Shown in pieces: positions 1 to 64,000 of a stretch of DNA of 64,000 bases. Within the stretch, counting starts at the first letter, position 1. Every line of letters begins with the position of its first letter. A model generated the notes under the pieces. It searched no databases. It had not been told where the DNA came from and worked only from the letters and a program-made list of their open reading frames with translations. The stretch lies in the IMG/VR virus record IMGVR_UViG_3300017605_001304, positions 85,156 to 149,155 of that record. The stretch is one strand, 5' to 3'. The DNA comes from a virus. The position numbers and the translations under genes are program-made.

Positions 1-1074
1 CATGTTGGGCTTGAAGATCGGCTCTCCGACGGTCTTGTCGTCGACCCAGCCGTCGGGGGTCCAACCGTCTTTGAAGAGCCGCGTCGCCATGGAGCGCGTG
101 GATTCCTTCTTGTGCTTCTTCACGTCGTCTCCTCGCACGCGCGGTGTGTCGAAGGGGAAGCCCGGCGCGTCGACGTCCCTTGGGGTGAGCTGCGTGACCT
201 TGGCGATCTTCTCCGTGTTGAAGACGACCACCCAGTCCTCGTTGCTCTGCCTCACGTACGCCACGTCGACGCCGTGGTCGACCAGGAACTTCGCGAGCGC
301 CGGACCGGCCTGTCCAGACGCCTGATCCGAGTTCACGAAGACGTTGACGAGGTACTCGGCAGGGAACGGGTTCCCGGAGCGGGCCGCCAGCCGGCGCAGC
401 GAGTCTGCGAGCTCCTGGCGCTGCCGAAGACGTGGGACGTCGCGCAGCCACGCGAGCGTCTCTTCGAGATCGAGGCGAGCGTCCTGCAGCCAGCGCAGGT
501 CCGGAGCCAGGACGACCCGCTGCACGGCACCGCCGCCCTTCGCGTAGCCCTTGGCGGTCGTCCAGCTCGTGGTGAGGTAGATGCCGGGTCCGTGCTCCGC
601 GGCGCCGCGTCGTGCACCACGGATCTCGGGCGGGCCGAACCACCGATGCGAGCCGTGATACAGAACGAGCGGGTCCGTCATGGACGACTCTCGCTGACGC
701 TGGATAGGTATTACCTCGTAATAGCGAGGAGAAGAAATGTCACTCTGCTCGCGGACATACGAGATAGCGATCTCGTCGACACGTGGGAACGTAAGGAGCA
801 CATAGTCTAGTACGCGCGTACGAAGTCGCGGGGCAGACATGAAGCGATTCGAACAAGCCTGCCGAATCCAGCCGCGCTTGAACATGCTCAGCCAAAGCTG
901 GTCTTCCGCCGCCTCAGTGTTGTTCGTGAACTCCACCTGAGATGGAATCTGCACGCCGGTGGCGCGCAGTACGCCTTCGTGTGCATGGACCCAGTCATTG
1001 TGCGAAGTGTCCGGGTCGGTAATTGGGAACACGCAGCCATCCGGGGCGATCCAGGCGCGTCCAGCGTAGGCCAC
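1..1074 (-). CDS. WIxPDG-module protein with ADP-ribosyltransferase-like domain (3' end outside window)
   Basis: Open frame of 358 residues that runs off the left edge. A GTG start at 1074 is preceded by GGAG six bases upstream, just after the previous stop. Residues 1-130 are one copy of a module shared with the next minus-strand genes (AWIAPDG, then GWIRQA, then VLDYV). Residues 132-310 resemble a small ADP-ribosyltransferase fold: LYHGS with His140, then GPGIYLTTSW..A.GYA with Tyr166, and a C-terminal strand DWVVVFNTEKIAKV typical of such domains. Residues 324-337 (ESTRSMATRLFKDG) match the C-terminal peptide of several neighbours, after which a further segment begins. H-Y type transferase activity is inferred; the distal Glu was not located. 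Confidence 0.7.
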   Translation of the reverse strand, partial: MAYAGRAWIAPDGCVFPITDPDTSHNDWVHAHEGVLRATGVQIPSQVEFTNNTEAAEDQLWLSMFKRGWIRQACSNRFMSAPRLRTRVLDYVLLTFPRVDEIAISYVREQSDISSPRYYEVIPIQRQRESSMTDPLVLYHGSHRWFGPPEIRGARRGAAEHGPGIYLTTSWTTAKGYAKGGGAVQRVVLAPDLRWLQDARLDLEETLAWLRDVPRLRQRQELADSLRRLAARSGNPFPAEYLVNVFVNSDQASGQAGPALAKFLVDHGVDVAYVRQSNEDWVVVFNTEKIAKVTQLTPRDVDAPGFPFDTPRVRGDDVKKHKKESTRSMATRLFKDGWTPDGWVDDKTVGEPIFKPNM

Positions 1075-1084
1075 AGGCAGCTCC

Positions 1085-1621
1085 TTAACCGAGCGTGCAG
1101 TCGATCGGCTGGAAGTCGGCGTAGATCTCGCGCGCCTTGTCCAGCGACCACCCATAATTACTCAGGTAGTTCACGAACGCGCCGAGGTCCAGGAACTTGA
1201 AGCCCGTCACGGAGTGGCAGAGGTTCTGGTAGAGGACGTTCAGTCGCACGACCTGCAGGTAGGCGCGCGCCACGACGCGGCCGAACTCGTTGGGCCGCAG
1301 CGGGCTCACGATGATGCGCGGGCCGTAGACCTTGGTCCAGTCGATCTCTTCGGGCGGCAGGAGCGCCTGCGGGCCCCAGAGGGCGAGGGCCAAGCACTGG
1401 CTCGCGCGGTTGAACTTCTCGACGGCGTCCTTGTCGGGCTTGCCCTGCGCCTTCGGGCGGGTGTCCGGGAGGTCGACGCCGACGAGCTGGATGCGGGCCG
1501 CGCGGTACGTCCACAGGCCCTGGTCGATCATCCCGAAGAACGTCTTGCCGTCGACGACGAACTGCCGGCTCTTCGGGAAGAGCTGGACCTGACAGGCATA
1601 GTTGAACAGGATCCGATTCAA
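1085..1621 (-). CDS. Hypothetical virion-region protein, 178 aa
   Basis: TTG start chosen because GGGAGG lies six bases upstream. Soluble, mixed alpha/beta protein with no family I recognise. It sits between a gp10-like gene and the module/ADP-ribosyltransferase-like gene, whose Shine-Dalgarno overlaps its stop, so the two are likely co-translated. A structural or tail-completion role is suggested only by position. Confidence 0.6.
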   Translation of the reverse strand: MNRILFNYACQVQLFPKSRQFVVDGKTFFGMIDQGLWTYRAARIQLVGVDLPDTRPKAQGKPDKDAVEKFNRASQCLALALWGPQALLPPEEIDWTKVYGPRIIVSPLRPNEFGRVVARAYLQVVRLNVLYQNLCHSVTGFKFLDLGAFVNYLSNYGWSLDKAREIYADFQPIDCTLG

Positions 1622-1646
1622 GAAGACCTCCCGTGACGTCGACGCC

Positions 1647-2156
1647 TCACTGACGAAGCGCTGCGGTCACGTGCTTGTTGACGATTTCGGTCGCGTACTT
1701 CTCGTACTGCCGAGCGCGGCGCGCGATGAGCGTCGCTGCGACTCGCCAGTGAGGATGCGGGGGAAGCCGGACGCTCTGCCCGCCGATGACCGCCGCCCCG
1801 CCGTACTCCAGGAGCTTGCTCACGTAGGGCAGGGACCAACCGAGCGCGCTCATGCGGTCCTCGGTGGCGATCGTGACGGTGGTGATCTCCTTCCCGCGGT
1901 GGACATCGGGCAGGATGCCGCGCACGTAGTCGAAGATCGCCTCGCGCCACGCCTTGTCCGAGAGGTAGTCGGTCTCTTCCAGGCTGCGGTCCGCGGCGCG
2001 GGCGGCCTTGGACTGGATGGTCACGAGGCTGTCGCGTGTGACCTTGTCCGCGAGCTGCTGGAGCGACTCCTCACAGCCTTTCCGGAGACCTGCCTCGACC
2101 CTGCGCAGCCACTCCTCGGGCCGTAGCCCTTCCATATTGACGGTGGCCTTGATCAA
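1647..2156 (-). CDS. Possible HK97 gp10-like tail completion protein, 169 aa
   Basis: The TTG start at 2156 sits eight bases after GGAG; an upstream in-frame extension (to 2237) is low-complexity and overlaps the divergent plus-strand gene, so I left it out. Residues near 130-150 read LEYGG..IGG..VRLPPHPHWRVAA, like the 'G..PHPFLRPA' region of HK97 gp10-family minor tail proteins, followed by a basic helical C-terminus. Family assignment is tentative. The start lies within a 12-base palindrome shared with the upstream region of the plus-strand gene. Confidence 0.5.
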   Translation of the reverse strand: MIKATVNMEGLRPEEWLRRVEAGLRKGCEESLQQLADKVTRDSLVTIQSKAARAADRSLEETDYLSDKAWREAIFDYVRGILPDVHRGKEITTVTIATEDRMSALGWSLPYVSKLLEYGGAAVIGGQSVRLPPHPHWRVAATLIARRARQYEKYATEIVNKHVTAALRQ

Positions 2157-2188
2157 GGTATCGTCTCCACACCTTGGAGGAGGTGAAC

Positions 2189-2611
2189 ATGGCCACGCTG
2201 GACGAGCTGCAGAAGGGGTCCGAAGAGTGCTCGGCACGGATGCGAGCGGTGCTACAGGACGAGCTCAAGCGCACGGGCTTTCCACTGCGCCTATGCACCT
2301 ACTACGTGGTCGGCATGACCGGCGCGTGGATCTTCCGGCTGCTCTTCAAGTTCGACCTGTTTGAGAACTTCAAGAGCTTGGCGCTCATCCTGCTGTGTCC
2401 GCCTCTGCTGACCGCGACGCAGGCTTTCCTGTTGAGCTTCATGCTCAAGCGGGCATACCAGCGGGCGCAGGATGCGCTCGGCATCGCGGACAAGGCGGAG
2501 AAGGCGCTGTTCGAGGCGACGCGAGGACTGCTCGCTCAGCGTGAGCAGCTCAAGTTCCTGGTCGAGAGGCTGCGCGATCGCGACGAAGGCGAGGAGTGGA
2601 AGGACGCTTAA
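2189..2611 (+). CDS. Lone plus-strand membrane/coiled-coil protein, 140 aa
   Basis: ATG at 2189 follows AGGAGG with ideal spacing. Two hydrophobic segments (about residues 35-55 and 62-85, around WIFRLLF and LALILLCPPLL) are followed by a helical, charged C-terminus (KAEKALFEATRGLLAQREQ) that could form a coiled coil. It is the only plus-strand gene in the first 30 kb. It is divergent from the gp10-like gene (32 bases apart) and its TAA overlaps the stop of the convergent gene. Topology could suit a holin or membrane-anchored regulator; no homology supports either. Confidence 0.65.
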   Translation: MATLDELQKGSEECSARMRAVLQDELKRTGFPLRLCTYYVVGMTGAWIFRLLFKFDLFENFKSLALILLCPPLLTATQAFLLSFMLKRAYQRAQDALGIADKAEKALFEATRGLLAQREQLKFLVERLRDRDEGEEWKDA

Positions 2612-3102
2612 CGGCCGTGGCGGTACCGGTCGCAGGCGCACACGATGTGGAACGGGAAGTTGGACGATCCCCAGTATCCGTCCTTGCTGCGCGTCTGCGT
2701 CTTGATCTCATAGAGGTCCGAATCGAAGCGCACGATCGAGCCGACCAGGAACGTCGTGCTCGGCTGCAGGATCTTCTGGTCGAGCAGCAGCACGGTCGAG
2801 AACGTCACGAGCAGCGTCCGCTCCTCATCCATGCCGTACTTCTGCAGGCGGTACTTGCTCGGGCTGTGGTCGATGTGGGCGTGGACCATGATCGGGTGGT
2901 CCCAATCCGGGTCGGACGCCTCGTTGTAGAGCGAGTCGACGTTCGTGTTGCCCCGGTTGAGCAGGATCAACGCGATCTGCGGGTGGTGGCGGATGAACGC
3001 CTCGCGCTGGAAGTTCGCCTGGATCTTGTAGTCCGACGTCTCCAGCAGCTTGAGCAGGAGCTCATTCGCGTCCTTGCCGTCGATCGGCAGCAGGTCGGAC
3101 AT
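2608..3102 (-). CDS. Possible neck/head-closure virion protein, 164 aa
   Basis: ATG at 3102 follows GGAGGACCTCC. The C-terminal half (QKYGMDEERTLLVTFS, then STTFLVGSIVRFDSDLYEI, then GYWGSSNFPFHIVC) has the beta-rich layout of phage head-closure or connector proteins. The gp10-like gene downstream and the adaptor-like gene upstream support a neck role, which remains inferred. Its first 41 bases overlap the end of the upstream module gene. Confidence 0.5.
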   Translation of the reverse strand: MSDLLPIDGKDANELLLKLLETSDYKIQANFQREAFIRHHPQIALILLNRGNTNVDSLYNEASDPDWDHPIMVHAHIDHSPSKYRLQKYGMDEERTLLVTFSTVLLLDQKILQPSTTFLVGSIVRFDSDLYEIKTQTRSKDGYWGSSNFPFHIVCACDRYRHGR

Positions 3103-3811
3103 GGAGGTCCTCCAAGAACAGACGAGCGGCGAGGAAGCGGGTGGCCTCGTTCACGTGCAATTCGTACGGCCGCTCGGGACGCCCCTCATCGCTGTACGGG
3201 TCGACGTAGAACGACGACTTGCCGGGGTAGTTCGTGATGAAGTAGTCCTTCGCGCGGGACAGATCCTTGCGGCGAAGCTCGTACATGTTCCAGTCCGCCT
3301 TGCGGATCCAGCCGTGCATGCACATGTGGCGCATGATGACGTCGCCCGGGGTCAGTGGCGGCGTCTGATAGGCAGCTAAGAGTTCAGGGTGAACTCGGGC
3401 CCACGAGTCGTGAGACTGCCGGTCAGAGTCGAGCGGGTAGAACGTGTCGTCGGGAGCAATCCAACCTGCCCGAACATTGCGCGACTCGTGCAGGCGCACG
3501 GTCACCGGTTCCACTCGATGTGGAACGCGGCCGTGAAGGTCGAGATTTGCTGCCTCGACTCCTGGATACTTCATGCGGATGTAATCGAGCAAGAGAGGCT
3601 CATACTTCACGTTCAACTCGTAGTCCTTCTTGCCAGCCTGCCGGATCCAGCCCTTCGCGTACAACTGCGTAATGACCGCATCCGTGAAGTCAGGATCGTA
3701 CGGGTCGTCCATGCCGAGCAGCTCGGCCGCGAACTGATCGTGCATGTCGAAACGCGGCTCCAGAGGATGGAAGTTCATGTCCGGGTCGAGCCAGCCAATG
3801 TGGTCGGACAT
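3062..3811 (-). CDS. Two-copy WIxPD-module protein with RLFLE tag, 249 aa
   Basis: ATG at 3811 overlaps the previous TGA (TGATG) behind GGAGGG. Two module copies are visible: GWLDPDMNFHP ... GWIRQAGKKDYE ... LLDYIRMKYPGV (about residues 5-105) and GWIAPDDTFYP ... GWIRKADWNMYE ... AKDYFITNYPG (about 112-205). Near the end, NEATRFLAARLFLED matches the C-terminal tag of neighbours. Translation then continues about 15 residues into the next gene, as if an ancestral stop had been lost. Function unknown. Confidence 0.7.
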   Translation of the reverse strand: MSDHIGWLDPDMNFHPLEPRFDMHDQFAAELLGMDDPYDPDFTDAVITQLYAKGWIRQAGKKDYELNVKYEPLLLDYIRMKYPGVEAANLDLHGRVPHRVEPVTVRLHESRNVRAGWIAPDDTFYPLDSDRQSHDSWARVHPELLAAYQTPPLTPGDVIMRHMCMHGWIRKADWNMYELRRKDLSRAKDYFITNYPGKSSFYVDPYSDEGRPERPYELHVNEATRFLAARLFLEDLHVRPAADRRQGRE

Positions 3812-4632
3812 CACTGGCCCTCCAGGAACAGACGCTTCGCGATAGCCTTGGTGGACTCTAGCTGCACGACCACTGACTTGATGCGGCCGCGCCAATCTCT
3901 GAGATCAATCTCGATCGCGCGTACTTGAGGATACTTACGCCGGACATAGTCCACGACGGACTGTTCAAACAAAGCGTAGCACTCGTACTGGTCGCGACTC
4001 ACTTGACGGATCCAGCCGTCGTCAAACATCGCTTGAATCTTCCTGTCGACCCAGTCATCGTCGTCCGAGTCGTGCGCCTCACTGTCGGCAACCCACCCGG
4101 CGTGTCCTTGCGGAGCGGCGTGAAACTGTCCGTTCGGGTCGATCCACCCTTGCACCAGCGATGGCGCGGCTTCAAGCCAGCTCGACGGGAGCTTGAGCTG
4201 CTGGACGGCGCCAGATCGAATCGACGACGTCAACACGATCCACTCCTGCTCTTCGAGCGAGTCCTCGCTGGAGAGGTAGCGGCTGATCGGCAGCCCGATC
4301 GCTGTGCCTTTACGAAGGCGATACAGCTTGCCGGACTTCCAGTGCTTTTGCGCGAACGTCACCGCCGTAGTGACGTTGCTGCTCCAGGACTGGAACACGC
4401 GAGTCGACTCAGACGCGGGATCTACCTCTGCACCACGGTAGAGCGCAGGAACTGGTTGGCCGTTCTCTTTCAGGTCCTGCAGCAGTGCCCGGGCCTCGGC
4501 CCGCAGCTTCCGGCCAGACGCACTCGAAGGTTCTGGGGCCCCGGCGAGCTCGTCCTTGGCGTGCAGCTCGACGGTACCCATGTCGCTGCTGACCCACCGC
4601 CAGACGGCCCGTACCGCTTGAGGGTCGATCAT
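3811..4632 (-). CDS. R-S-E class ADP-ribosyltransferase fused to WIxPDG module, 273 aa
   Basis: Residues 60-136 carry the three signatures of arginine-type mono-ADP-ribosyltransferases: LYRG (Arg66), QSWSSNVTTAVTFA (Ser82/Ser84, the STS-like motif) and EEQEWIV (Glu128-x-Glu130). Residues 162-255 are the shared module (GWIDPNGQFH ... DDGWIRQVS ... VVDYVRRKYPQV). The protein ends ESTKAIAKRLFLEGQ. ATG at 4632 overlaps the preceding TGA (ATGA) behind GGAGGGG. T4 packages the transferase Alt in its head and injects it; a similar virion-borne role is an inference from the tag and location. Confidence 0.75.
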   Translation of the reverse strand: MIDPQAVRAVWRWVSSDMGTVELHAKDELAGAPEPSSASGRKLRAEARALLQDLKENGQPVPALYRGAEVDPASESTRVFQSWSSNVTTAVTFAQKHWKSGKLYRLRKGTAIGLPISRYLSSEDSLEEQEWIVLTSSIRSGAVQQLKLPSSWLEAAPSLVQGWIDPNGQFHAAPQGHAGWVADSEAHDSDDDDWVDRKIQAMFDDGWIRQVSRDQYECYALFEQSVVDYVRRKYPQVRAIEIDLRDWRGRIKSVVVQLESTKAIAKRLFLEGQ

Positions 4633-4991
4633 CCCAACCCCTCCAAGAACAGACGCTTGGCGATGGCCCGTGTAGACTCGTCCATGTTGATGACGAGTGT
4701 TTTCGGAGGGCCAAGAAAGTCAACTACATCGATATTAATTCGATGCACATTGGGGTGTACTCGACGTACGTAATCAATGACCCACTGCTCATACGCCGCG
4801 GTACACTCATAATCGTACAGTCCCGCTTGGCGCACCCACCCAGCCTTTAGCATCCGAACCGTCTCAGCGTTAACCCAAACCAGAATCTGATCGTTGTCCG
4901 GGGCTCCTGGCCTGTTGTCTATCACCCACTCGTCGTGGCCATTCAGTACGCGGTGGAACTCGCCGTCAGGATCAATCCAGCCCTGTGCCAC
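4629..4991 (-). CDS. Single WIxPDG-module protein with C-terminal RLFLEG tag, 120 aa
   Basis: The minimal form of the module: GWIDPDGEFH (residues 4-13), WVNAETVRMLKAGWVRQAG, YECTAAYEQWVIDYVRR, then a short beta segment and the tag ESTRAIAKRLFLEGLG at the very end. GTG start at 4991; the stop overlaps the start of the ADP-ribosyltransferase gene by four bases. Because it lacks any effector domain, it shows that module plus tag can stand alone. Function unknown. Confidence 0.7.
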   Translation of the reverse strand: MAQGWIDPDGEFHRVLNGHDEWVIDNRPGAPDNDQILVWVNAETVRMLKAGWVRQAGLYDYECTAAYEQWVIDYVRRVHPNVHRINIDVVDFLGPPKTLVINMDESTRAIAKRLFLEGLG

Positions 4992-4994
4992 GGC

Positions 4995-6023
4995 TTACCC
5001 CCACACAGGCGGAACGGCCGGCGCGAGCGAGCGCAGGTCATCTTCCAGCCGCTGCCGGTCTTGCCGGCTCTCGTCTAGAAGCTGCGCTGCGTCGAGCGTC
5101 AGCGTTCCACCGGGGCTCGGGACCGTCCCGCTCCACTTGCCGCGGGTCCGGCCGAGGATCTCCTTCGCGACGGCAAGTGCGTATTGTCGGAACCACGCGT
5201 GGTGCGAGACCGGGATCTGGTCGATCGCGACGTCGGCGTAGTAGCGGTACGAGACGTCGTAGAGGCTCGGGTCCTGAGAACCCGAGGGCCCGCCGAGCGA
5301 GATGTAGAGCGTCCCGTTCTCAACTCGCCAAGTCCACTCGGGCTCGACCGACGCCTGCCTACGCACTGTTTCCCAGTGCGACTGCGAGAGCACGAACTCG
5401 TCGAACTGGATCTGCGGCCAGATCGGGAACTCGCGGCCGAAGAACGGGAACGACGTCAGGTTCAACTGCTGCTTGCGAACGAACTGCACGTCCGCAACGC
5501 CGCGTGAGCCGACGCCCGGCAGCGGGTAGGCGAAGATGCCGGCGCTCAGCACCACGGTGTCCGACAGCTCGCGGGCGCACCAGCGGTTGTACACCGTGAG
5601 CGCTTCGTTCATGCACGTCGCGAGCTGCCCGCTCGTGAGCTCGACGGCCACGGACGGGAAGCCCAGCATGTTGAAGACGTACTGCCGGATCGAGTCGGAG
5701 TTGACGCCGCTCGCGATCGGGTATTCAGCCGTCAGCACGGTCGGGAACGGATCAACCTGGATGCCGAGCTGGTTCGCGTACCACTTCGCCGTGATCCGGC
5801 CCTGCACATAATTGCTGGCGTCGATGTACGTGTAGTAGAACGTCCCCTGCGCGTCCGAGCCTTGCACGATCGAGACCGAGGAGTCGGTCCCGAGTGCCCG
5901 GGTCTCAGTCACCGTCACGGCGCCCGCCTGGAAGATCTGGACCGAGAGGTCCTGATCGACCACGTCGCCGAGCCCGGTGTCGTCATTGACGAAGCGGATG
6001 TCCAACAGAACTGGAAGCGCCAT
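4995..6023 (-). CDS. Putative neck/adaptor-like virion protein, 342 aa
   Basis: The N-terminal third is a small beta domain (DIRFVNDDTGLG..). The C-terminal two thirds contain ELTSGQLATCMNEALTVYNRW, YPLPGVGSRGVADVQFVRK, then YRYYADVAIDQIPVSHHAW, KEILGRTRGKWSG and a helical end LDESRQDRQRLEDDLRSL. This layout recalls neck or adaptor proteins encoded near capsid genes of T4-like and other myoviruses. ATG at 6023. The assignment rests on motif feel and position. Confidence 0.5.
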   Translation of the reverse strand: MALPVLLDIRFVNDDTGLGDVVDQDLSVQIFQAGAVTVTETRALGTDSSVSIVQGSDAQGTFYYTYIDASNYVQGRITAKWYANQLGIQVDPFPTVLTAEYPIASGVNSDSIRQYVFNMLGFPSVAVELTSGQLATCMNEALTVYNRWCARELSDTVVLSAGIFAYPLPGVGSRGVADVQFVRKQQLNLTSFPFFGREFPIWPQIQFDEFVLSQSHWETVRRQASVEPEWTWRVENGTLYISLGGPSGSQDPSLYDVSYRYYADVAIDQIPVSHHAWFRQYALAVAKEILGRTRGKWSGTVPSPGGTLTLDAAQLLDESRQDRQRLEDDLRSLAPAVPPVWG

Positions 6024-6026
6024 CGC

Positions 6027-7538
6027 TTATCTCTCCCGTCCAGCCAGACGAAGGCGTGTGTCGCCATGGACGCGGCCGCGGATCGCGACGTCGAGCCCCA
6101 GCGACGCCGCTCGATCCGTCACGAAGACGCCCAGGTCGCAGCCGAGCTGCAGGCCGCCGCGCTGGATCACGGCCAGATCGAGGCCGAGCGTGAGGACGGC
6201 GTCGAGCACCTTGACCGCGGTCGCCGTCGCGAGGTCTGTCGTGCTCTGCGCTCGCACGACGCTGGTGAGGCCCAGGGACACGTGGTCGGTCTCGGCGATC
6301 CCCGCGCTGGTCGCGAGGTCCGCCGTGAGCTCCGAGGCCACGAAGAGGTCCAGGACGACCTGCTTGAAGCTCGAAGTTCCGATCCAGGTCGAGAGGCTGA
6401 GGTTGATCGTGCGGTTCCCGGTCCCGACGACCAGGGTGTCCGAGGACAGGTTGATCGCGTGCCCGACCGCCACTCCCAGATCGGTCAGGAGCGTCGTCAG
6501 GAGCGTCTCCGCGACGCCCGTCGACGTCGACAGGTTCAGCACCGGTGCGCCCTTGACCACGGCCGTGGTGGCCACGGAGAGCGTCTTCGGTGCGCGAATG
6601 GCTGCCATCGTCGGCAGCGATAGCTGGAGGCCCTGAGCGACGGCCGTCGACAGGTTGAGCGAGAGGGTCGGCGCGAGCTGGACGACGGTGTCGAGGCCCA
6701 GGAACGTCGTGAGCGAGCTCTGAGAGACGAGCGTCGTGAGCCCGAGGCTCAGGACCGGCTGCACGTACGTCGTCGACGTGAGCGCGAGCGTACGCCCCAT
6801 GCTCGCGACGGCCGAGGTGAGGCCGAGCGACGCCGACTGCGGGAAGACGACCAGGGTGTCCGCGCCGAGCTGCAGGGCGATGGGCGCCTGCACCGCGGTC
6901 TTCGTCGCCATCATCACGAAGCGCGACAGCGCCACGGCGGTCGAGAGGGACAGAGTCGACGACGTCGAGAACGCCACCGCGACGTTCGTCCACAGGAACG
7001 TGAGCACGTCGGGGTCGCTGATCGCGGCGTCGGCGCCGAGCAGCGACTGCCCGCTAGTCATCCCGAGCGAGATGGCGGTGTCGAGCGAGAGGTTCTTCGT
7101 CCGGTTCGTCTGCTGCACGGCCACGCCGGTCGGCACCGCGGAGAACCGCGACGCCTGCACCGCCGAGGTCAGCAGCAAGAGCTGGTTCACGTTCGCCACG
7201 GAGATGGCCGTGCTAGTCGCGAGCGTCTTGAAGTACGTGCCGACGATCGTGTCGACCAGCAAGGTCTGCGCGACGTCTGCGAACTGGACCGCGGTCGTCT
7301 CCCCCAGCGACAAGGTCAAGGGGGTTTGCACCGCCGCCTGTGACGTCAGATTCAGGGTCAGATTCGAGAACTGAACCGCGTTGGTGAGGCCGAGGTCCAG
7401 CGTCGTGTTGGGCATCACCACAACGGTGTCCTCGCTGAGCAAGAGGGACGTCTGAGCCAGCACGCCGAGATCAAGACCCAGCGGCAGGGAGACAACCGTG
7501 CCTCCGAGAAGATTGTTCTGCAGGATCGGCAGAAGCAC
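6027..7538 (-). CDS. Degenerate LxLxTAV-repeat protein, 503 aa
   Basis: Almost the whole protein is built from 15-22-residue units of the type LSLxLxTAVQ or LGLTSVV (for example LSLDTAISLGM, LSLSTAVALSRF, LGLDTVVQLAP). It is rich in Leu, Thr, Ser and Val, with almost no charged residues until the basic tail RGRVHGDTRLRLAGRER. Such regularity suggests a beta-solenoid or fibrous tail component. GTG start behind AGGGG. It lies between a neck-like gene and a polyglycine adhesin. No known family recognised. Confidence 0.65.
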   Translation of the reverse strand: MLLPILQNNLLGGTVVSLPLGLDLGVLAQTSLLLSEDTVVVMPNTTLDLGLTNAVQFSNLTLNLTSQAAVQTPLTLSLGETTAVQFADVAQTLLVDTIVGTYFKTLATSTAISVANVNQLLLLTSAVQASRFSAVPTGVAVQQTNRTKNLSLDTAISLGMTSGQSLLGADAAISDPDVLTFLWTNVAVAFSTSSTLSLSTAVALSRFVMMATKTAVQAPIALQLGADTLVVFPQSASLGLTSAVASMGRTLALTSTTYVQPVLSLGLTTLVSQSSLTTFLGLDTVVQLAPTLSLNLSTAVAQGLQLSLPTMAAIRAPKTLSVATTAVVKGAPVLNLSTSTGVAETLLTTLLTDLGVAVGHAINLSSDTLVVGTGNRTINLSLSTWIGTSSFKQVVLDLFVASELTADLATSAGIAETDHVSLGLTSVVRAQSTTDLATATAVKVLDAVLTLGLDLAVIQRGGLQLGCDLGVFVTDRAASLGLDVAIRGRVHGDTRLRLAGRER

Positions 7539-7584
7539 GGTTGTCCCCTAGGGGCTATGTCATGGGCATGAACGCCACAGAGGA

Positions 7585-9210
7585 TTAGAAGTAGGTCGTA
7601 ACGACGACCATGCCGTGACCGCCCGCGCCTCCACCCTGCGACCCAGACGCGGTGCCGCCACCGCCGCCACCGCCGCCAGGGAATCCGCCGTTACCAGCGT
7701 GCGTCGCAGAGTCTCCCGCGCACGCACCGGAGCCGCCATGCGGGAACCGCGTCGAGTCATTGCCGTTCGCACCGGCCGCGGCCGCGGGAGCTGAAGCACC
7801 GCCGCCCATGCCGGGACCGGAGTTGACGCCAGTGGTCGAGCGTCCGCCCGCACCACCACCGCCGCCGCGCAGCGACCATCCGTTGTTCGCGGAGGTCGTC
7901 CCAGTATCAACATCCGCGCCGGATTCTCCGCCGCCACCGCCCCATTCTGCAGGTGAGCCACCGACCGGGGACAGCGTGCCGGCGCCGCCACGACCCCCGC
8001 CGCCACCGCTGGCCGGGATGTTGTTCGCCGCCGGGACCGTGTAGAGATCCGAACGGCTCGTGTTGGCGACGAGCGCCGTGAGTCCGCGACCGGCTCCACA
8101 TCCGCCGTTCCCACCATCCGCAGAGACTGCGCCGGTCGCGGCCGTTCCGGCGACGCGGCGCGCCGACGTCAGCGGGCCTTGCCCACCCTTGTCAAACTCC
8201 GAGAGCACGCCCGCATTGCCGTTCGTGCCGTCCGTATTCGCGGTCGCGGCGCCGCCCTTGCCGGCGTGAACAGTCACCGACGTGCCGAGGTCCGTCGGGT
8301 CGAACCACGCCTCGTCGTACCCGCCACCACCGCCACCACCGCCGCCCGCCGCTGTCACCGCATTGCGACCGGCCGATCCGCTGCCACCGCCATCGCAGAT
8401 CTGCACGAAGCACTTCCGCGCGCCCGGCCCCGGGCGCTGCCAAGTGTCATCGAGATCTGCAGCGGAACCGATGAAGAACTGGGTTTCGCTAGGCCGGGGC
8501 GCCGGGAAGTCGCGGTTCCCGCTGATGGTCGGGAGGAAGTGGATACGCGTCGCCACCTCGACCGTGGAGCTGGCCCACGTCATCGTCGTGGCGGCGGTCC
8601 CTGCCGCCACGGCCCGCGTGCCGCTGACCATGACGAGGCCGCCGCCCGTGCCGTCCGTCGTCGATCCGTCGAACTGCTCGGTGATGCTCGTGAGGTTGGA
8701 GTTCGTCGCGGCCGACGCCTGCCCACCGGTGGCGTCGATGGCATGCGCCCAGAGGTCGACGACGAGCGTGTTGTCGATCCACGTCTGCGTCACGGCCGAT
8801 GAGGCCGACGTCGACGCAGTGAACTTCCACGACTGCCCGCCCAGGTGGAACGGATCCCCGATGTTCGGGCAGCCATGGACCGAGAACATGAACCCGTAGG
8901 TGTGGTCACCTGCGTCGGTAAGCGTCGGCGCAGTCTCGCTGCCGCTGTCCCGCTTCCAGAAGATCGAGAGCTTCGTGCTGGCGGCAGTCGCCGCCGCACC
9001 GATCCCGTTCTGCGGACCGATCTGCTTGTACCCGGCCGGCGCCGCGTAGTTGGCGTCGTTCGAGCACTGGATCACGAGTACGAGAATGTCGTCGGCATCG
9101 TGCACGCTAGGCAGCGTCGCCGTCGGCACCCCGGTCGAATGGAACTCCGCGCCGACGCTCGCGATCGTAGGGAGAGTCGGCGTGCGGCTAAGGAGAGGAT
9201 ACAGCGGCAT
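7585..9210 (-). CDS. Tail adhesin with polyglycine-rich tip, 541 aa
   Basis: The N-terminal half is a beta-sandwich-like region (VLVIQCSNDANY ... FMFSVHGCPNIGDPF ... NTLVVDLWAHAID), followed by a linker. From about residue 285 it becomes glycine-rich, with GGGGGGGGG, GGGGGRGGAG and GGGGGAGGRS runs separated by short loops, ending GHGMVVVTTYF. Glycine-rich tips that pack as polyglycine-II lattices are known from T4-like adhesins such as phage S16 gp38. A receptor-binding role is inferred. Bases are strongly GGC/GGT biased there. Confidence 0.65.
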   Translation of the reverse strand: MPLYPLLSRTPTLPTIASVGAEFHSTGVPTATLPSVHDADDILVLVIQCSNDANYAAPAGYKQIGPQNGIGAAATAASTKLSIFWKRDSGSETAPTLTDAGDHTYGFMFSVHGCPNIGDPFHLGGQSWKFTASTSASSAVTQTWIDNTLVVDLWAHAIDATGGQASAATNSNLTSITEQFDGSTTDGTGGGLVMVSGTRAVAAGTAATTMTWASSTVEVATRIHFLPTISGNRDFPAPRPSETQFFIGSAADLDDTWQRPGPGARKCFVQICDGGGSGSAGRNAVTAAGGGGGGGGGYDEAWFDPTDLGTSVTVHAGKGGAATANTDGTNGNAGVLSEFDKGGQGPLTSARRVAGTAATGAVSADGGNGGCGAGRGLTALVANTSRSDLYTVPAANNIPASGGGGGRGGAGTLSPVGGSPAEWGGGGGESGADVDTGTTSANNGWSLRGGGGGAGGRSTTGVNSGPGMGGGASAPAAAAGANGNDSTRFPHGGSGACAGDSATHAGNGGFPGGGGGGGGTASGSQGGGAGGHGMVVVTTYF

Positions 9211-9222
9211 CTGCGCCTCCTG

Positions 9223-12200
9223 TTACGTGTACTCGACGACGCGCGCGGCGCCGGTGGCCGACACCCAGATGCCGTCCACATTGCCGGTGTAATTGAAGGG
9301 ACACTCGTAGTACCCGTTCGCAGGAACCTGCAACGTGTAGCTCGTATTGCTTGCTGTCGTTCCATTCTTGAGATAGAGAATGGAGGTCGAATCGTTGTAA
9401 ACGCTGTAGCCAAGCCGGTTGGAGTTGGAGGTCAGCAGCGTCGTGCTCGACGCCAGTGCGTTCACAGTATTCGTGGTCGCCGTGGCCGAAGTCACGGCCT
9501 TCGTGGTGACGGTCGCAGCGATCGAGATCGGCTGGGTGACGGCCGAGCCGTCGACCTTCATGGCCTTGCTGGCCGTGATGGTCAGGCGCTGTCCGCGGGT
9601 CGTCTCGTCTTCGATGACGAGGACCTGGGCGCGCTTGGAGTCGATGCGCCCTGCCGCGACGTCGTTCTCAGTAAGCGCCGTCGCGCCCGACACGTTGTCG
9701 TCGTAGTAGTAACCCGCCGGGAAGACGGGCGTCGTCGCATCGGTGAAGGGCGCGTTGTCCGCGACGGCCAACTGCTCCGTCGTGTTCACCGAGCCCGAGA
9801 CCGTGACCGCACCGCTGGAGATCGTGGTGCTACCGGCGACGAGGTTGACCCGGATCGCGTTGTTGGTCGCGTCGCCGGGCTTCACCAGGGTGTTGCCGGT
9901 ATCCGTGATCGCCGCGGCCAGCGGCGACGAGGCCGGAGCATCGACGGTCAGCGATCCCGCGTTGTCCGAGACCGGGAAGGGTCCCGTACCCGCATTCGCA
10001 GTGACCGTGCCGGAGACCGGCTGGGTGACGGCCGAGCCGTCCACCTTGAGCGCATTCGTGAGCTGGACCTGATCGGTCGCGAGCGTCACGCGCAGCGTGC
10101 CCGCGCTCTTGCTGCCCGAGTTCGTGTCGACCGCGGTACCGGCCCACTGCGTCTGGTTCACCGACTGGTTGGCCGACAGCGCGCCAATCGTGTTCGTACC
10201 GGCCGGGAGCGCCGAGCTCAGCGCCACCGTGCTCGTGCCACGCGACGCACGGATGCTGACCGTCGACGAGTTCGTACCCGCCGTCGAGACCCGCACCCGG
10301 AAGGCGGTGAACCCGGTGATGTTGCCCTGGGTCTGGACGTCGCCCGCCGCCTGCGTGACCGTGTTCGCCACCGCGCCGGTCGAGACGGTGCCAGCCGTGC
10401 CGGAGATGGCCACCATGTTGACCGGCTGGAAGTTCGTGCCGTCGACCGAGCCTTCGAAGACGAGGGTGCCGGTGCCCGTGCCCCAGGTGATGCGCACGCC
10501 CACGCCGCCGTAGCCCACGAGCGACGACACCGTGATGGCGTTCGCCGTCGAGGTCATGCTGAGCGACTGCGTGACCTGCGTCGTGTCGTTGCCCGAGCGC
10601 TCACGGTCCCAGGTGGAACCGTTCCAACCCAAGGCCAGCGCACCGACCGAAGTTGTAGTCGGATTGGCCGTGGCATCGGCCAGCGCCGCAGCCGCCGGAA
10701 GCTCCGAGTCGACTGCAAGCGTGCCAGTACCGGCATTGGCCGTGACCGTGCCGGAGATCGTGAAGGTGCCCGAGCCCGCATTCGCGGTCACCGTGCCGGA
10801 GACCGGTTGCGTGACCGCAGAGCCATCGACCTTGAGGGCGTTGGTGAGCGCCGGCTGATCGGTCGCGATGACGATGCGCTGCGTACCGGCGCTCTTGGTG
10901 CCGGAGTTCGTGTCGATGTTCGTGCCGCCGAGCTGCAGCGTATTCGTCGCGAAGTTGCCGGCACCCGGATTCGCCGTGACCGTGCCCGAGATGGTCTGCG
11001 TGCCCGACGGGATGTTGCGCACGACAAGCCCGAGGTCGCTGCCTCCGGGAGTCGTGGTCGCCGTCGCGAGCTCCGTCCCGTCCGCCTTGCGCAGGTTCGT
11101 ATGGAACGCGCGCTTGGCCGTGATGCGGACTGCGGCTGCCTGATCTTCGGTCGGGTCGGCGGAGATCGTGTCGTTCAGCACGCCGCCGGACGGGGTGAAG
11201 GTCGTGGAGCCTTCCGTGAACGTGCTCTTGTCGGCTTGCGCCGTGCCGCCCGAGCCAGCACCGGCGACGATGTTCACACGAATGGCGTTGTTGCCGGCAT
11301 CGCCCGGCTTGACCAGCGTGTTGCTGGTATCGGTGATGGCGACGGCGACGGGGGTCGCAGCCGGAGCATCGACCGTGAGCGAGCCCGAGTTGTCGGAGAC
11401 AGGGAATGGGCCCGTACCGGCATTCGCCGTCACGGTTCCCGAAACCGCCTGGGTTCCAGACGGGATGTTGCGGACGATCAGCGCCTGCTCCGAGCCGCCC
11501 GGAGTCGACGTGGCCGAGGCCAGCTCGACTCCGGTGGCGCTCCGCAGGTTCGCATGCAGGCCGCGCTTCGCCGTCATGCGCAGCGCCGCGGCCTGATCCT
11601 CGGTCGGATCCGCCGAGATCGTGTCGTTCAGCACAGCCCCGACAGGAGTGAACGTCGTCGTGCCTTCCGTGAAGGTCGACTTGTCCGCCTGCGCGGTACC
11701 ACCTGAGCCGGCGCCCGCCACGATGTTGACGCGGATCGCGTTGTTGCCTGCGTCCCCGGGCTTGACGAGCGTGTTGCTCGTGTCCGTGATCGCGGTGGCG
11801 ACCGGCGTCGCCGCAGGCGCGTCCACGGTGAGAGAGCCGGAGTTATCGGAAACCGGGAAAGGTCCCGTACCCGCGTTCGCCGTGACCGTGCCCGAGACCG
11901 TCGTAGTTCCCGTCGCGCGGGTGACGAGGCCGTAGTCCGAGCCGCCGGGCGTCGTGTTCGTGACGACGACGACGTTGGTGCCGTCCGTGACCTTGGTCTT
12001 CTGCGTGCCGTCCGTCTGCGCCGAAGAGACGGCCGCAAGCGTCGACTGCGTGGCCAGCGAACCCGAGGTCCCGATGTTCGCCGTGATCGTGCCGTCGACC
12101 GTGAGCGAGCTGGAGTTGTCGTCGACGTGGAAGACCTGGGAGCCGCCCGACACGGGCTGGGTCACCGCCGAGCCGTCGACCTTGAGGGCGTTGGCGCCGG

Positions 12201-12384
12201 TCACGGCGACGGCGTTCGTCCCGTCGCTGGGGCGCACATAGAGCGGGGAGCCCGAGTGCACGTCCGTCGCGGCGCCATCCGCGCCCTGCTGAATCTTGAC
12301 GCGCTGGACCTTGACGCCCGCGATGTCGTCGGTGCTGACGGTATCGCCGCCGGACCCGGCGTTCAGAATCGTGTTGTCGGACAC
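9223..12384 (-). CDS. Repetitive beta-rich tail-fibre-like protein, 1053 aa
   Basis: GTG start behind GAGGAGTG. The N-terminus reads MSDNTILNAGSGGDTV. Repeated phrases include ALKVDGSAVTQPVSGTVTAN, GPFPVSDNSGSLTVDAPA and NTLVKPGDAGNNAIRVN. Two tandem units of 151 residues start near residues 164 and 315, followed by partial ones; between them is a non-repeated domain (TSTANAITVSSLVGYGGVG...FRVRVSTAG). The extreme C-terminus is a compact domain (NTSYTLQVPANGYYECPFNY). Ser/Thr/Gly-rich, cysteine-poor composition fits a long extended fibre. Confidence 0.65.
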   Translation of the reverse strand: MSDNTILNAGSGGDTVSTDDIAGVKVQRVKIQQGADGAATDVHSGSPLYVRPSDGTNAVAVTGANALKVDGSAVTQPVSGGSQVFHVDDNSSSLTVDGTITANIGTSGSLATQSTLAAVSSAQTDGTQKTKVTDGTNVVVVTNTTPGGSDYGLVTRATGTTTVSGTVTANAGTGPFPVSDNSGSLTVDAPAATPVATAITDTSNTLVKPGDAGNNAIRVNIVAGAGSGGTAQADKSTFTEGTTTFTPVGAVLNDTISADPTEDQAAALRMTAKRGLHANLRSATGVELASATSTPGGSEQALIVRNIPSGTQAVSGTVTANAGTGPFPVSDNSGSLTVDAPAATPVAVAITDTSNTLVKPGDAGNNAIRVNIVAGAGSGGTAQADKSTFTEGSTTFTPSGGVLNDTISADPTEDQAAAVRITAKRAFHTNLRKADGTELATATTTPGGSDLGLVVRNIPSGTQTISGTVTANPGAGNFATNTLQLGGTNIDTNSGTKSAGTQRIVIATDQPALTNALKVDGSAVTQPVSGTVTANAGSGTFTISGTVTANAGTGTLAVDSELPAAAALADATANPTTTSVGALALGWNGSTWDRERSGNDTTQVTQSLSMTSTANAITVSSLVGYGGVGVRITWGTGTGTLVFEGSVDGTNFQPVNMVAISGTAGTVSTGAVANTVTQAAGDVQTQGNITGFTAFRVRVSTAGTNSSTVSIRASRGTSTVALSSALPAGTNTIGALSANQSVNQTQWAGTAVDTNSGSKSAGTLRVTLATDQVQLTNALKVDGSAVTQPVSGTVTANAGTGPFPVSDNAGSLTVDAPASSPLAAAITDTGNTLVKPGDATNNAIRVNLVAGSTTISSGAVTVSGSVNTTEQLAVADNAPFTDATTPVFPAGYYYDDNVSGATALTENDVAAGRIDSKRAQVLVIEDETTRGQRLTITASKAMKVDGSAVTQPISIAATVTTKAVTSATATTNTVNALASSTTLLTSNSNRLGYSVYNDSTSILYLKNGTTASNTSYTLQVPANGYYECPFNYTGNVDGIWVSATGAARVVEYT
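10989..11895 (-). repeat. Tandem 453-bp coding repeat (2 units plus partial copies)
   Basis: Within the fibre gene, two consecutive 151-codon units carry the same order of phrases (SGTVTANAG, VSDNSGSLTVDAPA, LVKPGDAGNNAIRVN, KSTFTEG, LNDTISADPTEDQ, TPGGS). The DNA is visibly similar but has many silent changes, so the duplication is not very recent. A further shortened copy follows toward the C-terminus. Confidence 0.7.
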
Positions 12385-12397
12385 TTTTCACTCCTCG

Positions 12398-12928
12398 CTA
12401 TGCAGCCACCACGGGCTTGACCTCTGCGTACCACTTCTCGGCGGCTGATTGGAAGTTGATGTGATCGGAGGTCTGTTCGATGGCGCCGTCGAACTTGACG
12501 ATCCGTTGCGTCGGAATCACTGCGCCGTCTTTCGTCGTGACTTCAATGACGAGGCCCTCGGCCGGAGGGCTCAAGAAGCAAACGCTCCGGCCGAGGGTCT
12601 GGTCCGGCTGCAACTGTTCCACGCCAATCAAGTAAGACGCGATGAAGGTACTGCCGCCCTGCAACAGACAGAATGTCCTGCGCAGCAGGATGGGATGCTG
12701 TCCTGGGCGCAGTTGAATGGAAGCCGACTTCAAGCCCGGCATCGTCGGGAGCCATGCGATTTCCGACATCGGGCGCAGGAAGTCGATCTTGCTTTCCTCC
12801 CCGGTCGGGGAGATCTGATCTAGGACTGTGCCGTCCGCATACGTAATCCGCCAAATGTACTTGTAGCGGTTACGAATGATGACTTGGGTCTGCGCGTCAG
12901 TGCAGACGATCTCCGTCACTTCTGCCAC
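12398..12928 (-). CDS. Hypothetical beta-rich protein, 176 aa
   Basis: GTG at 12928 follows GGAGGG closely. Residues 8-60 form predicted strands (VIIRNRYKYIWRITYADG), with LRPGQHPILLRR and VCFLSPPAEGLVIEV further on. It lies between two tail/fibre-like genes, so a virion role is plausible. No family recognised. Confidence 0.55.
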   Translation of the reverse strand: MAEVTEIVCTDAQTQVIIRNRYKYIWRITYADGTVLDQISPTGEESKIDFLRPMSEIAWLPTMPGLKSASIQLRPGQHPILLRRTFCLLQGGSTFIASYLIGVEQLQPDQTLGRSVCFLSPPAEGLVIEVTTKDGAVIPTQRIVKFDGAIEQTSDHINFQSAAEKWYAEVKPVVAA

Positions 12929-12948
12929 AGCAGACCCTCCTAGATCGG

Positions 12949-13437
12949 TTAAATCTCGTCCCACACCGCCTGCACGTTGCCCGACGAGTTCGTGTTCTGC
13001 AGCCCGGAGACCGCGGTCGTACCGACCGTGATCGCGAGGTAGAGCAGGTTGCCGATCTGCCCCGTGCCCGTGAACGTCGTCACGCCCGTCCACGAATAGA
13101 ACGTGTTGTTCGCCGTATTCGTGTACGCCGCGATCGAGCCCACATCCAGCTCGACCGGCTGCGAATACGAGGAGTTGAACTTGTGGTAGCTGTCGACGCC
13201 GGTCGTCTCGGTACCGTTGAAGAAGTACCGGACGTTGCTGATCTGGTTGCTCGGGGCGACGGTGCAGTTGATCCGCATCGCCTTCTCGAACGAGTAATCG
13301 ACGCCCGAGCCGGGCTTGACCATCGGGTTATTCAGGTCGATGGTCGCGTCGTTCGCGTTCTTGAAGCGCGCCTGCGTGACCGAGCTCCAGGTCGCAGACG
13401 CCGCCGTCGAGTTTTCCCACTGAACAGTTGCAGCCAT
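12949..13437 (-). CDS. Hypothetical virion-like beta protein, 162 aa
   Basis: Serine/threonine/asparagine-rich with alternating hydrophobic strands (VQWENSTAASATWSSV, RYFFNGTETTGVDSYHKF, LLYLAITVGTTAVSG). Starts MAATVQWEN at an ATG. It resembles phage structural proteins that carry a tail-fibre or decoration fold, but no homologue is named. Confidence 0.55.
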   Translation of the reverse strand: MAATVQWENSTAASATWSSVTQARFKNANDATIDLNNPMVKPGSGVDYSFEKAMRINCTVAPSNQISNVRYFFNGTETTGVDSYHKFNSSYSQPVELDVGSIAAYTNTANNTFYSWTGVTTFTGTGQIGNLLYLAITVGTTAVSGLQNTNSSGNVQAVWDEI

Positions 13438-13440
13438 GTC

Positions 13441-13851
13441 TTACTTCTCCGGGTTCGTCGCGTCGTAGACGCGAACGATGTTGAGGTGGCTATCCGTTTC
13501 GACCTTGAAGTCCTTCAGCTTCCCCTCCTCGACGCCCACGGCCTTCAGAGCCTGGAAGAATGCATTCTGGAACTCGCGGTACATCTGGGCCGACGTCGCC
13601 TGCTCGTTCTTGACCTTCTGATCGAGCTTGGTGCGCTCCGCCTCCAACGCCTTGAGGCGACGCTTCGAGTCGGCCATGACCCACTCGATCTCGTCGTTCA
13701 CCTCGTTCAGGCGCTCGCCGGCCGTCGCGACCTGCGAGTTGGCGTAGGCCAGAAGCGTCTGGAGACGCTCCAGCCGGAGACGATCGGTTTCCTGGATCAC
13801 GATGTCCTGGGTCACGGGCAGGGCTTCGGTGGTTCCCATGTCCGAGCTCAC
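13441..13851 (-). CDS. Coiled-coil hypothetical protein, 136 aa
   Basis: Residues 20-95 are a long charged helix with heptad spacing (DRLRLERLQTLLAYAN, RLNEVNDEIEWVMAD, RRLKALEAERTKLDQKV), followed by a short globular end. Its start overlaps the preceding stop by four bases. It could be a scaffold-, fibre- or tail-assembly helper; this is inference from shape only. Confidence 0.55.
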   Translation of the reverse strand: MSSDMGTTEALPVTQDIVIQETDRLRLERLQTLLAYANSQVATAGERLNEVNDEIEWVMADSKRRLKALEAERTKLDQKVKNEQATSAQMYREFQNAFFQALKAVGVEEGKLKDFKVETDSHLNIVRVYDATNPEK

Positions 13852-14390
13852 TTGCTCAGCGCCCAGTTGCGCAGCAGCTTCACGTTGTCCACGTGCGGCT
13901 GCTCGTCATCGATCTTGACGCCGCAGAACTCGGCCACGCGACGCAGGACACGCCGCTTGTTCAGCTCCTGCGAGATCTGCTCGTCGCGAGCATCGCGGAA
14001 GTACAGACGCCACTCCGCGACGGTCTTGCTGTAGACGGTCGGCTCGCCTGTCGGCTTCTGGCCCTTCCAGGTGGTGAGCGACTCGTCCTCGCCCGACGGG
14101 GCGGACAGCAGGTTCAGCGGGTCGTGGATCTTGCTGCGCTCCACGGTGATGAACAGCGGCTGCAGCGCCTTCCAGTCCCGGCAGTTCTCGAAATACTTGC
14201 CGACGATGATGCCGCCTGCAGGCAGCGCGTACAGCGACCCGTCCGGCATGGACAGCACGACAGGCGCGTCCGTAGTGAACGTGGACGTCGTCTTCCCTTC
14301 CTGGACCTTCGCCTGCTTCGTGCGATTGATCCAGAGCGGCATCTCCCGCGTGGGAGTGAACGTGCCCGTTGCGAGTGCATTGGTAGCCAC
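13848..14390 (-). CDS. Hypothetical protein downstream of capsid gene, 180 aa
   Basis: N-terminal half is beta-like (PLWINRTKQAKVQEGK, VVLSMPDGSLYALPAGGIIVG), C-terminal half helical (RDEQISQELNKRRVLRRVAEF). First gene after the hairpin that follows the capsid gene, so possibly read by leak-through or from its own unseen promoter. Function unknown. Confidence 0.55.
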   Translation of the reverse strand: MATNALATGTFTPTREMPLWINRTKQAKVQEGKTTSTFTTDAPVVLSMPDGSLYALPAGGIIVGKYFENCRDWKALQPLFITVERSKIHDPLNLLSAPSGEDESLTTWKGQKPTGEPTVYSKTVAEWRLYFRDARDEQISQELNKRRVLRRVAEFCGVKIDDEQPHVDNVKLLRNWALSK

Positions 14391-14473
14391 GAAATCTCCT
14401 TCGCCACCGGTGAAGTGGCATGAATGGGACCGTACAGAGGATGGACGTCACCGGGGTTCGATGACGATCGGTG

Positions 14474-14503
14474 CCCTGGCAGGGCCGTGTGGCCCTGCCA
14501 GGG
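14474..14503 (-). terminator. Strong hairpin after the major capsid gene
   Basis: A perfect 13-bp stem (CCCTGGCAGGGCC with its complement) closes a four-base loop in the 132-base gap directly after the capsid stop. No run of T follows in the direction of transcription, so it may act as a weak terminator, RNA-end stabiliser or processing site rather than a classic intrinsic terminator. Confidence 0.6.
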
Positions 14504-14522
14504 TTCGTTACTCAGTGCTCGA

Positions 14523-15959
14523 TTACGGGTTGAGGACCTGACCCGTCGAATACATCTTGTTGTTGATCGCCTTCACACCGTACTGCGTCATCGCGCCCTT
14601 GCGCCCGATGAAGTCATCGAGCACAACGGTCGGGGTCGTGAGGAGCGGGATGTACGGCGCGTACACGTAGCCCGCGTCCATGAACGAGTTGCCCTTGAAG
14701 CCCATCACCCACTTGTCGACCGGGAAGTTCGGGTCCTTGAAGCAATCGAAGCGACCGAGGAACTTGCCCATCTCGACGATGCCGGTGTTGCTGTGCGTCG
14801 CATACGCATTCGAGTCCGGCTTGAACTGCGGATGGGACTCGATGACGTTCGCCACCGAGGTACCCATGACCACGAAGTTCGCCTGCCCGCGCTTCGTCGC
14901 GCTGTAGATGAGCTGGCTGCCAGTGATGAACGCATCCGCGAGCGTCAGCTTGTGCTCGGCGTAGCTGATGTTCGCCGGGGTGGCCTTGTCCCAAAGGACG
15001 TTGCCCGCGCCCGCGAAGTTGTAGAGGTCGTTGATGATCTGGCGGTCGATCTCGTACTTGATCACCTCGGCCAGAACACCGACCAGCTCCGCTTCCGCAT
15101 CCAGGCCGTGGAGCGCCTGGAGGTTCTGCGAAGCCTCAAGCGACCAGTTCGCCTTGAGCTTGCGGACCTCGGCCGTGACGCTGGAGCTCGTGAGCTGCAG
15201 GTCGATGCCGGGGATTGCCGTGTTGGCCTCAGCGTCGTAGTCGTAGGTGATGAGGAGGCTCGTGGCGGTACCGCCGGTGCTCCAACCAACCGAGGCAATC
15301 GCGCCGGTCGTGTAGTTGACCGTGCCCGCGGTGATGCCCGTGCCGATCAGGTTGCCGTTGCCATCATCCGTGAAGCTCGTGGCCGTGGTCGCACCGACGA
15401 TCGTGCCGGACAGCGTGCCCGGCTTGATCGGAAGCTGACCAGAGCCCCACGTCGCGGACTGAGGCGTGGTACCGGCGAAGGTCACCGTCAACTGGGGAAC
15501 GGTCGCCGAGCTGTAATACTCGGAGTTCACCGGCCCGGTCCGCGAGTCGAAGAAGGTCGAGCCCGCGGTCTGGTTGCCCTTGGTCAGGCTCAGGATGAAG
15601 TCGAGATAGAAGACCAGCGAGATCGGCCCGGACATCGGCTGGATCGACACGATCTTGTTCGCGATGAGCTCGGGATAGATCGCCCGAACCAGCGGGAACG
15701 CGAACTTGTCGAACGAACCAATGTTGAGCAGCTTGGTCGTCTCAGTCAGCGGTCGCTCGCCCGTCAGCGTGACGTTCGGCCGCGTCTTGAGCATGTGCTG
15801 TCGCTGGTTCTCCAGAAGGAGCGCCGTCCACGGGCGGGAAAGCCCGTCGAGGCCCTTCATGTAGCGCGACCACTGAGCAGACTCGGCCAGACGCTCACCC
15901 GTGGTGATCATCTCGCCGTGCTGCTCTTCATTGAACTCCTTCAGATCGGGAGTAAGCAT
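14523..15959 (-). CDS. Major capsid protein, T4 gp23 family, 478 aa
   Basis: Signature segments of gp23-type capsids are present in order: FPLVRAIYPELIANKI and VSIQPMSGPISLVFYLDF near residue 90-125, RKLKANWSLEASQNL and LAEVIKYEIDRQIINDLYN in the middle, VMGTSVANVIE, then VMGFKGNSFMDAGYVYAPY and ITEG-like end region GRKGAMTQYGVKAINNKMY. The N-terminal 55 residues end ...RPWTALLLENQ, where gp23 relatives are trimmed by the prohead protease (cleavage after Glu is inferred). An insert near residues 165-235 (TLSGTIVGATTATSF...) looks like an added beta subdomain. ATG at 15959 preferred over an upstream TTG because GGAG precedes it. Confidence 0.92.
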   Translation of the reverse strand: MLTPDLKEFNEEQHGEMITTGERLAESAQWSRYMKGLDGLSRPWTALLLENQRQHMLKTRPNVTLTGERPLTETTKLLNIGSFDKFAFPLVRAIYPELIANKIVSIQPMSGPISLVFYLDFILSLTKGNQTAGSTFFDSRTGPVNSEYYSSATVPQLTVTFAGTTPQSATWGSGQLPIKPGTLSGTIVGATTATSFTDDGNGNLIGTGITAGTVNYTTGAIASVGWSTGGTATSLLITYDYDAEANTAIPGIDLQLTSSSVTAEVRKLKANWSLEASQNLQALHGLDAEAELVGVLAEVIKYEIDRQIINDLYNFAGAGNVLWDKATPANISYAEHKLTLADAFITGSQLIYSATKRGQANFVVMGTSVANVIESHPQFKPDSNAYATHSNTGIVEMGKFLGRFDCFKDPNFPVDKWVMGFKGNSFMDAGYVYAPYIPLLTTPTVVLDDFIGRKGAMTQYGVKAINNKMYSTGQVLNP

Positions 15960-15977
15960 TGGTTTCCGAAGCTCCAA

Positions 15978-17612
15978 TCATGCACGCCGCAAAAGGCCCT
16001 TGATCATGTCGCGCTTCGTCTCCGGCTTCGGAGACGCGTCTTCGGTCAGCGGCTTCCGGTCCTGGGGACCATTGGGCAGCGCCGACTCGAATGCGGGCTG
16101 ATGCGGAATGCTCGGGTCATTGTTGTCACGCGGCTGCGGGGCCAGCTTGTGCTGACCACACTGTGGGCAGGAGATTTCCTGCGCCGTGGTTTCGGCCTCG
16201 GTCACATAGTGGCAGCCTGCACAGGCGACCTTGTGAGTCGAAACCTTCGGCTTGGCGTCGGTGGCAGCGCTCTCCCGCTTGGATCGGGCAGGGTTGAACG
16301 CCTTGACCTGGATCTCGATCATTTCATCGAGTTCAGCGATCGTCTTCTGCTTACGGAGCAGTGGCTCCACCCGTCGCAGGGAGGGGTTGTCCGCAAGAGC
16401 TTCACGAATGCGGCGCAGCAGCTTCGCTTCGTCGTTGCGCTTCACGAAGGCTTCGAGCAGAGACAGCGCCGAAGCGCGCTCCGTCCCGACCTTGTGCAGC
16501 TCCTTCAACTTCTCCGCGAGCTTCTGCTCGACCTTCCGCGTCCCGTCGATGAGCGCAGCCGCGAGCTTCTTGGCCGCCTCGAACTTGCCCTTCGGGACCG
16601 AATCGGTCGACTCCACCAGTCGCCGCTCAAGCTCGGCGATCCGGCGGTCGGCAATAGACAGCCGTGCAAACGTCTCGGCCAGGAGCTCCGAACCGGCCGA
16701 AGCCGTAGTCGCGCCCGAGAACGAGCCGTTGACGGTGACAGTGTTGGCAGAACTGGTCGTGACCGGCGGAGCAATGGCCGCCTGAACGCGCGCCGCGAAC
16801 GGCGCCGCCGTCTCGTTGTACGAGCGATCCCGTGCCGCAGACGCGGCCGTACGGGACGCCTGGATGACGGCCAGGGCTTCGTCACCGTCCTTCTTCAGGG
16901 ACGGCTGCTGCCCGAGCAGGGTCTGGATCTTCGACTCAGACTCAATGAGTTCGAGAACGAACTTGTCGAGCTGCTTCGTGTCCGTGGTGGCCAGGGCTTC
17001 CTTGATCTCGTAGGCCCGGACCTGAAGGCGCCGGATCTCCGCCTGCTTTGCGTCCATGCTGGACTCCATCTTGTAAGGACCGCTCAGACTCTCCGCGAGC
17101 CGCGGGTACGCGCCTTCCACGCTCGGGGTGGAGACGAAGTCAAAGGTGTCGAGCTTGAAGCTCGCTTCCTCGACGTACTCGACTCCGTCGCGCATGACCG
17201 ACGTGCCGCGCCCTCGCGAAGAGATCCCCACGGGAACTCCGGCGCGGAACAACTTCTGAAGGTGGATGCCAGGGACCGTGTCGAGGACGAGTGCTTCGCC
17301 CTGGACTTCGTCTCCCTCCAGCCACAGCTTCTTGACAATGTGTGAAACTTCGAGCAGGTGGGTCTGACCGCTGTCGGGATGCTCCACGACGCCGGTCATG
17401 CCGTTGTTACCCATCCGCTTCTGCTGCTCGGGGTTGTTGAGCTGGTTCTCCCACAAACCCCGGGTGTAGACCCGGCCGTTGCCGTTCTTCACCCCGCCCA
17501 TCTGGAAGCGGCCACGCACCGTCATCCAGTTGTTGTTATCGACCTTCTCTTGAAGGACTGTGAACTTGGCGGGAGCAAGATGTTCAATGAGAGGCTTGAG
17601 GTCGCCGCTCAT
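15978..17612 (-). CDS. Prohead protease (gp21-like) fused to scaffold-like tail, 544 aa
   Basis: Residues 1-190 are a T4 gp21-type serine protease: GNGRVYTRGLWENQ, VVEHPDSG with His78, VPVGISSRGRG with Ser131/132, then LDTFDFVSTPSVEGAYP. In T4 this enzyme matures the prohead. Residues 200-450 form long charged helices (KQAEIRRLQVRAYEIKEAL, RLSIADRRIAELERRLV) expected for a scaffold. A zinc ribbon follows (Cys464, 467, 482, 485), and the end is ETKRDMIKGLLRRA. In T4, protease and scaffold are separate genes 21 and 22, so this is a fusion. ATG overlaps the preceding TAA by one base. Confidence 0.85.
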   Translation of the reverse strand: MSGDLKPLIEHLAPAKFTVLQEKVDNNNWMTVRGRFQMGGVKNGNGRVYTRGLWENQLNNPEQQKRMGNNGMTGVVEHPDSGQTHLLEVSHIVKKLWLEGDEVQGEALVLDTVPGIHLQKLFRAGVPVGISSRGRGTSVMRDGVEYVEEASFKLDTFDFVSTPSVEGAYPRLAESLSGPYKMESSMDAKQAEIRRLQVRAYEIKEALATTDTKQLDKFVLELIESESKIQTLLGQQPSLKKDGDEALAVIQASRTAASAARDRSYNETAAPFAARVQAAIAPPVTTSSANTVTVNGSFSGATTASAGSELLAETFARLSIADRRIAELERRLVESTDSVPKGKFEAAKKLAAALIDGTRKVEQKLAEKLKELHKVGTERASALSLLEAFVKRNDEAKLLRRIREALADNPSLRRVEPLLRKQKTIAELDEMIEIQVKAFNPARSKRESAATDAKPKVSTHKVACAGCHYVTEAETTAQEISCPQCGQHKLAPQPRDNNDPSIPHQPAFESALPNGPQDRKPLTEDASPKPETKRDMIKGLLRRA

Positions 17613-19177
17613 TAGCGGCGCCTCAGTGACTCGACCCCCGTAGCCGGGGGATCGTTCATGCGGGCGGCCCATTCTCCCCACTTGCCGAAGTTCGCCTTCC
17701 GGCGCGGGGGACCGTTCGCCGCCCAGTGCTTGAATACGTCAGCGTTGAAGCGCGGGTTCTGCCGCCGCATGACTTCGCAAATCGCGTTGATTGTTTCCGA
17801 CGTCGCCTTGCTCGTGTGCAAAGCAACCGCGATTTCCTCGAAGTCCTTTTTCGAGAGGGCTTCCTTCTTCGGCTTGTTCTTATCGCGGATCGCCTTGAAG
17901 TCGATTTGCTTGCCGGTCCCCTCGCAGTCAGGGCAGTTGTCGCGGTGCACGCCCGGCTTGCAGTGACATGGCTTGCCCGTCTTCGGCTGGTAGGACTCGA
18001 AGGCCGGGGGCTTCTTCTCTTCAGGCTCGTCGCCATCCGGTTCCGCCTGGGGCTCCGGCGGCTCGTCACCCATCTCGTCCCCGTCCGGCTCCTCTTCGGG
18101 CGGCGGAGGCTGCTCCTCCAGGAAGTGCCCGAAGTCCTCAGCAAGTCCCTGGTCGTCCAGGAACTTGGTGATCAGCTCCATCGCATAGTCGTCGTCTGCG
18201 CCCGTCTGCGACTTGTAGTCGTCGACGATCGCAGCCGCCGTGATCGTTTCCTCGACGTCCGGAGGTCCGTCGGAAGGCGGATCAACTTCCGGCTCTTCGG
18301 TCGGCAGCGGCGGAGCGTCCGCATCTTCACCCAGCGCGGCGAGCACTCGCTCCAGCGAGGCGTTGCTCTCCAGCGCCGCGATCGCGCGGTCGATCTTCTC
18401 GTTCAACTTGACCTCTCCGCCGTAGGCGTTGAGCAGGTCCTTGGTCCACTCAGCCTGAGTGGACGGGATCTGCAGCGTGTTCGCCACCGACTCGATCGTC
18501 TGACCAGAACGGAACAAAGCCAAAGCCTGTCCGACCTGGGCGATCGAGAGCCCGACGCGTGCCGCAATCTGAGCGGCCATGATCGGCGGGTCGTATTCGA
18601 GGGACGCCTCTCGCAGCGCGTTCCCAGACTTAGGCACGAATGCCTCCTTTCTGTCCTTGGGAGGTGTCCGACCACGGCTCTTCGCGTATTCGGCATCGCG
18701 CCGCATCAGCTCCTTCCCAACAGCCGCCTGCTTTTTCTTCTGAGCAGGCGTCGGGGGCTTCTGCTGCTTCAGCGTTTGCATCGACTTCTGGAACGCCTGA
18801 CTGGGACGCACGGGCCACGTCCCACTTGCCGCCCTAGAGCCCCGAAGGGTCACGGGATCCCGCACAATGTGGAACGCTTTGTAGTAGAAGTTGTCAGGCC
18901 ACTGTCCGCGGTAACCGAAGTTCGCGCGGATGTAGCGTTGCAGGTAGCGCAGACCAGCGAGTCGAGACACGTGGCGCGCCAACCGGACAAACTTCTCGTA
19001 GACCCACCAGTGGACGGGGAACCAGTAATCCTTGCGACGCTTGCTGCCGAGGGTGAGGATCAACTCACCGACGTCGAGCGGATCAGACTTCGAGTAGGTG
19101 AGGCTCTTGATCCCCATCCACTCAGGTTGATCTCCCAGGATTTCAAGCAGCCCCTTCTCGGGGTTGACTGTGAGCAT
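17612..19177 (-). CDS. Hypothetical acidic-linker, cysteine-cluster protein, 521 aa
   Basis: ATG behind AGGAG. The N-terminal 110 residues are Trp/Tyr-rich (DYWFPVHWWVYEKF, LRYLQRYIRANFGYRGQW). A helical region resembling a helix-turn-helix follows (GLSIAQVGQALALFRSGQTI), then an acidic Pro/Glu/Asp linker. A zinc-like cluster CHCKPGVHRDNCPDCEGTG comes next, with a C-terminal helical domain. It occupies the place where T4 relatives have portal or core genes but shows no portal features. Function unknown. Confidence 0.6.
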   Translation of the reverse strand: MLTVNPEKGLLEILGDQPEWMGIKSLTYSKSDPLDVGELILTLGSKRRKDYWFPVHWWVYEKFVRLARHVSRLAGLRYLQRYIRANFGYRGQWPDNFYYKAFHIVRDPVTLRGSRAASGTWPVRPSQAFQKSMQTLKQQKPPTPAQKKKQAAVGKELMRRDAEYAKSRGRTPPKDRKEAFVPKSGNALREASLEYDPPIMAAQIAARVGLSIAQVGQALALFRSGQTIESVANTLQIPSTQAEWTKDLLNAYGGEVKLNEKIDRAIAALESNASLERVLAALGEDADAPPLPTEEPEVDPPSDGPPDVEETITAAAIVDDYKSQTGADDDYAMELITKFLDDQGLAEDFGHFLEEQPPPPEEEPDGDEMGDEPPEPQAEPDGDEPEEKKPPAFESYQPKTGKPCHCKPGVHRDNCPDCEGTGKQIDFKAIRDKNKPKKEALSKKDFEEIAVALHTSKATSETINAICEVMRRQNPRFNADVFKHWAANGPPRRKANFGKWGEWAARMNDPPATGVESLRRR

Positions 19178-19195
19178 CCTGGATCTCCTACGTCA

Positions 19196-19624
19196 TCAGG
19201 ACGTGGTGACGATGTTGCTGATTCCCGTAAGACGCGCCTTGATCGTGCAAGACGAGCTCGTCACGGTGCCGGTGCCCTGCACCGAGACCTGGATGTGCGT
19301 GTCCTGCACCGACAGCGGCGCCACCTGGATCTGCAGGTCGTCCGCCGAGGTATCGCACGTCCGGTCGTACTCATGCGCGATGAAGTACGTGGTGCCACCG
19401 TCGTTGCTGATCTGCACCTGAATGATCATGTTGGTGAGCGAGCCGAGCGTGAACGTGATCTGGATCGTCGCACCGGTCGTGCGCAGCGTGCCGGGGTTGA
19501 CCCCCCACGTCGCCGCGCCCGCGTGCTCCAGGTCGAGCGCCGAGCTGAGGACCGCACCGGTCGTCAGGATCGCCGCCGCCCGCAGCGTCTGATACGCACC
19601 GATCGCCGCATTGGTCGTTGCCAT
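19196..19624 (-). CDS. Small virion-like beta protein, 142 aa
   Basis: Beta-rich, with a central ISNDGGTTYFIAHEY stretch like the 'SxDGGxTWF' hairpin of the next minus-strand gene (VSDDGGATWFICPD), so the two are likely diverged duplicates. Ser/Thr-rich and cysteine-poor. Decoration or tail protein by composition and context. Confidence 0.55.
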   Translation of the reverse strand: MATTNAAIGAYQTLRAAAILTTGAVLSSALDLEHAGAATWGVNPGTLRTTGATIQITFTLGSLTNMIIQVQISNDGGTTYFIAHEYDRTCDTSADDLQIQVAPLSVQDTHIQVSVQGTGTVTSSSCTIKARLTGISNIVTTS

Positions 19625-19636
19625 GTAGAAAGCTCC

Positions 19637-20041
19637 TTAGCTCACGAGGACCGGGACCGGCGCGCGATCGAAGCGGGCCTGGACCACAAGAGTTGAACCC
19701 GTACCCGCGGCCTTGGCCGTGATGCGAACCCGACGGGCCGCCGAGCCAGCAATCGCGCCGAGGTTGACCACGACACGCCACTTCTCGTTGGCGCCGATGT
19801 CCGCGCCCACGGTGGTGTTCGTCGTGCCACGAATCGTGTCCGGGCAGATGAACCACGTGGCCCCGCCGTCATCGCTCACGTCGACGTGGTACTCGTTCAG
19901 CGCATCCGTCGAGAACGTGAACGTGTTGTAGACGTACAGATAGTGCGCGCCCTTGCTGAGCAGGGTCGTCGAGAACTTCTGGGACGCGGACGTCGCGCCG
20001 CTCATGACCGTCGTCAGAGAGCCGAATGCCTCATTGGCCAT
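19637..20041 (-). CDS. Small virion-like beta protein, 134 aa (relative of next gene)
   Basis: Contains HYLYVYNTFTFSTDALNEYHVDV, then DDGGATWFICPDTIRGTTNT and a C-terminal strand pair (RVRITAKAAGTGSTLVVQARF). It shares the D-G-G-x-T-x-F hairpin and overall order with the following 142-aa protein. Structural role inferred from composition and position. Confidence 0.55.
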   Translation of the reverse strand: MANEAFGSLTTVMSGATSASQKFSTTLLSKGAHYLYVYNTFTFSTDALNEYHVDVSDDGGATWFICPDTIRGTTNTTVGADIGANEKWRVVVNLGAIAGSAARRVRITAKAAGTGSTLVVQARFDRAPVPVLVS

Positions 20042-20044
20042 TGC

Positions 20045-20428
20045 TTATCTCCTATGATTGATGCGATGGAGCGGCGGCTGGTCGTCGAATGGACTCTGCC
20101 ACTGCAGTTCCTCGAACGGGACACGCGACCCGAAGGTCGCGGACGCCAGTCCCTCGATCTCCATCGCGCGGACATCTTCAGGCTGGTCGTCGGGAACGAC
20201 GATGTTGTGGTGCAGCAAGTCGTAGGACACGCGCCGTCGGTTCCAGACGAAGTCGACGACACGTGACGCGTTCGGGCACCCGAGCGCCGCGAGCCACTCG
20301 CTGAGCTCGCTGTGCGACAGCACGTAGCTGTCGTTCAGCAATCTGACTTCGATCTCGTCGGAGTCCGGCAGGTGGTCCAACTCGAACGTCGCGAAGCCCT
20401 TGGTCGGCGGCTTGAGCCGATAGAACAT
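20045..20428 (-). CDS. Hypothetical protein, 127 aa
   Basis: Starts MFYRLKPPTKGF, with strands at both ends and a helical centre (ELSEWLAALGCPNASRVVDFVW). Its start overlaps the upstream stop by one base, pointing to co-translation. Not recognised. Confidence 0.5.
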   Translation of the reverse strand: MFYRLKPPTKGFATFELDHLPDSDEIEVRLLNDSYVLSHSELSEWLAALGCPNASRVVDFVWNRRRVSYDLLHHNIVVPDDQPEDVRAMEIEGLASATFGSRVPFEELQWQSPFDDQPPLHRINHRR

Positions 20429-21522
20429 CAGTCCTTCTCCTCGTCGGTGTCCGACTTGAGCTCCTCCGGCTCCTCGTCCTCCTCGTCGGAGGACCCCTCC
20501 AGGTCCGGAAGCTCGGACGCCGTTTCCATGTCTCCGTCGATCTCCATGGGCTCCATGCCCATCGGAGGCTCCGGCATCACCGGGTCGACCGAGACGATGC
20601 TGCTCGCGGTCGCCGGGATCGATGCGCCGTTGACGTCGAGGATCCAGCCGTCGGCACCCCGCTTGACTGCGAGGCCCGTCTTATGGTTGCCGGCGGCGTC
20701 CTTCACCGTGACGTTGTCGCCGGACTGGATCGACATCAGCAGTGCGTCCGTCTCGGTGAGGATGTCCCCCGAGAGGACCTTGTCGAGCGCCGTCTGGGGA
20801 GCCATGCCGGCCTCGACCAGCCGCAGGCCAAGCCCCACACGCCGGCCCGCCAGCGTCGGATCGTGCTTGCTTTCAGTCATGCCGTAATGGCTCCTGTAAC
20901 AGTCGGCGTTGCAAAACGCCTTGTGGTCCTTCCAGCTCACGTTGCGCGTGAGCGGATTCTCGTGACCGTAGGTGTAGACCTTGCCCTCGCGCGAGCAGCC
21001 AGAGCACTGGCCCTGGTGACGCATCGGCTTGCGCACGAGCCGACCCGAGACAGCCGGAACAGAGGTCGTCGCGCTCGAAGGCCCGCCGCCGAGCAGTGAT
21101 GCGGACTTCGGGCCCATGTCGAGCTTGCTGGCCTCTTTCACGTCCGTCTCCTTGGAGTCGTCCGACTTCTTCTTGTTGGCAGCGCCGAGCGCCTTGCCCA
21201 TGTTGGCTTCGTCGTCCCCGTTCTCGGCGTCGGAGACGTACTCGTCCCATGCGTCGCCCGCTTCCTGGTCCGTCTTGAACGGTTCGACGGTGACGAAGCC
21301 TTCCTTGTCCTCGATCACGATCGCGGCCACGGTGTTGTCGTAGCCGTGGCCCGCCTGATCGAGCTCTTTCCGAGTCTCGTCGTCCAAGGCCAGCAACGTC
21401 GCCTGCCAGCCGTTGGTCTTCGTGTCGCCAACCTTGGCAGCGTCGTCGGTTTTCATCGCGATCGCGTGGAGCATCTTCTCCACGTTGTCGCCGTAGCGCC
21501 CCGTGGTTGGCTCGTACTGCAT
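20428..21522 (-). CDS. Hypothetical acidic protein with treble-clef-like cysteine cluster, 364 aa
   Basis: ATG at 21522 overlaps the previous stop (TGATG). The N-terminal part is helical and acidic. A cluster CSGCSREGKVYTYGHE ... FCNADCYRSHYG near residues 180-225 could bind zinc. A small beta barrel follows (GDNVTVKDAAGNHKTGLAV), and the last 50 residues are strongly acidic. Similar acidic tails occur in virion proteins, but no family is recognised. Confidence 0.55.
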   Translation of the reverse strand: MQYEPTTGRYGDNVEKMLHAIAMKTDDAAKVGDTKTNGWQATLLALDDETRKELDQAGHGYDNTVAAIVIEDKEGFVTVEPFKTDQEAGDAWDEYVSDAENGDDEANMGKALGAANKKKSDDSKETDVKEASKLDMGPKSASLLGGGPSSATTSVPAVSGRLVRKPMRHQGQCSGCSREGKVYTYGHENPLTRNVSWKDHKAFCNADCYRSHYGMTESKHDPTLAGRRVGLGLRLVEAGMAPQTALDKVLSGDILTETDALLMSIQSGDNVTVKDAAGNHKTGLAVKRGADGWILDVNGASIPATASSIVSVDPVMPEPPMGMEPMEIDGDMETASELPDLEGSSDEEDEEPEELKSDTDEEKD

Positions 21523-21872
21523 CAGGGGGCGTCCGCGAGCTTGATCGTCTGGCCCTCGGTGACGCCGCAATCCGCCCAGCACTTGCCGAGGTCAGGCAGG
21601 TCGTAGTACGTGCCCGTGCCGCCGTCGAAGCGGACCTTGATCTTCGCCTTGTTGTTGGTCGCAGCAGCCCACGCGGTTGAGCCGGGGAGGATGCCGAGGC
21701 GCGAGAGGATGTTCTGCATCTCCAGGATGATTGGGCGATTCGGGGAGATGCCGACGATGAACGTCGCAGCGGTGCTAAACCCGGTGACCCCGGTCGCGTC
21801 GACCGTGATGTACTTCGTACCGATGGTCCCAGCGATGTGGCTGGTACCGATACCGATCTGGGGGGCAGCCAT
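21522..21872 (-). CDS. Small virion-like beta protein, 116 aa
   Basis: MAAPQIGIGTSHIAGTIGTKY start; alternating strands, then a helix around ILEMQNILSRLGILPG and a C-terminal LGKCWADCGVTEG. Likely structural by context; no family recognised. Confidence 0.5.
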   Translation of the reverse strand: MAAPQIGIGTSHIAGTIGTKYITVDATGVTGFSTAATFIVGISPNRPIILEMQNILSRLGILPGSTAWAAATNNKAKIKVRFDGGTGTYYDLPDLGKCWADCGVTEGQTIKLADAP

Positions 21873-21889
21873 GTCTGGGGCTCCTCAAC

Positions 21890-21922
21890 GTCCCTCCCCC
21901 ACGTCTGAGGTGGAGGAGGGAC
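21890..21922 (-). terminator. Hairpin between two small virion-like genes
   Basis: A 13-bp stem with one mismatch (GTCCCTCC.CCAC paired with GTGG.GGAGGGAC) and a seven-base loop lies between the upstream gene's stop and the next start. No T-run follows; it may slow or process transcripts. Confidence 0.4.
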
Positions 21923-21935
21923 ACCGGAAAACAAC

Positions 21936-22214
21936 TCAGCTCGGCAGCGTGCCCGTCGGGGGCTGCCACGTCGCGAGCTTGTCCGCGAGGGCCGCCGCGG
22001 TGACGTTGTCGAACTCGATCATCACCCACGTCTTGCCCGTCGGGACCGTACCCGCCGCCGAGCCCGCGATCTGGAAGAACACCTTGCGGTTCGGGTCCAG
22101 CGCGTACAGCGCGGACGCCTTCTGGGCACCGCCGCGGTTCGCGATCGCTTCCGTCACGATCCGCACCAACTGCTGGCCAAGGATGTTCGTCGTCGTCGAA
22201 AGAACGTCCGCCAT
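21936..22214 (-). CDS. Hypothetical protein, 92 aa
   Basis: ATG at 22214 chosen because AGGAG lies ten bases upstream; a TTG nine bases earlier is too close to it. Helical N-terminus (TTTNILGQQLVRIVTEAIAN) and beta C-terminus (KVFFQIAGSAAG, WVMIEFDNVTA). Followed by a hairpin. Not recognised. Confidence 0.5.
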   Translation of the reverse strand: MADVLSTTTNILGQQLVRIVTEAIANRGGAQKASALYALDPNRKVFFQIAGSAAGTVPTGKTWVMIEFDNVTAAALADKLATWQPPTGTLPS

Positions 22215-22219
22215 GTGAC

Positions 22220-22732
22220 TCAAGCTCCTGTCATTTGCCGCTCAGAGAGCAGCAGCCGTTCACGCAACTCTCGAACACGCACTGGATCACGATGGGCCTC
22301 CGAGAGTCGCGTGAGGACACGCACCGCGAGCGCGTGATCCTGGGAACTCAGAAGCGGACCCACCGCTGCCCCAGACTTTGTTTTCGCTTCGTAGCGCGAG
22401 AGGTACTCGTCGTACGACTCGTGCTTCGCCTTCTTGAAGGTCTTCGCGAGACTGCAGCGCTTAGCAGTCGTGCCGGTATGTTTGCCGGCGCAGAACTGCG
22501 AAACGGTCTCGCCTGCGCTCTGGGCCTGCTTCGTGAGCGCGCCCTTCTTCAGCTTGAGCTTCTGCATCCACTTCGCTTCCGTCGTGCTGCGCAGCGAATA
22601 GGGCTGCCGCGGCTTCGGAGGCGGGTCGTCGTAGTCCACGTAGTAGTACGTGTAGACCGCGCTCTCTTGCAGGACCTTGGCGGGCGCAGCGCCATTCGCC
22701 ACGGCCTCGATGGCTTTGTCGAGTGGGTCCAT
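22220..22732 (-). CDS. Hypothetical basic protein, 170 aa
   Basis: ATG at 22732 follows GGGGAAG. Tyr-rich N-terminus (AVYTYYYVDYDDPPP) leads into a basic segment with FCAGKHTGTTAKRCSLAKTFKK, a possible small metal-binding loop, and a helical C-terminus. Co-translated with the beta-domain gene upstream. Function unknown. Confidence 0.5.
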   Translation of the reverse strand: MDPLDKAIEAVANGAAPAKVLQESAVYTYYYVDYDDPPPKPRQPYSLRSTTEAKWMQKLKLKKGALTKQAQSAGETVSQFCAGKHTGTTAKRCSLAKTFKKAKHESYDEYLSRYEAKTKSGAAVGPLLSSQDHALAVRVLTRLSEAHRDPVRVRELRERLLLSERQMTGA

Positions 22733-22734
22733 GG

Positions 22735-23151
22735 TTACTTCCCCGCAAGCCAAACGGATGCACGGGTCACCGTGCCGAATGACACGATGTCGAGCTTGAC
22801 CTGCTTCAGCCCTTGGCCGTCGATCGCCGCAAGCCCGGTACATCCCGAGAGCACGGACGGAAAGGACGTGTGGTTCGCCGCGCCACCACCAGTAAATGTG
22901 CCCACCTGCGACGTGCCAGTCGTGTCAGACACGGCGGTGAACGTCAGGCCCTGGATGAGCTGATGGTTGTTGCCGTCCGAGCTAAGCCAGCGGACGCGCA
23001 GGACCACCGTGCCCGACGCGCCGTTGGTCTCGACCTTGACCAGGATTCCGTTGCTGATCGCATCCAGCGTGTAGGTGTTCGCGCCCGAGCCGGCGGTGGC
23101 GTCGTTGAACTCTTTCTGGAAGACGTTCCGCGCCAAGTTCAGTGCGGCCAT
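22735..23151 (-). CDS. FQKEF-domain virion-like protein, 138 aa
   Basis: One of four copies in the window of a beta domain with the pattern N.FQKEF ... YTLDAISNGILVKVE ... VVLRVRWLSSDG ... VKLDIVSFG...SVWLAGK. Here it stands alone. The other copies are the next minus-strand gene, the gene at 30495-30875, and the C-terminus of the tailspike at 28038-30485. The last location suggests a tail or particle-attachment domain; function unproven. Confidence 0.6.
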   Translation of the reverse strand: MAALNLARNVFQKEFNDATAGSGANTYTLDAISNGILVKVETNGASGTVVLRVRWLSSDGNNHQLIQGLTFTAVSDTTGTSQVGTFTGGGAANHTSFPSVLSGCTGLAAIDGQGLKQVKLDIVSFGTVTRASVWLAGK

Positions 23152-23179
23152 TTACAGCTCCTGAGATAGACGTCCACGA

Positions 23180-23614
23180 CTAGTTCCCCGCGACCCAGAC
23201 TGAACAGGCGGTGACGCTGCCCGTGAATGAGACCACGTCAATCCGGACTCGGTGCATTCCGTAAGAAGGAATGGCCGCCAGCCCGGTCGCGCCCGCCAAC
23301 AGTGCGGGGAAGGTGTCGTGGTCTCCACCCGCCTGCGAGGCCCCGGTCGTGTCGGTGGTCGAGGTGAAGGTCAGGCCCTGCTGGACCTGATAGTTGCCGC
23401 CATCGCTGCTGTACCACCGCAAGCGCAGGATGACCGTCCCTGACGCGTTGTTACATTCCACCTTGAGCAGGATGCCCGTGCTGAGCGCGTCGAGGACATA
23501 CGTGTTCATCCCCGGGGCCGCGCCCGACGTTGTGAATTCTTTCTGGAATGTGCCACGCAGAAGTGGCGGAGATGCAGTGATGAATACGTCTGCGCCCAGG
23601 TTTAGCGTGGGCAT
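23180..23614 (-). CDS. FQKEF-domain virion-like protein, 144 aa
   Basis: Close relative of the following gene: RGTFQKEFTTSG, NTYVLDALSTGILLKVE, GTVILRLRWYSSDGG, VRIDVVSFTG...SVWVAGN, with a short extra N-terminus (MPTLNLGADVFITAS). The pair is a clear tandem duplication. Structural role inferred. Confidence 0.6.
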   Translation of the reverse strand: MPTLNLGADVFITASPPLLRGTFQKEFTTSGAAPGMNTYVLDALSTGILLKVECNNASGTVILRLRWYSSDGGNYQVQQGLTFTSTTDTTGASQAGGDHDTFPALLAGATGLAAIPSYGMHRVRIDVVSFTGSVTACSVWVAGN

Positions 23615-23911
23615 TTAGGCGCTCTCCTCGTGCCCCCGTGTCTTCTCGGGGTACTTCTGCAGGTACATATCCAGCAGTCGACGAAAGAGGTCGTTCTGCT
23701 CCGCGGTGTAACGCTTCGTCAATGCGAAGCTCCGCGCATTCGTGAAGATGTGCCCGCCGACCTGCTTGTGCCAATCGAGGAAGTGAATCAGGTCCTCGCC
23801 GATCTTCAGGTCTCGCAGCGAGACGCTGCCCGGCTGATCCAGCCCGCGCCACTTGCCACCACGGGTGGGCGGCAGGACGTCCCGTTCGGGACGATCGTCA
23901 GGAAGCGCCAC
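23615..23911 (-). CDS. Hypothetical protein, 98 aa
   Basis: Soluble, helical in its second half (DLIHFLDWHKQVGGHIF, NDLFRRLLDMYLQKYPEK). Its first 14 bases overlap the end of the upstream gene. Not recognised. Confidence 0.5.
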   Translation of the reverse strand: MALPDDRPERDVLPPTRGGKWRGLDQPGSVSLRDLKIGEDLIHFLDWHKQVGGHIFTNARSFALTKRYTAEQNDLFRRLLDMYLQKYPEKTRGHEESA

Positions 23912-24083
23912 GGCCGCCTCCGAGCTGCGGGTAGACCTGCAGCAAGGCGCGCGTCAACGCGCCCCAGTCCACGTCATTGGTCATGACGAGGTCCAAGTGA
24001 TAGGTCGCGAGCTCCGCAGGCTTCTCGCTCTCCTCGAAGAACTGCTTGACGAGCGCAGCCGCAATCTTTCGAGAAGAGGGCAT
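23898..24083 (-). CDS. Small protein with N-terminal SSRKIAA peptide, 61 aa
   Basis: Starts MPSSRKIAAALVKQFFEESEK. This N-terminal helix resembles the ESxRxxAxRLF tag found at the C-termini of several other proteins here. The rest (ATYHLDLVMTNDVDW, LTRALLQVYPQ) is a small alpha/beta unit. Function unknown. Confidence 0.5.
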   Translation of the reverse strand: MPSSRKIAAALVKQFFEESEKPAELATYHLDLVMTNDVDWGALTRALLQVYPQLGGGRGAS

Positions 24084-24089
24084 GAGACC

Positions 24090-24608
24090 TCACTTGATCT
24101 CGGCGTGCACCGAGTAGCGGTTGAAGGCCGGGGATTCCCAGCTCATCGTAACCGAAAGGTTGGTCGGGATGGGGTTGCCTGTGCAGTCGGGGTTGTTCTT
24201 GCCGACCGCGAAGGTCGCGGACTTGGCGTCCGCTTCGAAGGCGTCAGCCTGCAGCGCCTCCATCGGGCAGAGGCCACGCGCCGCCAGGATCGCCACGGCC
24301 TTGCCGTACGCGTAGCGCGGGTTCTGGACGAAGGCTTGGCCGTCGAGCCCCGCGTTCAGGAAGGCGAGCTGCAGGCCCTGCTTGATCGCGTCGGGGAGCG
24401 ACTCCTGCGGAGGCGTCGGCTCGTTGGCACGCTTGTCCTTCTCCGGCGTCGAGAGCTTGTCGCCCTTGCCGTAGTAGTTCTGGTCGATCTTCTGGCTCAG
24501 GTTCGGCTTGTCCTTCGCCTTCTTGGCGTCGTTGGACACGGCGTCCGTCAGGACGAGACGTTCGACGAAGTTCAGGACGATGTTCGCCTTGGGCCCGATC
24601 TCACTCAT
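24090..24608 (-). CDS. Hypothetical virion-region protein, 172 aa
   Basis: Starts MSEIGPKANIVLNFVERLVL. A basic, low-complexity middle (KKAKDKPNLSQKIDQN) precedes LLD-type helices and a beta C-terminus (PTNLSVTMSWESPAF). Its start overlaps the upstream PcfJ-like gene by eight bases. Not recognised. Confidence 0.5.
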   Translation of the reverse strand: MSEIGPKANIVLNFVERLVLTDAVSNDAKKAKDKPNLSQKIDQNYYGKGDKLSTPEKDKRANEPTPPQESLPDAIKQGLQLAFLNAGLDGQAFVQNPRYAYGKAVAILAARGLCPMEALQADAFEADAKSATFAVGKNNPDCTGNPIPTNLSVTMSWESPAFNRYSVHAEIK

Positions 24609-26259
24609 GTCGACCTCCCTGCAGACCCCGGAAGAGTCGGGCTGCGATGTTGCGGACGGACTCCTTGACCGGTTCCTTGTCCTTGTACAGCAGCGGCTGC
24701 TTGCCGGACTTCACGGGCGCGTCCTTGGCCGCTTGCCGATCCACGGTATCGATCTCGACGTCCGGCCCGTACTCCTGGTGGATCCAGTCCTCGATCTCTC
24801 GATCGTTGTAGTCGTAGCCATCGGGCGTCTTGACCGTCTCGAAGTCTTCCCCGAAGACCTCGCGGCCCAGGAAGCGACCATCCTTGGTGTAGATGAAGCG
24901 GATCTCGGGCTGCGAGTCCTGCTTAAAGAACTCGATGTGGCCTCGTCTATCTTTATAGGATCCGCGGTCCTTCAGCAGGTGCCAGTAGATGTTCTCGGCA
25001 GCGAAGTCCTTGATCACCTTATCGTTGTCTTCCCACTCGTTAGGAATACTCTCCATCGTCGGGTGCTGACCGTCCAAGAAGAACCAGTACGTCGAGGTGT
25101 TGTCCGCGCCCCAAAGATGTTCATGCTCACAATCTTGACAATAGTTCTGCCCGCAGTATTCGCAGTTATAGATGTCCTCGGGATCAAAGCTGTCCCCGCA
25201 GCCAGAGCACTCCTCCGTCTCATGATCCACCCAGAATCTCCCGCCGTGCGCATCCTGAATCCGCCGCTGCTGCTCCGACGTGAAGTCGTCCCACTCCAGC
25301 CCGCTGTCGTCCGACAAGCCGTTGACGCGGTTGGTGCAGAAGAGGTCCGCCAACTTCGCCAACGAGTCTTCGTCGTTGGGTTCCTTGTTCGACGGGCCAC
25401 GGATCTGCACCGCGCTCTTGTCGTCGACGTCGACCGTGATCAGCGGCCTCCAGATCTTCGTCTTCGGGTCCAAGGCCCGGTACGAGTAGAGCGTGCCCTC
25501 CCCTGCTCCACAGTGGTGCATCAGCTCACCTTCGAGATCCGACTCGCGACAGTCTAGGTGCACCCAAGCCGAGCCGTCGTCGTACTCAAGCACGATCTCG
25601 CCGAGATCACCCGCCTTGTTCGCGGACCGGATGTCGCCGCGTAGCTGAGCAGCGTACTTCTCACGGAGCTCGGCGACCCGATGTATGAGGCTTGCGGGGT
25701 TGGCCGCCTTTACGTCGAAGTTGATGTTGTCGAGGAGCGTGTCGATGTCGATCTTCGTCTTTTCCGCGATCTCGCCCAGTCCGCGGAGCCCGTCCTGCAG
25801 GTTGTCCTTCACCTGATAGAAATCAAGTGGCATCCAGTCCGCGTTCCACCCAAGGGCCACACAGAGCTTTGCGTAGTAATACTGCGTCGCGCTCACGATC
25901 GCCCGCCCTGCGGGATCTTCGCGGTTTTCCTTTGTGGAAGGCAGCGCGTGCCCGAGAATCTCTCGATACCGGTTCCACGCACCGAGGAGCATCCAACGAA
26001 ACGCCCAGATCGAGCGGTCGTAGCGCTTGAATTGCAGGGCCAGCTCTTCGCCGAGTTTGTAGAGCTGATCAGGATCCGAGAAGATGTTCGCGTTATTCGC
26101 CTGTCGCTTACGGAACTCACTCTCAGGCGGCAGTGCATCGATCATCGCCTTGATCTTCTGCACATGCTTCACGTACGTTGCGAACATGGCGCGCATGTCC
26201 GCCTGCGGGTTACGACCCTCGGCCAGCAGGCGCACGAAGATGTCGTAGACCCGAGCCAT
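24601..26259 (-). CDS. PcfJ-like, zinc-cluster protein A, 552 aa
   Basis: Paralogue of the next gene upstream. The N-terminus is helical (MARVYDIFVRLLAEGRNP). The centre has DLEGELMHHCG (His248, His249, Cys250) followed by LYSYRAL and VQIRGPSNKEP, the arrangement typical of PcfJ-like proteins ('MxHC ... xSxR ... QxxGxxN') known from conjugative plasmids and phages, function unsettled. Six cysteines (351, 354, 366, 369, 374, 377) form a probable double zinc cluster. The end, KESVRNIAARLFRG, is the shared tag. ATG overlaps the previous stop (TGATG). Confidence 0.65.
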   Translation of the reverse strand: MARVYDIFVRLLAEGRNPQADMRAMFATYVKHVQKIKAMIDALPPESEFRKRQANNANIFSDPDQLYKLGEELALQFKRYDRSIWAFRWMLLGAWNRYREILGHALPSTKENREDPAGRAIVSATQYYYAKLCVALGWNADWMPLDFYQVKDNLQDGLRGLGEIAEKTKIDIDTLLDNINFDVKAANPASLIHRVAELREKYAAQLRGDIRSANKAGDLGEIVLEYDDGSAWVHLDCRESDLEGELMHHCGAGEGTLYSYRALDPKTKIWRPLITVDVDDKSAVQIRGPSNKEPNDEDSLAKLADLFCTNRVNGLSDDSGLEWDDFTSEQQRRIQDAHGGRFWVDHETEECSGCGDSFDPEDIYNCEYCGQNYCQDCEHEHLWGADNTSTYWFFLDGQHPTMESIPNEWEDNDKVIKDFAAENIYWHLLKDRGSYKDRRGHIEFFKQDSQPEIRFIYTKDGRFLGREVFGEDFETVKTPDGYDYNDREIEDWIHQEYGPDVEIDTVDRQAAKDAPVKSGKQPLLYKDKEPVKESVRNIAARLFRGLQGGRHE

Positions 26260-28028
26260 CAACGGTCTCCCTGGAAGAGCCTCTTCGCGAGCGCTCGACT
26301 GGACTCCTTTTGCTGGTACAGGAGCGGCTGCTTCCCGGCCTTCACCGGAGCGTCGCGCTTCGCCTGCCGCGACTCGTCCTCGATGTCGACGTCCGGGCCG
26401 TACTGCTGGTAGACCCAGTAGTCGATGTCTGCCTTCGGGACGTTCGCGACGTAGCGCCGGCCTGGAACTCCCTCCGGCTCGTGCGACCGATACCAGTCAT
26501 CTTGACCAGAGAACTGCTCGATGCCGAGCAGTCGTCCATCATGCTTCGAGTAGATGAAGATGGTCTGCGGCGGGTCCTTGCCGTAGTACATCTCGACGTC
26601 TCTACGGGCCACGCCCTTCCAGTCAAAGTCGTACTTATTGTCTGGATTAGCGGCCATGTATTGAAACGCGTCGGTATCCGGCGTCTCGCCCTCATTATCG
26701 TTGTCGCCCCACTTCGTGGGAAGCAGTCCGTCCCACACCAACTGGCCGTCGACGTAGGCCCAGACTTGGATCGTATCGCCCCAGAGCTCGTCCTCCTCAT
26801 GACCACCGATACAATCGTTACAGTAGAGTTCGTCGCAGTATTCGCACTTGTTCAGCTCGTCCTCGTCGAACCGATCTCCGCAGCCCTCGCACTTCTCGCG
26901 GTTGTCCTCTTCCGGCTCGTTGTCGCCGTCATCAGCATCTTGCTCGCGGTGGCCGGGGTAAACGTGGCGAGAGTCGGTAAAGGTAAAGCCGGGGTTCTCG
27001 CTCTGGATCTTGGCGACCTGCTCCGGGGTGAAGTTGCTCTTCTGGACGTCGCCCCCGTACGTCGTCCCGCGCATCCACTTGGCGGTCGCGAGCAGGTCGG
27101 TGAGCTTCTCCCAGGCTTTCGGGTCGTCGTCGAGCACGGCGTTGGCCGACCCACGGAACTGCGCGACGCGGTGGTCGTGCGTCAGCCCGACGTTGTAGAC
27201 GGGCTGCCAGCCCTTGCCGCTCGGAGCCTTCTCGCGGTAGGAGAGCTGGTCCCCGCCCGACGAGCCGCCGCAGTGGTGCATCAACTCGCCTTCGAGATCC
27301 GACTGCGTGCACTTCAAGTTCAGCCAGACTGCTCCGTCCGGGTACTTGACGACGACCTCGCCGACAGCACCTTGCTTGTTCGCGGTGGTGATGTCGCCCA
27401 TGAGCTCGGCGCGGAAGTCCGCTTCGATCTTCTTATAGACAGAAGGCAGATGACTACTTGGCATCGGAACCACGAAGCCGCCCTTTGCCAGGATCGTGTC
27501 CACCGGCTGCGTCGTCTTCTTGTTCACCTTTTCAGCAATCTCAAGAATCGCCGTCAGTATTGCAGTAACTCTGTCCGTAGGCAGTGGCCCGTTACCTAGA
27601 GTCGGATCCACCCTGCGAACGATCGCAGCCACGGCTTCCATCAGGGAATTGTAAAACCCCTCCCATTCCACAGAATGGCTATTCGCTGCCCGCTGGACAC
27701 ATAGGTTATGAATAAGACGATTCACTACGATTGCAAGCATCCATCTCCACGCCTGAATCGCGTACGTATACGAACCGAGACGCTTACAGAGCTGAAACGC
27801 AACCTCGTCCTCCGGCTGGTCTACGTAGCGCCGCAAGGCGCCTAGCTCGTTTTGTAGCGCCTGCGTAAGAGGTTGATAATTAGGATCGCTATCGGCCTTC
27901 GCGAGCACCTCCGGCGTGAAGATCCTCTCGATCCGCCGGATGGCGGCGTGGCCGATCTCCCGCATGTCGGTAAAGGGATTCCGCCCCTCCAGCAGAGCTT
28001 GCAGGAAGAAGTCCTTGGGAGAGGCCAT
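26259..28028 (-). CDS. PcfJ-like, zinc-cluster protein B, 589 aa
   Basis: Same architecture as protein A: MASPKDFFLQALLEGRNP, LEGELMHHCGG at 245-255 with LSYREK and AQFRGSAN, then cysteines 380, 383, 395, 398, 403, 406. Both share a C-terminal DAPVK.GKQPLLY.. segment leading to the tag (here ESSRALAKRLFQGDR). The two genes are an evident tandem duplication that has diverged strongly. Role in the virion or in early infection is open. Confidence 0.65.
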   Translation of the reverse strand: MASPKDFFLQALLEGRNPFTDMREIGHAAIRRIERIFTPEVLAKADSDPNYQPLTQALQNELGALRRYVDQPEDEVAFQLCKRLGSYTYAIQAWRWMLAIVVNRLIHNLCVQRAANSHSVEWEGFYNSLMEAVAAIVRRVDPTLGNGPLPTDRVTAILTAILEIAEKVNKKTTQPVDTILAKGGFVVPMPSSHLPSVYKKIEADFRAELMGDITTANKQGAVGEVVVKYPDGAVWLNLKCTQSDLEGELMHHCGGSSGGDQLSYREKAPSGKGWQPVYNVGLTHDHRVAQFRGSANAVLDDDPKAWEKLTDLLATAKWMRGTTYGGDVQKSNFTPEQVAKIQSENPGFTFTDSRHVYPGHREQDADDGDNEPEEDNREKCEGCGDRFDEDELNKCEYCDELYCNDCIGGHEEDELWGDTIQVWAYVDGQLVWDGLLPTKWGDNDNEGETPDTDAFQYMAANPDNKYDFDWKGVARRDVEMYYGKDPPQTIFIYSKHDGRLLGIEQFSGQDDWYRSHEPEGVPGRRYVANVPKADIDYWVYQQYGPDVDIEDESRQAKRDAPVKAGKQPLLYQQKESSRALAKRLFQGDR

Positions 28029-28037
28029 TCCGTCTCC

Positions 28038-30485
28038 TTAGATCGATGAGACCCACAACGAGAGCTTGCCGGTGCCGCTCATCGTGCGCACGTCGACGCG
28101 CAGGCTCTGCGCACCGGTCGTCGGGAAGATCATCTCGGTGCCGTGCCGGTAGTTCGTCTCGGACGTGTCGCTGCGGATGTCCAGGTTCTTGCAGAGCTTT
28201 GTGTCTCGCCACGTCGTGAGATCCGGGCAGTCCCCGTCCTGCGCCGACCAGACGATGTCGAGCGTGCACGACGGCTGCGTCGCGGCGTCGTTCTCGAACT
28301 CGACGTGCAGCACAGCCCCTTGCGCCATCGCCCCGAGCACGTACGTCGTCGTACCGGCCGTCGGCGCGGAGATCTTGTCGAACTCCTTCTGGAAGAAGTT
28401 CTGCACCAGCGCGACGTCGTTCTCAACCGTGACGTTCACCGTCGTGGACGTCGTCGTATTCCCGGCCGCGTCCCGCGCCGTCGCCGTGAGCGCGTGCGCC
28501 CCGTTCAGGGCCGTCGTCGTGTCCCAGCTCACCGTGTACGGCGCCACCAGGACCTCGGCGCCGAGGTTGTTCCCGTCGAGCTTGAACTGCACGCCGACCA
28601 CCGCCACGTTGTCCGCGGCGTCCGCAGCCACCAGGACCAGCTCTGAGACCGTCGCCTCATCGACCGGGCTGGTCAGGCTGACCGTCGGCGGGGTCAAGTC
28701 CGTCGCCGGGGGCGTCGCGCCCTGCTCGAAGGCTCCGGCGTCCAGCGTCGCATCCGCCGTCGAGCGAATGTAGCCCAGGTAGTCCCGGTAGAGCATCGGC
28801 AACGAGCCGCCGATGTTCTTCGCCGCGCTGCCGGAGACCAGACTGAAGTCGTGGCCCGCCGAGTTCGTGAAGATCGGATCCGTGCCGGTGTTGTTCGACT
28901 GGAAGAGTCCGAGCGGGTCGAAGCCCGCCGTCTGCCACTGCACGAAGGTCTTGTTCCCGTTGTTGAACGAGAACGCGCCGTTCGTGGACGTCGAGTCGCC
29001 GGAGTTCGAGTAGTAGAAGTTCCGGTTGCAGTTCACGTACAGGTAGTCGTCGCTGCTGCCCTGCGCCCCGAAGCCGAGCTGCACGAACTTCTTGTCCGCC
29101 ACGTCCACGTCCGACGTACGGAAGACGATGTTGTTGCGGATCTGAATCGTGCGGACGCCGTTGGTGTAGATGCCGCCGTTGCCGCTGGCATAGACCGTGT
29201 TGCCGTAGACGCCGACGTTCTGGGTGCGCTCGGTCGGGAAGTTCTGGTTCGAGAAGCCAAGCTGAATGCCGTAGAGGCAGTTCTCGAAGACGTTGTTCTT
29301 GATCACGCCCCGGTTGACGTAGTAGGCCGTCATGCCGTCACCGGTGCAGTTCTGGAAGTAGCACGCCTCCATCCAGAGGTCCTGCGCCTCCGAGCTACCG
29401 TCGACGCTTCCGTTCGAGCCGACGCCCGCGCCCTCGTTGGCGTTCTTGAACGTGCAGCCGTACAGCATGTACTTCTGGCAGCCGGAGAGCAGCAACGCCG
29501 ACTGGACGCCGTTGCTGAAGCCGTCGTACGTCCCACCTCGGATTTCGAGGAGGTCGCCGTGGAAGTAGGCGTTGGTGGCACGGCCGGGCGAGTTGTTGTA
29601 GCAGTTGGCGTTGATCACGCCGTACCACGAGATGCGCCCGCCGCCGTTGCTGAAGCCCATGCCGCCACCGCCCGGGATCCCGAGGTGGCCGGTGGCTTCG
29701 CAGTTCGCCCAAGTGACCTTCTTCGAGGCGACGTTGCCGTCGGTGGCCTCGAACGTCCCGTTCACCTGCTTGCAGCCGTCGAAGGTCGAGCCGAAGGCCG
29801 TTGCTCCGACCCAGCCCTGCCCCGGCGTCGGCCAACGGAATTCCCAGTTCTTGATCAGGATCGACTCGCCCCAGTTGTCGGTGAAGTGACCATTGTTCCC
29901 CTGGTAGAGGCTGACCCCTTCGCTGATCGAGATGATCGGGTTCGCGCCCGAGCCGTAGGTGTCGCCGATCATCGGGTGCGTGAAGACGCCGGTGTCCCCG
30001 TTCCCGCCGTTGTTTGAGTAGGTGAACGTGTCGCCCCGGTTCAGCAGGATCTTCTTCGGCTGGCCAGTAACTCGCGGCGGGTAGAGACCGCCGACGCCGT
30101 TGAACGCGACCTGGAACGCCTTGAGCGGCGTCTGGTACGGCGCGTTCTGGGAGCCGTTGCCGGTCGAGTCGTTGCCGCTGCTCGCGACGTAGATCGTGCC
30201 CCAGGCCGGGTTCCAGTTGCTGACCACGACCTGGAACGTCGTCGAGTTCGTCGCACCGAGATCGTCCGTCACCGTGAGCTGGACGTTGTAGGTCCCTGCA
30301 GTGTCGAAGCGGTGCGATGCGATCGGGCCGTAAAGCACCGGCGACCCGTCCGCGAAGTTCCAAGCGTAGTCGACGATCGTTCGACCGGTGTCGAAGGTTG
30401 AGTTGAGTCCGTGGAAGCGCTCCCACGTGTAGCCCGCGAGGTGCATCGTCTCGCCGGGCTCGGCGATGATTGCTACGAGCGCCAT
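28038..30485 (-). CDS. PKD plus right-handed beta-helix tailspike-like protein, 815 aa
   Basis: Residues 5-92 are a PKD-type domain (DYAWNFADG, HRFDTAGTYNVQLTVTDDLG). About 95-595 form a parallel beta-helix with IYVASSGNDSTGNG, IKNWEFRW, GVIKNNVFENCLYGIQLG, VYGNTVYASGNGGIYTNG and IRNNIVFRTS rungs, as in pectate-lyase-like and tailspike folds. About 605-690 is an Ig-like unit (PPTVSLTSPVDEATV..). The last 125 residues are the FQKEF domain also made as small separate proteins. It probably binds or cuts a host polysaccharide. Confidence 0.7.
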   Translation of the reverse strand: MALVAIIAEPGETMHLAGYTWERFHGLNSTFDTGRTIVDYAWNFADGSPVLYGPIASHRFDTAGTYNVQLTVTDDLGATNSTTFQVVVSNWNPAWGTIYVASSGNDSTGNGSQNAPYQTPLKAFQVAFNGVGGLYPPRVTGQPKKILLNRGDTFTYSNNGGNGDTGVFTHPMIGDTYGSGANPIISISEGVSLYQGNNGHFTDNWGESILIKNWEFRWPTPGQGWVGATAFGSTFDGCKQVNGTFEATDGNVASKKVTWANCEATGHLGIPGGGGMGFSNGGGRISWYGVINANCYNNSPGRATNAYFHGDLLEIRGGTYDGFSNGVQSALLLSGCQKYMLYGCTFKNANEGAGVGSNGSVDGSSEAQDLWMEACYFQNCTGDGMTAYYVNRGVIKNNVFENCLYGIQLGFSNQNFPTERTQNVGVYGNTVYASGNGGIYTNGVRTIQIRNNIVFRTSDVDVADKKFVQLGFGAQGSSDDYLYVNCNRNFYYSNSGDSTSTNGAFSFNNGNKTFVQWQTAGFDPLGLFQSNNTGTDPIFTNSAGHDFSLVSGSAAKNIGGSLPMLYRDYLGYIRSTADATLDAGAFEQGATPPATDLTPPTVSLTSPVDEATVSELVLVAADAADNVAVVGVQFKLDGNNLGAEVLVAPYTVSWDTTTALNGAHALTATARDAAGNTTTSTTVNVTVENDVALVQNFFQKEFDKISAPTAGTTTYVLGAMAQGAVLHVEFENDAATQPSCTLDIVWSAQDGDCPDLTTWRDTKLCKNLDIRSDTSETNYRHGTEMIFPTTGAQSLRVDVRTMSGTGKLSLWVSSI

Positions 30486-30494
30486 GTGTCCTCC

Positions 30495-30875
30495 TTAGAG
30501 CGCAGCGACCCAGACCGAAACGGCACCGGAACCTGCGATGCTGCCGACGTCGACACGTAGAGCCCGCGCACCCGAGGAGTTGAAGTTGAGCTCCGAGCCG
30601 TGCCGCCACAGCGGCGGCGTACCGGTCTGCTGGGTGTCGGCCTGGATGTCGAGGTTGACCGAGGTCTGCTGCTGGAACTGCTTGGTCGTCAGGTCCCCCG
30701 AGATCCACAGCACGCGGATCACGCAGGACGGCTGTGTCGCGGCGTTGTTCTGGAGCTCGACCTTGATCACGACGCCTTGGGCCGCCGCCGACAGCGTGTA
30801 CGTATTCGTGCCGGTCGTCGCGGTCGAGACCGCGTTATGCTCCTTCGCGAACGTGTTCCGCGTGAGAGCGGGCAT
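30495..30875 (-). CDS. FQKEF-domain protein, 126 aa
   Basis: ATG at 30875 follows GGAGGTCTC. NTFAKEHNAV, NTYTLSAAAQGVVIKVELQN, ATQPSCVIRVLWISGD, LRVDVGSIAGSGAVSVWVAAL: very close to the C-terminal domain of the adjacent tailspike (TTYVLGAMAQG, ATQPSCTLDIVW). Probably a duplicate of that domain set free as its own gene. First gene of the leftward block facing the divergent promoter region. Confidence 0.6.
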   Translation of the reverse strand: MPALTRNTFAKEHNAVSTATTGTNTYTLSAAAQGVVIKVELQNNAATQPSCVIRVLWISGDLTTKQFQQQTSVNLDIQADTQQTGTPPLWRHGSELNFNSSGARALRVDVGSIAGSGAVSVWVAAL

Positions 30876-30926
30876 GAGACCTCCATCGTGCGCGTAGCGC
30901 ACACCTCTCCCGGGGCGGGAGGGACG

Positions 30927-30954
30927 TTGACACGACCTGTATTACAGGTATGCT
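30927..30954 (+). promoter_or_regulatory. Sigma70-like promoter for the plus-strand island
   Basis: A perfect -35 hexamer TTGACA (30927-30932), a 16-base spacer and a -10-like TATGCT (30949-30954) lie 36 bases before the first plus-strand start. A host sigma70-type polymerase could read it, so the island may be expressed early. Confidence 0.6.
30935..30949. promoter_or_regulatory. Operator-like perfect palindrome between -35 and -10
   Basis: A 15-base perfect inverted repeat, ACCTGTA-T-TACAGGT, occupies the promoter spacer. Its CTGT...ACAG halves recall binding sites of LexA- or phage-repressor-type proteins, but the spacing differs from the E. coli LexA box. A repressor binding here would block the promoter. 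Confidence 0.55.
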
Positions 30955-30989
30955 GAGGCCCGCCTTTCGAGCCCAAGAGGAGACTGAGC

Positions 30990-31148
30990 ATGTACCGATT
31001 CGCGCTGACCTTCGGGGCCCTGCTGATCCTGTCCGGGCTGTGCAGCCTGCTGATCTTCGGGGACTTCACCTGGGCCGACGCCGGGCTCGCGCTCACGGGC
31101 GCGCTGCTGGGTCGTCACTTCGGCCGCCGTGCAGGGCGCTTCTCGTGA
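30990..31148 (+). CDS. Small membrane protein, 52 aa
   Basis: ATG behind AGGAG. Two hydrophobic stretches (FGALLILSGLCSLLIFG and AGLALTGALLG) separated by DFTWAD, with a basic end RHFGRRAGRFS: a hairpin membrane protein. First gene of the plus-strand island. Function unknown. Confidence 0.6.
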   Translation: MYRFALTFGALLILSGLCSLLIFGDFTWADAGLALTGALLGRHFGRRAGRFS

Positions 31149-31378
31149 GCCCCTCCAACAACGAACTTCGGGTCCTACGGAAGCACGCCGACCGCATCGG
31201 CTTGGACCTGGAGTACGATCCGTCCGGGCGCTGGGACTACCCTTGGAAGTTCACGCGCCGCAAGAGCCGCTACGAGTGGCGGGTCAAGACGATCGATCGA
31301 GTACACTTCCACCTGGGCAACGAGCTCAGTCGGACGAAGCGTCTGAAGCGCATCGCGACGAGGCTCGTCGGAGCATGA
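31145..31378 (+). CDS. Basic hypothetical protein, 77 aa
   Basis: GTG start overlaps the preceding TGA (GTGA) with no clear ribosome site, so it is probably translated by coupling. Arg/Lys-rich (VLRKHADRIGLDLEYD, WKFTRRKSRYEWRVK, TKRLKRIATRLVG). Small nucleic-acid-binding protein is possible from charge alone. Confidence 0.5.
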   Translation: MSPSNNELRVLRKHADRIGLDLEYDPSGRWDYPWKFTRRKSRYEWRVKTIDRVHFHLGNELSRTKRLKRIATRLVGA

Positions 31379-31392
31379 AGAAGGAGATGAGC

Positions 31393-31512
31393 ATGGATCG
31401 CGTCTTCCGTTTCTATCGGGCACATCCTCGGGCAACGCTGGTCCTCGCAGCCGCGGCGGACCTCTGCGTCTTGGCCGGTCTCGGACTGATCGTCCGGGCG
31501 ATTTGGAGCTGA
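31393..31512 (+). CDS. Single-pass membrane peptide, 39 aa
   Basis: ATG at 31393 with AAGGAG seven bases upstream; an in-frame ATG at 31375 overlapping the previous stop is the alternative (45 aa). Basic N-terminus MDRVFRFYRAHPRA, then one hydrophobic helix ending LIVRAIWS. Confidence 0.5.
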   Translation: MDRVFRFYRAHPRATLVLAAAADLCVLAGLGLIVRAIWS

Positions 31513-31514
31513 CC

Positions 31515-31778
31515 GTGCAGTTCTACATCACCCAACCTGACGGCACGACGCGGACGACCGAGATCCCAGACGAGGTCGTGGTCGCTGCAACGTCGCTCCA
31601 GATGGATGGCAAGCAGGCCATCACCGACAAGAGCAAGTCGTCTTGGGCCGATCTGATGGGCGCTGTCACGAAGGCGCTGCTCGACGCGGAGGACCGCGGT
31701 CGGCAGAAGGGGCGCGAGGACGTGAAGGCCAAACTGGCCGAGCTCGTCGACCGGCTCCTCACGGGGACCCTGCCGTGA
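31515..31778 (+). CDS. Hypothetical protein, 87 aa
   Basis: GTG start with GGAG seven bases upstream. Beta-hairpin start (QFYITQPDGTTRTTEI) and a helical remainder (WADLMGAVTKALLDAEDRGR). Stop overlaps the next start. Not recognised. Confidence 0.5.
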   Translation: MQFYITQPDGTTRTTEIPDEVVVAATSLQMDGKQAITDKSKSSWADLMGAVTKALLDAEDRGRQKGREDVKAKLAELVDRLLTGTLP

Positions 31779-31981
31779 ACGCGCACATCTACAGCGGCAT
31801 GAACCTGCGCGACGCGCTGGATGCTGCGTTGCGCCTCGGTGTGCCGGTCGAGCATCTCCGCGGCACCGGAGAAGTGATGGTCGGAATCGGTGCGGACCGC
31901 GTCCGCGTGAACCGGCGTCGGAAGGACGCGCCGCGTTCCATGCTCGCGATCATCCGACGCTACGTCAGGAAGGCAGGCTGA
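31775..31981 (+). CDS. Small alpha/beta protein, HicA-like layout, 68 aa
   Basis: GTG start in a GTGA overlap. Helix LRDALDAALRLGVPVEHL, strand-turn-strand GEVMVGIGADRVRVN, then basic helix RRKDAPRSMLAIIRRYV. The order recalls the small double-stranded-RNA-binding-like fold of HicA, but no catalytic His in the usual GSH motif is seen, so toxin activity is not claimed. Confidence 0.45.
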   Translation: MNAHIYSGMNLRDALDAALRLGVPVEHLRGTGEVMVGIGADRVRVNRRRKDAPRSMLAIIRRYVRKAG

Positions 31982-31982
31982 C

Positions 31983-32270
31983 GTGGCCGTGGAGATACAG
32001 GCCGTCCCCTTCCGCGCCCTTCTCTCGACAGAGGTCGCAAGAAGTCCACGTCGTTTCGACTTCCAGCACAACCCGCAGATTCGGCGGGAGCCGGGGCTCG
32101 ACACACAAGGGCGTCAGCTCAAGCGAGCGTTCGTGCTGCGGTGCAAGTGCGGCCTTCATGTAGACTTCGGCCTGCGCTACGGTAAGGCCAGGGATGCGCA
32201 GAACGACCACGTACGGAAGCACTGGGACGAGCTTCCGTCCCAGAAGGAGACGACCCATGCCTCACGCTGA
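31983..32270 (+). CDS. Hypothetical CxC protein, 95 aa
   Basis: GTG start two bases after the previous stop. RAFVLRCKCGLHVDFGL with Cys-x-Cys and later His residues could bind a metal. End overlaps the next gene by 14 bases. Not recognised. Confidence 0.5.
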   Translation: MAVEIQAVPFRALLSTEVARSPRRFDFQHNPQIRREPGLDTQGRQLKRAFVLRCKCGLHVDFGLRYGKARDAQNDHVRKHWDELPSQKETTHASR

Positions 32271-32448
32271 AGACCGCTGCGATACCCCCAAGCACGACCG
32301 GCGCGAGAGCATCGTGACGGTGCGCGGGAAGCGGATGTGCGCCGAGTGCTGGCAGGCGCACTGCGGCAAGCCGCCCGAGCAGCCGTACGATGCGACGCTC
32401 CTGCCCGAAGGTCTGCGGGCCAGGACGAAGCCGTACGTCCCGTCATGA
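32257..32448 (+). CDS. Small cysteine/histidine protein, 63 aa
   Basis: ATG with AAGGAG upstream. RCDTPKHDRR and MCAECWQAHCGKP give a possible zinc site, as in small phage regulators. Translationally coupled to the next gene (ATGA). Confidence 0.5.
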   Translation: MPHAEDRCDTPKHDRRESIVTVRGKRMCAECWQAHCGKPPEQPYDATLLPEGLRARTKPYVPS

Positions 32449-32846
32449 GCCTCAGCGACGACGAGCTCAAGGCGATCGTGCAGCGGGTCAAGTTCAAGGG
32501 CGCCGCGTTCTACGTGGACGGCAGGACGATCCGCTTCAGCCTGAGCATCGAGCTCATCGACGGCGCACTACGGGAGCTCAAGGGAGCCGCGCTGGGGATC
32601 GTCCCGACGCCCGTCGACGGCTGGGAGTCTGAGCAGCACGTGCTCCGCGCGATCCAGACGACGTTCATCTGCTGGGCGCTGCACGAGATCCGGGAGCGGC
32701 TGTTCCTCGACGGGCATCACGTGACGGAGCCTCACCCCAACGGGCCCTCGGTCGACATGGTCCGGCAGACCGTCGAGTTGTTAGCGGCGCTCGGGTTCTG
32801 TAGGGTGATGGCGCATGGCGAATCCGAAGCAGCCGTGGGAGGGTGA
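32445..32846 (+). CDS. Hypothetical protein, 133 aa
   Basis: Begins MSLSDDELKAIVQRVKF; amphipathic strands and helices follow, with HVLRAIQTTFICWALHEIRE in the middle. Overlaps the next gene by 32 bases. Not recognised. Confidence 0.5.
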   Translation: MSLSDDELKAIVQRVKFKGAAFYVDGRTIRFSLSIELIDGALRELKGAALGIVPTPVDGWESEQHVLRAIQTTFICWALHEIRERLFLDGHHVTEPHPNGPSVDMVRQTVELLAALGFCRVMAHGESEAAVGG

Positions 32847-33384
32847 GGACGACCTCGTCACGTTCACGTCGTCGGGGCTCTCGTGCGCCGTCACGCGGAA
32901 CGCGGAGCTCCGCTCGCTCTGTGGCTACGTTGCCGTCCCCGACGACCACCCGCTCGCCTACGTCCATCCGACCTACTTTTTCTACCCTGAGCCCATCACG
33001 CTCACCGGGGATGAGCTGCAGGCACACGGCGGAATCACGTTCCGTGGCCGGGCGCAGTACCTCGCGAGGAGCCCATTCGGACGGAGGAAGTGCTGGGCCC
33101 TCGGCTTCGACGCCGGCCACGCCGGTGACGTCGTGCCTGGACTTCCTGACATGGCGCGGTTCGAAGATGCGAAGTACCGCACGGTTGAGTACATGGTCAA
33201 GCAGTGCGAGCGCCTCGCGAAGCAGCTCGCCGCGATCCCGCCGAATCGGCCGAACCAGATCTGGCAGAAGCTCGCGACCCGGGTCGACGCCGTGATGCAG
33301 GGATGGGTCGCGATGGAGATCGGGCGGGAACTGCCACTGGCTCGATCCTGCGAGATGTGGACGAATCGGATTCTGACCACTTAG
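32815..33384 (+). CDS. Conserved phage protein of the GYV-HP / HGG / FDxxHAGD type, 189 aa
   Basis: Contains CGYVAVPDDHPLAYVHP, HGGITF, WALGFDAGHAGDVVP and KYRTVEYMVKQCERLAKQL in the order I recall for an uncharacterised protein family of many phages. His, Asp and Gly conservation suggests an enzyme, but no activity is known to me. Last gene of the plus-strand island; its TAG overlaps the stop of the convergent gene. Confidence 0.6.
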   Translation: MANPKQPWEGEDDLVTFTSSGLSCAVTRNAELRSLCGYVAVPDDHPLAYVHPTYFFYPEPITLTGDELQAHGGITFRGRAQYLARSPFGRRKCWALGFDAGHAGDVVPGLPDMARFEDAKYRTVEYMVKQCERLAKQLAAIPPNRPNQIWQKLATRVDAVMQGWVAMEIGRELPLARSCEMWTNRILTT

Positions 33385-33830
33385 TCCGCTTCAGGTCGAG
33401 TCGCGAGCTCGGCCTGTAACGCGTGAAGAAGAGCCTGCAGCTCCTTAACATCTTCGTCGCGGTCTGGCCACTGTGAGACTTCCTTGAGAAGTCGCTCGGC
33501 TTCTAGCTCCGCCTGAATGAGGTCACCGACTCCAAGATCTTCTAGCCGGTTGTTCGCAACGGCATAGAGGCCGGAGAACTGGCCGCTGTGCCAATATCCC
33601 GCGATGCGGTGGATGTTGCTGTCATGCTCAGTGCCTTTACGTGCTACAAATGCTGCGAACTCGTCGTCGCCGACCGTTCTGCCCTTGACTTTCTCTTGCG
33701 GAGCCAGCTCGTACGCTGCGAAGTCGTCGGGCTCGGCTGGATCATCGAGAAAGCCGAACTCAGGATCCCATCCCTCCAGCAAGATCTCCTTCACCCGCTT
33801 CAGGATCTCATCGGCGGTTCTCTGCGTCAC
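33381..33830 (-). CDS. Hypothetical protein, 149 aa
   Basis: GTG at 33830 preferred (GGAG six bases upstream) over an ATG at 33842. N-terminus TADEILKRVKEILLEGWDP resembles the LLxEGxxP start of the PcfJ-like pair. The middle includes GTEHDSNIHRIAGYWHSG and the C-terminus is acidic and helical. Function unknown. Confidence 0.5.
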   Translation of the reverse strand: MTQRTADEILKRVKEILLEGWDPEFGFLDDPAEPDDFAAYELAPQEKVKGRTVGDDEFAAFVARKGTEHDSNIHRIAGYWHSGQFSGLYAVANNRLEDLGVGDLIQAELEAERLLKEVSQWPDRDEDVKELQALLHALQAELATRPEAD

Positions 33831-34431
33831 TGCGAGCTCCATCCCACGCGGACAAGAAGCTCGTCCACGGGAAGTTGTTGACGGCCACGATGAACCCCTT
33901 GGGGATCTGGGGGAGCGTGGCGCGCTGCCCGACTTGCAGGGCAGCGAGACCTGGGGCGTAGTCCTTGGGGACGTCCGCCACGAGGAACGGGAACTCGGGA
34001 TGAAGAACACGTCCGACGCTGCAGGAGACGACGCGTTGAAACCGCGGCCGCAAGCCTTCCATGCGGATGCCGTCGACCAGCCGAATGCGGTTCTCGTTGC
34101 GCATCGCGAAGTTCGCGAAGATCCGTGTGCAGCCGACCTCGACCGAGCGCAGGAACTTCTGCTCGTCCAGCAGACGTAGCGCATCCGTGATGCGCTGCGC
34201 ACAAGCGCGGTCGACCTTGCCGAAGAACTGCTCGCAGTAGTACGCGAGCTGGCGAGAGTTGCGACCGGGGTGGCCGTAGAAGACGCCCTCTACAGCCACC
34301 CGACCTGCGAGCTCGTAGATCTCGGGCGACTCGATCGCTCCAGAGAGCTTGAGCCCAATGCCCAGCAGGCGGACGAGGCTCAGTTTCGGTGCGGCAGCAG
34401 TCTGCATGGAGGATCGAGGCTCCGGGTTCAT
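33808..34431 (-). CDS. Hypothetical protein, 207 aa
   Basis: ATG at 34431 overlaps the upstream stop (ATGA). Helical first half (RQLAYYCEQFFGKVD, RITDALRLLDEQKFL), then beta (FPFLVADVPKDYAPGL, GFIVAVNNFPW). Lies beside the lysis-type genes; no lysin motif is visible. Confidence 0.5.
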   Translation of the reverse strand: MNPEPRSSMQTAAAPKLSLVRLLGIGLKLSGAIESPEIYELAGRVAVEGVFYGHPGRNSRQLAYYCEQFFGKVDRACAQRITDALRLLDEQKFLRSVEVGCTRIFANFAMRNENRIRLVDGIRMEGLRPRFQRVVSCSVGRVLHPEFPFLVADVPKDYAPGLAALQVGQRATLPQIPKGFIVAVNNFPWTSFLSAWDGARSDAENRR

Positions 34432-34850
34432 GCGTCGGCAGCAGTCTCAGCAGCCGCGGCGGCCGCGCGCTTGCGCAGCCACGCCACGACGGTCACGATG
34501 ATCAGCGTAGCGATTCCACCGGTCCCGTCATCGGGCGTGTCGCCTTCGGGCGGCTCGACCGGCGGACTCTCCGCGGCCGGCTCCGTCTTCGGCATGAGCC
34601 CGAGCGTCGCGTTGATCTGTTGCAGGTCGTCGTGCACGTGGGACATCTGCTCGTACGCCTGCGCCTTGGGGGCGCTCAAGTTCCACGTCAACGCAGCCCA
34701 GCCCGATTCTCCCGACGAGTTGACGTCGGTCTTCCAGGCGGGGCTGTCATACCGGCCCCAGTCATGGCCGTAGCCGACCGTGAGCGAGTCCGGGATAGCC
34801 GAGCCACATCCCCCGAGCAGGAGCACGGGGATAAGACTCAGCGCACGCAC
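34428..34850 (-). CDS. Candidate unimolecular spanin (lipoprotein with C-terminal membrane segment), 140 aa
   Basis: GTG start. MRALSLIPVLLLGGC is a lipoprotein signal with the lipobox Cys at 15. A periplasm-type domain and a Pro/Glu linker (PPVEPPEGDTPDDG) lead to a membrane helix GGIATLIIVTVVAWL (111-125) and a short Ala tail. An outer-membrane lipid anchor plus inner-membrane C-terminal helix is the topology of u-spanins such as T1 gp11. The holin-like gene one base upstream supports a lysis role. Confidence 0.6.
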   Translation of the reverse strand: MRALSLIPVLLLGGCGSAIPDSLTVGYGHDWGRYDSPAWKTDVNSSGESGWAALTWNLSAPKAQAYEQMSHVHDDLQQINATLGLMPKTEPAAESPPVEPPEGDTPDDGTGGIATLIIVTVVAWLRKRAAAAAAETAADA

Positions 34851-34851
34851 G

Positions 34852-35082
34852 TCAAGGCTTCTTCGGAGCGGCAGCCGTGTCCGCAGAGATCTTGGCGAGC
34901 GTCGCGCTCTTCTGGAAGTCGGCGATGCCCTGTGCGCCCATATAGACGAGCACGAGCTTGATGATCGAGTCCGTACGTTCGGCCGGGATGCCGAGCTTCT
35001 GGCCGTAGGCGGTGAGCACGAGGCCCACGATGGCCGCGATCGCCTTCTTGCTTTCGAGGAAACTCTTGAGCGTGTTCCACAT
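34852..35082 (-). CDS. Candidate holin, 76 aa
   Basis: Short N-terminal helix MWNTLKSFLESKK, hydrophobic AIAAIVGLVLTAYG, a turn with LGIPAERTD, second hydrophobic helix IIKLVLVYMGAQGIADF and a charged tail ending KKP. Size and two-helix layout match small phage holins. Located just before the spanin candidate; no endolysin is seen in the window. Confidence 0.55.
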   Translation of the reverse strand: MWNTLKSFLESKKAIAAIVGLVLTAYGQKLGIPAERTDSIIKLVLVYMGAQGIADFQKSATLAKISADTAAAPKKP

Positions 35083-35107
35083 GCGGAGGTTGTCCTTGTG
35101 AAAGACC

Positions 35108-35164
35108 GGGGCCCCGACCGGCGGGGTGCCAAGCCGGAGGAGCAGCTTGACGGGTCGGGGCCCC
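35108..35164 (-). terminator. 12-bp perfect inverted repeat after the giant gene
   Basis: GGGGCCCCGACC and its exact complement are separated by 33 bases, directly after the stop of the 1551-residue protein and before the holin-like gene. Each arm is itself palindromic at GGGGCCCC. Only TTT follows, so termination strength is uncertain. Confidence 0.45.
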
Positions 35165-35173
35165 GTGAGACCA

Positions 35174-38100
35174 TCAGTCCTTGGTGCCGAACATCTTGCG
35201 ACCGAGCACGAGGTCGATCGCATTCGCGTCAAGACCGAAGTACGGCGCGATCTTGAGCGAAGGGATGCCCTGCTCGCCCATCCCCTGCAGAGCCGCGAAG
35301 CCCTGCTCGGAGAACTCCATCTCGTAGCCCGCGGCGCGCAGCCGCGACGTCGCCTGAGCTGCGGAACCGGCCGGACCTTCGAGCGGCGCACCGCCCTGGC
35401 TCGGGTTCTGGCCCGCCTCTTCCTCGCGCAGCTCCTTCAGCACTTCCTTCACGTCGGGATCGCGCAACAGGTCCGCGGTGATGCTCTTCGGCCGCGTCCC
35501 TTCGCGCATGCGGAACTTGCGGTTGATCATGCGTGTTGCGAGCCCCTCTTCGTTGGATTCGGCCACGTTGGCCGGTGCCGCATCTTTGTTCTCGTACGAC
35601 GGATGCGGGTACTGGAACATCGCCAGCGCCTTCGGGCCGCCGTGGCCCGCCTGCGCCGCCTGATCACGGAAGTGGCTGTAGAGCTCTTCGAGCTCCTGCT
35701 TCCACGTGTAGAACTCCGGCCGCATCTTCACGCCGGGCTTCTGCTCGGCCTGCTTCATGCGGCCGAGCATGTCCTGAATCTCACCCATGATTCGCTGGAT
35801 CTGGTCCGGCTGCATCTTGCTCGGGCCGTACTGCGCGTACATGCCGAGGCCGGTGGTGTTGCCGAGGTGCCAGTCCTTCGCGAGCTGCAGCACGCGCTGG
35901 TCGCGCTTCATGCGCTGCTCGACCGCGAAGTTGTGGTCCTGCACCTTGCGCTGATCCGCGGCCGCAGCCCGACGCTGCTTGAACCAGTCCATGCCGCGCT
36001 GGATCAGGCCCGGCCGCGGCGGCGCCGAGAAGGCGTTGGCCGCCTGCGCGACGTCGACGTGAGCGCCCGGCGGCTTGGGCGCCGGGATGCCGGGGTCTGT
36101 CTGATTGGCCGTCGCAAGGTTCGGGTCCATGCCGACGTTGCCGCCAGGACGGACGGGGACCGGGCCCTTCGGGGGGCCTCCGAACGCCTTATCGATCCCC
36201 TGCGCCATCTCTTCCGGAGACCCCTTCTGGGGCGCTGGCTGGCCCTGAGACGGGTCGAACGAGAAATTGACGCCCTGGGCATCCCCGCTCGGCTGACCCT
36301 TCTGGCGGGCCCGCTGCTGCGCCATGGCCGCAGCACCCTTCAGAACGCTCTGATCCCGCGCCATCGGGCTCTTGTAGCCGCCCGAGGAGCCCTTACCGCG
36401 CATCCGGTACTGCCCGGCCTCGTCCAGCTCTTCCGCGGGCGGATCGAGCGGGAGGTCGATCAGGGCCGGACCGAGGTCCCTGGCACGCGCCAGGAAGGCC
36501 GGAGCGGTGTCCTGCTTCGTGTGCGCGAGCGCGATGACGTCTCGCTCTTCCGTGAGCCCGAAGACCACGTAGGGCCGCACGGTGAGCTCGACCGGCTCGC
36601 CCTCGGCCGTGAACGCCTGGAAGCGCTGCTTGGGCGTGATGATCGCGCCCTCAGCCACGGCGGGGTCGTTGGTCGGCTGGTCGGCCTTGGCGAAGTACGC
36701 CAGCGCCTGCCACGCCTTGTGCTCGATGTCGATCGTGGCGCGGACGCCCGGCTTGATCCCGTGCTTCAGGAGGGCGCGGCTCAGGTAGGGCCGCAGCACC
36801 TGGGACATGTCCGGTTCCTGGCCCTCGACCGCGTTCGGAAGAGCCGGCGGCCACTCACCGTAGACGCCGGACTTCACCTCGCTCACGATCTCGTCGATGG
36901 TGTTCTCGTTGCGCAGGTCCTGCGAGACGCCCGGCGGCATCTCGGAGTGGTCGACGCCGAGAGCCGGCGGAGCGTTCGGGTCGATCGCCCCCATGGGGTC
37001 CTGCGCAGGCTCCTGCCCAAGCAGGTCGTTCGCCTCGGTCTTCCCCGCCGTCTGCTTCGCACGCGACTTCGCGATCGCGTTCTGCGCGTCCTTCTCCAGG
37101 CCCTTGCTCTTCGCGTGGCCAAGAAGGTCCGCGAGCTCTTCGTGATCTTCCGGCGATGCGTCACCGCTCGCCGTCTTCTTCCCGAGCTGGTGGATCTTGA
37201 TCAGCAGGTCGGCCTCGTCGCGACCAACGAAAGCGCCGGACGCGGTGGACGTCGCTTCGTCCTTCTCGTCAGCATCGTCGGGGTGGTCGTGGTACGTGCC
37301 GCTGTCCGGGCACTCTGCGTCAACACACTGACCCGGCCCCTCGTCTGTTGATCCGTTGAGCGCGCGACGCCGCTGTCGCGCCGCGACATCTGCTTCCTTC
37401 CTCGCCTGCGGGAAGAGCTCCCTAGTCCGGCGCTTCTTTGCCTCCTCAACGACTTCACTCTCGGACTTCTTATGCTGCGATTCCGTATGTCCGCAGTCAC
37501 AGGTGTGATCGCCGCTGCCGTCGTCGTCATCATCCATGAACTTGTCACAGTCGCACTGCGTACACTTGCCGTAACCCTCGGTGACAACTTCACTCTCGGA
37601 CTTCTTGTCGCAGTTGCAGCAGCCATCCGCACAGCGGTCGCACCGCTGGCACAGATCAGCGGCACTCTGTTCCTTAGCGCCGCATGCCTCACACTTCTTG
37701 CTGCTCTCGTCCGAGCACTTGCAGGGGTCCTTGATGTTCACGCCCGGCTTGAGTTTGCCGCAGGTCTTGCAGCGCGGCCGGGACGTCGGAACGGAGTCCC
37801 GGACGATCTTGTACTCAGTCTTCAGCGTGAACGGGCCGTGCGCCTCGGCCGTCCGCGGGCTCCAGGAGCCGGCGAACTGGACCATGTGCTCGGCCTTCTC
37901 GACCGGCAGGACGAAGCCCGGACGATTCATGGAGTCGAAGTAGGGCTTGCCGAGGCCCCACGCGTACCCGAAGGACTCCGCCATCTCGACCGCACGCTCG
38001 CCCGTCTCGTTCGGGAACATCAGGAACGTGAAGCCGTCCGGCAGGCGCGTGAGCTCATCGCTCGCTTCGACGGGAGCCTCGGACAAGACCGTCCCTTGAA

Positions 38101-39829
38101 AGCGACCACGCACGACCTCGCAGGCCGTTTCGTAGTAGCCCTTCGAGACGTTGACGGTGTAGACGCGCGGGTCGCCCTGCTGCACTTCGAGCTTCTCGCT
38201 CGGGCGACGATGCGCCGGCAGGGTCTTGTACCACTCCTCGACGCGCGAGACCTTCGAGCGTGACTCGAACTGGAGCTCCGCGCTCTCGATGTGCTTCACC
38301 GCGGTCGCACGCAGGATGTTCGTCGCGGCCTGAGCCGGCGGCGCCAGCGCCTTGTGCAGCGGGTTCAGCGGGTGGTCCGTGTGCGACGTCTGCAGGAGGC
38401 CCGGCTTCGCCTCGTAGCGGCCGAAGTTCTCCTGGCTCGTCGCCTTGACCGCGCCGGTCTTCACGTTCTTGACGGTGATCGTGGCCGGCTTGCCCGGCAA
38501 CTGCTCCGACACCGCCGAGATGATCCAGTCGTCCTGCTGCGGATCGTCCTTCAGCTTGACCCGCTCGCCGATCTTCGGCGGAGCGTTGGGGTCGAGCGGG
38601 ATGTCCTCGTGGACGTCGGACTCCTTCTTGTCCGACTTGACGAACGGCTTCGGGCTCTCGCGACAGGTCTTGCAGTAGCGCTTGCCCATGAAGAAGCCAG
38701 TCTTCGCAGGCAGCGGTCCGCCGCACTGATCGCACTTCCTCTCGTCCTTCGCCTCGTAGGAGAGGATCTCCCCGTTCGTGAAGTCGTCGGGGTTGGTGAG
38801 GTCTTCCTTCTTCCGTGGCGCGTCGGCCGAGCGCTCGTATTCCTGGATGCGCTGGTCGGTCCAACCGTGGTCGCGCAGGAACTTCCGTGCCTGCTCCTTG
38901 TTCATGCCGCCCATGACGTTCGCTGCGGCGTCGTTCATCAGCAGCGTGCCCTTCGCGATCTTGAGCTGATGCTTCTCGGGCACGCCCTCGTCCAGCACGG
39001 GCTCGTTCAGGAGGCGGCTGTAGACGCGGCGCTCCTCGACGCGCGAAAGCGTCGTCATCTTCTGGCAGCCCTTGCAGACCAGCCGCGCACGGTGCTCGCG
39101 CATCAGCATGATCGCTTCGGACTTGCACTTGTCGCAAGACACGTCCTGGACCTGGACCGGCTCGTGGCCCTCCTTGTCCTCGGACTTCTCCTTCACGCGG
39201 ATCTGGAAGGTGCCGAGCGCGACGTCGTCCTTGGGACGCTTCAAGAGCTCCGCCACGCCCTGACGGTCGAGCATCGCGAGCGCCTGCTCGACCTTGTCGT
39301 CGGTGATCTGGTCGTTCAGGTAGACGTAGACGTCGTCGGTCTTGTCGTCGATCTCGACGTCGACGAGGTTGGCATCGAGGCCCGCCTCGACCAGCGCCGT
39401 CATGACGGAGGTCGCGAGCTCGTCGACGTCCTCCTTCAGGACCGGCGCGCCGTTCATCAGGCGCGAGATGTTCGCGACCGAGACGTCCTCGCTGTAGAGC
39501 TTGATGATGGCCTGCAGGCGCTCGCTCAGTGGACGTGGAGCCCCCGCCCGCATGACGCGGATCGCCTCGACCGAGTCCATCACCGAGGTGAAAGACTCCG
39601 CCTTCGGCTTGTCGGTGAGACGCTCGTACTCGGGGGACTTGCGGAAGTCATCGAGAACGTGACGACGGTTCTTGTGGACGAGGTCGTCGTTCTGCGACCA
39701 CTTCTGGCCGAACTTAAAGCCGTTGACCGACTTGAAATCGGCCTGTGGAGACTTGGGCATGCGATAGACCGGCTTGTCGGTCTCGAAGTCGACATCGAGC
39801 TCCAAGAACTCCATCTCTTCCCTATCCAT
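35174..39829 (-). CDS. Giant multi-zinc-cluster protein, 1551 aa
   Basis: ATG at 39829 (GGAG nine bases upstream). Cysteine clusters occur at about 232-255 (CDKC ... CKGC), 385-412 (CDQCGG ... CKTC) and 700-800 (dense: CKTCGK, CKCSD, CEACG, CQRCDRC, CNCD, CTQCDCD, CDCG). Twin KKSESEVV phrases flank the last cluster. Acidic and Pro/Gln-rich linkers (GQPAPQKGSPEEMAQG) and a helical C-terminus (MRPEFYTWKQELEELYSHF) follow. A large beta/alpha region at 950-1120 is unrecognised. Virion-packaged or host-takeover protein are both open options. Confidence 0.6.
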   Translation of the reverse strand: MDREEMEFLELDVDFETDKPVYRMPKSPQADFKSVNGFKFGQKWSQNDDLVHKNRRHVLDDFRKSPEYERLTDKPKAESFTSVMDSVEAIRVMRAGAPRPLSERLQAIIKLYSEDVSVANISRLMNGAPVLKEDVDELATSVMTALVEAGLDANLVDVEIDDKTDDVYVYLNDQITDDKVEQALAMLDRQGVAELLKRPKDDVALGTFQIRVKEKSEDKEGHEPVQVQDVSCDKCKSEAIMLMREHRARLVCKGCQKMTTLSRVEERRVYSRLLNEPVLDEGVPEKHQLKIAKGTLLMNDAAANVMGGMNKEQARKFLRDHGWTDQRIQEYERSADAPRKKEDLTNPDDFTNGEILSYEAKDERKCDQCGGPLPAKTGFFMGKRYCKTCRESPKPFVKSDKKESDVHEDIPLDPNAPPKIGERVKLKDDPQQDDWIISAVSEQLPGKPATITVKNVKTGAVKATSQENFGRYEAKPGLLQTSHTDHPLNPLHKALAPPAQAATNILRATAVKHIESAELQFESRSKVSRVEEWYKTLPAHRRPSEKLEVQQGDPRVYTVNVSKGYYETACEVVRGRFQGTVLSEAPVEASDELTRLPDGFTFLMFPNETGERAVEMAESFGYAWGLGKPYFDSMNRPGFVLPVEKAEHMVQFAGSWSPRTAEAHGPFTLKTEYKIVRDSVPTSRPRCKTCGKLKPGVNIKDPCKCSDESSKKCEACGAKEQSAADLCQRCDRCADGCCNCDKKSESEVVTEGYGKCTQCDCDKFMDDDDDGSGDHTCDCGHTESQHKKSESEVVEEAKKRRTRELFPQARKEADVAARQRRRALNGSTDEGPGQCVDAECPDSGTYHDHPDDADEKDEATSTASGAFVGRDEADLLIKIHQLGKKTASGDASPEDHEELADLLGHAKSKGLEKDAQNAIAKSRAKQTAGKTEANDLLGQEPAQDPMGAIDPNAPPALGVDHSEMPPGVSQDLRNENTIDEIVSEVKSGVYGEWPPALPNAVEGQEPDMSQVLRPYLSRALLKHGIKPGVRATIDIEHKAWQALAYFAKADQPTNDPAVAEGAIITPKQRFQAFTAEGEPVELTVRPYVVFGLTEERDVIALAHTKQDTAPAFLARARDLGPALIDLPLDPPAEELDEAGQYRMRGKGSSGGYKSPMARDQSVLKGAAAMAQQRARQKGQPSGDAQGVNFSFDPSQGQPAPQKGSPEEMAQGIDKAFGGPPKGPVPVRPGGNVGMDPNLATANQTDPGIPAPKPPGAHVDVAQAANAFSAPPRPGLIQRGMDWFKQRRAAAADQRKVQDHNFAVEQRMKRDQRVLQLAKDWHLGNTTGLGMYAQYGPSKMQPDQIQRIMGEIQDMLGRMKQAEQKPGVKMRPEFYTWKQELEELYSHFRDQAAQAGHGGPKALAMFQYPHPSYENKDAAPANVAESNEEGLATRMINRKFRMREGTRPKSITADLLRDPDVKEVLKELREEEAGQNPSQGGAPLEGPAGSAAQATSRLRAAGYEMEFSEQGFAALQGMGEQGIPSLKIAPYFGLDANAIDLVLGRKMFGTKD

Positions 39830-39901
39830 GTACGCAAGCTCCAACGGCGCCAAGGCGCGAGGATGAAGACATCGACGCAGCGTGACCGGTGAACACGAGC
39901 G

Positions 39902-39918
39902 CCCGCTGATGCAGCGGG
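39902..39918. other. Small hairpin upstream of giant gene
   Basis: CCCGCTG-ATG-CAGCGGG, a perfect 7-bp stem with a three-base loop, in the 105-base gap before the giant gene. It could be the end of the upstream transcript or part of its leader. Nothing else is evident in the gap. Confidence 0.35.
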
Positions 39919-39934
39919 GGAAACGGCGAGCACG

Positions 39935-40315
39935 CTAGGTCGACGGCGAGTTCGAGGACGGACGTTGCGGAGGCGTCCCAAGCTGGAAGCGGCCCTTGCA
40001 GACGTCCGTCAGGATCGATTGCGGCGGGTAACAGGTGACGAGTTTGATGCAGTCCGCCGCGGCATAGAGAGCAAGGTTGCGGATGCGCAGCCAGTTCTGG
40101 ATCGAGCGAGCGCCCGGCACGTGCCACATGAGGTTGCACTCAACGGCCGCGGTGAGCAGCGTCGGGGCGAATCCTTCGTCATGCACCTCGACCAGACGAC
40201 TCGGCGACAGGTAGGCCACGCTCAAGAGGGGCCACACCTGTCGGAGCACCAGATAGGCCGGCGAACGGTCCGGGCTGCCCAGGACCAACGCCAACGTCCG
40301 GGACGGACGTTCCAT
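39935..40315 (-). CDS. Hypothetical protein, possible array relative, 126 aa
   Basis: ATG at 40315 with GGAAC upstream, inside the end of the preceding zinc gene (137-base overlap). SIQNWLRIRNLALYAAADC and LVTCYPPQSILTDVC recall the 'Trp helix then P..L.D' pattern of the 47-62 kb small-gene array. Similarity is weak. Confidence 0.4.
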   Translation of the reverse strand: MERPSRTLALVLGSPDRSPAYLVLRQVWPLLSVAYLSPSRLVEVHDEGFAPTLLTAAVECNLMWHVPGARSIQNWLRIRNLALYAAADCIKLVTCYPPQSILTDVCKGRFQLGTPPQRPSSNSPST

Positions 40316-40508
40316 TGTTGTAGTTCCAGAGGGGCCGCGCGACGAGGACGACTTGACACGCACACGAACGGACCCACGGCGCGTGGATGACGTTGCACTT
40401 GGGGCAGATCCAGCCGGTTGGCTCGACGTCGTAGCGACGAAAGTGAAACTCGCCGCAGCGACAGGGCGTCAGGCCGTGGATGCTGCAGACCGGGTCGCCG
40501 GTGCTCAT
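40179..40508 (-). CDS. Small zinc-ribbon protein, 109 aa
   Basis: AGGAG before ATG at 40508. CSIHGLTPCRCGEFHF and GWICPKCNVIHAPWVRSCAC make a convincing two-part zinc ribbon in residues 8-52. The last third runs over the next gene and is Gly/Pro-rich, so the functional part is probably the first 60 residues. Confidence 0.5.
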   Translation of the reverse strand: MSTGDPVCSIHGLTPCRCGEFHFRRYDVEPTGWICPKCNVIHAPWVRSCACQVVLVARPLWNYNNGTSVPDVGVGPGQPGPFAGLSGAPTGVAPLERGLPVAESSGRGA

Positions 40509-40786
40509 GTCGTCACTCCTGCCCTGGCTTTGCGGATCGCGTGCAGGATGGTCGACTGCACGAACGCCCGTTCATCCCGACGCCCGCCGACGTAGCCGAT
40601 GACGATCGCGTCCAAAACGAGTGCAGCCAGGATCTCTTCCTGGCTGCCTCCCTGCGCGACCTGTTCTTTCACCAGCTCGGGGATGTCGAGCTTCATGCCC
40701 TCGATGAACAGCCGCGCGAGGTCGATGTCGCGCCTCTCCACTTCCCCCGACATCCCGAGGAACTTCTCGCGCAGCTTGCTGGGCAT
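40505..40786 (-). CDS. Hypothetical helical protein, 93 aa
   Basis: MPSKLREKFLGMSGEV start; helical throughout (ARLFIEGMKLDIPELVKEQ, EEILAALVLDAIVIGYVGG). Stop overlaps the zinc-ribbon gene start by four bases. Not recognised. Confidence 0.5.
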   Translation of the reverse strand: MPSKLREKFLGMSGEVERRDIDLARLFIEGMKLDIPELVKEQVAQGGSQEEILAALVLDAIVIGYVGGRRDERAFVQSTILHAIRKARAGVTT

Positions 40787-40795
40787 GCCTTCTCC

Positions 40796-41650
40796 TTATG
40801 CGACGGCTCCATTCTGGAGGCCGTGCTTCTTCAAGTCCTTCCACCCGAGCTGAGTCTTCTTCGCGGCGTAGCGCTCCGGCCGGACCTGCCGGCTGACGTT
40901 CACGTAGCGGCGCTCGATCTTGTCGTAGACCCACTCGCTCGACGGGTTCGGCTTCGTCAGCCACATCTCGACCAGCAGGGTGCCGTACACGTTTCGCTGC
41001 CCGAGCTTCGGCTGCTTGGGGAACGGCCGGAAGTCGACGCGGTACCAGATGCCGTCCAGGAGCTGGAACTCCGTCTTCGCATCGACTGCGATCTGGGTCA
41101 CCCGTGCCGGTGGTGGCCGGCCGAGCGTCTTCCCCCAGACCGTCTTCTTGTTCTCCGTCAGGACCCCGGTCTTGGGGTGCACGTAGAAGAGCCAGAGGCT
41201 GCCGTCGACCGGATACTCCGCGCCCGAGGCGCCCGACGAACTCCGGAAGCTGCGGAACGCGTGCTTGTCCGAGATCCAGACCTTCTTCGTCTGCTTCTCG
41301 ATGAACGTGTTCACGGCGACGTAGCCGTCCACGTGCTCGCGGATGTGCCGCTGCTGCGTGCTGTCGAGCTTCACGTGCTTGCTGATCTCGGCCTGGACCT
41401 TGTTCCACGGCCTGCCGCAGTTCGTGCGGAGGAAGCGGATCAGCGGACTCAGGTGGTCCGAGAGCTCCTTCTCGCCGCCGGCCGCCTTGTACGGCTTGCG
41501 CATGCCCTCGCGGGTCGGCGGGTCGTGCCGCTCGTCAGCCTCGTCGTCGTCCCCGAGCTTGCGCTTGAAGCGGACGTGCCGGTACTTCAGGCCGCCGTAA
41601 CCCGGGTGACGCGGACGCTCTGTAAGGACCTTGCTGAAGTCAGCGCGCAC
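40796..41650 (-). CDS. Hypothetical conserved-looking protein, 284 aa
   Basis: GTG start behind AGGAG. Features: basic N-terminus (GGLKYRHVRFKRKLGDDD), LIRFLRTNCGRPWNKVQAEI with HIREHVDGYV, then a beta-rich region (GSLWLFYVHPKTGVL, GIWYRVDFRPFP). The GRPWxKVxxEI...HVxxHV phrase resembles, from memory, hypothetical proteins of Planctomycetes; this is unverified. Function unknown. Confidence 0.5.
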   Translation of the reverse strand: MRADFSKVLTERPRHPGYGGLKYRHVRFKRKLGDDDEADERHDPPTREGMRKPYKAAGGEKELSDHLSPLIRFLRTNCGRPWNKVQAEISKHVKLDSTQQRHIREHVDGYVAVNTFIEKQTKKVWISDKHAFRSFRSSSGASGAEYPVDGSLWLFYVHPKTGVLTENKKTVWGKTLGRPPPARVTQIAVDAKTEFQLLDGIWYRVDFRPFPKQPKLGQRNVYGTLLVEMWLTKPNPSSEWVYDKIERRYVNVSRQVRPERYAAKKTQLGWKDLKKHGLQNGAVA

Positions 41651-41855
41651 CGAACGATCTCCTGAAAGACTCCATCGGCAGGACTTCCTCGATGATCTCG
41701 CTGCCGATCGTCACGAAGACGGCGTACGGTCCATCGCAGAAATCGAGGGGCCTTGCACGGCGCAGGAACGTGCGCTCGACGAGCTCACGATCCCACATCC
41801 AAGTCAGGACACGGCGCAGCACCATCCCGTCGGGCGAGGGAAGCGGGCAATTCAT
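41640..41855 (-). CDS. Small protein, possible array relative, 71 aa
   Basis: MVLRRVLTWMWDRELVERTFL helix, then DGPYAVFVTIGSEIIEEVLP. This order (Trp helix, strand, terminal E-E-V-L helix) resembles members of the 47-62 kb array. Overlaps both neighbours by a few bases. Confidence 0.45.
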   Translation of the reverse strand: MNCPLPSPDGMVLRRVLTWMWDRELVERTFLRRARPLDFCDGPYAVFVTIGSEIIEEVLPMESFRRSFGAR

Positions 41856-42040
41856 CGGAGAGGTCCAAGGCTCGGTAGCACCCTGAAGCGAATGAAGTTC
41901 GAGAGGGCAGCCGCTCCGACCATGTTCCGCATGTACGGGCTACGGCCGAGCATGCCGCCCGGGATCGTGCCGTACAGCGGATGCTGCGTGTACAGCCGCG
42001 TGATCCGCCAGTGGTGGCGGATCACCTTGCTCACTGCCAC
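41852..42040 (-). CDS. Small protein, possible array relative, 62 aa
   Basis: GTG start; VIRHHWRITRLYTQHPLYGTI, then YMRNMVGAAALSNFIRFR. Short, basic, helix-rich, ATGA overlap with the next gene. Start among several GTGs is uncertain. Confidence 0.4.
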   Translation of the reverse strand: MAVSKVIRHHWRITRLYTQHPLYGTIPGGMLGRSPYMRNMVGAAALSNFIRFRVLPSLGPLR

Positions 42041-42267
42041 GGGGCGGTCCTCCACCACCGGTCGCGCCACGGGGTCGGCTCGCGCTGCGTGACGAGCTCG
42101 ACCACACAGCGTTCGAGTTGGCGCGCGCCGCGGTTGAGCGCGTCGGCACGATGCGGCGGGAACAGCCGAAGCTGCAGCCGGAGGTCCATGAAGGCGTTCC
42201 GCCACGGGCCTTGGAGCCAGTGCGAGCACATCCCGAGACGGTGGGCGACGACGCGGCTGCTCAGCAC
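42031..42267 (-). CDS. Small basic protein, 78 aa
   Basis: GTG start behind GAGGAG. SHWLQGPWRNAFMDLRLQLRL and QLERCVVELVTQREPTPW; Trp- and Arg-rich. Overlaps both neighbours. Possibly a distant array member. Confidence 0.45.
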   Translation of the reverse strand: MLSSRVVAHRLGMCSHWLQGPWRNAFMDLRLQLRLFPPHRADALNRGARQLERCVVELVTQREPTPWRDRWWRTAPWQ

Positions 42268-42575
42268 TCGGGGTCTCCTCGGTCCAGGCTCGCGCGATGT
42301 TTCTCGATGCGGGAGAGGATCTCCGGGATCCGGAGCGGCTTCATGTCCGAGACGTCGACGTCGAACTCGACGTAGATCGCCTTGACCATCTCCTCGGTCG
42401 AGCGCTCGTCGCTATCGAAGTCCGAGACGCAGGACTCGTCCGTCATCAGGACCCCTTCGGGATCCACCCCGATGGCGAGCTCAACGAACTCGTCGACCAG
42501 ATCGAGCGGGAACTGATCGAGCTTCACCGTCGGAGCGAACACGATCTCGGGGTCTTTCGGGATCTCGCTATCCAT
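42261..42575 (-). CDS. Acidic hypothetical protein, 104 aa
   Basis: MDSEIPKDPEIVFAPTVKL; very acidic middle (DESCVSDFDSDERSTEE) and a beta segment KAIYVEFDVDVSDM. Stop and start overlap neighbours. Could mimic nucleic acid by charge; no evidence beyond composition. Confidence 0.5.
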   Translation of the reverse strand: MDSEIPKDPEIVFAPTVKLDQFPLDLVDEFVELAIGVDPEGVLMTDESCVSDFDSDERSTEEMVKAIYVEFDVDVSDMKPLRIPEILSRIEKHRASLDRGDPEC

Positions 42576-42771
42576 CGAAGAAGAACTCCCGCAAGAGGCG
42601 ATCGATCCCCGCCGAGCTCACGCTGCTGGCGGTCGGCCGAGCGTCCACGATCTCATGCCACAGTGCATAGAGCCCCTGCGGTTCGACGCCGCTCACGAAC
42701 GCAAGCTCCGAGGCACTCGGCGGCCTGAGACGTGGACTATCGGCTACAGGAAGCTGTCGGTGATCTCGCAT
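42568..42771 (-). CDS. Small protein ending LLREFFFDG, 67 aa
   Basis: SASELAFVSGVEPQGLYALWHEIV, then GIDRLLREFFFDG at the C-terminus. The end resembles the RLFLEG tag seen on module and PcfJ-like proteins, though more weakly. Overlaps the fibre-like gene by 28 bases. Confidence 0.45.
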   Translation of the reverse strand: MRDHRQLPVADSPRLRPPSASELAFVSGVEPQGLYALWHEIVDARPTASSVSSAGIDRLLREFFFDG

Positions 42772-43586
42772 CCGATCAGGTGCCTCAAGCTGGTCGAGCC
42801 GCGGTTGAACTCGACCTGCATCACGTAGTTGCCCGGTTCCAGGTTCGTCTTGGTCGTGTCGAGCTGAACGCTGACCTCGCCAAGAGTACCGTCCGTGATG
42901 GTCGCATCAAGGTCCCCCCAGATCGGGAAGCCCTGGCGGTTCGCGCTGTTCACGGACTTCGCGAGCGAGAGCGTCACCGCCCCGCCCGTGATGTCGAAGC
43001 GGAGGAGGCCGTCCAGCGAGGTCGCGTAGTAGAAGAGCATCGTCGGCGTGCTCTTGCGCGTCACCACGATGCTGCGGCTCACCTCGTCCGCCGAGGTGCT
43101 GAGCACGACGAGCTCGGCCCAGTCGACCGAGGTCCCGATCGACTGCGACTCCCCGACCTCGGTGACGGTCGGCGCGTCCAGGCTGGACGTGCTCGTGAGG
43201 GTGAAGCGCAGGTACCGGAACCGTCCGGTCTGCGCCGCGAGCGTCTGCAGGATGCCGATCGTCGTGTCGGCTGACAGCACGTTCGCGAGCTCGGTCCGGT
43301 CCGCCGAGTCCGTCAGGTCGAACTCTTCGTCCGAGTAGAGGTACGCGCACGTGACGACGCCCTGCGCCCCACCCAAGTTGATCTTGAGATCGAGCGAGCT
43401 CATGTCCCAGACGGTTCCGTTGCGCCCGGAATCCGTCCGCTGCAGGAAGTACCCCGTCATCAGCGTCCCGACGAGGCCGATCGCCATGTTGTTGTTCAAG
43501 CGGCCCGCGTTCGGGCCGAGGTAGACCTGCGCCGCCGTCCCGTCGGCCGACAGGCGCAAGCCGAGAGACGTCGTGAGTGAAGCCAT
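42744..43586 (-). CDS. Beta-rich tail/fibre-like protein, 280 aa
   Basis: MASLTTSLGLRLSADGTAAQV; regular strands with FRYLRFTLTSTSSLDAPTV, ITGGAVTLSLAKSVN, LEPGNYVMQVEFNRG. Its LxLSxD.TAxQV start faintly recalls the repeats of the 6.0-7.5 kb protein. It adjoins the pectate lyase-like gene, so tail association is likely. Confidence 0.55.
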   Translation of the reverse strand: MASLTTSLGLRLSADGTAAQVYLGPNAGRLNNNMAIGLVGTLMTGYFLQRTDSGRNGTVWDMSSLDLKINLGGAQGVVTCAYLYSDEEFDLTDSADRTELANVLSADTTIGILQTLAAQTGRFRYLRFTLTSTSSLDAPTVTEVGESQSIGTSVDWAELVVLSTSADEVSRSIVVTRKSTPTMLFYYATSLDGLLRFDITGGAVTLSLAKSVNSANRQGFPIWGDLDATITDGTLGEVSVQLDTTKTNLEPGNYVMQVEFNRGSTSLRHLIGCEITDSFL

Positions 43587-43595
43587 GAAAGCCCC

Positions 43596-45017
43596 TTACT
43601 TGGGCAGACTGTTCAGGTACTCCTCGATGTTGGTGTACCCGTCGCCGTCTCGGTCCGTCGCCGCGTCCGCGCTCGACAACGGATTGAGCCCATGGCTCAG
43701 CTCCCAACCATCCGGCATGCCGTCACTGTCCGTGTCGATCGGGTTCGTACCCGTCTGCATCGTCGCCCAGCCGCCCACTTCGGACGGCGAGTTGATGATG
43801 TGACCGTTGTTCGAGAAGAGCGTCTGGAGGACGCGCTCGTCGACCTCGTCGCGGTACGGCCACGTCGCTCCGCAGCGCTTCGGCAAGCAGGTCAGCAACG
43901 TCGCCGCCGCCTGCGTACGAACCGCCGCCACGGTGTGCGGCACGAACATGCGGTACTGGTGAGCGCCGTAGAGCTCCGGGATCTGGTCGTTGCCGTCCGA
44001 CCGCAGGAAGAGCCAGTTGTTGAACAGCGGGTCCGTGATGAGGGTCTCTGCAATCGGGCCGATGTTCCCCGCGATGTAGATCTGGGCGCCAGGATCGGTC
44101 AGCGTGCCGACGTCGTTCGCCACGCGAATCCACGTGTGCAGCGGCGTGATGCCGGGGCCGATCGAGTTCGGGCCGGGCAGGTAGTAGTTGTTCACGATGT
44201 TCAGACGCTTGAGACCGGGGTGCTCGATCTCCATCGCCGCGCCTTGCGTCAGCGGGTCCCCGGTGTTGCCGCCCCAGTTGTAGATGAGGTTATTTCGGAA
44301 GTCGATCATGTCGCAGTAGGCGAACTGCGGGTTGCGCTGGTTGCCACTGATCATGACGTTGTGGTGCGTCGAGATGTTGTAGCAGGGCGCACCGACCGTC
44401 GACGAGCCGTACAGATTCGACATCGAGTGCCACGAGCCGTCGCCAATCCCTTCCGGAGGTGGCGGCTGCGTCTTCGGATGGAACGAATACGCGAGCGGCT
44501 CTGAAATCAAACAGTTCTGGATCGTGATGTCGTGCGCGCCGTACCAGACGGTGCAACACTCGTCGACCGACCACGACATAGATAGGTGATCAAGGATGAT
44601 GTTGTAGGTCTGACTCGGACCCGGGCTGACGTCGCTCGGCTGGCCGAAGTTGAGCGCGTCGCGATTGTCCCAGCCGTCGTCCGGGTTCTCGACGTCACCC
44701 GTGCGGATGCGCAGGTAGCGCATGATCACGTCGTGCGCCTGGATGCGGACCTCTTCGCCGCTGAGCGTGATCCCTTCGCCCGGCGCGGACTGCCCGGCGA
44801 TCGTCACGTACGGCTCGGTCAGGTGGATCGGGCTCGTGTGGTTGATGGTGCCGGCCACGTCGAAGACGATGATGCGCGGCCCAGTCGTAGATAGGGCGGC
44901 ACGCAGGCTGCCCGCACCCGAGTCATTCAAGTTCGTCACGTGAAGGACGGCGCCACCGCGGCCACCAATGCTGACCGCACCGAATCCTTCCGCGCCGGGG
45001 AACGCAGGAGTGGGCAT
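43596..45017 (-). CDS. Pectate lyase-like (PL1) tail protein, 473 aa
   Basis: ATG behind GGAGG. The N-terminal half matches bacterial family-1 pectate lyases: FPGAEGFGAVSIGGRGG, VTNLNDSGAGSLRAAL, GPRIIVFDVAGTI, VTIAGQSAPGEGI, MRYLRIRTGD, then NIILDHLSMSWSVDE (143-153). Pectate lyases cleave polygalacturonate by Ca-dependent elimination. There is no signal peptide, unlike secreted enzymes, fitting a virion part. The C-terminus has calcium-type DTDSDGMPDGWE and DRDGDGYTNIEEYLN repeats (from 428). Activity on pectin is not proven. Confidence 0.8.
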   Translation of the reverse strand: MPTPAFPGAEGFGAVSIGGRGGAVLHVTNLNDSGAGSLRAALSTTGPRIIVFDVAGTINHTSPIHLTEPYVTIAGQSAPGEGITLSGEEVRIQAHDVIMRYLRIRTGDVENPDDGWDNRDALNFGQPSDVSPGPSQTYNIILDHLSMSWSVDECCTVWYGAHDITIQNCLISEPLAYSFHPKTQPPPPEGIGDGSWHSMSNLYGSSTVGAPCYNISTHHNVMISGNQRNPQFAYCDMIDFRNNLIYNWGGNTGDPLTQGAAMEIEHPGLKRLNIVNNYYLPGPNSIGPGITPLHTWIRVANDVGTLTDPGAQIYIAGNIGPIAETLITDPLFNNWLFLRSDGNDQIPELYGAHQYRMFVPHTVAAVRTQAAATLLTCLPKRCGATWPYRDEVDERVLQTLFSNNGHIINSPSEVGGWATMQTGTNPIDTDSDGMPDGWELSHGLNPLSSADAATDRDGDGYTNIEEYLNSLPK

Positions 45018-45066
45018 GGAACCTCCATGCTGGAAGACGAAGAAGAACGCGCTTGAACGGGCGCGA

Positions 45067-45303
45067 TTACGCGTCGAAGAGATCGACGCCGAGTTCCGAG
45101 AGCGGGCTCGGGCCTGGGTTCGCGTCAAACTGCCGAGGCGTATTGAAGAAGGGATCGGTGAACAAGCCGAGCATGCCGACAAGGACGTTGACCGGGGAAC
45201 CTTGCACCCAGTTCGTCGGACGGTCGAGGATGAAGAAGCGGTCGTTCAGCGTGCGGTTGTGCTTGCCGCGGACCGCTTTCAGCCGGGGTCTATTTCTGCT
45301 CAC
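45067..45303 (-). CDS. Hypothetical protein, 78 aa
   Basis: GTG start inside the upstream gene's end. Basic N-terminus (MSRNRPRLKAVRGKHNR), FFILDRPTNWVQGSPVNVLVG and a C-terminal acidic end. Not recognised. Confidence 0.45.
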   Translation of the reverse strand: MSRNRPRLKAVRGKHNRTLNDRFFILDRPTNWVQGSPVNVLVGMLGLFTDPFFNTPRQFDANPGPSPLSELGVDLFDA

Positions 45304-45781
45304 GCGGGTTCAGCTTCCGCAGGTAGCGGTCGATCATCCTCGCCGTGATTCCGCGGCGGGGGCTGTAGATCGCACCCGTCACCGCATCCTGCAGCTTCCG
45401 GGGTAGCTGGCAGAAGTGATGCGCACACAGGGACCACTGCTTGACTCGGAGCATGGTGGAGAGCTTGTTGGGGCACGTCGGAACCCGACAGACCGAGAGG
45501 GTCTGGGTCGGGCTGTCGTCATCGCCGCCAACGGTGCGGCGGCGATGGCCCGAGATGACGCCGCTCTTCCCCGCCTGCGTGAGCTGCAGGCGAGGGCCCT
45601 CGCCCCAGTCGCAGGGATGCGGGACGAATCCCTTGCCCGACTCGTCCGGGTCGTAAGGCGTCCCGTCTCGAACGAAGACCATCTCGCGACAGGTGAAGCA
45701 GCGCCGGAGCGGCGAGTACACCTTCACGAAGACCACGGAGGACTTGGCCACCGCGTTCCCGGACAAGATCTTCCGCCCCAT
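45290..45781 (-). CDS. Cysteine-containing hypothetical protein, 163 aa
   Basis: ATG at 45781 after GAGGTGGGG. RRCFTCREMVFV, PHPCDWGEGPRL, VCRVPTCPN and WSLCAHHFCQLP give four Cys/His pairs, likely zinc sites. Basic C-terminal helix. Possibly DNA-binding; unproven. It lies just after a long inverted repeat. Confidence 0.5.
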   Translation of the reverse strand: MGRKILSGNAVAKSSVVFVKVYSPLRRCFTCREMVFVRDGTPYDPDESGKGFVPHPCDWGEGPRLQLTQAGKSGVISGHRRRTVGGDDDSPTQTLSVCRVPTCPNKLSTMLRVKQWSLCAHHFCQLPRKLQDAVTGAIYSPRRGITARMIDRYLRKLNPREQK

Positions 45782-45796
45782 GCCCCACCTCGAAAA

Positions 45797-45894
45797 GTTC
45801 AGCCGCCTGCCCCATCCCGAGGGAGAGAACCGAGTGCCCTGCAAGCCATCATGAAGCGAGGATGTTGCCCCGTGACAGCAGCAGGCGGCTGAAC
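45797..45894 (-). terminator. 14-bp perfect inverted repeat with T-run after ATPase gene
   Basis: GTTCAGCCGCCTGC and its exact complement flank 70 bases in the gap after the AAA+ gene. On the minus strand the second arm is followed by TTTTCG, as in an intrinsic terminator, but the loop is unusually long and could hold a small RNA structure. Confidence 0.5.
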
Positions 45895-45905
45895 CGTCTA
45901 CTGCG

Positions 45906-47291
45906 TCAGTTGGACTCGACGACCTCGGCCTCCTCCGCATCGAGCATCAGGCCCATGATCGGCCGCAGCTTCGTGGCTGCGTTCTTGAGCTCGCCGACCG
46001 GGTCCTCCTTGCGATCCTCGATCATCTTCTGGTGGTGCTGGAGCTGCCGCGCCGCGGTCACGAGGTCCGCCGTCGTCAGCTTGAGCCGCTTGCCGACCGC
46101 CTCCTGCCCGAGGCGGTAGATGGCCGCCAGCTTCGCCCGCGCACCGACCTCGGCGATGGTCGCCGGGATCATGCCCTCGCAGGCCCGGCCGACCGCTTCG
46201 AGGTCGACGTCGTCCGCGAGCTGGTCACCCGCGTAGCGCTTGACGAGGCGCATGGCCGCGTCCGCGTCGGGCTTCGTGAACTCGACGATCGCGTCGAGAC
46301 GGCCCGGCCGCAGCATGGCGGGGTGGATCTTCTCGACGCTGTTGGTCGTGAGGACGACCATGATCTCGGAGCCCTTCGCGACGACGCCGTCGATCTGCTC
46401 CAGGATCTGGTTCAGGCCCGCGCTGCGCTCGCCCTTGACCAGCTCGTCGATGTCCTCCGTGAACACGACCGCGGGCTGGTAGCGCTTCGCGAACGAGAGC
46501 GCGTTCAGGAACTGGCCGACGTTCTTCACGAGGATGAACGTCCAGCCGTTCTCCTCGCAGAGCTTCGCGGTCACGTTCGCCGTGAGGCTCTTGCCCACCC
46601 CGAACGGACCGGTCAGCAGCACGCCGCGCTTCAGCGGAACCTTCTTCGACCGGACGATGTCCGTGTAGAGGATCGGGGCGAAGAGGCTCATCGCGACCTG
46701 CGACTCGATGTCCTTGGGGAGGATCAGGTCGGACGGCGTGACCTTGTTCAGGTCGAGGAACTCCTTGTCGTTCGTGATCGCCTTGCCGCGATAGATCGAC
46801 TCGCCGGCCCGCATCCGGGCGTGCATCTGGTCGATGATCTCCTGCACGGCCGGCAGCGACTTCTTGCGCACGATCCCGACGAAGCGGAAGAAGTACGGAC
46901 CGTTCTCGACCTTCCGGGTCGCGTCGGTCTGCACGAAGCCCTCGACGCCGGGCAGGAGGAAGCGGCCCCACGGCACCTTGACCTCGGTCGTCGGACCCGT
47001 CCGTACCGTCAGCACCGCCGGCTTCTGGCCGGGGTCGAAGAAGTCCTGGGGCGGGATCTCCGTCTGCGACACGAACCCGAACCGGTCACGCAGCGTGTTG
47101 AACAGGAGCACCGCTCCGTCCCACGGGTCGAGGTCGAAGAGCTCGGAGAACTGCGTCTCCTGCTCTTCCTCCTGCTGCTTGCGCTGCAGCCACGTCACCG
47201 CCTCCGGAAGGCCCATGCCCTTCGGGAGCACGATGTCCGGGCGCTCCTCCCGCTTCACGTCGCACGACTTGAACGCCAGCTCACCTGCCAC
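45906..47291 (-). CDS. AAA+ ATPase, 461 aa
   Basis: GTG start with GAGGAG upstream. Walker A GPFGVGKS (228-235), Walker B VVFTEDID (275-282), sensor-1 TTN (315-317) and arginine-finger region LRPGRLD (327-333). The N-terminal 190 residues are unique (PWGRFLLPGVEGFVQTD). The core resembles classic AAA remodellers (proteasomal/FtsH type), used to unfold or remodel proteins. Substrate unknown. It sits directly downstream of the small-gene array. Confidence 0.8.
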   Translation of the reverse strand: MAGELAFKSCDVKREERPDIVLPKGMGLPEAVTWLQRKQQEEEQETQFSELFDLDPWDGAVLLFNTLRDRFGFVSQTEIPPQDFFDPGQKPAVLTVRTGPTTEVKVPWGRFLLPGVEGFVQTDATRKVENGPYFFRFVGIVRKKSLPAVQEIIDQMHARMRAGESIYRGKAITNDKEFLDLNKVTPSDLILPKDIESQVAMSLFAPILYTDIVRSKKVPLKRGVLLTGPFGVGKSLTANVTAKLCEENGWTFILVKNVGQFLNALSFAKRYQPAVVFTEDIDELVKGERSAGLNQILEQIDGVVAKGSEIMVVLTTNSVEKIHPAMLRPGRLDAIVEFTKPDADAAMRLVKRYAGDQLADDVDLEAVGRACEGMIPATIAEVGARAKLAAIYRLGQEAVGKRLKLTTADLVTAARQLQHHQKMIEDRKEDPVGELKNAATKLRPIMGLMLDAEEAEVVESN

Positions 47292-47419
47292 GATTCTCTC
47301 CTCGATGGTCTTGCTCAGGGCTCAACGGCACACGCCGCTATCTACCAGTATCGAAAAGCATCAGACGAAAAATCTGAGGGTCGATACCGCTTCCTGCATC
47401 AGGCGCTTGTAGACGCGGT
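47292..47419 (-). promoter_or_regulatory. AT-richer leader of the ATPase gene with nested inverted repeats
   Basis: This 128-base gap between the last array gene and the ATPase has GTATCGA/TCGATAC arms enclosing CAGA-TTTTTCG-TCTG, and is clearly richer in A/T than its surroundings. A promoter or operator for the ATPase is plausible; no good -35/-10 pair is evident. Confidence 0.35.
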
Positions 47420-47587
47420 TCATTGCATGCGGTCCTCGGTCGGCCACGCGATGTCGTTCAGCACGATCCCCGGCAAGTACCCGCCCCCCGTGAAGAGGTA
47501 CACGTCCTGCGCCATCCGCGGCAGCAGCCGGCCCGTCACGTCATGCTCGTTCAGCGCACCGCACAGGTTGGCGAAGACTTGATTCAT
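47420..47587 (-). CDS. Small-array protein 1, 55 aa
   Basis: ATGA start. NQVFANLCGALNEHDV helix, then QDVYLFTGGGYLPGIVLNDIAWP. The end LNDIAW parallels LNDIFLD of array protein 25. Last gene of the array in transcription order. Confidence 0.55.
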   Translation of the reverse strand: MNQVFANLCGALNEHDVTGRLLPRMAQDVYLFTGGGYLPGIVLNDIAWPTEDRMQ

Positions 47588-47763
47588 CGCAGGACATCCG
47601 GGATCCGACACAGGAAGATCTTGAGGCTCAGCGAGTTGAAGGTGCTCGGCCAGTAGAACGGGTTGAAGCGCGACTGGCCGTACCAGTAGAGCTGATCCGC
47701 GTCGGCCGCGGCGAAGAGCTGCTGAACCAGCCTACGGTACTTCAAGTCGAGCCACGAGGTCAT
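47584..47763 (-). CDS. Small-array protein 2, 59 aa
   Basis: ATGA start. YRRLVQQLFAAADADQLYWYG, then RFNPFYWPSTFNSLSLKIFL. Very rich in Tyr/Trp/Phe. Ends RIPDVLR. Confidence 0.55.
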   Translation of the reverse strand: MTSWLDLKYRRLVQQLFAAADADQLYWYGQSRFNPFYWPSTFNSLSLKIFLCRIPDVLR

Positions 47764-47945
47764 TCCGCCGGCTCCTCGTCGAACATGCTCCTGAGCGTGT
47801 CGTAGGGCGGGTCGCCCCACAGGAACGCCCGCAGGGCGGGCAAGAGGTCCCGCATGATGACGCGCAGGTCCTCATGAAGCAGCGCGTCGTGCGCATCGGC
47901 TTCGAGCGCAGAATACTCGGAGCGCAGCACCCGCCCGACGTTCAC
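47760..47945 (-). CDS. Small-array protein 3, 61 aa
   Basis: GTGA start. LHEDLRVIMRDLLPALRAFLWGDP, ending DTLRSMFDEEPAE: helix-proline-helix with the terminal TLxxMF element common in the array. Confidence 0.55.
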   Translation of the reverse strand: MNVGRVLRSEYSALEADAHDALLHEDLRVIMRDLLPALRAFLWGDPPYDTLRSMFDEEPAE

Positions 47946-48079
47946 TCGAAGATCCTCGCGAGCGGGTGCACCGCGGCGATGTCCCGCCAGAACACGGGGG
48001 CGCCAGACAAGCCCTGGCAGAAGTAGAACAGCAGGTGGCTCGGGAAGTTGATGCAGTAGTAGTCGTAAAGCTCATACAT
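47942..48079 (-). CDS. Small-array protein 4, 45 aa
   Basis: TGATG start. MYELYDYYCINFPSHLLFYF, then GAPVFWRDIAAVHPLARIFE. Strikingly aromatic; ends HPLARIFE. Confidence 0.55.
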   Translation of the reverse strand: MYELYDYYCINFPSHLLFYFCQGLSGAPVFWRDIAAVHPLARIFE

Positions 48080-48228
48080 CAGCACGACTCCGTCAGCAGC
48101 GGTTGCAGCCACAGCGCGGAGAACAGGTCGCCGGCAAAGAAGAGCAGGTCCTGCTTGGAGAACATGATGCCCGCCGGCCCGTGCGTGTAGATGAGCTGGT
48201 GAGTCATCTTCATGAAGTGCGTGTTCAC
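48079..48228 (-). CDS. Small-array protein 5, 49 aa
   Basis: GTGA start. IMFSKQDLLFFAGDLFSALW, then LQPLLTESC. Pairs with protein 6 (shared LLTE near the end). Confidence 0.55.
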   Translation of the reverse strand: MNTHFMKMTHQLIYTHGPAGIMFSKQDLLFFAGDLFSALWLQPLLTESC

Positions 48229-48383
48229 AAGGTGTACTCCGTCAGCAGGGCGCGCAGCGACAGCGAGCCGTAAAAGCTGTGTTCCCAGAAGGGCGCGCCT
48301 TGTACCCAGCGGAGGATGGGAGTCTCCTCGATCACGCGCTCGTAGAAGAACCCGTTGCTCATCCTCCTGAAGTGCGCGGTCAT
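48225..48383 (-). CDS. Small-array protein 6, 52 aa
   Basis: ATGA start. MSNGFFYERVIEETPILRWV, GAPFWEHSFYGSLSLRALLTEYTL. Ends with the same LRALLTE type element as protein 5. Confidence 0.55.
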   Translation of the reverse strand: MTAHFRRMSNGFFYERVIEETPILRWVQGAPFWEHSFYGSLSLRALLTEYTL

Positions 48384-48484
48384 AGGAGCTTCTTCCGATT
48401 CTGCTTGCGGCGTAGGTCACGGAACAACGCAGGTACCACCCCTACCAAGGTAAGCACCACGAGGATCATTGCAAGCGGCCTCAT
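48380..48484 (-). CDS. Tiny membrane peptide in array, 34 aa
   Basis: ATGA start. One membrane helix (LAMILVVLTLVGVVPALF) and a basic tail RDLRRKQNRKKLL. Not an obvious array paralogue. Confidence 0.5.
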   Translation of the reverse strand: MRPLAMILVVLTLVGVVPALFRDLRRKQNRKKLL

Positions 48485-48585
48485 CGCAGGAGGCTCAGGA
48501 GCTTCTCGAACCCGTCGAAGAGGAGGTGAAGGAAGTTCCAGAAGCCGGCCGCGATCAGGCGGCCGACGCCGCGTACGAGGGACAT
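48481..48585 (-). CDS. Tiny amphipathic peptide in array, 34 aa
   Basis: MSLVRGVGRLIAAGFWNFLH, then LLFDGFEKLLSLLR. Short amphipathic or membrane-seeking helix; stop overlaps the next start (ATGA). Confidence 0.5.
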   Translation of the reverse strand: MSLVRGVGRLIAAGFWNFLHLLFDGFEKLLSLLR

Positions 48586-48586
48586 G

Positions 48587-50689
48587 TCAGCTCCCGATCC
48601 AGGCCCTTCCCACGCCCGGGACGAGAACCGTCCGGATGCCGGCGGGCCAACCCTGCTTGCTGAACTCCGCCGCGATGATGGGCTCCAAGACCGCGGCGAC
48701 CTTCTCGGCGTCCGGCAGGCCGCGGAACTGCGCGAGTCGGTGCAGGGCCACGCGGCCCGGTCCGTACTCGTGGTAGTACCCGCCCGACGGCATGCTCCAG
48801 GTTCCGGACTTGGGCTTCGCGTGCAGCGGGTCCGGGTCGGCCGGCAGGTTCGCCTGCGTCTGCTGCGTGACCGAGTAGTCGGTCTGGATGCGCAGCCACC
48901 ACGGCAGCGCCCCGAACTCCGAGATCGCCTTCTTCGAGCCGGGCACCTCCGTCCAGTGATTGAGCAGGATCGTCGGCGAGTACGTGCTCATCGGGCCGGA
49001 GTAGGCGACGAGGACGTCCGGCGTCCACGGGATCGACTCCAGGTCCGGAGCCGTCCAGCGGTCCGACGTCGACTTCGCGTAGCCGCGCCACCAGTTCCAG
49101 TTGTAGTAGATCAGCCGCTCGATCGCGCTGGTCGCCTGCACGAGCTGCTCACCCTGCATGAGCATCGCCGTGAACCACGCCTCCATCCACGGGCTCGCGT
49201 ACTCGGTGAAGACGGACGTGTCCCGGCCCGAGCTCGCGAAGACGCCGAGGCTGTACGCCCCGAGCGGGTGCGGTAGCTCGACCGTCTCCCACTTCGTGAG
49301 GGTCCGGTCGACACAAGTCCGGAGGTAGTCCTTGTGGGGATGGCCGTCCGGCAGAAGCCTGTACGCGAGGGAGAGATTCCGGAACGCCCACGCCTCTCGG
49401 CGTTGACCGAGATTCTGGAGCGTGCCGTCGTTCGGGAAGTTGTCCCGGATCGCGAGCAGGCACCACGAGATGAACTCGTCGAGTGCGAACTTCCTACCGG
49501 TCGTCAGCCACGTGAAGAGTCCGAGCAGAGGCATGTGGGCCGTGTTGACCACGGAAGGGTTCTTGTCCGCCGGGTCCTGGGGCGTGGCCGTCTGCTTCAG
49601 GAACGGGTGGTCGTGATGCACGCCCAGCACCGTGCTTGAAGGCGTTCGCCAGTGCGTCGAGAAGCTCCCGGACCCGTTCAGGTCCGCGTGGCGGGTGAGG
49701 CCGACGGCGGTCGGAGAGCCGCCGTTCAAGGCGTAGGCCGCCCAGCGGGGCCAGTGACCGATGTCCTCGCGGTCGGCCGTGCCGTCCATCTGCTCGTAGA
49801 TCGGCCCAGAGGCCATGGGGGCGCCGTTGGGGTCGGAGGCAGGCAGGAGCGGTCCGCGCTTCGGGTCGCGGTTGAGGGCCGTCCAGAGCGTCTGGGAGGC
49901 CGTCTCGGGGACCGGCTGGCTGAAGTCCCACGGCGGGATGATCCCGAGGTGGGCGAGGACCGTCGGGTCGAGGTCGACCTGGACCTCGGGCAGCGCCTGC
50001 CCGAGCCACACGCAGGTCGTGAAGCGGGCGCCCGGGTAGAGCTTCCCGCCCTTGCAGACGGGGAGCTCGATCGTCCTGCCGTCCGCGGCGCGCGTGAGCC
50101 AGCGGACGTTGTTGATCGTCTGGACGACGGGCGACAGATCGACGCGGCTGTTCTCGACCGCGGCTTCGACCAGGACGCCCGGCCAGCCGTCGAAGGCCCG
50201 CCACGTCACCTCGATCAGGAGGCGCGGGTGCTGGCCGAGCGGGCCCGTCGGCGGACCCACGAGGGTGACGTCGTGCACGCGGATGCCCGTGCGCGAGGCC
50301 ATCAGGAGCTGCAGCATCTGGATCGACTGCGCCGGCAGGAGCAGCGCGGCCCACGTGCCCGTGGGGTCCTTGATCTCCAGGTCGAACTGCAGCAGCGGGA
50401 AGATCTGCTTCCACGGGATCATGAAGATGTGCGGCGGCTGAGCGATCGTCGCGGGACGGACTTCGAGCTTGCTGCGCTTGCCCTGCACGTGCGCCACGTT
50501 CGCGCAGACGCGTGCGACCGCGATCGAGCCGTCGGCCCAGGTCGAGATCGTGTCGACGGACGCGTCCACGAGCTGCACGTCGTCCCAGAAGACGGACACG
50601 TAGTCCGGCATCGCCTCGCCCGGCAGGCCGACCAGTTGAGCGATCACCGGCGCTTGCGTCGTCGCCGTCTGCGTCACGAAGACCTGCAT
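48587..50689 (-). CDS. RIFT-barrel/toroid polysaccharide lyase-like protein (PcRGLX/YetA-type), 700 aa
   Basis: ATG at 50689 overlaps the previous TGA behind GGAGG. The first 90 residues include VSVFWDDVQLVDASVD and TWADGSIAVARVCANV, like the 'WPDGSxxWaxv' strand of the N-terminal RIFT barrel of exo-rhamnogalacturonan lyases. A central beta region follows. Residues about 330-690 are helical and Trp-rich (ALDEFISWCLLAIRDNF, WMEAWFTAMLMQGEQL, YYNWNWWRGYAKSTSD), like an alpha/alpha toroid. It splits the small-gene array. Together with the PL1-like protein it suggests pectin-type tail enzymes; the family call is tentative. Confidence 0.55.
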   Translation of the reverse strand: MQVFVTQTATTQAPVIAQLVGLPGEAMPDYVSVFWDDVQLVDASVDTISTWADGSIAVARVCANVAHVQGKRSKLEVRPATIAQPPHIFMIPWKQIFPLLQFDLEIKDPTGTWAALLLPAQSIQMLQLLMASRTGIRVHDVTLVGPPTGPLGQHPRLLIEVTWRAFDGWPGVLVEAAVENSRVDLSPVVQTINNVRWLTRAADGRTIELPVCKGGKLYPGARFTTCVWLGQALPEVQVDLDPTVLAHLGIIPPWDFSQPVPETASQTLWTALNRDPKRGPLLPASDPNGAPMASGPIYEQMDGTADREDIGHWPRWAAYALNGGSPTAVGLTRHADLNGSGSFSTHWRTPSSTVLGVHHDHPFLKQTATPQDPADKNPSVVNTAHMPLLGLFTWLTTGRKFALDEFISWCLLAIRDNFPNDGTLQNLGQRREAWAFRNLSLAYRLLPDGHPHKDYLRTCVDRTLTKWETVELPHPLGAYSLGVFASSGRDTSVFTEYASPWMEAWFTAMLMQGEQLVQATSAIERLIYYNWNWWRGYAKSTSDRWTAPDLESIPWTPDVLVAYSGPMSTYSPTILLNHWTEVPGSKKAISEFGALPWWLRIQTDYSVTQQTQANLPADPDPLHAKPKSGTWSMPSGGYYHEYGPGRVALHRLAQFRGLPDAEKVAAVLEPIIAAEFSKQGWPAGIRTVLVPGVGRAWIGS

Positions 50690-50880
50690 CACTTCCTCCA
50701 GTGCTTCCGCCACCATGATTTCAACTGCAACCGCAGCGCACCGACCACGACGACGGTGCGCAGCGCCGCCGAGACGTCGGGCGCGCCGGGATTCTCGAAG
50801 ATGAACAGCAGGCGCTCCGAATTACGTACGCGGCGATAGAGCTCGTACTGCAGGTGCTCTCGCTTGGTGTGGATGTTCAT
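50689..50880 (-). CDS. Small-array protein 7, 63 aa
   Basis: TGATG start. LQYELYRRVRNSERLLFIFEN, GAPDVSAALRTVVVVGALRL, basic end WWRKHWRK. Keeps the aromatic-strand then helix order of the array. Confidence 0.55.
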   Translation of the reverse strand: MNIHTKREHLQYELYRRVRNSERLLFIFENPGAPDVSAALRTVVVVGALRLQLKSWWRKHWRK

Positions 50881-51164
50881 CAGGGATTCAGCAGCCGGTC
50901 GAGGTGGACGCGCGGGACGAGGCCCAGCGCCTCGAATCGGTACGAGCCGAGCAGGTCGCACACGAACGAGTGCGCTTCCACCGACAACTGGTAGCTCTGA
51001 CGGTGCACGTCGAAGCGGGCACGCGCGGTCCTCGGCGTGCCCGACAGGAAGACGGTCTCGGGCAGGAGCACCTCGTAGTTCCAGGTGCCGCGCGTGAACG
51101 GCGGCCAGATCGTGTCGAAGGCCCAGAGCAAGAGGCCGAGCTCTTTCCCGCGTAGCAGTTTCAT
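50880..51164 (-). CDS. Small-array protein 8, 94 aa
   Basis: ATGA start. GLLLWAFDTIWPPFTRGTW, beta middle, end GLVPRVHLDRLLNP. One of the longer members, with an inserted beta segment. Confidence 0.55.
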   Translation of the reverse strand: MKLLRGKELGLLLWAFDTIWPPFTRGTWNYEVLLPETVFLSGTPRTARARFDVHRQSYQLSVEAHSFVCDLLGSYRFEALGLVPRVHLDRLLNP

Positions 51165-51385
51165 TCGGACCTCGATCGGGCCATGTCGAACCGGTAGTAG
51201 TCGAGGCCCGTATCCAGGGAGTGGACGAGCGCTCGGATCGCCCAGCCGAGCGGCTCCCAGTTATGCAGGTTCACCGTCATCCGTCCACGGAGAACGTCTG
51301 CTTCAGGTACCTGCAGCAAGACGTCCGCCATCTTGTTGAGCAGCAGGTCGTGGCGGTGCGTCATGAGCAGCGGGTCAGAGTCCAT
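51161..51385 (-). CDS. Small-array protein 9, 74 aa
   Basis: HRHDLLLNKMADVLLQVPEAD, then MTVNLHNWEPLGWAIRALVHS. The WEPLGWAIRALV phrase parallels GDALGWAFRRLF of protein 16 and GEPWQLVYWLRTLL of protein 30. Confidence 0.6.
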   Translation of the reverse strand: MDSDPLLMTHRHDLLLNKMADVLLQVPEADVLRGRMTVNLHNWEPLGWAIRALVHSLDTGLDYYRFDMARSRSE

Positions 51386-51626
51386 ACCAGAGATCCGCCA
51401 TCACCGTGTAGAGGTAGGTCCGTTCGTTCGCACGGACCATGCGGATCTGCCGCGTGCCGAGCCACATCTCCGCGGCGAAGTCCGCAGCCGCGGCGGTGAC
51501 GTCCACGTTTTCACCGTGCTCGCCCCGCAGGGTGCTGCCGGAGCCGGAGATGGTCGGCGGGGGCGGCGGGCCGAAGACTTCTTCCAGCGCCGCGGCCAGC
51601 ATCCGATGTCCGAGGTTCTGCAACAT
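51375..51626 (-). CDS. Small-array protein 10, 83 aa
   Basis: LAAALEEVFGPPPPPTISG, VTAAAADFAAEMWLGTRQIRM, end YLYTVMADLWYGL. The AAADF..... LGT phrase recurs in protein 11, so the two are probable duplicates. Confidence 0.55.
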   Translation of the reverse strand: MLQNLGHRMLAAALEEVFGPPPPPTISGSGSTLRGEHGENVDVTAAAADFAAEMWLGTRQIRMVRANERTYLYTVMADLWYGL

Positions 51627-51877
51627 CAGGCACCGATCCCGACGAACGCCCGCTCCATCGAGCGGAGCGAGTTCAAGACCCCACGCGACAGCGTCACGGA
51701 GTTCGTGCCGAGCGCGATGAACTGCAAGAAGTCCGCGGCCGCGGGACTGATCTCGCCGATCTGGTGCGCGTCCTTCGGGTCCGCGAGGTAGGTGCCGTTG
51801 ATGCGGCGGCCGGGGTCGTCGAGCGGGTACACGATGCTCAAGGCCCGGTACATGATGGTGACTTCGTTCGTGCTCAT
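51626..51877 (-). CDS. Small-array protein 11, 83 aa
   Basis: ISPAAADFLQFIALGTNSV, then LSRGVLNSLRSMERAFVG. Shares AAADF...LGT with protein 10. Starts ATG; one-base overlap with protein 10. Confidence 0.55.
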   Translation of the reverse strand: MSTNEVTIMYRALSIVYPLDDPGRRINGTYLADPKDAHQIGEISPAAADFLQFIALGTNSVTLSRGVLNSLRSMERAFVGIGA

Positions 51878-52140
51878 GCCTCGTCCAGGGCGATCAGTCG
51901 AACCTGGAGCAGCGTACCCGCGATCGCCGTGCTGATCCAGTCGCGCGGGTCACCGAAGGTCCGCAGCGCGGAGACCGTGTGTAGGTAGTCGCGATGCTTC
52001 TCGTCCGGCTCGGCGTAGGCCGACGCGATCCGCGTCATCAGCTCCTGGTAGGTGAAGAGCATCCGGTCCTCGATGCGGCTGCGGCCTCGGTTGACGACCC
52101 GCATCGGATTACCGCTGACGATGGTGGGCGGTCGCTTCAC
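51874..52140 (-). CDS. Small-array protein 12, 88 aa
   Basis: GTG start. RIEDRMLFTYQELMTRIASAY, HTVSALRTFGDPRDWISTAIAG. Its start region overlaps protein 13 by 32 bases. Confidence 0.5.
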   Translation of the reverse strand: MKRPPTIVSGNPMRVVNRGRSRIEDRMLFTYQELMTRIASAYAEPDEKHRDYLHTVSALRTFGDPRDWISTAIAGTLLQVRLIALDEA

Positions 52141-52312
52141 CGGAACCTCGCCGCATGATCTGTCGATAGACGCCGCCCACGCTGTCGGAGGCCAACACGT
52201 AGAACGACCATGTCTGCAGCGGGAGACGCGCCCAGGTCGCGAGCAACGCCCAGCGCTGCCACAGGTTCGTTTCTCGGATGTCCCACAGAAACATGATGAG
52301 GGGCCTCGTCAC
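52109..52312 (-). CDS. Small-array protein 13, 67 aa
   Basis: GTGA start. TNLWQRWALLATWARLPLQ, then WSFYVLASDSVGGVYRQIM. The NLWxxW helix matches proteins 17 and 18; WSFYVLA...GGVYRQI matches WNFWYAT...GIAVRDL of protein 14. Confidence 0.6.
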   Translation of the reverse strand: MTRPLIMFLWDIRETNLWQRWALLATWARLPLQTWSFYVLASDSVGGVYRQIMRRGSGEATAHHRQR

Positions 52313-52488
52313 GTCCAGAGTCCTAGCAGGTCCCGGACGGCGATGCCGAACGCGTCGTAGTTCGTCGCGTACCAGAAGTTCCAGGGCTGGTCGACGTGGA
52401 CCACCGGACTTGGCATGCGCAGCCAGATGTCGACCCAGAACGAGCTGCTGAGCCGCTGGAACGTCTGCCTCGTCGGGTCGAACGTCAA
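52309..52488 (-). CDS. Small-array protein 14, 59 aa
   Basis: TTG start in a TTGA overlap. SSSFWVDIWLRMPSP, then PWNFWYATNYDAFGIAVRDL, end LGLWT. Aligns with proteins 13 and 16. Confidence 0.55.
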   Translation of the reverse strand: MTFDPTRQTFQRLSSSFWVDIWLRMPSPVVHVDQPWNFWYATNYDAFGIAVRDLLGLWT

Positions 52489-52643
52489 TGGACGATCTCA
52501 AGAAGGGCACAGAGCTCCCGCGAGGTGTGCGCGTACCGGGTCGACAGAAAGATCCACGGGAACGGCCTGAAGAGGACGTGGCCGTTCGCCTGCCGCCAGA
52601 CTCCTGAGAGCGCCTCGGCCAGCCGTTCGAACTCACGCACCAT
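52485..52643 (-). CDS. Small-array protein 15, 52 aa
   Basis: FERLAEALSGVWRQANGHVLF, PFPWIFLSTRYAHTSRELCALL. Same aromatic-strand plus terminal RELxxLL arrangement. Confidence 0.55.
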   Translation of the reverse strand: MVREFERLAEALSGVWRQANGHVLFRPFPWIFLSTRYAHTSRELCALLEIVH

Positions 52644-52818
52644 GAGCGTGCTCCTCGAACAGACGGCGGAAGGCCCACCCGAGCGCGTCGCCGTTCGTGC
52701 TGTGAAACATCCAGAACAGGTCCTTCTCGAACATCGAGAGGCCGCAGCGTCGCCACATGTGCCAGCCGTAGCCAGCGATGCGTCTGTAGGTCTTCTCGGT
52801 CGGAGAGAGCGGGATCAT
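52633..52818 (-). CDS. Small-array protein 16, 61 aa
   Basis: YGWHMWRRCGLSMFEKDLFW, then FHSTNGDALGWAFRRLFEE. DLFWMFHSTNGDALGWAFRRL aligns well with protein 14. ATGA start. Confidence 0.6.
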   Translation of the reverse strand: MIPLSPTEKTYRRIAGYGWHMWRRCGLSMFEKDLFWMFHSTNGDALGWAFRRLFEEHAHGA

Positions 52819-53009
52819 GCGCGAGCCCGCGGCGAGAGGAACTCGACGAGGTACGCCCCGTGCCACACGTCCGGGCCCACCATCAGCAACTGGAAGATCG
52901 CGTCGCCAGTCACCGGGAGCGGAACGACGTTGAACCACATGCGCCAGAGGCTGTTCCGCATCTGCCGCTCGTCGTTCATGCGCGACGTCATGGTGACGTG
53001 CGGGGTCAT
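52815..53009 (-). CDS. Small-array protein 17, 64 aa
   Basis: ATGA start. MRNSLWRMWFNVVPLPVTG, FQLLMVGPDVWHGAYLVEFL. Clear duplicate of protein 18: xLWxxW, LMxxPxxWxAxYLxxF. Confidence 0.6.
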   Translation of the reverse strand: MTPHVTMTSRMNDERQMRNSLWRMWFNVVPLPVTGDAIFQLLMVGPDVWHGAYLVEFLSPRARA

Positions 53010-53173
53010 GCGAAGATCTGCTTCAAGTAGTCGGCGGACCACAGGCCCGGGCTGAGCATCAGCTCCCGAAAGCCAAGACCCTCGGGAGCCGGCATGAGTT
53101 GCGACCACCAGAGCCAGAGGTTGCAACGCATGAGCACCTCCTGCCGGATCAGCATCTTCGTCCAGGCGCTCAC
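53006..53173 (-). CDS. Small-array protein 18, 55 aa
   Basis: GTGA start. RCNLWLWWSQLMPAPEGLG, RELMLSPGLWSADYLKQIFA. Best aligned pair of this half, with protein 17. Confidence 0.6.
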   Translation of the reverse strand: MSAWTKMLIRQEVLMRCNLWLWWSQLMPAPEGLGFRELMLSPGLWSADYLKQIFA

Positions 53174-53388
53174 GGGCAGGCGACCTTCACGGCCCTGTCG
53201 AAGAACTCGGCGAGCCGCTTCAGCTCGTCCGGGCTCACGACGCGGGCCTCCTCCAGGTCCTCGCAGCAGAAGCCGATCTGGATCTTGGTCACGGGATCCC
53301 CGTGCAGCCAGATCGTCAGGTCGCCGAGCTCGAAGGACCGGATGGTCTGCGGCTCGATCTGCAGCAACGCGGGTCGATCATCGAGCAT
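53170..53388 (-). CDS. Small protein within array, possibly unrelated, 72 aa
   Basis: TGATG start. Beta-rich, acidic N-terminal part (RSFELGDLTIWLHGDPVTK, IGFCCEDLEEARVV) and helical end ELKRLAEFFDRAVKV. Lacks the Trp-helix pattern; may be a passenger gene. Confidence 0.5.
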   Translation of the reverse strand: MLDDRPALLQIEPQTIRSFELGDLTIWLHGDPVTKIQIGFCCEDLEEARVVSPDELKRLAEFFDRAVKVACP

Positions 53389-53567
53389 CACGGGCCCTCC
53401 CACTGAAGGTCAGGCGGCAGCCACGGCCGCCGCTGCGGCTCGACCATACGCTGGAAGTGCCCGAAGAGCCAGTAGACGCCGATGATCCCCGGGACCTCGA
53501 ACTCCCGCATGACGGCCGTCCGGGTGCGCTCGACCAGCGAGGCGTAGCTGCGGTCGTGGGTGTTCAC
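53388..53567 (-). CDS. Small-array protein 19, 59 aa
   Basis: GTGA start. RTRTAVMREFEVPGIIGVYW, LFGHFQRMVEPQRRPWLPP, ending DLQWEGP. Confidence 0.5.
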   Translation of the reverse strand: MNTHDRSYASLVERTRTAVMREFEVPGIIGVYWLFGHFQRMVEPQRRPWLPPDLQWEGP

Positions 53568-53749
53568 AGCCGGAGCCACGTGTCACGGATCAGCCGGTAC
53601 ACGGTGACGTCGATCTCGTGGCGGTCCTGCACGAAGAGGGCGAGCAGGTTCTCCGGCCAGAGTCCAGACTTCGTCATCTCGGTGCAGCACGCGAGCTCGG
53701 CCAGCTTGAAGTTCGCGTCACGGAGGAGCTGCGTGTGCTGGCGGGTCAT
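53564..53749 (-). CDS. Small-array protein 20, 61 aa
   Basis: TGATG start. LRDANFKLAELACCTEMTKSG, LWPENLLALFVQDRHEIDV, end YRLIRDTWLRL. Confidence 0.5.
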   Translation of the reverse strand: MTRQHTQLLRDANFKLAELACCTEMTKSGLWPENLLALFVQDRHEIDVTVYRLIRDTWLRL

Positions 53750-53964
53750 CACGGGATGGCCCCGACGAAGATGTGCCCGAGCGTCGGAGCGCCGTAGAGC
53801 ATGCGGTGCGGGAAGTCCCCGTCGAAGTACATCACGTCCGATCGCATCGACAGCTCGATGTAGAGGCCGTACCAGAGGACGTTGGCGTGGTACTGCGTCA
53901 GCAACGTCTGCAGCGCGCACAGGCAGCGGTGCTCGTCCTTCTGCTGCTCGGTCGTGGGCGTCAC
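53749..53964 (-). CDS. Small-array protein 21, 71 aa
   Basis: GTGA start. CLCALQTLLTQYHANVLWYG, then VMYFDGDFPHRMLYGAPTLG, end HIFVGAIP. The APTLxxIFxGxxP end is shared with protein 22. Confidence 0.6.
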   Translation of the reverse strand: MTPTTEQQKDEHRCLCALQTLLTQYHANVLWYGLYIELSMRSDVMYFDGDFPHRMLYGAPTLGHIFVGAIP

Positions 53965-54191
53965 GGCAGCCGTCCCGCGAAGATGTCTCGCAGCGTCGGA
54001 GCCGTGCTCACGCGCCGGTGCAGGCAGCCGTCGAAGTACGACTGCGCGCGACCCGGGCCGTCCAGCAAGCGGAGGAACGGCGTGACCGAAACGGTCGACC
54101 TTCCAGCATCGCGAGCCGCGGCGCGCACGGTCTGGAACAGGTGGACCGTGGCCTCGGTGATCCGGGCTTCGCGATAGGGAGGCAAGGTCAT
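53961..54191 (-). CDS. Small-array protein 22, 76 aa
   Basis: ATGA start. ATVHLFQTVRAAARDAG, VTPFLRLLDGPGRAQSYFDG, end STAPTLRDIFAGRLP. Shares its C-terminal motif with proteins 21, 25 and 26. Confidence 0.6.
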   Translation of the reverse strand: MTLPPYREARITEATVHLFQTVRAAARDAGRSTVSVTPFLRLLDGPGRAQSYFDGCLHRRVSTAPTLRDIFAGRLP

Positions 54192-54403
54192 CGCGGCACG
54201 TCCAGGAAGATGTCGTTGAGCGTCGTGCTCGTGTCGTAGCCGAACACGCTCGCTCCGCGCCCGTGGCGCTCGTAAACCGTGCGGCTGGGCACGCTCAGCG
54301 TCCCGATGAAGAATCCGAGCGTGAAGGCGAGCTCGTGGCTGACGCCATTACGAAGGAGCTGGTGCAAGCGCTCGGCGTAAAGCAGCACTTGGCACTTCAC
54401 CAT
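54188..54403 (-). CDS. Small-array protein 25, 71 aa
   Basis: LLYAERLHQLLRNGVSHELAF, GFFIGTLSVPSRTVYERHG, end DTSTTLNDIFLDVPR. ATG 54403; overlaps protein 26 by seven bases. Numbers 23 and 24 are not used in this list. Confidence 0.6.
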   Translation of the reverse strand: MVKCQVLLYAERLHQLLRNGVSHELAFTLGFFIGTLSVPSRTVYERHGRGASVFGYDTSTTLNDIFLDVPR

Positions 54404-54654
54404 CGGCCGCCTCCAGCGAGGCTGCCGCCCAGCAGGTCCCGCAAGGTCTCCGCCGTGCTCATGACGTAGAGCAGATGCGCCTCGATGTCGTGGTGGAAGA
54501 GACTCATCGTCCGCAGCTCTGGCACGACGGCACGGACGCGCATGCTCGTGACCAGCAGGTTTGTGCGGCTCGCCCCATCGAGCTGGCCGTGCGACGCGCA
54601 GAACTCGTCGGTCCGCGCGTGGAGCTGGCGCTGGTAGTGAGTGACCGCGTTCAT
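54397..54654 (-). CDS. Small-array protein 26, 85 aa
   Basis: ATGA start. TMSLFHHDIEAHLLYVMSTA, ETLRDLLGGSL. The STAxTLRDxxxG end repeats that of protein 22, followed by a Gly-rich tail. Confidence 0.6.
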   Translation of the reverse strand: MNAVTHYQRQLHARTDEFCASHGQLDGASRTNLLVTSMRVRAVVPELRTMSLFHHDIEAHLLYVMSTAETLRDLLGGSLAGGGRW

Positions 54655-54818
54655 CGCGGCTCCTCGACCAAGTTGAGGAGGAAGAACACCGTCGTCTCTA
54701 CCTGCAGGGCGCCGGGGAGGGCGTACCGCATGTCGAGGTCACCCTTCAGGTCGATCGCCATGACGACGAGGTCCACGTCCGACGACATCATCTGGAGCTG
54801 CAGCTTGCAGGGGTTCAT
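54651..54818 (-). CDS. Small-array protein 27, 55 aa
   Basis: TGATG start. KLQLQMMSSDVDLVVMAIDL, GDLDMRYALPGALQVETTV, end FFLLNLVEEPR. Middle DLDMRYAL parallels NLDIFWAL of protein 28. Confidence 0.55.
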   Translation of the reverse strand: MNPCKLQLQMMSSDVDLVVMAIDLKGDLDMRYALPGALQVETTVFFLLNLVEEPR

Positions 54819-54991
54819 CAGAGTGCCCACACGTCGTCGGCGAGGACTTCACCGAGCAGCGACTCGCGCAGCTCCAACGCCCAGAAGATGTCGAGGTTCT
54901 CTCGGCCCTCTAGACGCATGTAGGCGAACGTCTGCATGTAGATCGCCGTGCGCAGCTTCGTCCACGCGGCGGTCATCATGTTCGTCCTCAC
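54818..54991 (-). CDS. Small-array protein 28, 57 aa
   Basis: GTGA start. LRTAIYMQTFAYMRLEG, then NLDIFWALELRESLLGEVL. Aligns with protein 29 (AxYxQxx ... FW ... Lx...LxxxV). Confidence 0.6.
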   Translation of the reverse strand: MRTNMMTAAWTKLRTAIYMQTFAYMRLEGRENLDIFWALELRESLLGEVLADDVWAL

Positions 54992-55176
54992 GCGACGATG
55001 TCCAGGGCTTGATCGAGCAAGAAGGTCGAAGCGCCGTCGCTCGGCTCCCAGAATGGGAGGAGCAGGGGCTCGTCCTGAACGAGGCTTGGGTAGACCTGCA
55101 GGTACATCGCCGAGCTGAGCGACTGGTACCTGCGATCCGCGTCTTGAATCGCGAGTCGGTCGGGCTCTCTGCTCAT
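54988..55176 (-). CDS. Small-array protein 29, 62 aa
   Basis: ATGA start. SSAMYLQVYPSLVQDEPLLL, PFWEPSDGASTFLLDQALDI. Tandem duplicate of protein 28. Confidence 0.6.
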   Translation of the reverse strand: MSREPDRLAIQDADRRYQSLSSAMYLQVYPSLVQDEPLLLPFWEPSDGASTFLLDQALDIVA

Positions 55177-55328
55177 GCCATGACCAGCAACGTGCGGAGC
55201 CAGTAGACAAGCTGCCAAGGCTCGCCGTTCCAGAACCCGTCGATCGTCATCTCCTGGTCACGCAGACTGAAGAACCCGAGGCTCTGCGTCGTGCAGGCGT
55301 CGCACAGGTCGTGGTACTTACGGTTCAT
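55173..55328 (-). CDS. Small-array protein 30, 51 aa
   Basis: ATG seven bases after GGAG. LGFFSLRDQEMTIDGFWNG, EPWQLVYWLRTLLVMA. The MTI.GFWNGEPW phrase aligns with MTVNLHNWEPLGW of protein 9. Confidence 0.6.
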   Translation of the reverse strand: MNRKYHDLCDACTTQSLGFFSLRDQEMTIDGFWNGEPWQLVYWLRTLLVMA

Positions 55329-55330
55329 GC

Positions 55331-55528
55331 TCAAGCTCCCACGTCCTTCAACACGGCCAGCAGCTCGGCCGGGAGCCAGCGTTCCATCATCCAGCCATGG
55401 TCGTTCGGCTGGGTGAGGCTGGCGAAGCGCCGGAGCAGCCAATCATGGTAGGAGTCAGCATTTTCGAGCAGGAACAACCGCAGGGTGTTCACCTGGAAGG
55501 TCCAGTTCGTCCGGTGGAAGGGCGACAT
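55331..55528 (-). CDS. Small-array protein 31, 65 aa
   Basis: ATG seven bases after GGAG, in the same GGAGCTTGAGCATG context as protein 30. TLRLFLLENADSYHDWLLRRF, MMERWLPAELLAVLKDVGA. Confidence 0.55.
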   Translation of the reverse strand: MSPFHRTNWTFQVNTLRLFLLENADSYHDWLLRRFASLTQPNDHGWMMERWLPAELLAVLKDVGA

Positions 55529-55530
55529 GC

Positions 55531-55860
55531 TCAAGCTCCGAACATCTTCCTTAGCACGAACGGGGTCACGAAGGAAGAGGCGAGGCAGAGCCAGATCGCC
55601 CAGCGCCGGGACTTCGTGCTTTCCATGTCGACCTGGATCGTGCGCATGTCGGACTCCAGCAGCGAGACCCGGGTCGGAAGGGCCTCCTTGCCGCTGACGT
55701 GGATCAGGGCGTGGAGCGAGTTCACGTTGGCGTTCGTCTCGGCCACCGTGACCTGGATCTTCGAGATGAGTTGCAGGAGTTCGTCCTTGGACTGGTCCGT
55801 GCTCTGACGCAGCGCCTCCATCGAATCCGTAAGTTTCGACAACTGGGAAGGTCCACTCAT
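55531..55860 (-). CDS. Coiled-coil protein with C-terminal membrane anchor, 109 aa
   Basis: Residues 1-75 are a charged coiled coil (KLTDSMEALRQSTDQSKDEL, LISKIQVTVAETNANVNSL), followed by a membrane helix AIWLCLASSFVTPFVL and the tail RKMFGA. Similar tail-anchored coiled coils occur in XhlA-like lysis helpers, but the fit is only general. It is not an array paralogue and marks the boundary between the two array halves. Confidence 0.5.
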   Translation of the reverse strand: MSGPSQLSKLTDSMEALRQSTDQSKDELLQLISKIQVTVAETNANVNSLHALIHVSGKEALPTRVSLLESDMRTIQVDMESTKSRRWAIWLCLASSFVTPFVLRKMFGA

Positions 55861-55953
55861 TGAGGTACCTCGACCGAGCAGGGTAGATCGGGGCCGAGAG
55901 GAGGCGGAGGGTGACCCGCGTCTCGACGCGAAGTGACCCGAGGTTCGGGTCAG
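55861..55953 (-). promoter_or_regulatory. 93-base gap splitting the array
   Basis: The only untranslated stretch within the array. It holds a perfect 8-bp hairpin (next entry) and GC-rich sequence; no convincing promoter hexamers were seen. It may separate two transcription or processing units. Confidence 0.4.
55934..55952 (-). terminator. 8-bp hairpin inside the array gap
   Basis: TGACCCGA and its complement close a three-base loop immediately after the stop of array protein 32. No T-run follows on the minus strand. Confidence 0.4.
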
Positions 55954-56190
55954 CTATTGAGGCAGGACGTACGACGCGATGTCAAGATCGTCGGGACCCC
56001 TTCCGATCTCGTACCAATGGTCGCTACGGTAGAGCAGGGTCCCGAAGAAGTGTGCGACGTCGTGACCGTCGTCAACGACGTAACTGAAGTTCTCTGTGCT
56101 GACGGGAATGCAGGTCTTCCCGAGGCGGATCTTCGCCAGCCGCCGGCTGAGGCGGTGCAGCCGGTTCTGCATGTCGGAGTAAAGGGACAC
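55954..56190 (-). CDS. Small-array protein 32, 78 aa
   Basis: GTG start. RLHRLSRRLAKIRLGKTCIPV, VVDDGHDVAHFFGTLLYRS, then a C-terminal extension. Pairs with protein 33 through DDGxDxxxxFxxxLY. Confidence 0.6.
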   Translation of the reverse strand: MSLYSDMQNRLHRLSRRLAKIRLGKTCIPVSTENFSYVVDDGHDVAHFFGTLLYRSDHWYEIGRGPDDLDIASYVLPQ

Positions 56191-56192
56191 GG

Positions 56193-56450
56193 CTACCTTT
56201 CCGCGAAGAGCACGTGCACGAACGCGCGACTCATGGAGCCGAGGAACGGGGCGTAGCCGCCGCTGAAGCCGTAGAGCTCGACGTCGAAGAGGCGTCGGAT
56301 GTCGTCGCCGTCGTCAGCCAGATAGGGGAGCGGCACCGGCATGAGGATGTCGACGTCGTTCACGCGGATGTCGTAGAGCAGCGTGTGCTCGATCGACGCG
56401 AGCAGCCTCCCTTGCATGCGTCGCGCGAAGTAGGACCACGCACGCTTCAT
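56193..56450 (-). CDS. Small-array protein 33, 85 aa
   Basis: ATGA start. RLLASIEHTLLYDIRVNDVD, LADDGDDIRRLFDVELYGF, then a hydrophobic C-terminal extension (SMSRAFVHVLF). Duplicate of protein 32. Confidence 0.6.
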   Translation of the reverse strand: MKRAWSYFARRMQGRLLASIEHTLLYDIRVNDVDILMPVPLPYLADDGDDIRRLFDVELYGFSGGYAPFLGSMSRAFVHVLFAER

Positions 56451-56647
56451 GAGAGGAAGTCCCACAGCGGCGGCCAGCACGAGAAGGCTGGGCAGAAGAT
56501 CGGCCCGTGCGAGCGGTTTCGGTGCGACCCCCCACTCAACTCGCGCTCGAAGTTGATCAGCAAGCGTAAGAACCCGTCATGCTCGAACGGCTGCGGGTAA
56601 TTCGGATGCTGGTACCAGCCGCGGGCGAAGAGGCAAGGCATGCTCAT
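56447..56647 (-). CDS. Small-array protein 34, 66 aa
   Basis: ATGA start. LFARGWYQHPNYPQPF, RLLINFERELSGGSHRN, end FSCWPPLWDFLS. Nearly the same ends as protein 35 at both protein and DNA level. Confidence 0.65.
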   Translation of the reverse strand: MSMPCLFARGWYQHPNYPQPFEHDGFLRLLINFERELSGGSHRNRSHGPIFCPAFSCWPPLWDFLS

Positions 56648-56841
56648 GAGAGGAAGTCCTGCAGCGGCGGCCAGCACGAGCCGATCGGGGCGACGAGTTC
56701 ATAGCGGCCGCGGAGCCGGTGTTGATCTCCGTCGACCATGTGCTCGAAGGTGAGCAGCAGGTCGATCACCTCGCCCATGGAGATGGGCCACAGGTACGGC
56801 GGCAGGTGGTACCAGCCGCAGGCGAACTCACGGATAGGCAT
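56644..56841 (-). CDS. Small-array protein 35, 65 aa
   Basis: EFACGWYHLPPYLWPI, IDLLLTFEHMVDGDQHR, end IGSCWPPLQDFLS. Clear tandem duplicate of protein 34 (CGWYxxPxYxxP; LLxFExxxxGxxHR; SCWPPLxDFLS). Confidence 0.65.
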   Translation of the reverse strand: MPIREFACGWYHLPPYLWPISMGEVIDLLLTFEHMVDGDQHRLRGRYELVAPIGSCWPPLQDFLS

Positions 56842-57079
56842 AGATGAGGCCCAGCAGGTCCGGCCACGCCGTGGTCGTCGGCACGTGCACGTAGATCCCG
56901 TACGCGCTCCGCCCACCCCAGCGGCCGAAGCCGTGATCGAACATGTCCTCGAACTGTCCGACCCAGGAGACGAAGTCCCGCCCACTGACGGAGACCTGCC
57001 GCAGCTCAGCGGACTTGTCGCCGTCGTGCCGCATGTTGTACGGCGCGCCGTAGAAGAACGGGCTCCTGAGCCGGTTCAT
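56828..57079 (-). CDS. Small-array protein 36, 83 aa
   Basis: ATGA start. MNRLRSPFFYGAPY, DFVSWVGQFEDMFDHGFG, end TTAWPDLLGLIYAYP. Same MNRLxxPFxx start as protein 39. Confidence 0.6.
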   Translation of the reverse strand: MNRLRSPFFYGAPYNMRHDGDKSAELRQVSVSGRDFVSWVGQFEDMFDHGFGRWGGRSAYGIYVHVPTTTAWPDLLGLIYAYP

Positions 57080-57270
57080 GGCTCGAACAGATCCATCAAG
57101 GACGGCCAGCACGTCATGATCGGTGCGACGAACCGATCCTCGTACGGCAACGACTCACCGTCGCCATCCAGGAACTGCTCGAACCACATGAGCAGGTGCA
57201 CGCCGCTCGCGTAGCTCTTCCAGCGGACGGCCCGGAAGGCTGGGCGAGGATCCATCCGCGGGATGTTCAT
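57076..57270 (-). CDS. Small-array protein 37, 64 aa
   Basis: RPAFRAVRWKSYASGVHLLM, WFEQFLDGDGESLPYEDRF, end CWPSLMDLFEP. Strong duplicate of protein 38 (FRAVxWxxxxxGVHLLMWF). Confidence 0.65.
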   Translation of the reverse strand: MNIPRMDPRPAFRAVRWKSYASGVHLLMWFEQFLDGDGESLPYEDRFVAPIMTCWPSLMDLFEP

Positions 57271-57410
57271 GTCCAGATCCAGTTGAACTTCGGCCAGCGG
57301 GTTTCTTCGACGCGTCCCTGGAACCACATGAGCAGGTGCACACCGTTCAAGTTCGGGGTCCAGGATACCGCACGGAAGAACGGGAAAGGACTCGTCGGCA
57401 TGAAGATCAT
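57267..57410 (-). CDS. Small-array protein 38, truncated duplicate, 47 aa
   Basis: ATGA start. PFPFFRAVSWTPNLNGVHLL, MWFQGRVEETRWPKFNW. Matches the first half of protein 37, then diverges and stops without the WPxLxDLF end: a shortened or frame-altered copy that still fits the overlap pattern. Confidence 0.6.
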   Translation of the reverse strand: MIFMPTSPFPFFRAVSWTPNLNGVHLLMWFQGRVEETRWPKFNWIWT

Positions 57411-57676
57411 CGCAGCAGGTCCTGCAGATGTGGCCAGCTATCCGACTCGGGCATGTGCAGCGCGTACGTGAGGAAGCCATGCGTGCGCGGACCGAGGAAG
57501 CCGCTGAGCTGCTCCTCGAACCACAGCAGCATGCCGATCCCGGTGTCCCTCCCGGCGGCGTCGGCGAGGCCGTAGAGCACCATGTCCTCGAAGAACTGGT
57601 AGTGCTCCCGGTGCCGGCTGTCCGCGAGTCGCGGCAACACGCCGCTGCAGTAGAACGGCGTCTTCAAGCGGTTCAT
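57407..57676 (-). CDS. Small-array protein 39, 89 aa
   Basis: ATGA start. MNRLKTPFYCSGVL, HYQFFEDMVLYGLADAAG, GMLLWFEEQLSGFLGPR, end DSWPHLQDLLR. Combines the MNRL start of protein 36 with the LLWFEEQL / WPxLQDLL elements. Confidence 0.65.
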   Translation of the reverse strand: MNRLKTPFYCSGVLPRLADSRHREHYQFFEDMVLYGLADAAGRDTGIGMLLWFEEQLSGFLGPRTHGFLTYALHMPESDSWPHLQDLLR

Positions 57677-57879
57677 TCCAGGACGTCCGTGACCCAGTCG
57701 CTCGTGAGGAACGGCGCCGCCAGCGCGTCCGGGGTCCAGTCCCAGACACCCGTCAGCGTGCCCGCCATCTGCCACCAGAAGTTGCTCAGCACGACCTCCG
57801 AGGCTTCAACCCGATCGTGCAGGTCGATGTTCAAGAGGCCCTGCTGGATGTGAGGATTGAACGGCGAGGTCAGCGTCAT
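57673..57879 (-). CDS. Small-array protein 40, 68 aa
   Basis: ATGA start. MTLTSPFNPHIQQGLLNID, EVVLSNFWWQMAGTLTGVWD, end TSDWVTDVLE. First of five consecutive members with an EVxxxFW..LTG core. Confidence 0.6.
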   Translation of the reverse strand: MTLTSPFNPHIQQGLLNIDLHDRVEASEVVLSNFWWQMAGTLTGVWDWTPDALAAPFLTSDWVTDVLE

Positions 57880-58130
57880 GGGCGTCCCAGGTCGTGGAGC
57901 ATAACCGGCCCTATCAAGAAGTCGTAGACCGGCGCGATCACGGCCGGACGCCACGGGAAGGAGCCCCAGGCGTGGACGCCGTAGAGCTCCATCCAGAAGA
58001 CGCAGAGGAAGTAGACGCCGCTGGACACGTAGCCCTCGGGCATGTCGGCCCCGATGCGGCCGAACTCGTCGTAGATCTCGGTCGCGCGAGGGGCACGGAG
58101 CTGAGCGAACGGGCTGCGGAGGGGAATCAT
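57876..58130 (-). CDS. Small-array protein 41, 84 aa
   Basis: ATGA start. MIPLRSPFAQLRAP, IYDEFGRIGADMPEG, YFLCVFWMELYGVHAWGSFP, WRPAVIAPVYDFLIGPVML. Aligns with 42-44 over IYxxFxxxG, FWxxLxG, WR...YxF..G.M. Confidence 0.6.
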   Translation of the reverse strand: MIPLRSPFAQLRAPRATEIYDEFGRIGADMPEGYVSSGVYFLCVFWMELYGVHAWGSFPWRPAVIAPVYDFLIGPVMLHDLGRP

Positions 58131-58384
58131 CCGAGCGCGTCCTCGATGTCGTAGATCGGGCGACGGCTCGTGATCCCGCGCATGAACGGATAGAGCGGCG
58201 AGGCGCCGTCCGCTCGCCACGCGTAAGCCCCGCTGCCGGCGGCTCCCGTCAAGTGCAGCCAGAAGCGGCGCAAGACCACGTGGCCGTCGTAGTCGCCACC
58301 CAGGTCGCCGACCTGGATGAACGCGCGGTAGATGCGCCGGTCCGCTTCTACCGGACTGTAGGTCCCGATCCCGAAGTGGAACAT
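58127..58384 (-). CDS. Small-array protein 42, 85 aa
   Basis: TGATG start. EADRRIYRAFIQVGDLGG, HVVLRRFWLHLTGAAGSG, YAWRADGASPLYPFMRG. Member of the five-gene block. Confidence 0.65.
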   Translation of the reverse strand: MFHFGIGTYSPVEADRRIYRAFIQVGDLGGDYDGHVVLRRFWLHLTGAAGSGAYAWRADGASPLYPFMRGITSRRPIYDIEDALG

Positions 58385-58620
58385 CAGTAGAACATCCTGG
58401 CGATCATGTTGCCGCACGCGAACTCGTAGAACCCCGCCGCCACGTTCATGCGCCAGCGGTGTCCGCCGGTGTTTACCACGCCGGTCAAGAGCTCGCAGAA
58501 GTGCACCAGGACCTCGTGACCACTCCGATCCAGCGGGCAGGGCCCGACGAGGGTGAGCGCCTCGTAGATCCGACGGTCCACGTCGTTCGCGAGCTTGGTG
58601 AACGGGGCGCCGGGGAACAT
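58384..58620 (-). CDS. Small-array protein 43, 78 aa
   Basis: TGATG start. MFPGAPFTKLANDVDRRIYE, HEVLVHFCELLTGVVNTGG, HRWRMNVAAGFYEFACGNMI. Closest to protein 44. Confidence 0.65.
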   Translation of the reverse strand: MFPGAPFTKLANDVDRRIYEALTLVGPCPLDRSGHEVLVHFCELLTGVVNTGGHRWRMNVAAGFYEFACGNMIARMFY

Positions 58621-58856
58621 CAGCGCAGGTCCCGGAACGTCATGTGGCCGCACAGGAACCGGTACGACCGAGCGTGGGCCGACGGGCGCCACGGACGGCC
58701 GCCGAAGCTGCTCACGCCGGTCAGGTGGCGGGCGAAGCTGTGCAGCACCTCGAACGGGTGGCGCTGGCGCTCGTAGGTGATCCGGGCGAACGCGACGCGG
58801 ATGCGTTCGTCGATTGCCACGTTGGAGTCGCTGCCGAACATGCTGGGCGGGAACAT
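58620..58856 (-). CDS. Small-array protein 44, 78 aa
   Basis: TGATG start. MFPPSMFGSDSNVAIDERIR, FEVLHSFARHLTGVSSFGG, RPWRPSAHARSYRFLCGHM, end RDLR. Duplicate of protein 43 with the same length. Confidence 0.65.
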   Translation of the reverse strand: MFPPSMFGSDSNVAIDERIRVAFARITYERQRHPFEVLHSFARHLTGVSSFGGRPWRPSAHARSYRFLCGHMTFRDLR

Positions 58857-59038
58857 CAGCGCACCTTGTCACTGTTCAGCAGGCTCTGGAGCAAGAACTC
58901 GGGCAGGGAGCCTTCGAGATCCACGAAGTCGTCGTCGTCGATCAGCCTGTCGACGAACCGACGGAGCTCAAGACTCTTGTCCGTGTCCGAGGCCCACGGA
59001 TCTTGAAGCAGGCCGGCTGGCCACGTGAGGATGCGCAT
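58856..59038 (-). CDS. Small-array protein 45, 60 aa
   Basis: TGATG start. MRILTWPAGLLQDPWASD, acidic middle (DDDDFVDLEG), end LPEFLLQSLLNS. Shares WPxGLxQDPW with protein 46. Confidence 0.65.
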   Translation of the reverse strand: MRILTWPAGLLQDPWASDTDKSLELRRFVDRLIDDDDFVDLEGSLPEFLLQSLLNSDKVR

Positions 59039-59229
59039 CAGGATCGTCCCGTGTCGAGCAGCTCCTCGACCTCGCTGGCCAGCGCCTCCCACCCGACCAG
59101 CTCGCCGAAGGACGTGTCCGACAAGATCCGGTCGAGCTCGTCAGGGATCAGGGTGATCAGCATGGTCGCCCGGTGTGGACGTCGCTCCGACCATGGATCC
59201 TGCACGAGTCCCTTCGGCCACCGGAGCAT
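59038..59229 (-). CDS. Small-array protein 46, 63 aa
   Basis: MLRWPKGLVQDPWSERR, LIPDELDRILSDTSFGELVG. Tandem duplicate of protein 45. Confidence 0.65.
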   Translation of the reverse strand: MLRWPKGLVQDPWSERRPHRATMLITLIPDELDRILSDTSFGELVGWEALASEVEELLDTGRS

Positions 59230-59231
59230 GG

Positions 59232-59399
59232 TCAGATCTCTACCGGTACGAACTGGCGGAGCCGCCAGCGCGGGATCACGGTGAACTCTTCGAGCAGCTC
59301 AAGATACCAGAGTTCGTCCAAGAACGGGACGGCGGCTACTGGGGTGCCATAGCCCGGCAGGAAGGTCGCGTACGAGAACGAGCTGACGGAGATCAGCAT
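59232..59399 (-). CDS. Small-array protein 47, 55 aa
   Basis: MLISVSSFSYATFLPGYGTP, VPFLDELWYLELLEEFTVIP, end WRLRQFVPVEI. Resembles proteins 49 and 50 in the FL ... EL.xL ... P.x.L..F order. Confidence 0.55.
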   Translation of the reverse strand: MLISVSSFSYATFLPGYGTPVAAVPFLDELWYLELLEEFTVIPRWRLRQFVPVEI

Positions 59400-59545
59400 C
59401 GAAGCAGCGGGTCCAGGAGCCGTCCCATGTTGAGGAACATGGGGCCGAATCCGTGGTGGAGGAGTGACGCGTCGCCGTCCGCAAGGACCGCGGACCATAC
59501 GAAGTGCGGTCCGTGTCGGAGGCGGATGAAGGCGGCGAGTTCCAT
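59393..59545 (-). CDS. Small-array protein 48, 50 aa
   Basis: TGATG start. MELAAFIRLRHGPHFVWSAV, DASLLHHGFGPMFLNMGRLL, end DPLLRC. Confidence 0.55.
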   Translation of the reverse strand: MELAAFIRLRHGPHFVWSAVLADGDASLLHHGFGPMFLNMGRLLDPLLRC

Positions 59546-59724
59546 CACCGTAGTTCCACCGGGAACGGCGGGAGCCACAGGTCGAGGAGGAACGACGGGC
59601 TCACGTGCACCCACAGCCGCATGAACTCCATGGGCGTCGAGATGCCCGCGCCGGTGAAGTCGAACCTGCCCCTCAAGAGGAAGGGAGCCTTCGCGAGGTT
59701 GAAGGACAGCGAGTCGATGTTCAT
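59545..59724 (-). CDS. Small-array protein 49, 59 aa
   Basis: ATGA start. LSFNLAKAPFLLRGRFDFTG, EFMRLWVHVSPSFLLDLWL. Shares LAKxPFLxxxF and SPxFLxxL with protein 50. Confidence 0.6.
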   Translation of the reverse strand: MNIDSLSFNLAKAPFLLRGRFDFTGAGISTPMEFMRLWVHVSPSFLLDLWLPPFPVELR

Positions 59725-59861
59725 TCGAGCTCGATAAGGAACGCCGGGCTCGTGTAGACGGACAGGTCCACGAGCTCGGACGGCAGAAGCGGGAGCTCGA
59801 ACGGCGCCCCTACGAGGAAGGGGCCCTTCGCGAGTAGGAAGAGTATCCCGTGGGCAGTCAT
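59721..59861 (-). CDS. Small-array protein 50, 46 aa
   Basis: ATGA start. ILFLLAKGPFLVGAPFELP, DLSVYTSPAFLIELE. Duplicate of protein 49. Confidence 0.6.
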   Translation of the reverse strand: MTAHGILFLLAKGPFLVGAPFELPLLPSELVDLSVYTSPAFLIELE

Positions 59862-60034
59862 CGGGGCGGATCCACCATGAACGAGCGGAGCACCGTCCTC
59901 CACATCACACGCGCCAACGCGGACTCGTCCCCGTTCGTCCAGAACGTCAGCAGCGGCTCCCACCAGCTAACGGCGTACGGCACCGGGTCGAGCTCCGTGA
60001 AGTGCGGCCCTTGGATGTACTGGTTAAGGCGCAT
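59858..60034 (-). CDS. Small-array protein 51, 58 aa
   Basis: MRLNQYIQGPHFTELDPVPY, SWWEPLLTFWTNGDESALA, end MWRTVLRSFMVDPPR. One of three consecutive members with an MxLxxYxxGxxF start. Confidence 0.65.
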   Translation of the reverse strand: MRLNQYIQGPHFTELDPVPYAVSWWEPLLTFWTNGDESALARVMWRTVLRSFMVDPPR

Positions 60035-60185
60035 CGCAGTCCTTGAACAGCGGCAGCAGCCGGAAGAGGACCTGCCGAGGACGCACGAGACCGTTGAACG
60101 CCCACAGCAGCCCGTCCCACGGGAGCCACGGATTCACCCGCATATCGTCGAAGCGCGGACCCTTGATGTAGTCGTGCAGCGTCAT
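60024..60185 (-). CDS. Small-array protein 52, 53 aa
   Basis: ATGA start. MTLHDYIKGPRFDDMRVNP, WDGLLWAFNGLVRPRQVLF, end RLLPLFKDCDAP. Duplicate of 51 and 53. Confidence 0.65.
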   Translation of the reverse strand: MTLHDYIKGPRFDDMRVNPWLPWDGLLWAFNGLVRPRQVLFRLLPLFKDCDAP

Positions 60186-60325
60186 CGGTCGATCATCCGC
60201 AGGAAGATGATCCGGAAGGTGAAGGAGAGCGGCTGACCGCCACGGAGCAGGATCTCCGCTGCGGGGCCCACTGCGCTGAACAGCCCGATGTAGGGCGCCC
60301 CGTGGCGGTAGTCGTTCAGCGTCAC
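60182..60325 (-). CDS. Small-array protein 53, 47 aa
   Basis: GTGA start. MTLNDYRHGAPYIGLFSAV, ILLRGGQPLSFTFRIIFL. Third of the MTLxDY group. Confidence 0.6.
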   Translation of the reverse strand: MTLNDYRHGAPYIGLFSAVGPAAEILLRGGQPLSFTFRIIFLRMIDR

Positions 60326-60510
60326 GGCACGAGCTCCAGCAGCAGCGTCCAACTGGTCAGCCTGGGCCGGAGCAGCGGCGTGGCGCAGAAGGGCATGATC
60401 GTCCAGACGATGTCGATGACGCCACGGGAGCCGTAGAGCTGGGTCGGGTACAAGACCCCGTAGACGAGGCCGTTGTAGCTCGGCGGGTAGTCGCCACGTA
60501 CGAGCCTCAT
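60322..60510 (-). CDS. Small-array protein 54, 62 aa
   Basis: ATGA start. RGDYPPSYNGLVYGVLYPTQ, TIMPFCATPLLRPRLTSW, end LLLELVP. Shares CATPLxRPxxLTxxL with protein 55. Confidence 0.65.
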   Translation of the reverse strand: MRLVRGDYPPSYNGLVYGVLYPTQLYGSRGVIDIVWTIMPFCATPLLRPRLTSWTLLLELVP

Positions 60511-60689
60511 GACGGGAGCCAGTGCAGCAGGCCCGTGAGATCCCCGGGCCTCGTCAGCGGCGTGGCGCAGAGGGCGATGAGCACCGCGGCCGTGTCCACG
60601 AGCGCGGGCGAGACAGCGTCGCCCTGACTCAAGACGTCGAGCACGAAGTTGATCCAGGTCGGTCCGTAAACACCACGGAAGGGATTCAT
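60507..60689 (-). CDS. Small-array protein 55, 60 aa
   Basis: ATGA start. FRGVYGPTWINFVLDVLSQG, LIALCATPLTRPGDLTGLL, end HWLPS. Duplicate of protein 54. Confidence 0.65.
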   Translation of the reverse strand: MNPFRGVYGPTWINFVLDVLSQGDAVSPALVDTAAVLIALCATPLTRPGDLTGLLHWLPS

Positions 60690-60871
60690 GAGCGTCGCCC
60701 GAAGTGGTTGACGAGCTCGCACAGCGGGCCCTGCGAGTTCGCGAAGGCGAAGTCCCCCCACATCGGGACGCCGCTTCCGAAGCGGAGCAGGCGCATCGCT
60801 TTCCGGTCATCCAGCGAAAGGACGATCAGCAGCTCGTTGAGGACCGGATGCACGTTCACACGTGGCTTCAT
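60686..60871 (-). CDS. Small-array protein 56, 61 aa
   Basis: ATGA start. VHPVLNELLIVLSLDDRKA, GVPMWGDFAFANSQGPLCEL, end VNHFGRRS. Confidence 0.55.
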   Translation of the reverse strand: MKPRVNVHPVLNELLIVLSLDDRKAMRLLRFGSGVPMWGDFAFANSQGPLCELVNHFGRRS

Positions 60872-61092
60872 ACCAGCATCTGCCCTTGGCGACCGTCGAC
60901 CTCCAGGAGCTCCGCGAGGACGTTACCAGGATACGCGAGCGGCGTCTCGCTCAAGCGCGTCAGCGGGTGCATCGCCTCCATGGTCAAGATCCACGCAGGC
61001 GTACGGAGCTCGAACCAGCTCGTGGCCCGGACGGTGCTCGTCAGGAGGGCGACCAGCTCGCCCGCGGTCGGGACGTCGTCGACGCGCCTCAC
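60868..61092 (-). CDS. Small-array protein 57, 74 aa
   Basis: GTGA start. AGELVALLTSTVRATSWFEL, PAWILTMEAMHPLTRLSETP, end LAYPGNVLAELLEVD. Confidence 0.55.
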   Translation of the reverse strand: MRRVDDVPTAGELVALLTSTVRATSWFELRTPAWILTMEAMHPLTRLSETPLAYPGNVLAELLEVDGRQGQMLV

Positions 61093-61238
61093 GAGAGCAG
61101 CGCCAGCGGGAAGAAAGCCATCCACCGCATGCACGGCATGTACGCCTCGGCCTGGACCGCGGCCGCCCAGTACACAAGCTGCGGCGGTAAACGCCGGCTC
61201 GATCCTTCCAGCAAGTAACGATGCCAGGGGCGGATCAT
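61089..61238 (-). CDS. Small-array protein 58, 49 aa
   Basis: ATGA start. MIRPWHRYLLEGSSRRLPP, LVYWAAAVQAEAYMPCMRW, end FFPLALLS. Shares the M(I/T)RPW start with protein 60. Confidence 0.55.
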   Translation of the reverse strand: MIRPWHRYLLEGSSRRLPPQLVYWAAAVQAEAYMPCMRWMAFFPLALLS

Positions 61239-61453
61239 CGCACCGAACCCCAGAAGTCGGAGAGCCCGGCGATGTATCGCGACATGCTCCAAAGGATATC
61301 CAGCGGCAGGTACTCCTGCGCGCCGTCATACCGCGGCGCCGTCCCTGCGGCGTAGAGCACGTTGACGTAGTCGGTGAACCGGTGCCACTCCGCGGTGGAC
61401 ATCTCCCCGCGGATCACGCTCTCGAAGGTGGGCAGCGGAGGCCAGCGGGTCAT
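61235..61453 (-). CDS. Small-array protein 59, 72 aa
   Basis: ATGA start. MTRWPPLPTFESVIRGEM, FTDYVNVLYAAGTAPRYDG, EYLPLDILWSMSRYIAGL. Confidence 0.55.
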   Translation of the reverse strand: MTRWPPLPTFESVIRGEMSTAEWHRFTDYVNVLYAAGTAPRYDGAQEYLPLDILWSMSRYIAGLSDFWGSVR

Positions 61454-61668
61454 CCGTCATCCTTCGGGAGGAACGTGGTCGGCCGGACCAAGTAGGCCGC
61501 ACGGCGATTGCCGTCGATCCTCGGAGCGTCCACGACTCTCGCGATCCTCCAGATAGCGCCGTCCACGGCGCTAAGGGTGCGCCAAGAGGCACCGACCAAG
61601 CTCGACTGGATCTCAGTCGAGATGCGAGACAGCGGTTGCGGATTGCGCCTGCGCCAGGGGCGGGTCAT
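61450..61668 (-). CDS. Small-array protein 60, 72 aa
   Basis: ATGA start. MTRPWRRRNPQPLSRISTE, ASWRTLSAVDGAIWRIARV, end RPTTFLPKDDG. The final FLPKDDG resembles FPADDG and FPRDDG of proteins 61 and 62, as if the gene stopped midway through that unit. Confidence 0.55.
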   Translation of the reverse strand: MTRPWRRRNPQPLSRISTEIQSSLVGASWRTLSAVDGAIWRIARVVDAPRIDGNRRAAYLVRPTTFLPKDDG

Positions 61669-61814
61669 CGGAGAGGTATCCGGGTCTGCAGCAGCTCCAC
61701 GGCGCGCCACAGCAGGTGCATCGAGATGTGGTCCTCGACGCGGAGGAGTAGATGACGCCCATCATCCGCAGGGAACGCGGAGAGATGACGCCCCAAGAGC
61801 ACTCGCTGCGTCAT
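61665..61814 (-). CDS. Small-array protein 61, 49 aa
   Basis: ATGA start. LGRHLSAFPADDGRHLLLRV, then MHLLWRAVELLQTRIPLR. Shares FPxDDGxxxLxxxED with protein 62. Confidence 0.6.
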   Translation of the reverse strand: MTQRVLLGRHLSAFPADDGRHLLLRVEDHISMHLLWRAVELLQTRIPLR

Positions 61815-62011
61815 CGTAAGGGCCTCAAGATGAAGGTCAGCAGCACATGCAAGTCGACGATCGAGCTCTGGAAGGTGGGCAGGACTTCGAGTGATACGGC
61901 GCGGTGCAGGCCGGTGATCAAGGTGCGGTCCTCACCCCGGTGGAGGTACAGCAGGCCGTCATCCCTCGGGAACGAGGCGAGGCGGCGTACGAAGTCCAGG
62001 CGCTCGATCAT
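61811..62011 (-). CDS. Small-array protein 62, 66 aa
   Basis: TGATG start. FVRRLASFPRDDGLLYLHRG, LHRAVSLEVLPTFQSSIVDL, end LRPLR. Duplicate of protein 61. Confidence 0.6.
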   Translation of the reverse strand: MIERLDFVRRLASFPRDDGLLYLHRGEDRTLITGLHRAVSLEVLPTFQSSIVDLHVLLTFILRPLR

Positions 62012-62202
62012 CACACGCGTCCTTGGAGCAGTCGAAGGAGCGCTTCCTGCATACACGTAGAAGGAGGCGGCCACGTGACACGAAGCTCCGCCGCGTCCAG
62101 CAGTTCGCGCACGAGGAGCTCTTCGTCACGGCGAGTGAAGTAGCGAGAGGCCCACTCCTGCGGTCCGCTTCGTAAGCGGGCGATGAGCAGCCGGTTGATC
62201 AC
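62011..62202 (-). CDS. Small-array protein 63 (first in transcription order), 63 aa
   Basis: GTGA start. MINRLLIARLRSGPQEWASR, LLVRELLDAAELRVTWPPP, end EALLRLLQGRV. The TWPPP..... LLxLL end recalls CWPPLxDFL of proteins 34 and 35. Confidence 0.55.
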   Translation of the reverse strand: MINRLLIARLRSGPQEWASRYFTRRDEELLVRELLDAAELRVTWPPPSTCMQEALLRLLQGRV

Positions 62203-62480
62203 TTCTTGCCCCAGTCCGACAGGCCCTTCAGGGAGTCGGGACCGAACTCGACCTTCGCGTCGACCTTGAGCGGCTTCTCCTTCAGCTCGTCCTGGATGCG
62301 CTGCGTCGCGAGGCAGGCGAGCTGGTAGACGCCTGCGACGGTGATCGCGACCACGAGAGCCGCGACCAGCAGCGCCGCCATGCACGCAAGGTAGTCGGTC
62401 CTCTTCACGCCCAGGAACCGGATCGCGATCCAGCCGGCGAGGAGCACGACGCCGAGAGCCAAGAAGGCGATGGCGTTCAC
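62199..62480 (-). CDS. Two-helix membrane protein, 93 aa
   Basis: GTGA start. Two membrane segments (IAFLALGVVLLAGWIAIRFL and MAALLVAALVVAITVAGVY) and a polar C-terminal domain (VDAKVEFGPDSLKGL). Holin-like topology, but no other lysis gene is adjacent. It precedes the array. Confidence 0.55.
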   Translation of the reverse strand: MNAIAFLALGVVLLAGWIAIRFLGVKRTDYLACMAALLVAALVVAITVAGVYQLACLATQRIQDELKEKPLKVDAKVEFGPDSLKGLSDWGKK

Positions 62481-62737
62481 GCGGCGCCCCCCATCAGCAC
62501 GTCCGTCTCGAACTCCTCGATCGACACGCTGCGCACGCTGTTGAACCGCTCGCTCCAGTCCCAGTCGTCGACGTCCATGCCGATGTCCGCAGCGAGCTGC
62601 GTCTGCTCTTCCCGGAAGACCTCGAACTCCTCCTTCAGGACCGCGGCGCGCATCTCGGTGACCCGGTCCAGCGTCGTGCACACGGCACGGACGACGCTCT
62701 CGTCGGGACGGTTGAACAGGACGACGTAGACCCTCAC
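62477..62737 (-). CDS. Hypothetical protein, 86 aa
   Basis: GTGA start. Strand MRVYVVLFNR, long helix (LDRVTEMRAAVLKEEFEVF) and acidic C-terminus with DVDDWDWSERF. Not recognised. Confidence 0.5.
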   Translation of the reverse strand: MRVYVVLFNRPDESVVRAVCTTLDRVTEMRAAVLKEEFEVFREEQTQLAADIGMDVDDWDWSERFNSVRSVSIEEFETDVLMGGAA

Positions 62738-63150
62738 GCCCCGCACTCCCGGTTGACTCCCATGTCGACGCCCATCACGACGTAGGGCTTGTCCTTCTGC
62801 TCGGGGTGATGCTTCACGCACCAGCCGATCGTGCAGGGCCACCAGCCCATCTTGAGCTGGTCGGCGCGGTACGGAGCGTAGAGCTTCAGCCACTCGTCCT
62901 TCGCGATGAACTTCTCGCCGTCGTCGGTCCAGTGCACCCAGCCGTCGAGTTCATCCGCGAGCTCTCGCAGTCGCTGGATCTTCTCGACGTCGATCGGGCC
63001 GAGACCGTAGTGATTGAGCCGGTCCCCGACCACGATCCCGAAGAGATCGTATTCGAGGGCGCTCATCCAGCCGGCGCAGTAGTGGTCCTCGCTGATCTCC
63101 GACATGAGGTCGATCAGGGACGCGACGACGGTCTCGCGGCTCAGGGTCAC
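62734..63150 (-). CDS. Hypothetical protein, 138 aa
   Basis: GTG start. DHYCAGWMSALEYDLFGIVV, DGWVHWTDDGEKFIAKDEWL and WWPCTIGWCVKHHPEQKD. Aromatic-rich, soluble. Not recognised. Confidence 0.5.
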   Translation of the reverse strand: MTLSRETVVASLIDLMSEISEDHYCAGWMSALEYDLFGIVVGDRLNHYGLGPIDVEKIQRLRELADELDGWVHWTDDGEKFIAKDEWLKLYAPYRADQLKMGWWPCTIGWCVKHHPEQKDKPYVVMGVDMGVNRECGA

Positions 63151-63377
63151 GACTCGTCCTCCAGCTTGTGCAAGAGGGCATCGTACTCGTCAGCGACGTC
63201 GAGGACGCGCTCGATCACGGCCTTGGTCCGGGTGATCTCGAAGAAGCGCTCCAGGTCGGAGATCCGCTGACGCATCTGGTCCCACTCGCCTTTCTCTAGT
63301 GGCGACGCGAGATTCCCGAGCTCCAGCGGGATCGCTCCGACCTCGTCGAGGCACTCCTGCATCCTTGCCTTGTTCAC
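63147..63377 (-). CDS. Helical hypothetical protein, 76 aa
   Basis: GTGA start. Mostly helical and charged (WDQMRQRISDLERFFEITR, AVIERVLDVADEYDALLHK). Possible coiled coil. Confidence 0.5.
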   Translation of the reverse strand: MNKARMQECLDEVGAIPLELGNLASPLEKGEWDQMRQRISDLERFFEITRTKAVIERVLDVADEYDALLHKLEDES

Positions 63378-63565
63378 GGCTCCTCCTTGTACACCGTACG
63401 CAGCAGCTTCCTGGCCTTCTCGCGATTCCCACCCGAGAGACGCAGCGCGATCCGCCAACGTACCCAGCGGCCGATCCTGTTGAGCACCGGCTCCGTGAGC
63501 TTGATCCAGACGTACAGCACCGCGCAGCCGAAGAGCAGGCAGTAGACCCACACCCAGGGGCTCAC
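63374..63565 (-). CDS. Membrane-anchored small protein, 63 aa
   Basis: GTGA start. N-terminal membrane helix (WVWVYCLLFGCAVLYVWI), then a basic cytoplasmic-type domain (RIGRWVRWRIALRLSGGNR). Confidence 0.5.
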   Translation of the reverse strand: MSPWVWVYCLLFGCAVLYVWIKLTEPVLNRIGRWVRWRIALRLSGGNREKARKLLRTVYKEEP

Positions 63566-64000
63566 ACGCGGGCCCCCGCCAGCTCCGAGATCGCGGCGTT
63601 ATACCGCGTCATGAAGTCCGGGTTCAACCCGTGGCACTTGCACTTGATCGGCTCGGCCGCAGCCTCGAACTCCCCCTTCGCGATGCGGCGGTGGGCCACC
63701 CAGGCCGCGACGCCCGCGTACTGGTAGCGCTCGTGCAGGCTGAGGATCGTGGCGGCTTGGTCGGCAGGGACCGGCTCGCAGTCAGCGCAGGCGAACGCGA
63801 AGGTGTCCCCGCAGTTGACGTTGAGCTCGATCTTGTTCTCGCGCACCATGAGGAAGACCGCGTCCGAGAGGAGCAGCTTGCCGACCGTGGTGCGCAGCGG
63901 CTCTTCGAGCGCGAGGAACCACTTCTTCAGCGTCGAGAACTCGTGCAGGATCGCGATGACGGCGTCCTGGTGGCCACAGCGATGCGCGTGCGTCGGCGTC
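63562..64000 (-). CDS. Hypothetical cysteine-containing protein, 5' end outside window
   Basis: The frame stays open to the right edge, so the ATG at 63849 is probably internal. Upstream residues include HAHRCGHQDAVIAILHEF and KKWFLALEEPLRTTVG; later NVNCGDTFAFACADCEP and IKCKCHGLNPDF suggest zinc binding. At least 146 residues. Not recognised. Confidence 0.55.
   Translation of the reverse strand, partial: TPTHAHRCGHQDAVIAILHEFSTLKKWFLALEEPLRTTVGKLLLSDAVFLMVRENKIELNVNCGDTFAFACADCEPVPADQAATILSLHERYQYAGVAAWVAHRRIAKGEFEAAAEPIKCKCHGLNPDFMTRYNAAISELAGARV

What the first reader, a model, noticed from the sequence alone, without database searches (positions are those of the whole stretch)
47420..62202. 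Giant tandem array of about 65 small, overlapping, diverged genes
Sequence shows consecutive minus-strand frames of 34-109 residues, most linked by 1-4-base stop/start overlaps, over 14.8 kb. Many adjacent pairs align clearly (17/18, 28/29, 34/35, 37/38, 43/44, 45/46, 49/50, 51-53, 54/55, 61/62). Across the set I see a loose shared order: aromatic helix (LWxxW or WFExxL), variable stretch, C-terminal xPLxDLF-like helix. I know of no described phage system with this many tandem micro-paralogues. Clusters of small takeover genes (for example in SPO1) are not paralogous arrays like this. Possible meanings: a diversifying repertoire of binders against host proteins, or stoichiometric virion parts.
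Basis: partly seen in the sequence, partly recalled or inferred. Interest (0 to 1): 0.95.

Follow-up and report, generated by a model that had tools for sequence, protein, structure and literature searches.

The report
Phage micro-gene arrays sharing C-terminal motif
A T4-related phage carries about 93 tiny genes in three tightly packed arrays (65 of them in this window); most encoded proteins are unrelated in their main body but end in the same short hydrophobic motif, which looks like a fast-changing toolkit of small host-directed proteins built on a shared tail.

Summary
On the minus strand, 47420-62202 holds 65 consecutive small ORFs (29-96 aa). 53 of 64 junctions are exact 4- or 1-base stop/start overlaps. 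The longest exact chain is 17 ORFs, against at most 9 in 200 shuffles and at most 6 in 1.86 Mb of other viral DNA. Codon-position GC matches the phage's other genes. The same contig has two further arrays, 19 and 9 ORFs, outside the window. The set is not one detectable family: iterative HMM searches give about 11-14 local families and 55 of 93 singletons, and profiles do not link the clusters. What is shared is a C-terminal motif, L-x-[DE]-[LI]-[LF], 1-7 residues from the end in most members. It is present in 74% of members versus about 31% in shuffles and 18% of the phage's other proteins. It holds in the two arrays not used to define it (p=1.7e-6) and in singletons alone (p=9e-9). Database searches found no relatives, and two syntenic relatives show no arrays. 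Best explanation: a tandem-duplicating repertoire of host-directed accessory micro-proteins with a common C-terminal docking or folding element. The nearest logic is T-even internal proteins, which share only a packaging tag. Function is inferred.

The parts
47420..62202 (-). Array 1: 65 micro-ORFs, transcription order from 62202 down to 47420, interrupted by one 700-aa gene
61450..62202 (-). 5'-most block of array 1: ORFs 62011-62202, 61811-62011, 61665-61814, 61450-61668 (first three form a family). Lower GC3 than the rest
60686..61453 (-). ORFs 61235-61453, 61089-61238, 60868-61092, 60686-60871; singletons linked by 4-base overlaps
60322..60689 (-). Paralogue pair 60507-60689 / 60322-60510
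   Evidence: SW score 62
59858..60325 (-). ORFs 60182-60325, 60024-60185, 59858-60034 (similar N-termini, MTLxDYxxG in the first two)
59545..59861 (-). Paralogue pair 59721-59861 / 59545-59724 (LAKxPFL)
   Evidence: SW score 67
58856..59545 (-). ORFs 59393-59545, 59232-59399, 59038-59163, 58856-59038
57673..58856 (-). Family of five: 58620-58856, 58384-58620, 58127-58384, 57876-58130, 57673-57879 (FxxxLTG ... WR)
56447..57676 (-). Family of six: 57407-57676, 57267-57410, 57076-57270, 56828-57079, 56644-56841, 56447-56647 (WFExxL ... CWPxLxDLF C-terminus)
56447..56680 (-). 3' ends of the two closest paralogues: 37 nt (56447-56483 and 56644-56680) 95% identical while the bodies are about one third identical
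   Evidence: repeat D6
55954..56450 (-). Weak pair 56193-56450 / 55954-56190
   Evidence: SW score 46
55531..55821 (-). 96-aa ORF with hydrophobic C-terminal stretch, unlike its neighbours; probably unrelated to the rest
54651..55534 (-). ORFs 55331-55534, 55173-55334, 54988-55176, 54818-54991, 54651-54818; singletons
53749..54654 (-). Block 54397-54654, 54188-54400, 53961-54191, 53749-53964 (C-terminal TLxDIF/TLRDLL)
53170..53749 (-). ORFs 53564-53749, 53388-53567, 53170-53388; singletons
52309..53173 (-). Block 53006-53173, 52815-53009, 52633-52818, 52485-52643, 52309-52488 (W-rich, RDLL/KQIF C-termini)
50689..52312 (-). ORFs 52109-52312, 51874-52104, 51626-51877, 51375-51626, 51161-51364, 50880-51164, 50689-50880; mostly lack the C-terminal motif
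48587..50689 (-). 700-aa gene inside the array; homologue of the 896-aa gene at contig 12935-15625 and of a baseplate-adjacent gene in relative G001; no known family
47420..48585 (-). 3'-most block: 48481-48585, 48380-48469, 48225-48383, 48079-48228, 47942-48079, 47760-47945, 47584-47763, 47420-47587; 48079-48228 and 48225-48383 share N- and C-termini more than the middle
45906..47291 (-). AAA+ ATPase gene downstream of array 1 (closest: Delftia phage PhiW-14 gp235, 41%); a neighbour, no evidence that it belongs to the system

Best explanation
The three arrays are accessory operons encoding a large, fast-changing repertoire of small cytoplasmic proteins that act on the host, through takeover or counter-defence. 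Shown: the genes look coding, are translationally packed, arise and diverge by local tandem duplication, have no known relatives, are not found in syntenic relatives, and mostly end in the same short motif, L-x-[DE]-[LI]-[LF]. Inferred: (1) each array is one transcript read by termination-reinitiation; (2) the variable body meets different host targets; (3) the C-terminal element is the common part, either a docking tail for one hub or the conserved last helix of a small strand-turn-helix fold whose other parts have diverged beyond recognition. A docking hub could be the prohead core, as for T4 internal proteins that are packaged and injected, or another phage or host protein. I lean to a shared functional C-terminal element over pure common descent, because singletons with no detectable relatives carry it as often as the whole set does.
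For: Coding and packing. Local duplication decaying with distance. C-terminal motif in array 1 (47/64), held-out arrays 2+3 (21/28, p=1.7e-6; strict 12/28, p=1.2e-6), singletons alone (35/47, p=9e-9; strict 23/47, p=4e-11), other phage proteins 18%/2%. Codons at the motif positions vary (CTC/CTG/TTG; TTC/CTG/CTC), so selection is on protein. C-terminal 14 residues 45% identical versus 35% in bodies across 21 related pairs (Wilcoxon p=0.01); one pair keeps 95% DNA identity over its last 37 nt. Pooled pN 0.39 versus pS 0.46 in paralogue pairs. Arrays not found in two syntenic relatives. No homologues.
Against: No direct evidence of function, expression time or partner. No hub was identified. A significant alternating hydrophobic (strand-like) pattern upstream of the motif (p=0.0005 overall, p=0.22 in singletons) may mean one ancient fold and no docking tag. 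About a quarter of members lack the motif. pN close to pS could be relaxed constraint; synonymous sites are near saturation. The 21 pairs overlap in genes, so that p-value is optimistic.
Confidence: 0.45

Rival explanations
1. One ancient micro-fold: all members descend from a single small strand-turn-helix protein; the C-terminal motif is its last helix, part of the core, and bodies have diverged past detection. Function may still be host-directed.
For: Strand-like alternation 9-17 residues upstream of the motif in pooled data (p=0.0005) and in arrays 2+3 (p=0.004); one weak cross-array HMM link; two array-2 clusters merge at profile level; mean cross-cluster hhalign probability is slightly above shuffled controls (0.61 vs 0.17 on a 0-100 scale).
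Against: No profile links between most clusters; 55 singletons; alternation not significant in singletons; AlphaFold models too poor to show a fold.
Confidence: 0.3
2. T4-internal-protein-like set: the C-terminal element targets the proteins into the prohead for packaging and injection with the DNA.
For: The phage has a T4-type head (Gp23 major capsid; Gp20 portal; gp21-like region). T-even Ip proteins share only a targeting leader and differ in body (PMC12373910; PMC9026906).
Against: The tag is C-terminal, not N-terminal; members are net neutral (median charge 0) while T-even IPs are described as basic; only 25 of 93 have [LI]xE in the last 18 residues.
Confidence: 0.12
3. Clamp-type tool-belt: the motif binds a T4-like sliding clamp, as the interchangeable C-termini of gp43, gp33 and gp55 do.
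For: T4 clients share hydrophobic and acidic C-termini (PMC2988020), similar in character to L-x-[DE]-[LI]-[LF].
Against: The DNA polymerase is family A with a UDG domain and its own C-terminus lacks the motif; no gp45 found by tblastn or Pfam (the last two had no positive control); the phage's recognised replication proteins lack the strict motif.
Confidence: 0.04
4. Stoichiometric virion parts made from a polycistronic message.
For: A probably tail-associated gene (48587-50689) lies inside array 1.
Against: Extreme divergence, no arrays found in relatives with the same head and tail genes, weak ribosome-binding sites (41% versus 82%).
Confidence: 0.06
5. Sequencing or assembly artefact, or chance ORFs in GC-rich DNA, or a long gene broken by frameshifts.
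For: High GC makes chance ORFs long; a few members score poorly in the coding model.
Against: Exact start codons at the overlaps, chain lengths far above shuffles and other viral DNA, gene-like codon-position GC, paralogy at protein level, neighbouring genes intact.
Confidence: 0.03

Closest known systems
T-even phage internal proteins (Ip1-3 and relatives; PMC12373910, PMC9026906)
   Same: Small, non-essential, variable accessory proteins that share no homology beyond a short common terminal tag; at least 10 reported in T-even phages; known ones block host restriction enzymes; T4-type head.
   Different: Tag is N-terminal and directs packaging; few genes in two loci in T4, not about 93 overlapping ones; T-even IPs are described as basic, these are neutral and rich in W, F and L.
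Bacillus phage SPO1 host-takeover module (PMC6873191)
   Same: Contiguous cluster of mostly small genes (26) acting on host processes.
   Different: Not described there as tandem paralogues or as sharing a terminal motif; with ribosome-binding sites typical of highly expressed genes, whereas these arrays have weak ones.
AcrID1 homologues and other anti-defence genes of rudivirus SIRV2 (PMC11065993)
   Same: Many small paralogues (12 AcrID1 homologues) in one viral genome, clustered with other putative anti-defence genes.
   Different: One recognisable family, mostly single genes, many with their own promoters, archaeal virus; here many unrelated bodies in overlapping operons.
T4 gp43/gp33/gp55 C-terminal clamp-binding motif (PMC2988020)
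   Same: Different proteins sharing an interchangeable hydrophobic and acidic C-terminus that docks on one hub.
   Different: Three proteins; the hub is gp45, which was not found here; the polymerase here is family A.

Membership tests
T-even internal proteins (Ip) | N-terminal capsid-targeting sequence | tested here: not met
   The shared element is C-terminal; N-terminal 16 aa show no enrichment of it (16/64 loose matches in array 1, 6/28 in arrays 2+3)
T-even internal proteins (Ip) | Packaged in the virion and injected | not testable with these tools
   Needs virion proteomics
T-even internal proteins (Ip) | Small accessory proteins sharing only a terminal tag | tested here: met
Host-takeover module (SPO1 type) | Cluster of small contiguous genes | tested here: met
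Host-takeover module (SPO1 type) | Strong ribosome-binding sites | tested here: not met
   SD-like motif in 41% versus 82% of strong genes
Host-takeover module (SPO1 type) | Early expression and effect on host growth or processes | not testable with these tools
   Needs expression experiments
Single paralogous family | Profile similarity across the array beyond neighbours | tested here: not met
Known anti-defence, phage or protein families | Match to PADLOC, PHROGs or Pfam models | tested here: not met
   Only isolated matches with E of 0.007 or worse among 78 proteins
T4 clamp clients | A T4-type sliding clamp encoded by the phage | tested here: inconclusive
   Not found, but the record is a linear fragment and the Pfam searches had no positive control

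The most novel reading that the evidence does not exclude
A library of about 93 mostly unrelated micro-proteins, encoded in three overlapping-gene arrays, is addressed to one common hub by an interchangeable C-terminal tag (L-x-[DE]-[LI]-[LF]); tandem duplication keeps the tail and remakes the body, a phage system for turning out new small binders.
Probability: 0.22. Interest if true: 0.93.

Novelty: new variant of a known kind. Interest (0 to 1): 0.8.

Why it matters
If these genes are what they seem, one phage devotes about a seventh of the contig (roughly 20 of 149 kb) to tiny orphan proteins with a shared tail. That would be a natural series of experiments in how new small proteins arise, diversify and are kept, and a rich source of host or defence inhibitors. 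The common motif makes the central question directly testable: what does the tail bind? It also warns that standard gene calling and homology filters may discard whole accessory regions of this kind.

Tried and rejected
One-family hypothesis: tested by hhalign with column-shuffled controls and iterative HMM with decoys; rejected at detectable level. T4 sliding-clamp motif: considered because the motif resembles the clamp-binding C-termini; own polymerase is family A and no gp45 was found. Nucleotide-level explanation of the motif (a shared DNA signal upstream of each start): rejected because codons vary. Phage-wide palindromic promoter element ACCTGTAATACAGGT as array promoter: its sites do not lie upstream of the arrays. 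Structure prediction of two clusters: mean pLDDT 55 and 44, so no fold search was run. Homologue searches by conserved peptides in viral contigs, tblastn in phages and plasmids, PDB profiles: nothing. Rfam: nothing. An unguided motif search found a C-terminally biased but mixed motif (34 of 92 sites within 9 residues of the end, about 18 expected), weaker than the guided test. Two alignments were too diverged to seed a scan.
Full report
What the record is. The window is the right-hand 64 kb of a 149,155-bp linear IMG/VR virus record. It encodes a Gp23-type major capsid protein at 14523-15959, and elsewhere on the contig a Gp20 portal, a family-A DNA polymerase with a uracil-glycosylase domain, RecA/UvsX-like, DnaB-like, UvsW-like and flap-nuclease genes. 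It is a distant T4-related myovirus; the host is unknown. Nearest records found are G001 (63 kb, capsid protein about 48-50% identical) and G008 (104 kb).

The array is real. A codon-based gene caller trained on long genes, all but one of them outside the array, recovers the chain. The count is 65 ORFs, 29-96 aa, mean 64 aa. 53 of 64 junctions are ATGA-type 4-base or TGATG-type 1-base overlaps. Chains of this length do not occur in shuffles (maximum 9 against 17) or in 1.86 Mb of other viral DNA examined (maximum 6). GC at codon positions 1, 2 and 3 is 0.63, 0.44 and 0.88, nearly the same as in the phage's ordinary genes. Shine-Dalgarno-like motifs precede 41% of the genes, against 82% for strong genes and 14% for random positions, which fits translation by termination-reinitiation (inference).

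There are three arrays, not one. The rest of the contig holds two more of the same style: array 2, contig 3924-6976, minus strand, 19 ORFs of 34-71 aa; and array 3, contig 49918-51934, plus strand, 9 ORFs of 66-87 aa. None of the 93 proteins was placed in a known family: the 78 scanned had only isolated weak matches (E of 0.007 or worse) in Pfam, PHROGs and PADLOC. Twenty-six of them, concatenated in two queries, found no tblastn match in phages, eleven of these none in plasmids, and three cluster profiles found nothing convincing in the PDB. Syntenic relatives G001 and G008 have no such chains; at the place of array 3, G001 has a few ordinary small genes. Both relatives are fragments, so the absence of arrays 1 and 2 from those phages is not fully shown.

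How the members are related. Similarity is local: 20% of adjacent pairs exceed the 99.9% shuffle threshold, falling to 0.3% beyond ten genes. Iterative HMM searches with decoys give 11 clean families (2-8 members) plus three with decoy hits, and 55 singletons when the latter are set aside. Profile comparison links only two array-2 clusters. In paralogue pairs nonsynonymous change is nearly as high as synonymous (pooled pN 0.39, pS 0.46), which suggests fast change, but synonymous sites are close to saturation and this is not proof of positive selection.

The shared C-terminal motif. A simple pattern, hydrophobic-x-x-hydrophobic-hydrophobic in the last 16 residues, occurs in 47 of 64 array-1 proteins against 32% expected from shuffles. 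In arrays 2 and 3, which were not used to define it, it occurs in 21 of 28 (p=1.7e-6), and the strict form L-x-x-[LIVMFW]-[LF] in 12 of 28 against 8.5% (p=1.2e-6). Other proteins of the same phage show it in 18% (strict 2%). Restricting to the 47 proteins of at least 34 aa outside all families still gives 35 of 47 (p=9e-9) and 23 of 47 strict (p=4e-11). Positions not used in the pattern are also biased: Asp or Glu at +2 (3.0-3.6-fold), Arg or Gln at +1. Codons at the motif vary, so this is selection on protein. The last 14 residues are better conserved than bodies in related pairs (45% versus 35%, p=0.01), and the closest pair keeps 95% DNA identity over its last 37 nt while the bodies are one third identical. 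Upstream of the motif, hydrophobic residues alternate in a strand-like way in the pooled set, but not significantly in singletons.

Reading. The facts support a translated, lineage-specific, rapidly diversifying accessory repertoire with a common C-terminal element. From general phage biology (own knowledge), such small, orphan, clustered genes usually act on the host. A shared terminal tag with unrelated bodies is known from T-even internal proteins, which share only a packaging leader and block different restriction enzymes (PMC12373910; PMC9026906), and shared C-termini docking on one hub are known from T4 gp43, gp33 and gp55 (PMC2988020). Membership in either class is not shown: the tag is at the other end from the Ip leader, and no T4-type clamp was found. 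The alternative, that the motif is the last helix of one ancient micro-fold, is not excluded; AlphaFold models built from the few paralogues were too poor to decide.

Limits. The host, expression time and products are unknown; the record is a metagenomic fragment; near relatives may be hidden from the searches; and no metagenome scan was available.

Noticed in passing
L001:3924-6976 (contig 3924-6976, minus strand): Second micro-gene array, 19 ORFs of 34-71 aa, with LWxxFxPG and C-terminal LLGARR-type endings; possibly continuing to about 3560.
   Followed up: yes
L003:9918-11934 (contig 49918-51934, plus strand): Third micro-gene array, 9 ORFs of 66-87 aa, with similar MNFKxRY starts and LFRDRS ends in its first members.
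   Followed up: yes
L003:9108-9917 (contig 49108-49917): About 810 bp without called genes upstream of array 3, with strong predicted hairpins including the inverted repeat CGACCCCTGCAGGAGGACCTGCAGGGGTCG; no Rfam match.
   Followed up: partly
window 30938-30946; contig 3525, 39771, 52298, 66588, 75104: Recurrent palindrome ACCTGTAATACAGGT or close variants, at several sites next to TTGAC(C) -35-like sequence (for example contig 39780 and 52313); looks like a phage operator and promoter element, not upstream of the arrays.
   Followed up: partly
window 48587-50689: 700-aa gene inside the array is homologous to an 896-aa gene at contig 12935-15625 and to a 759-aa gene beside baseplate genes in G001; function unknown, probably tail-associated.
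   Followed up: partly
window 24601-28028: Two adjacent tandem paralogues (552 and 589 aa, 32% identical) without a PHROG or Pfam match.
   Followed up: no
L002:14510-17386 (contig 34510-37386): DNA polymerase A fused to an N-terminal uracil-DNA glycosylase domain in a phage with a T4-type head.
   Followed up: no
window 62199-63849: Upstream of array 1 and joined to it by a 4-base overlap lie somewhat larger, mostly GTG-start small genes of different character, running to the contig end.
   Followed up: no
93 micro-proteins (arrays 1-3): Composition: tryptophan 2.2-fold and phenylalanine 1.5-fold enriched, lysine only 0.34-fold of the phage's other proteins.
   Followed up: partly
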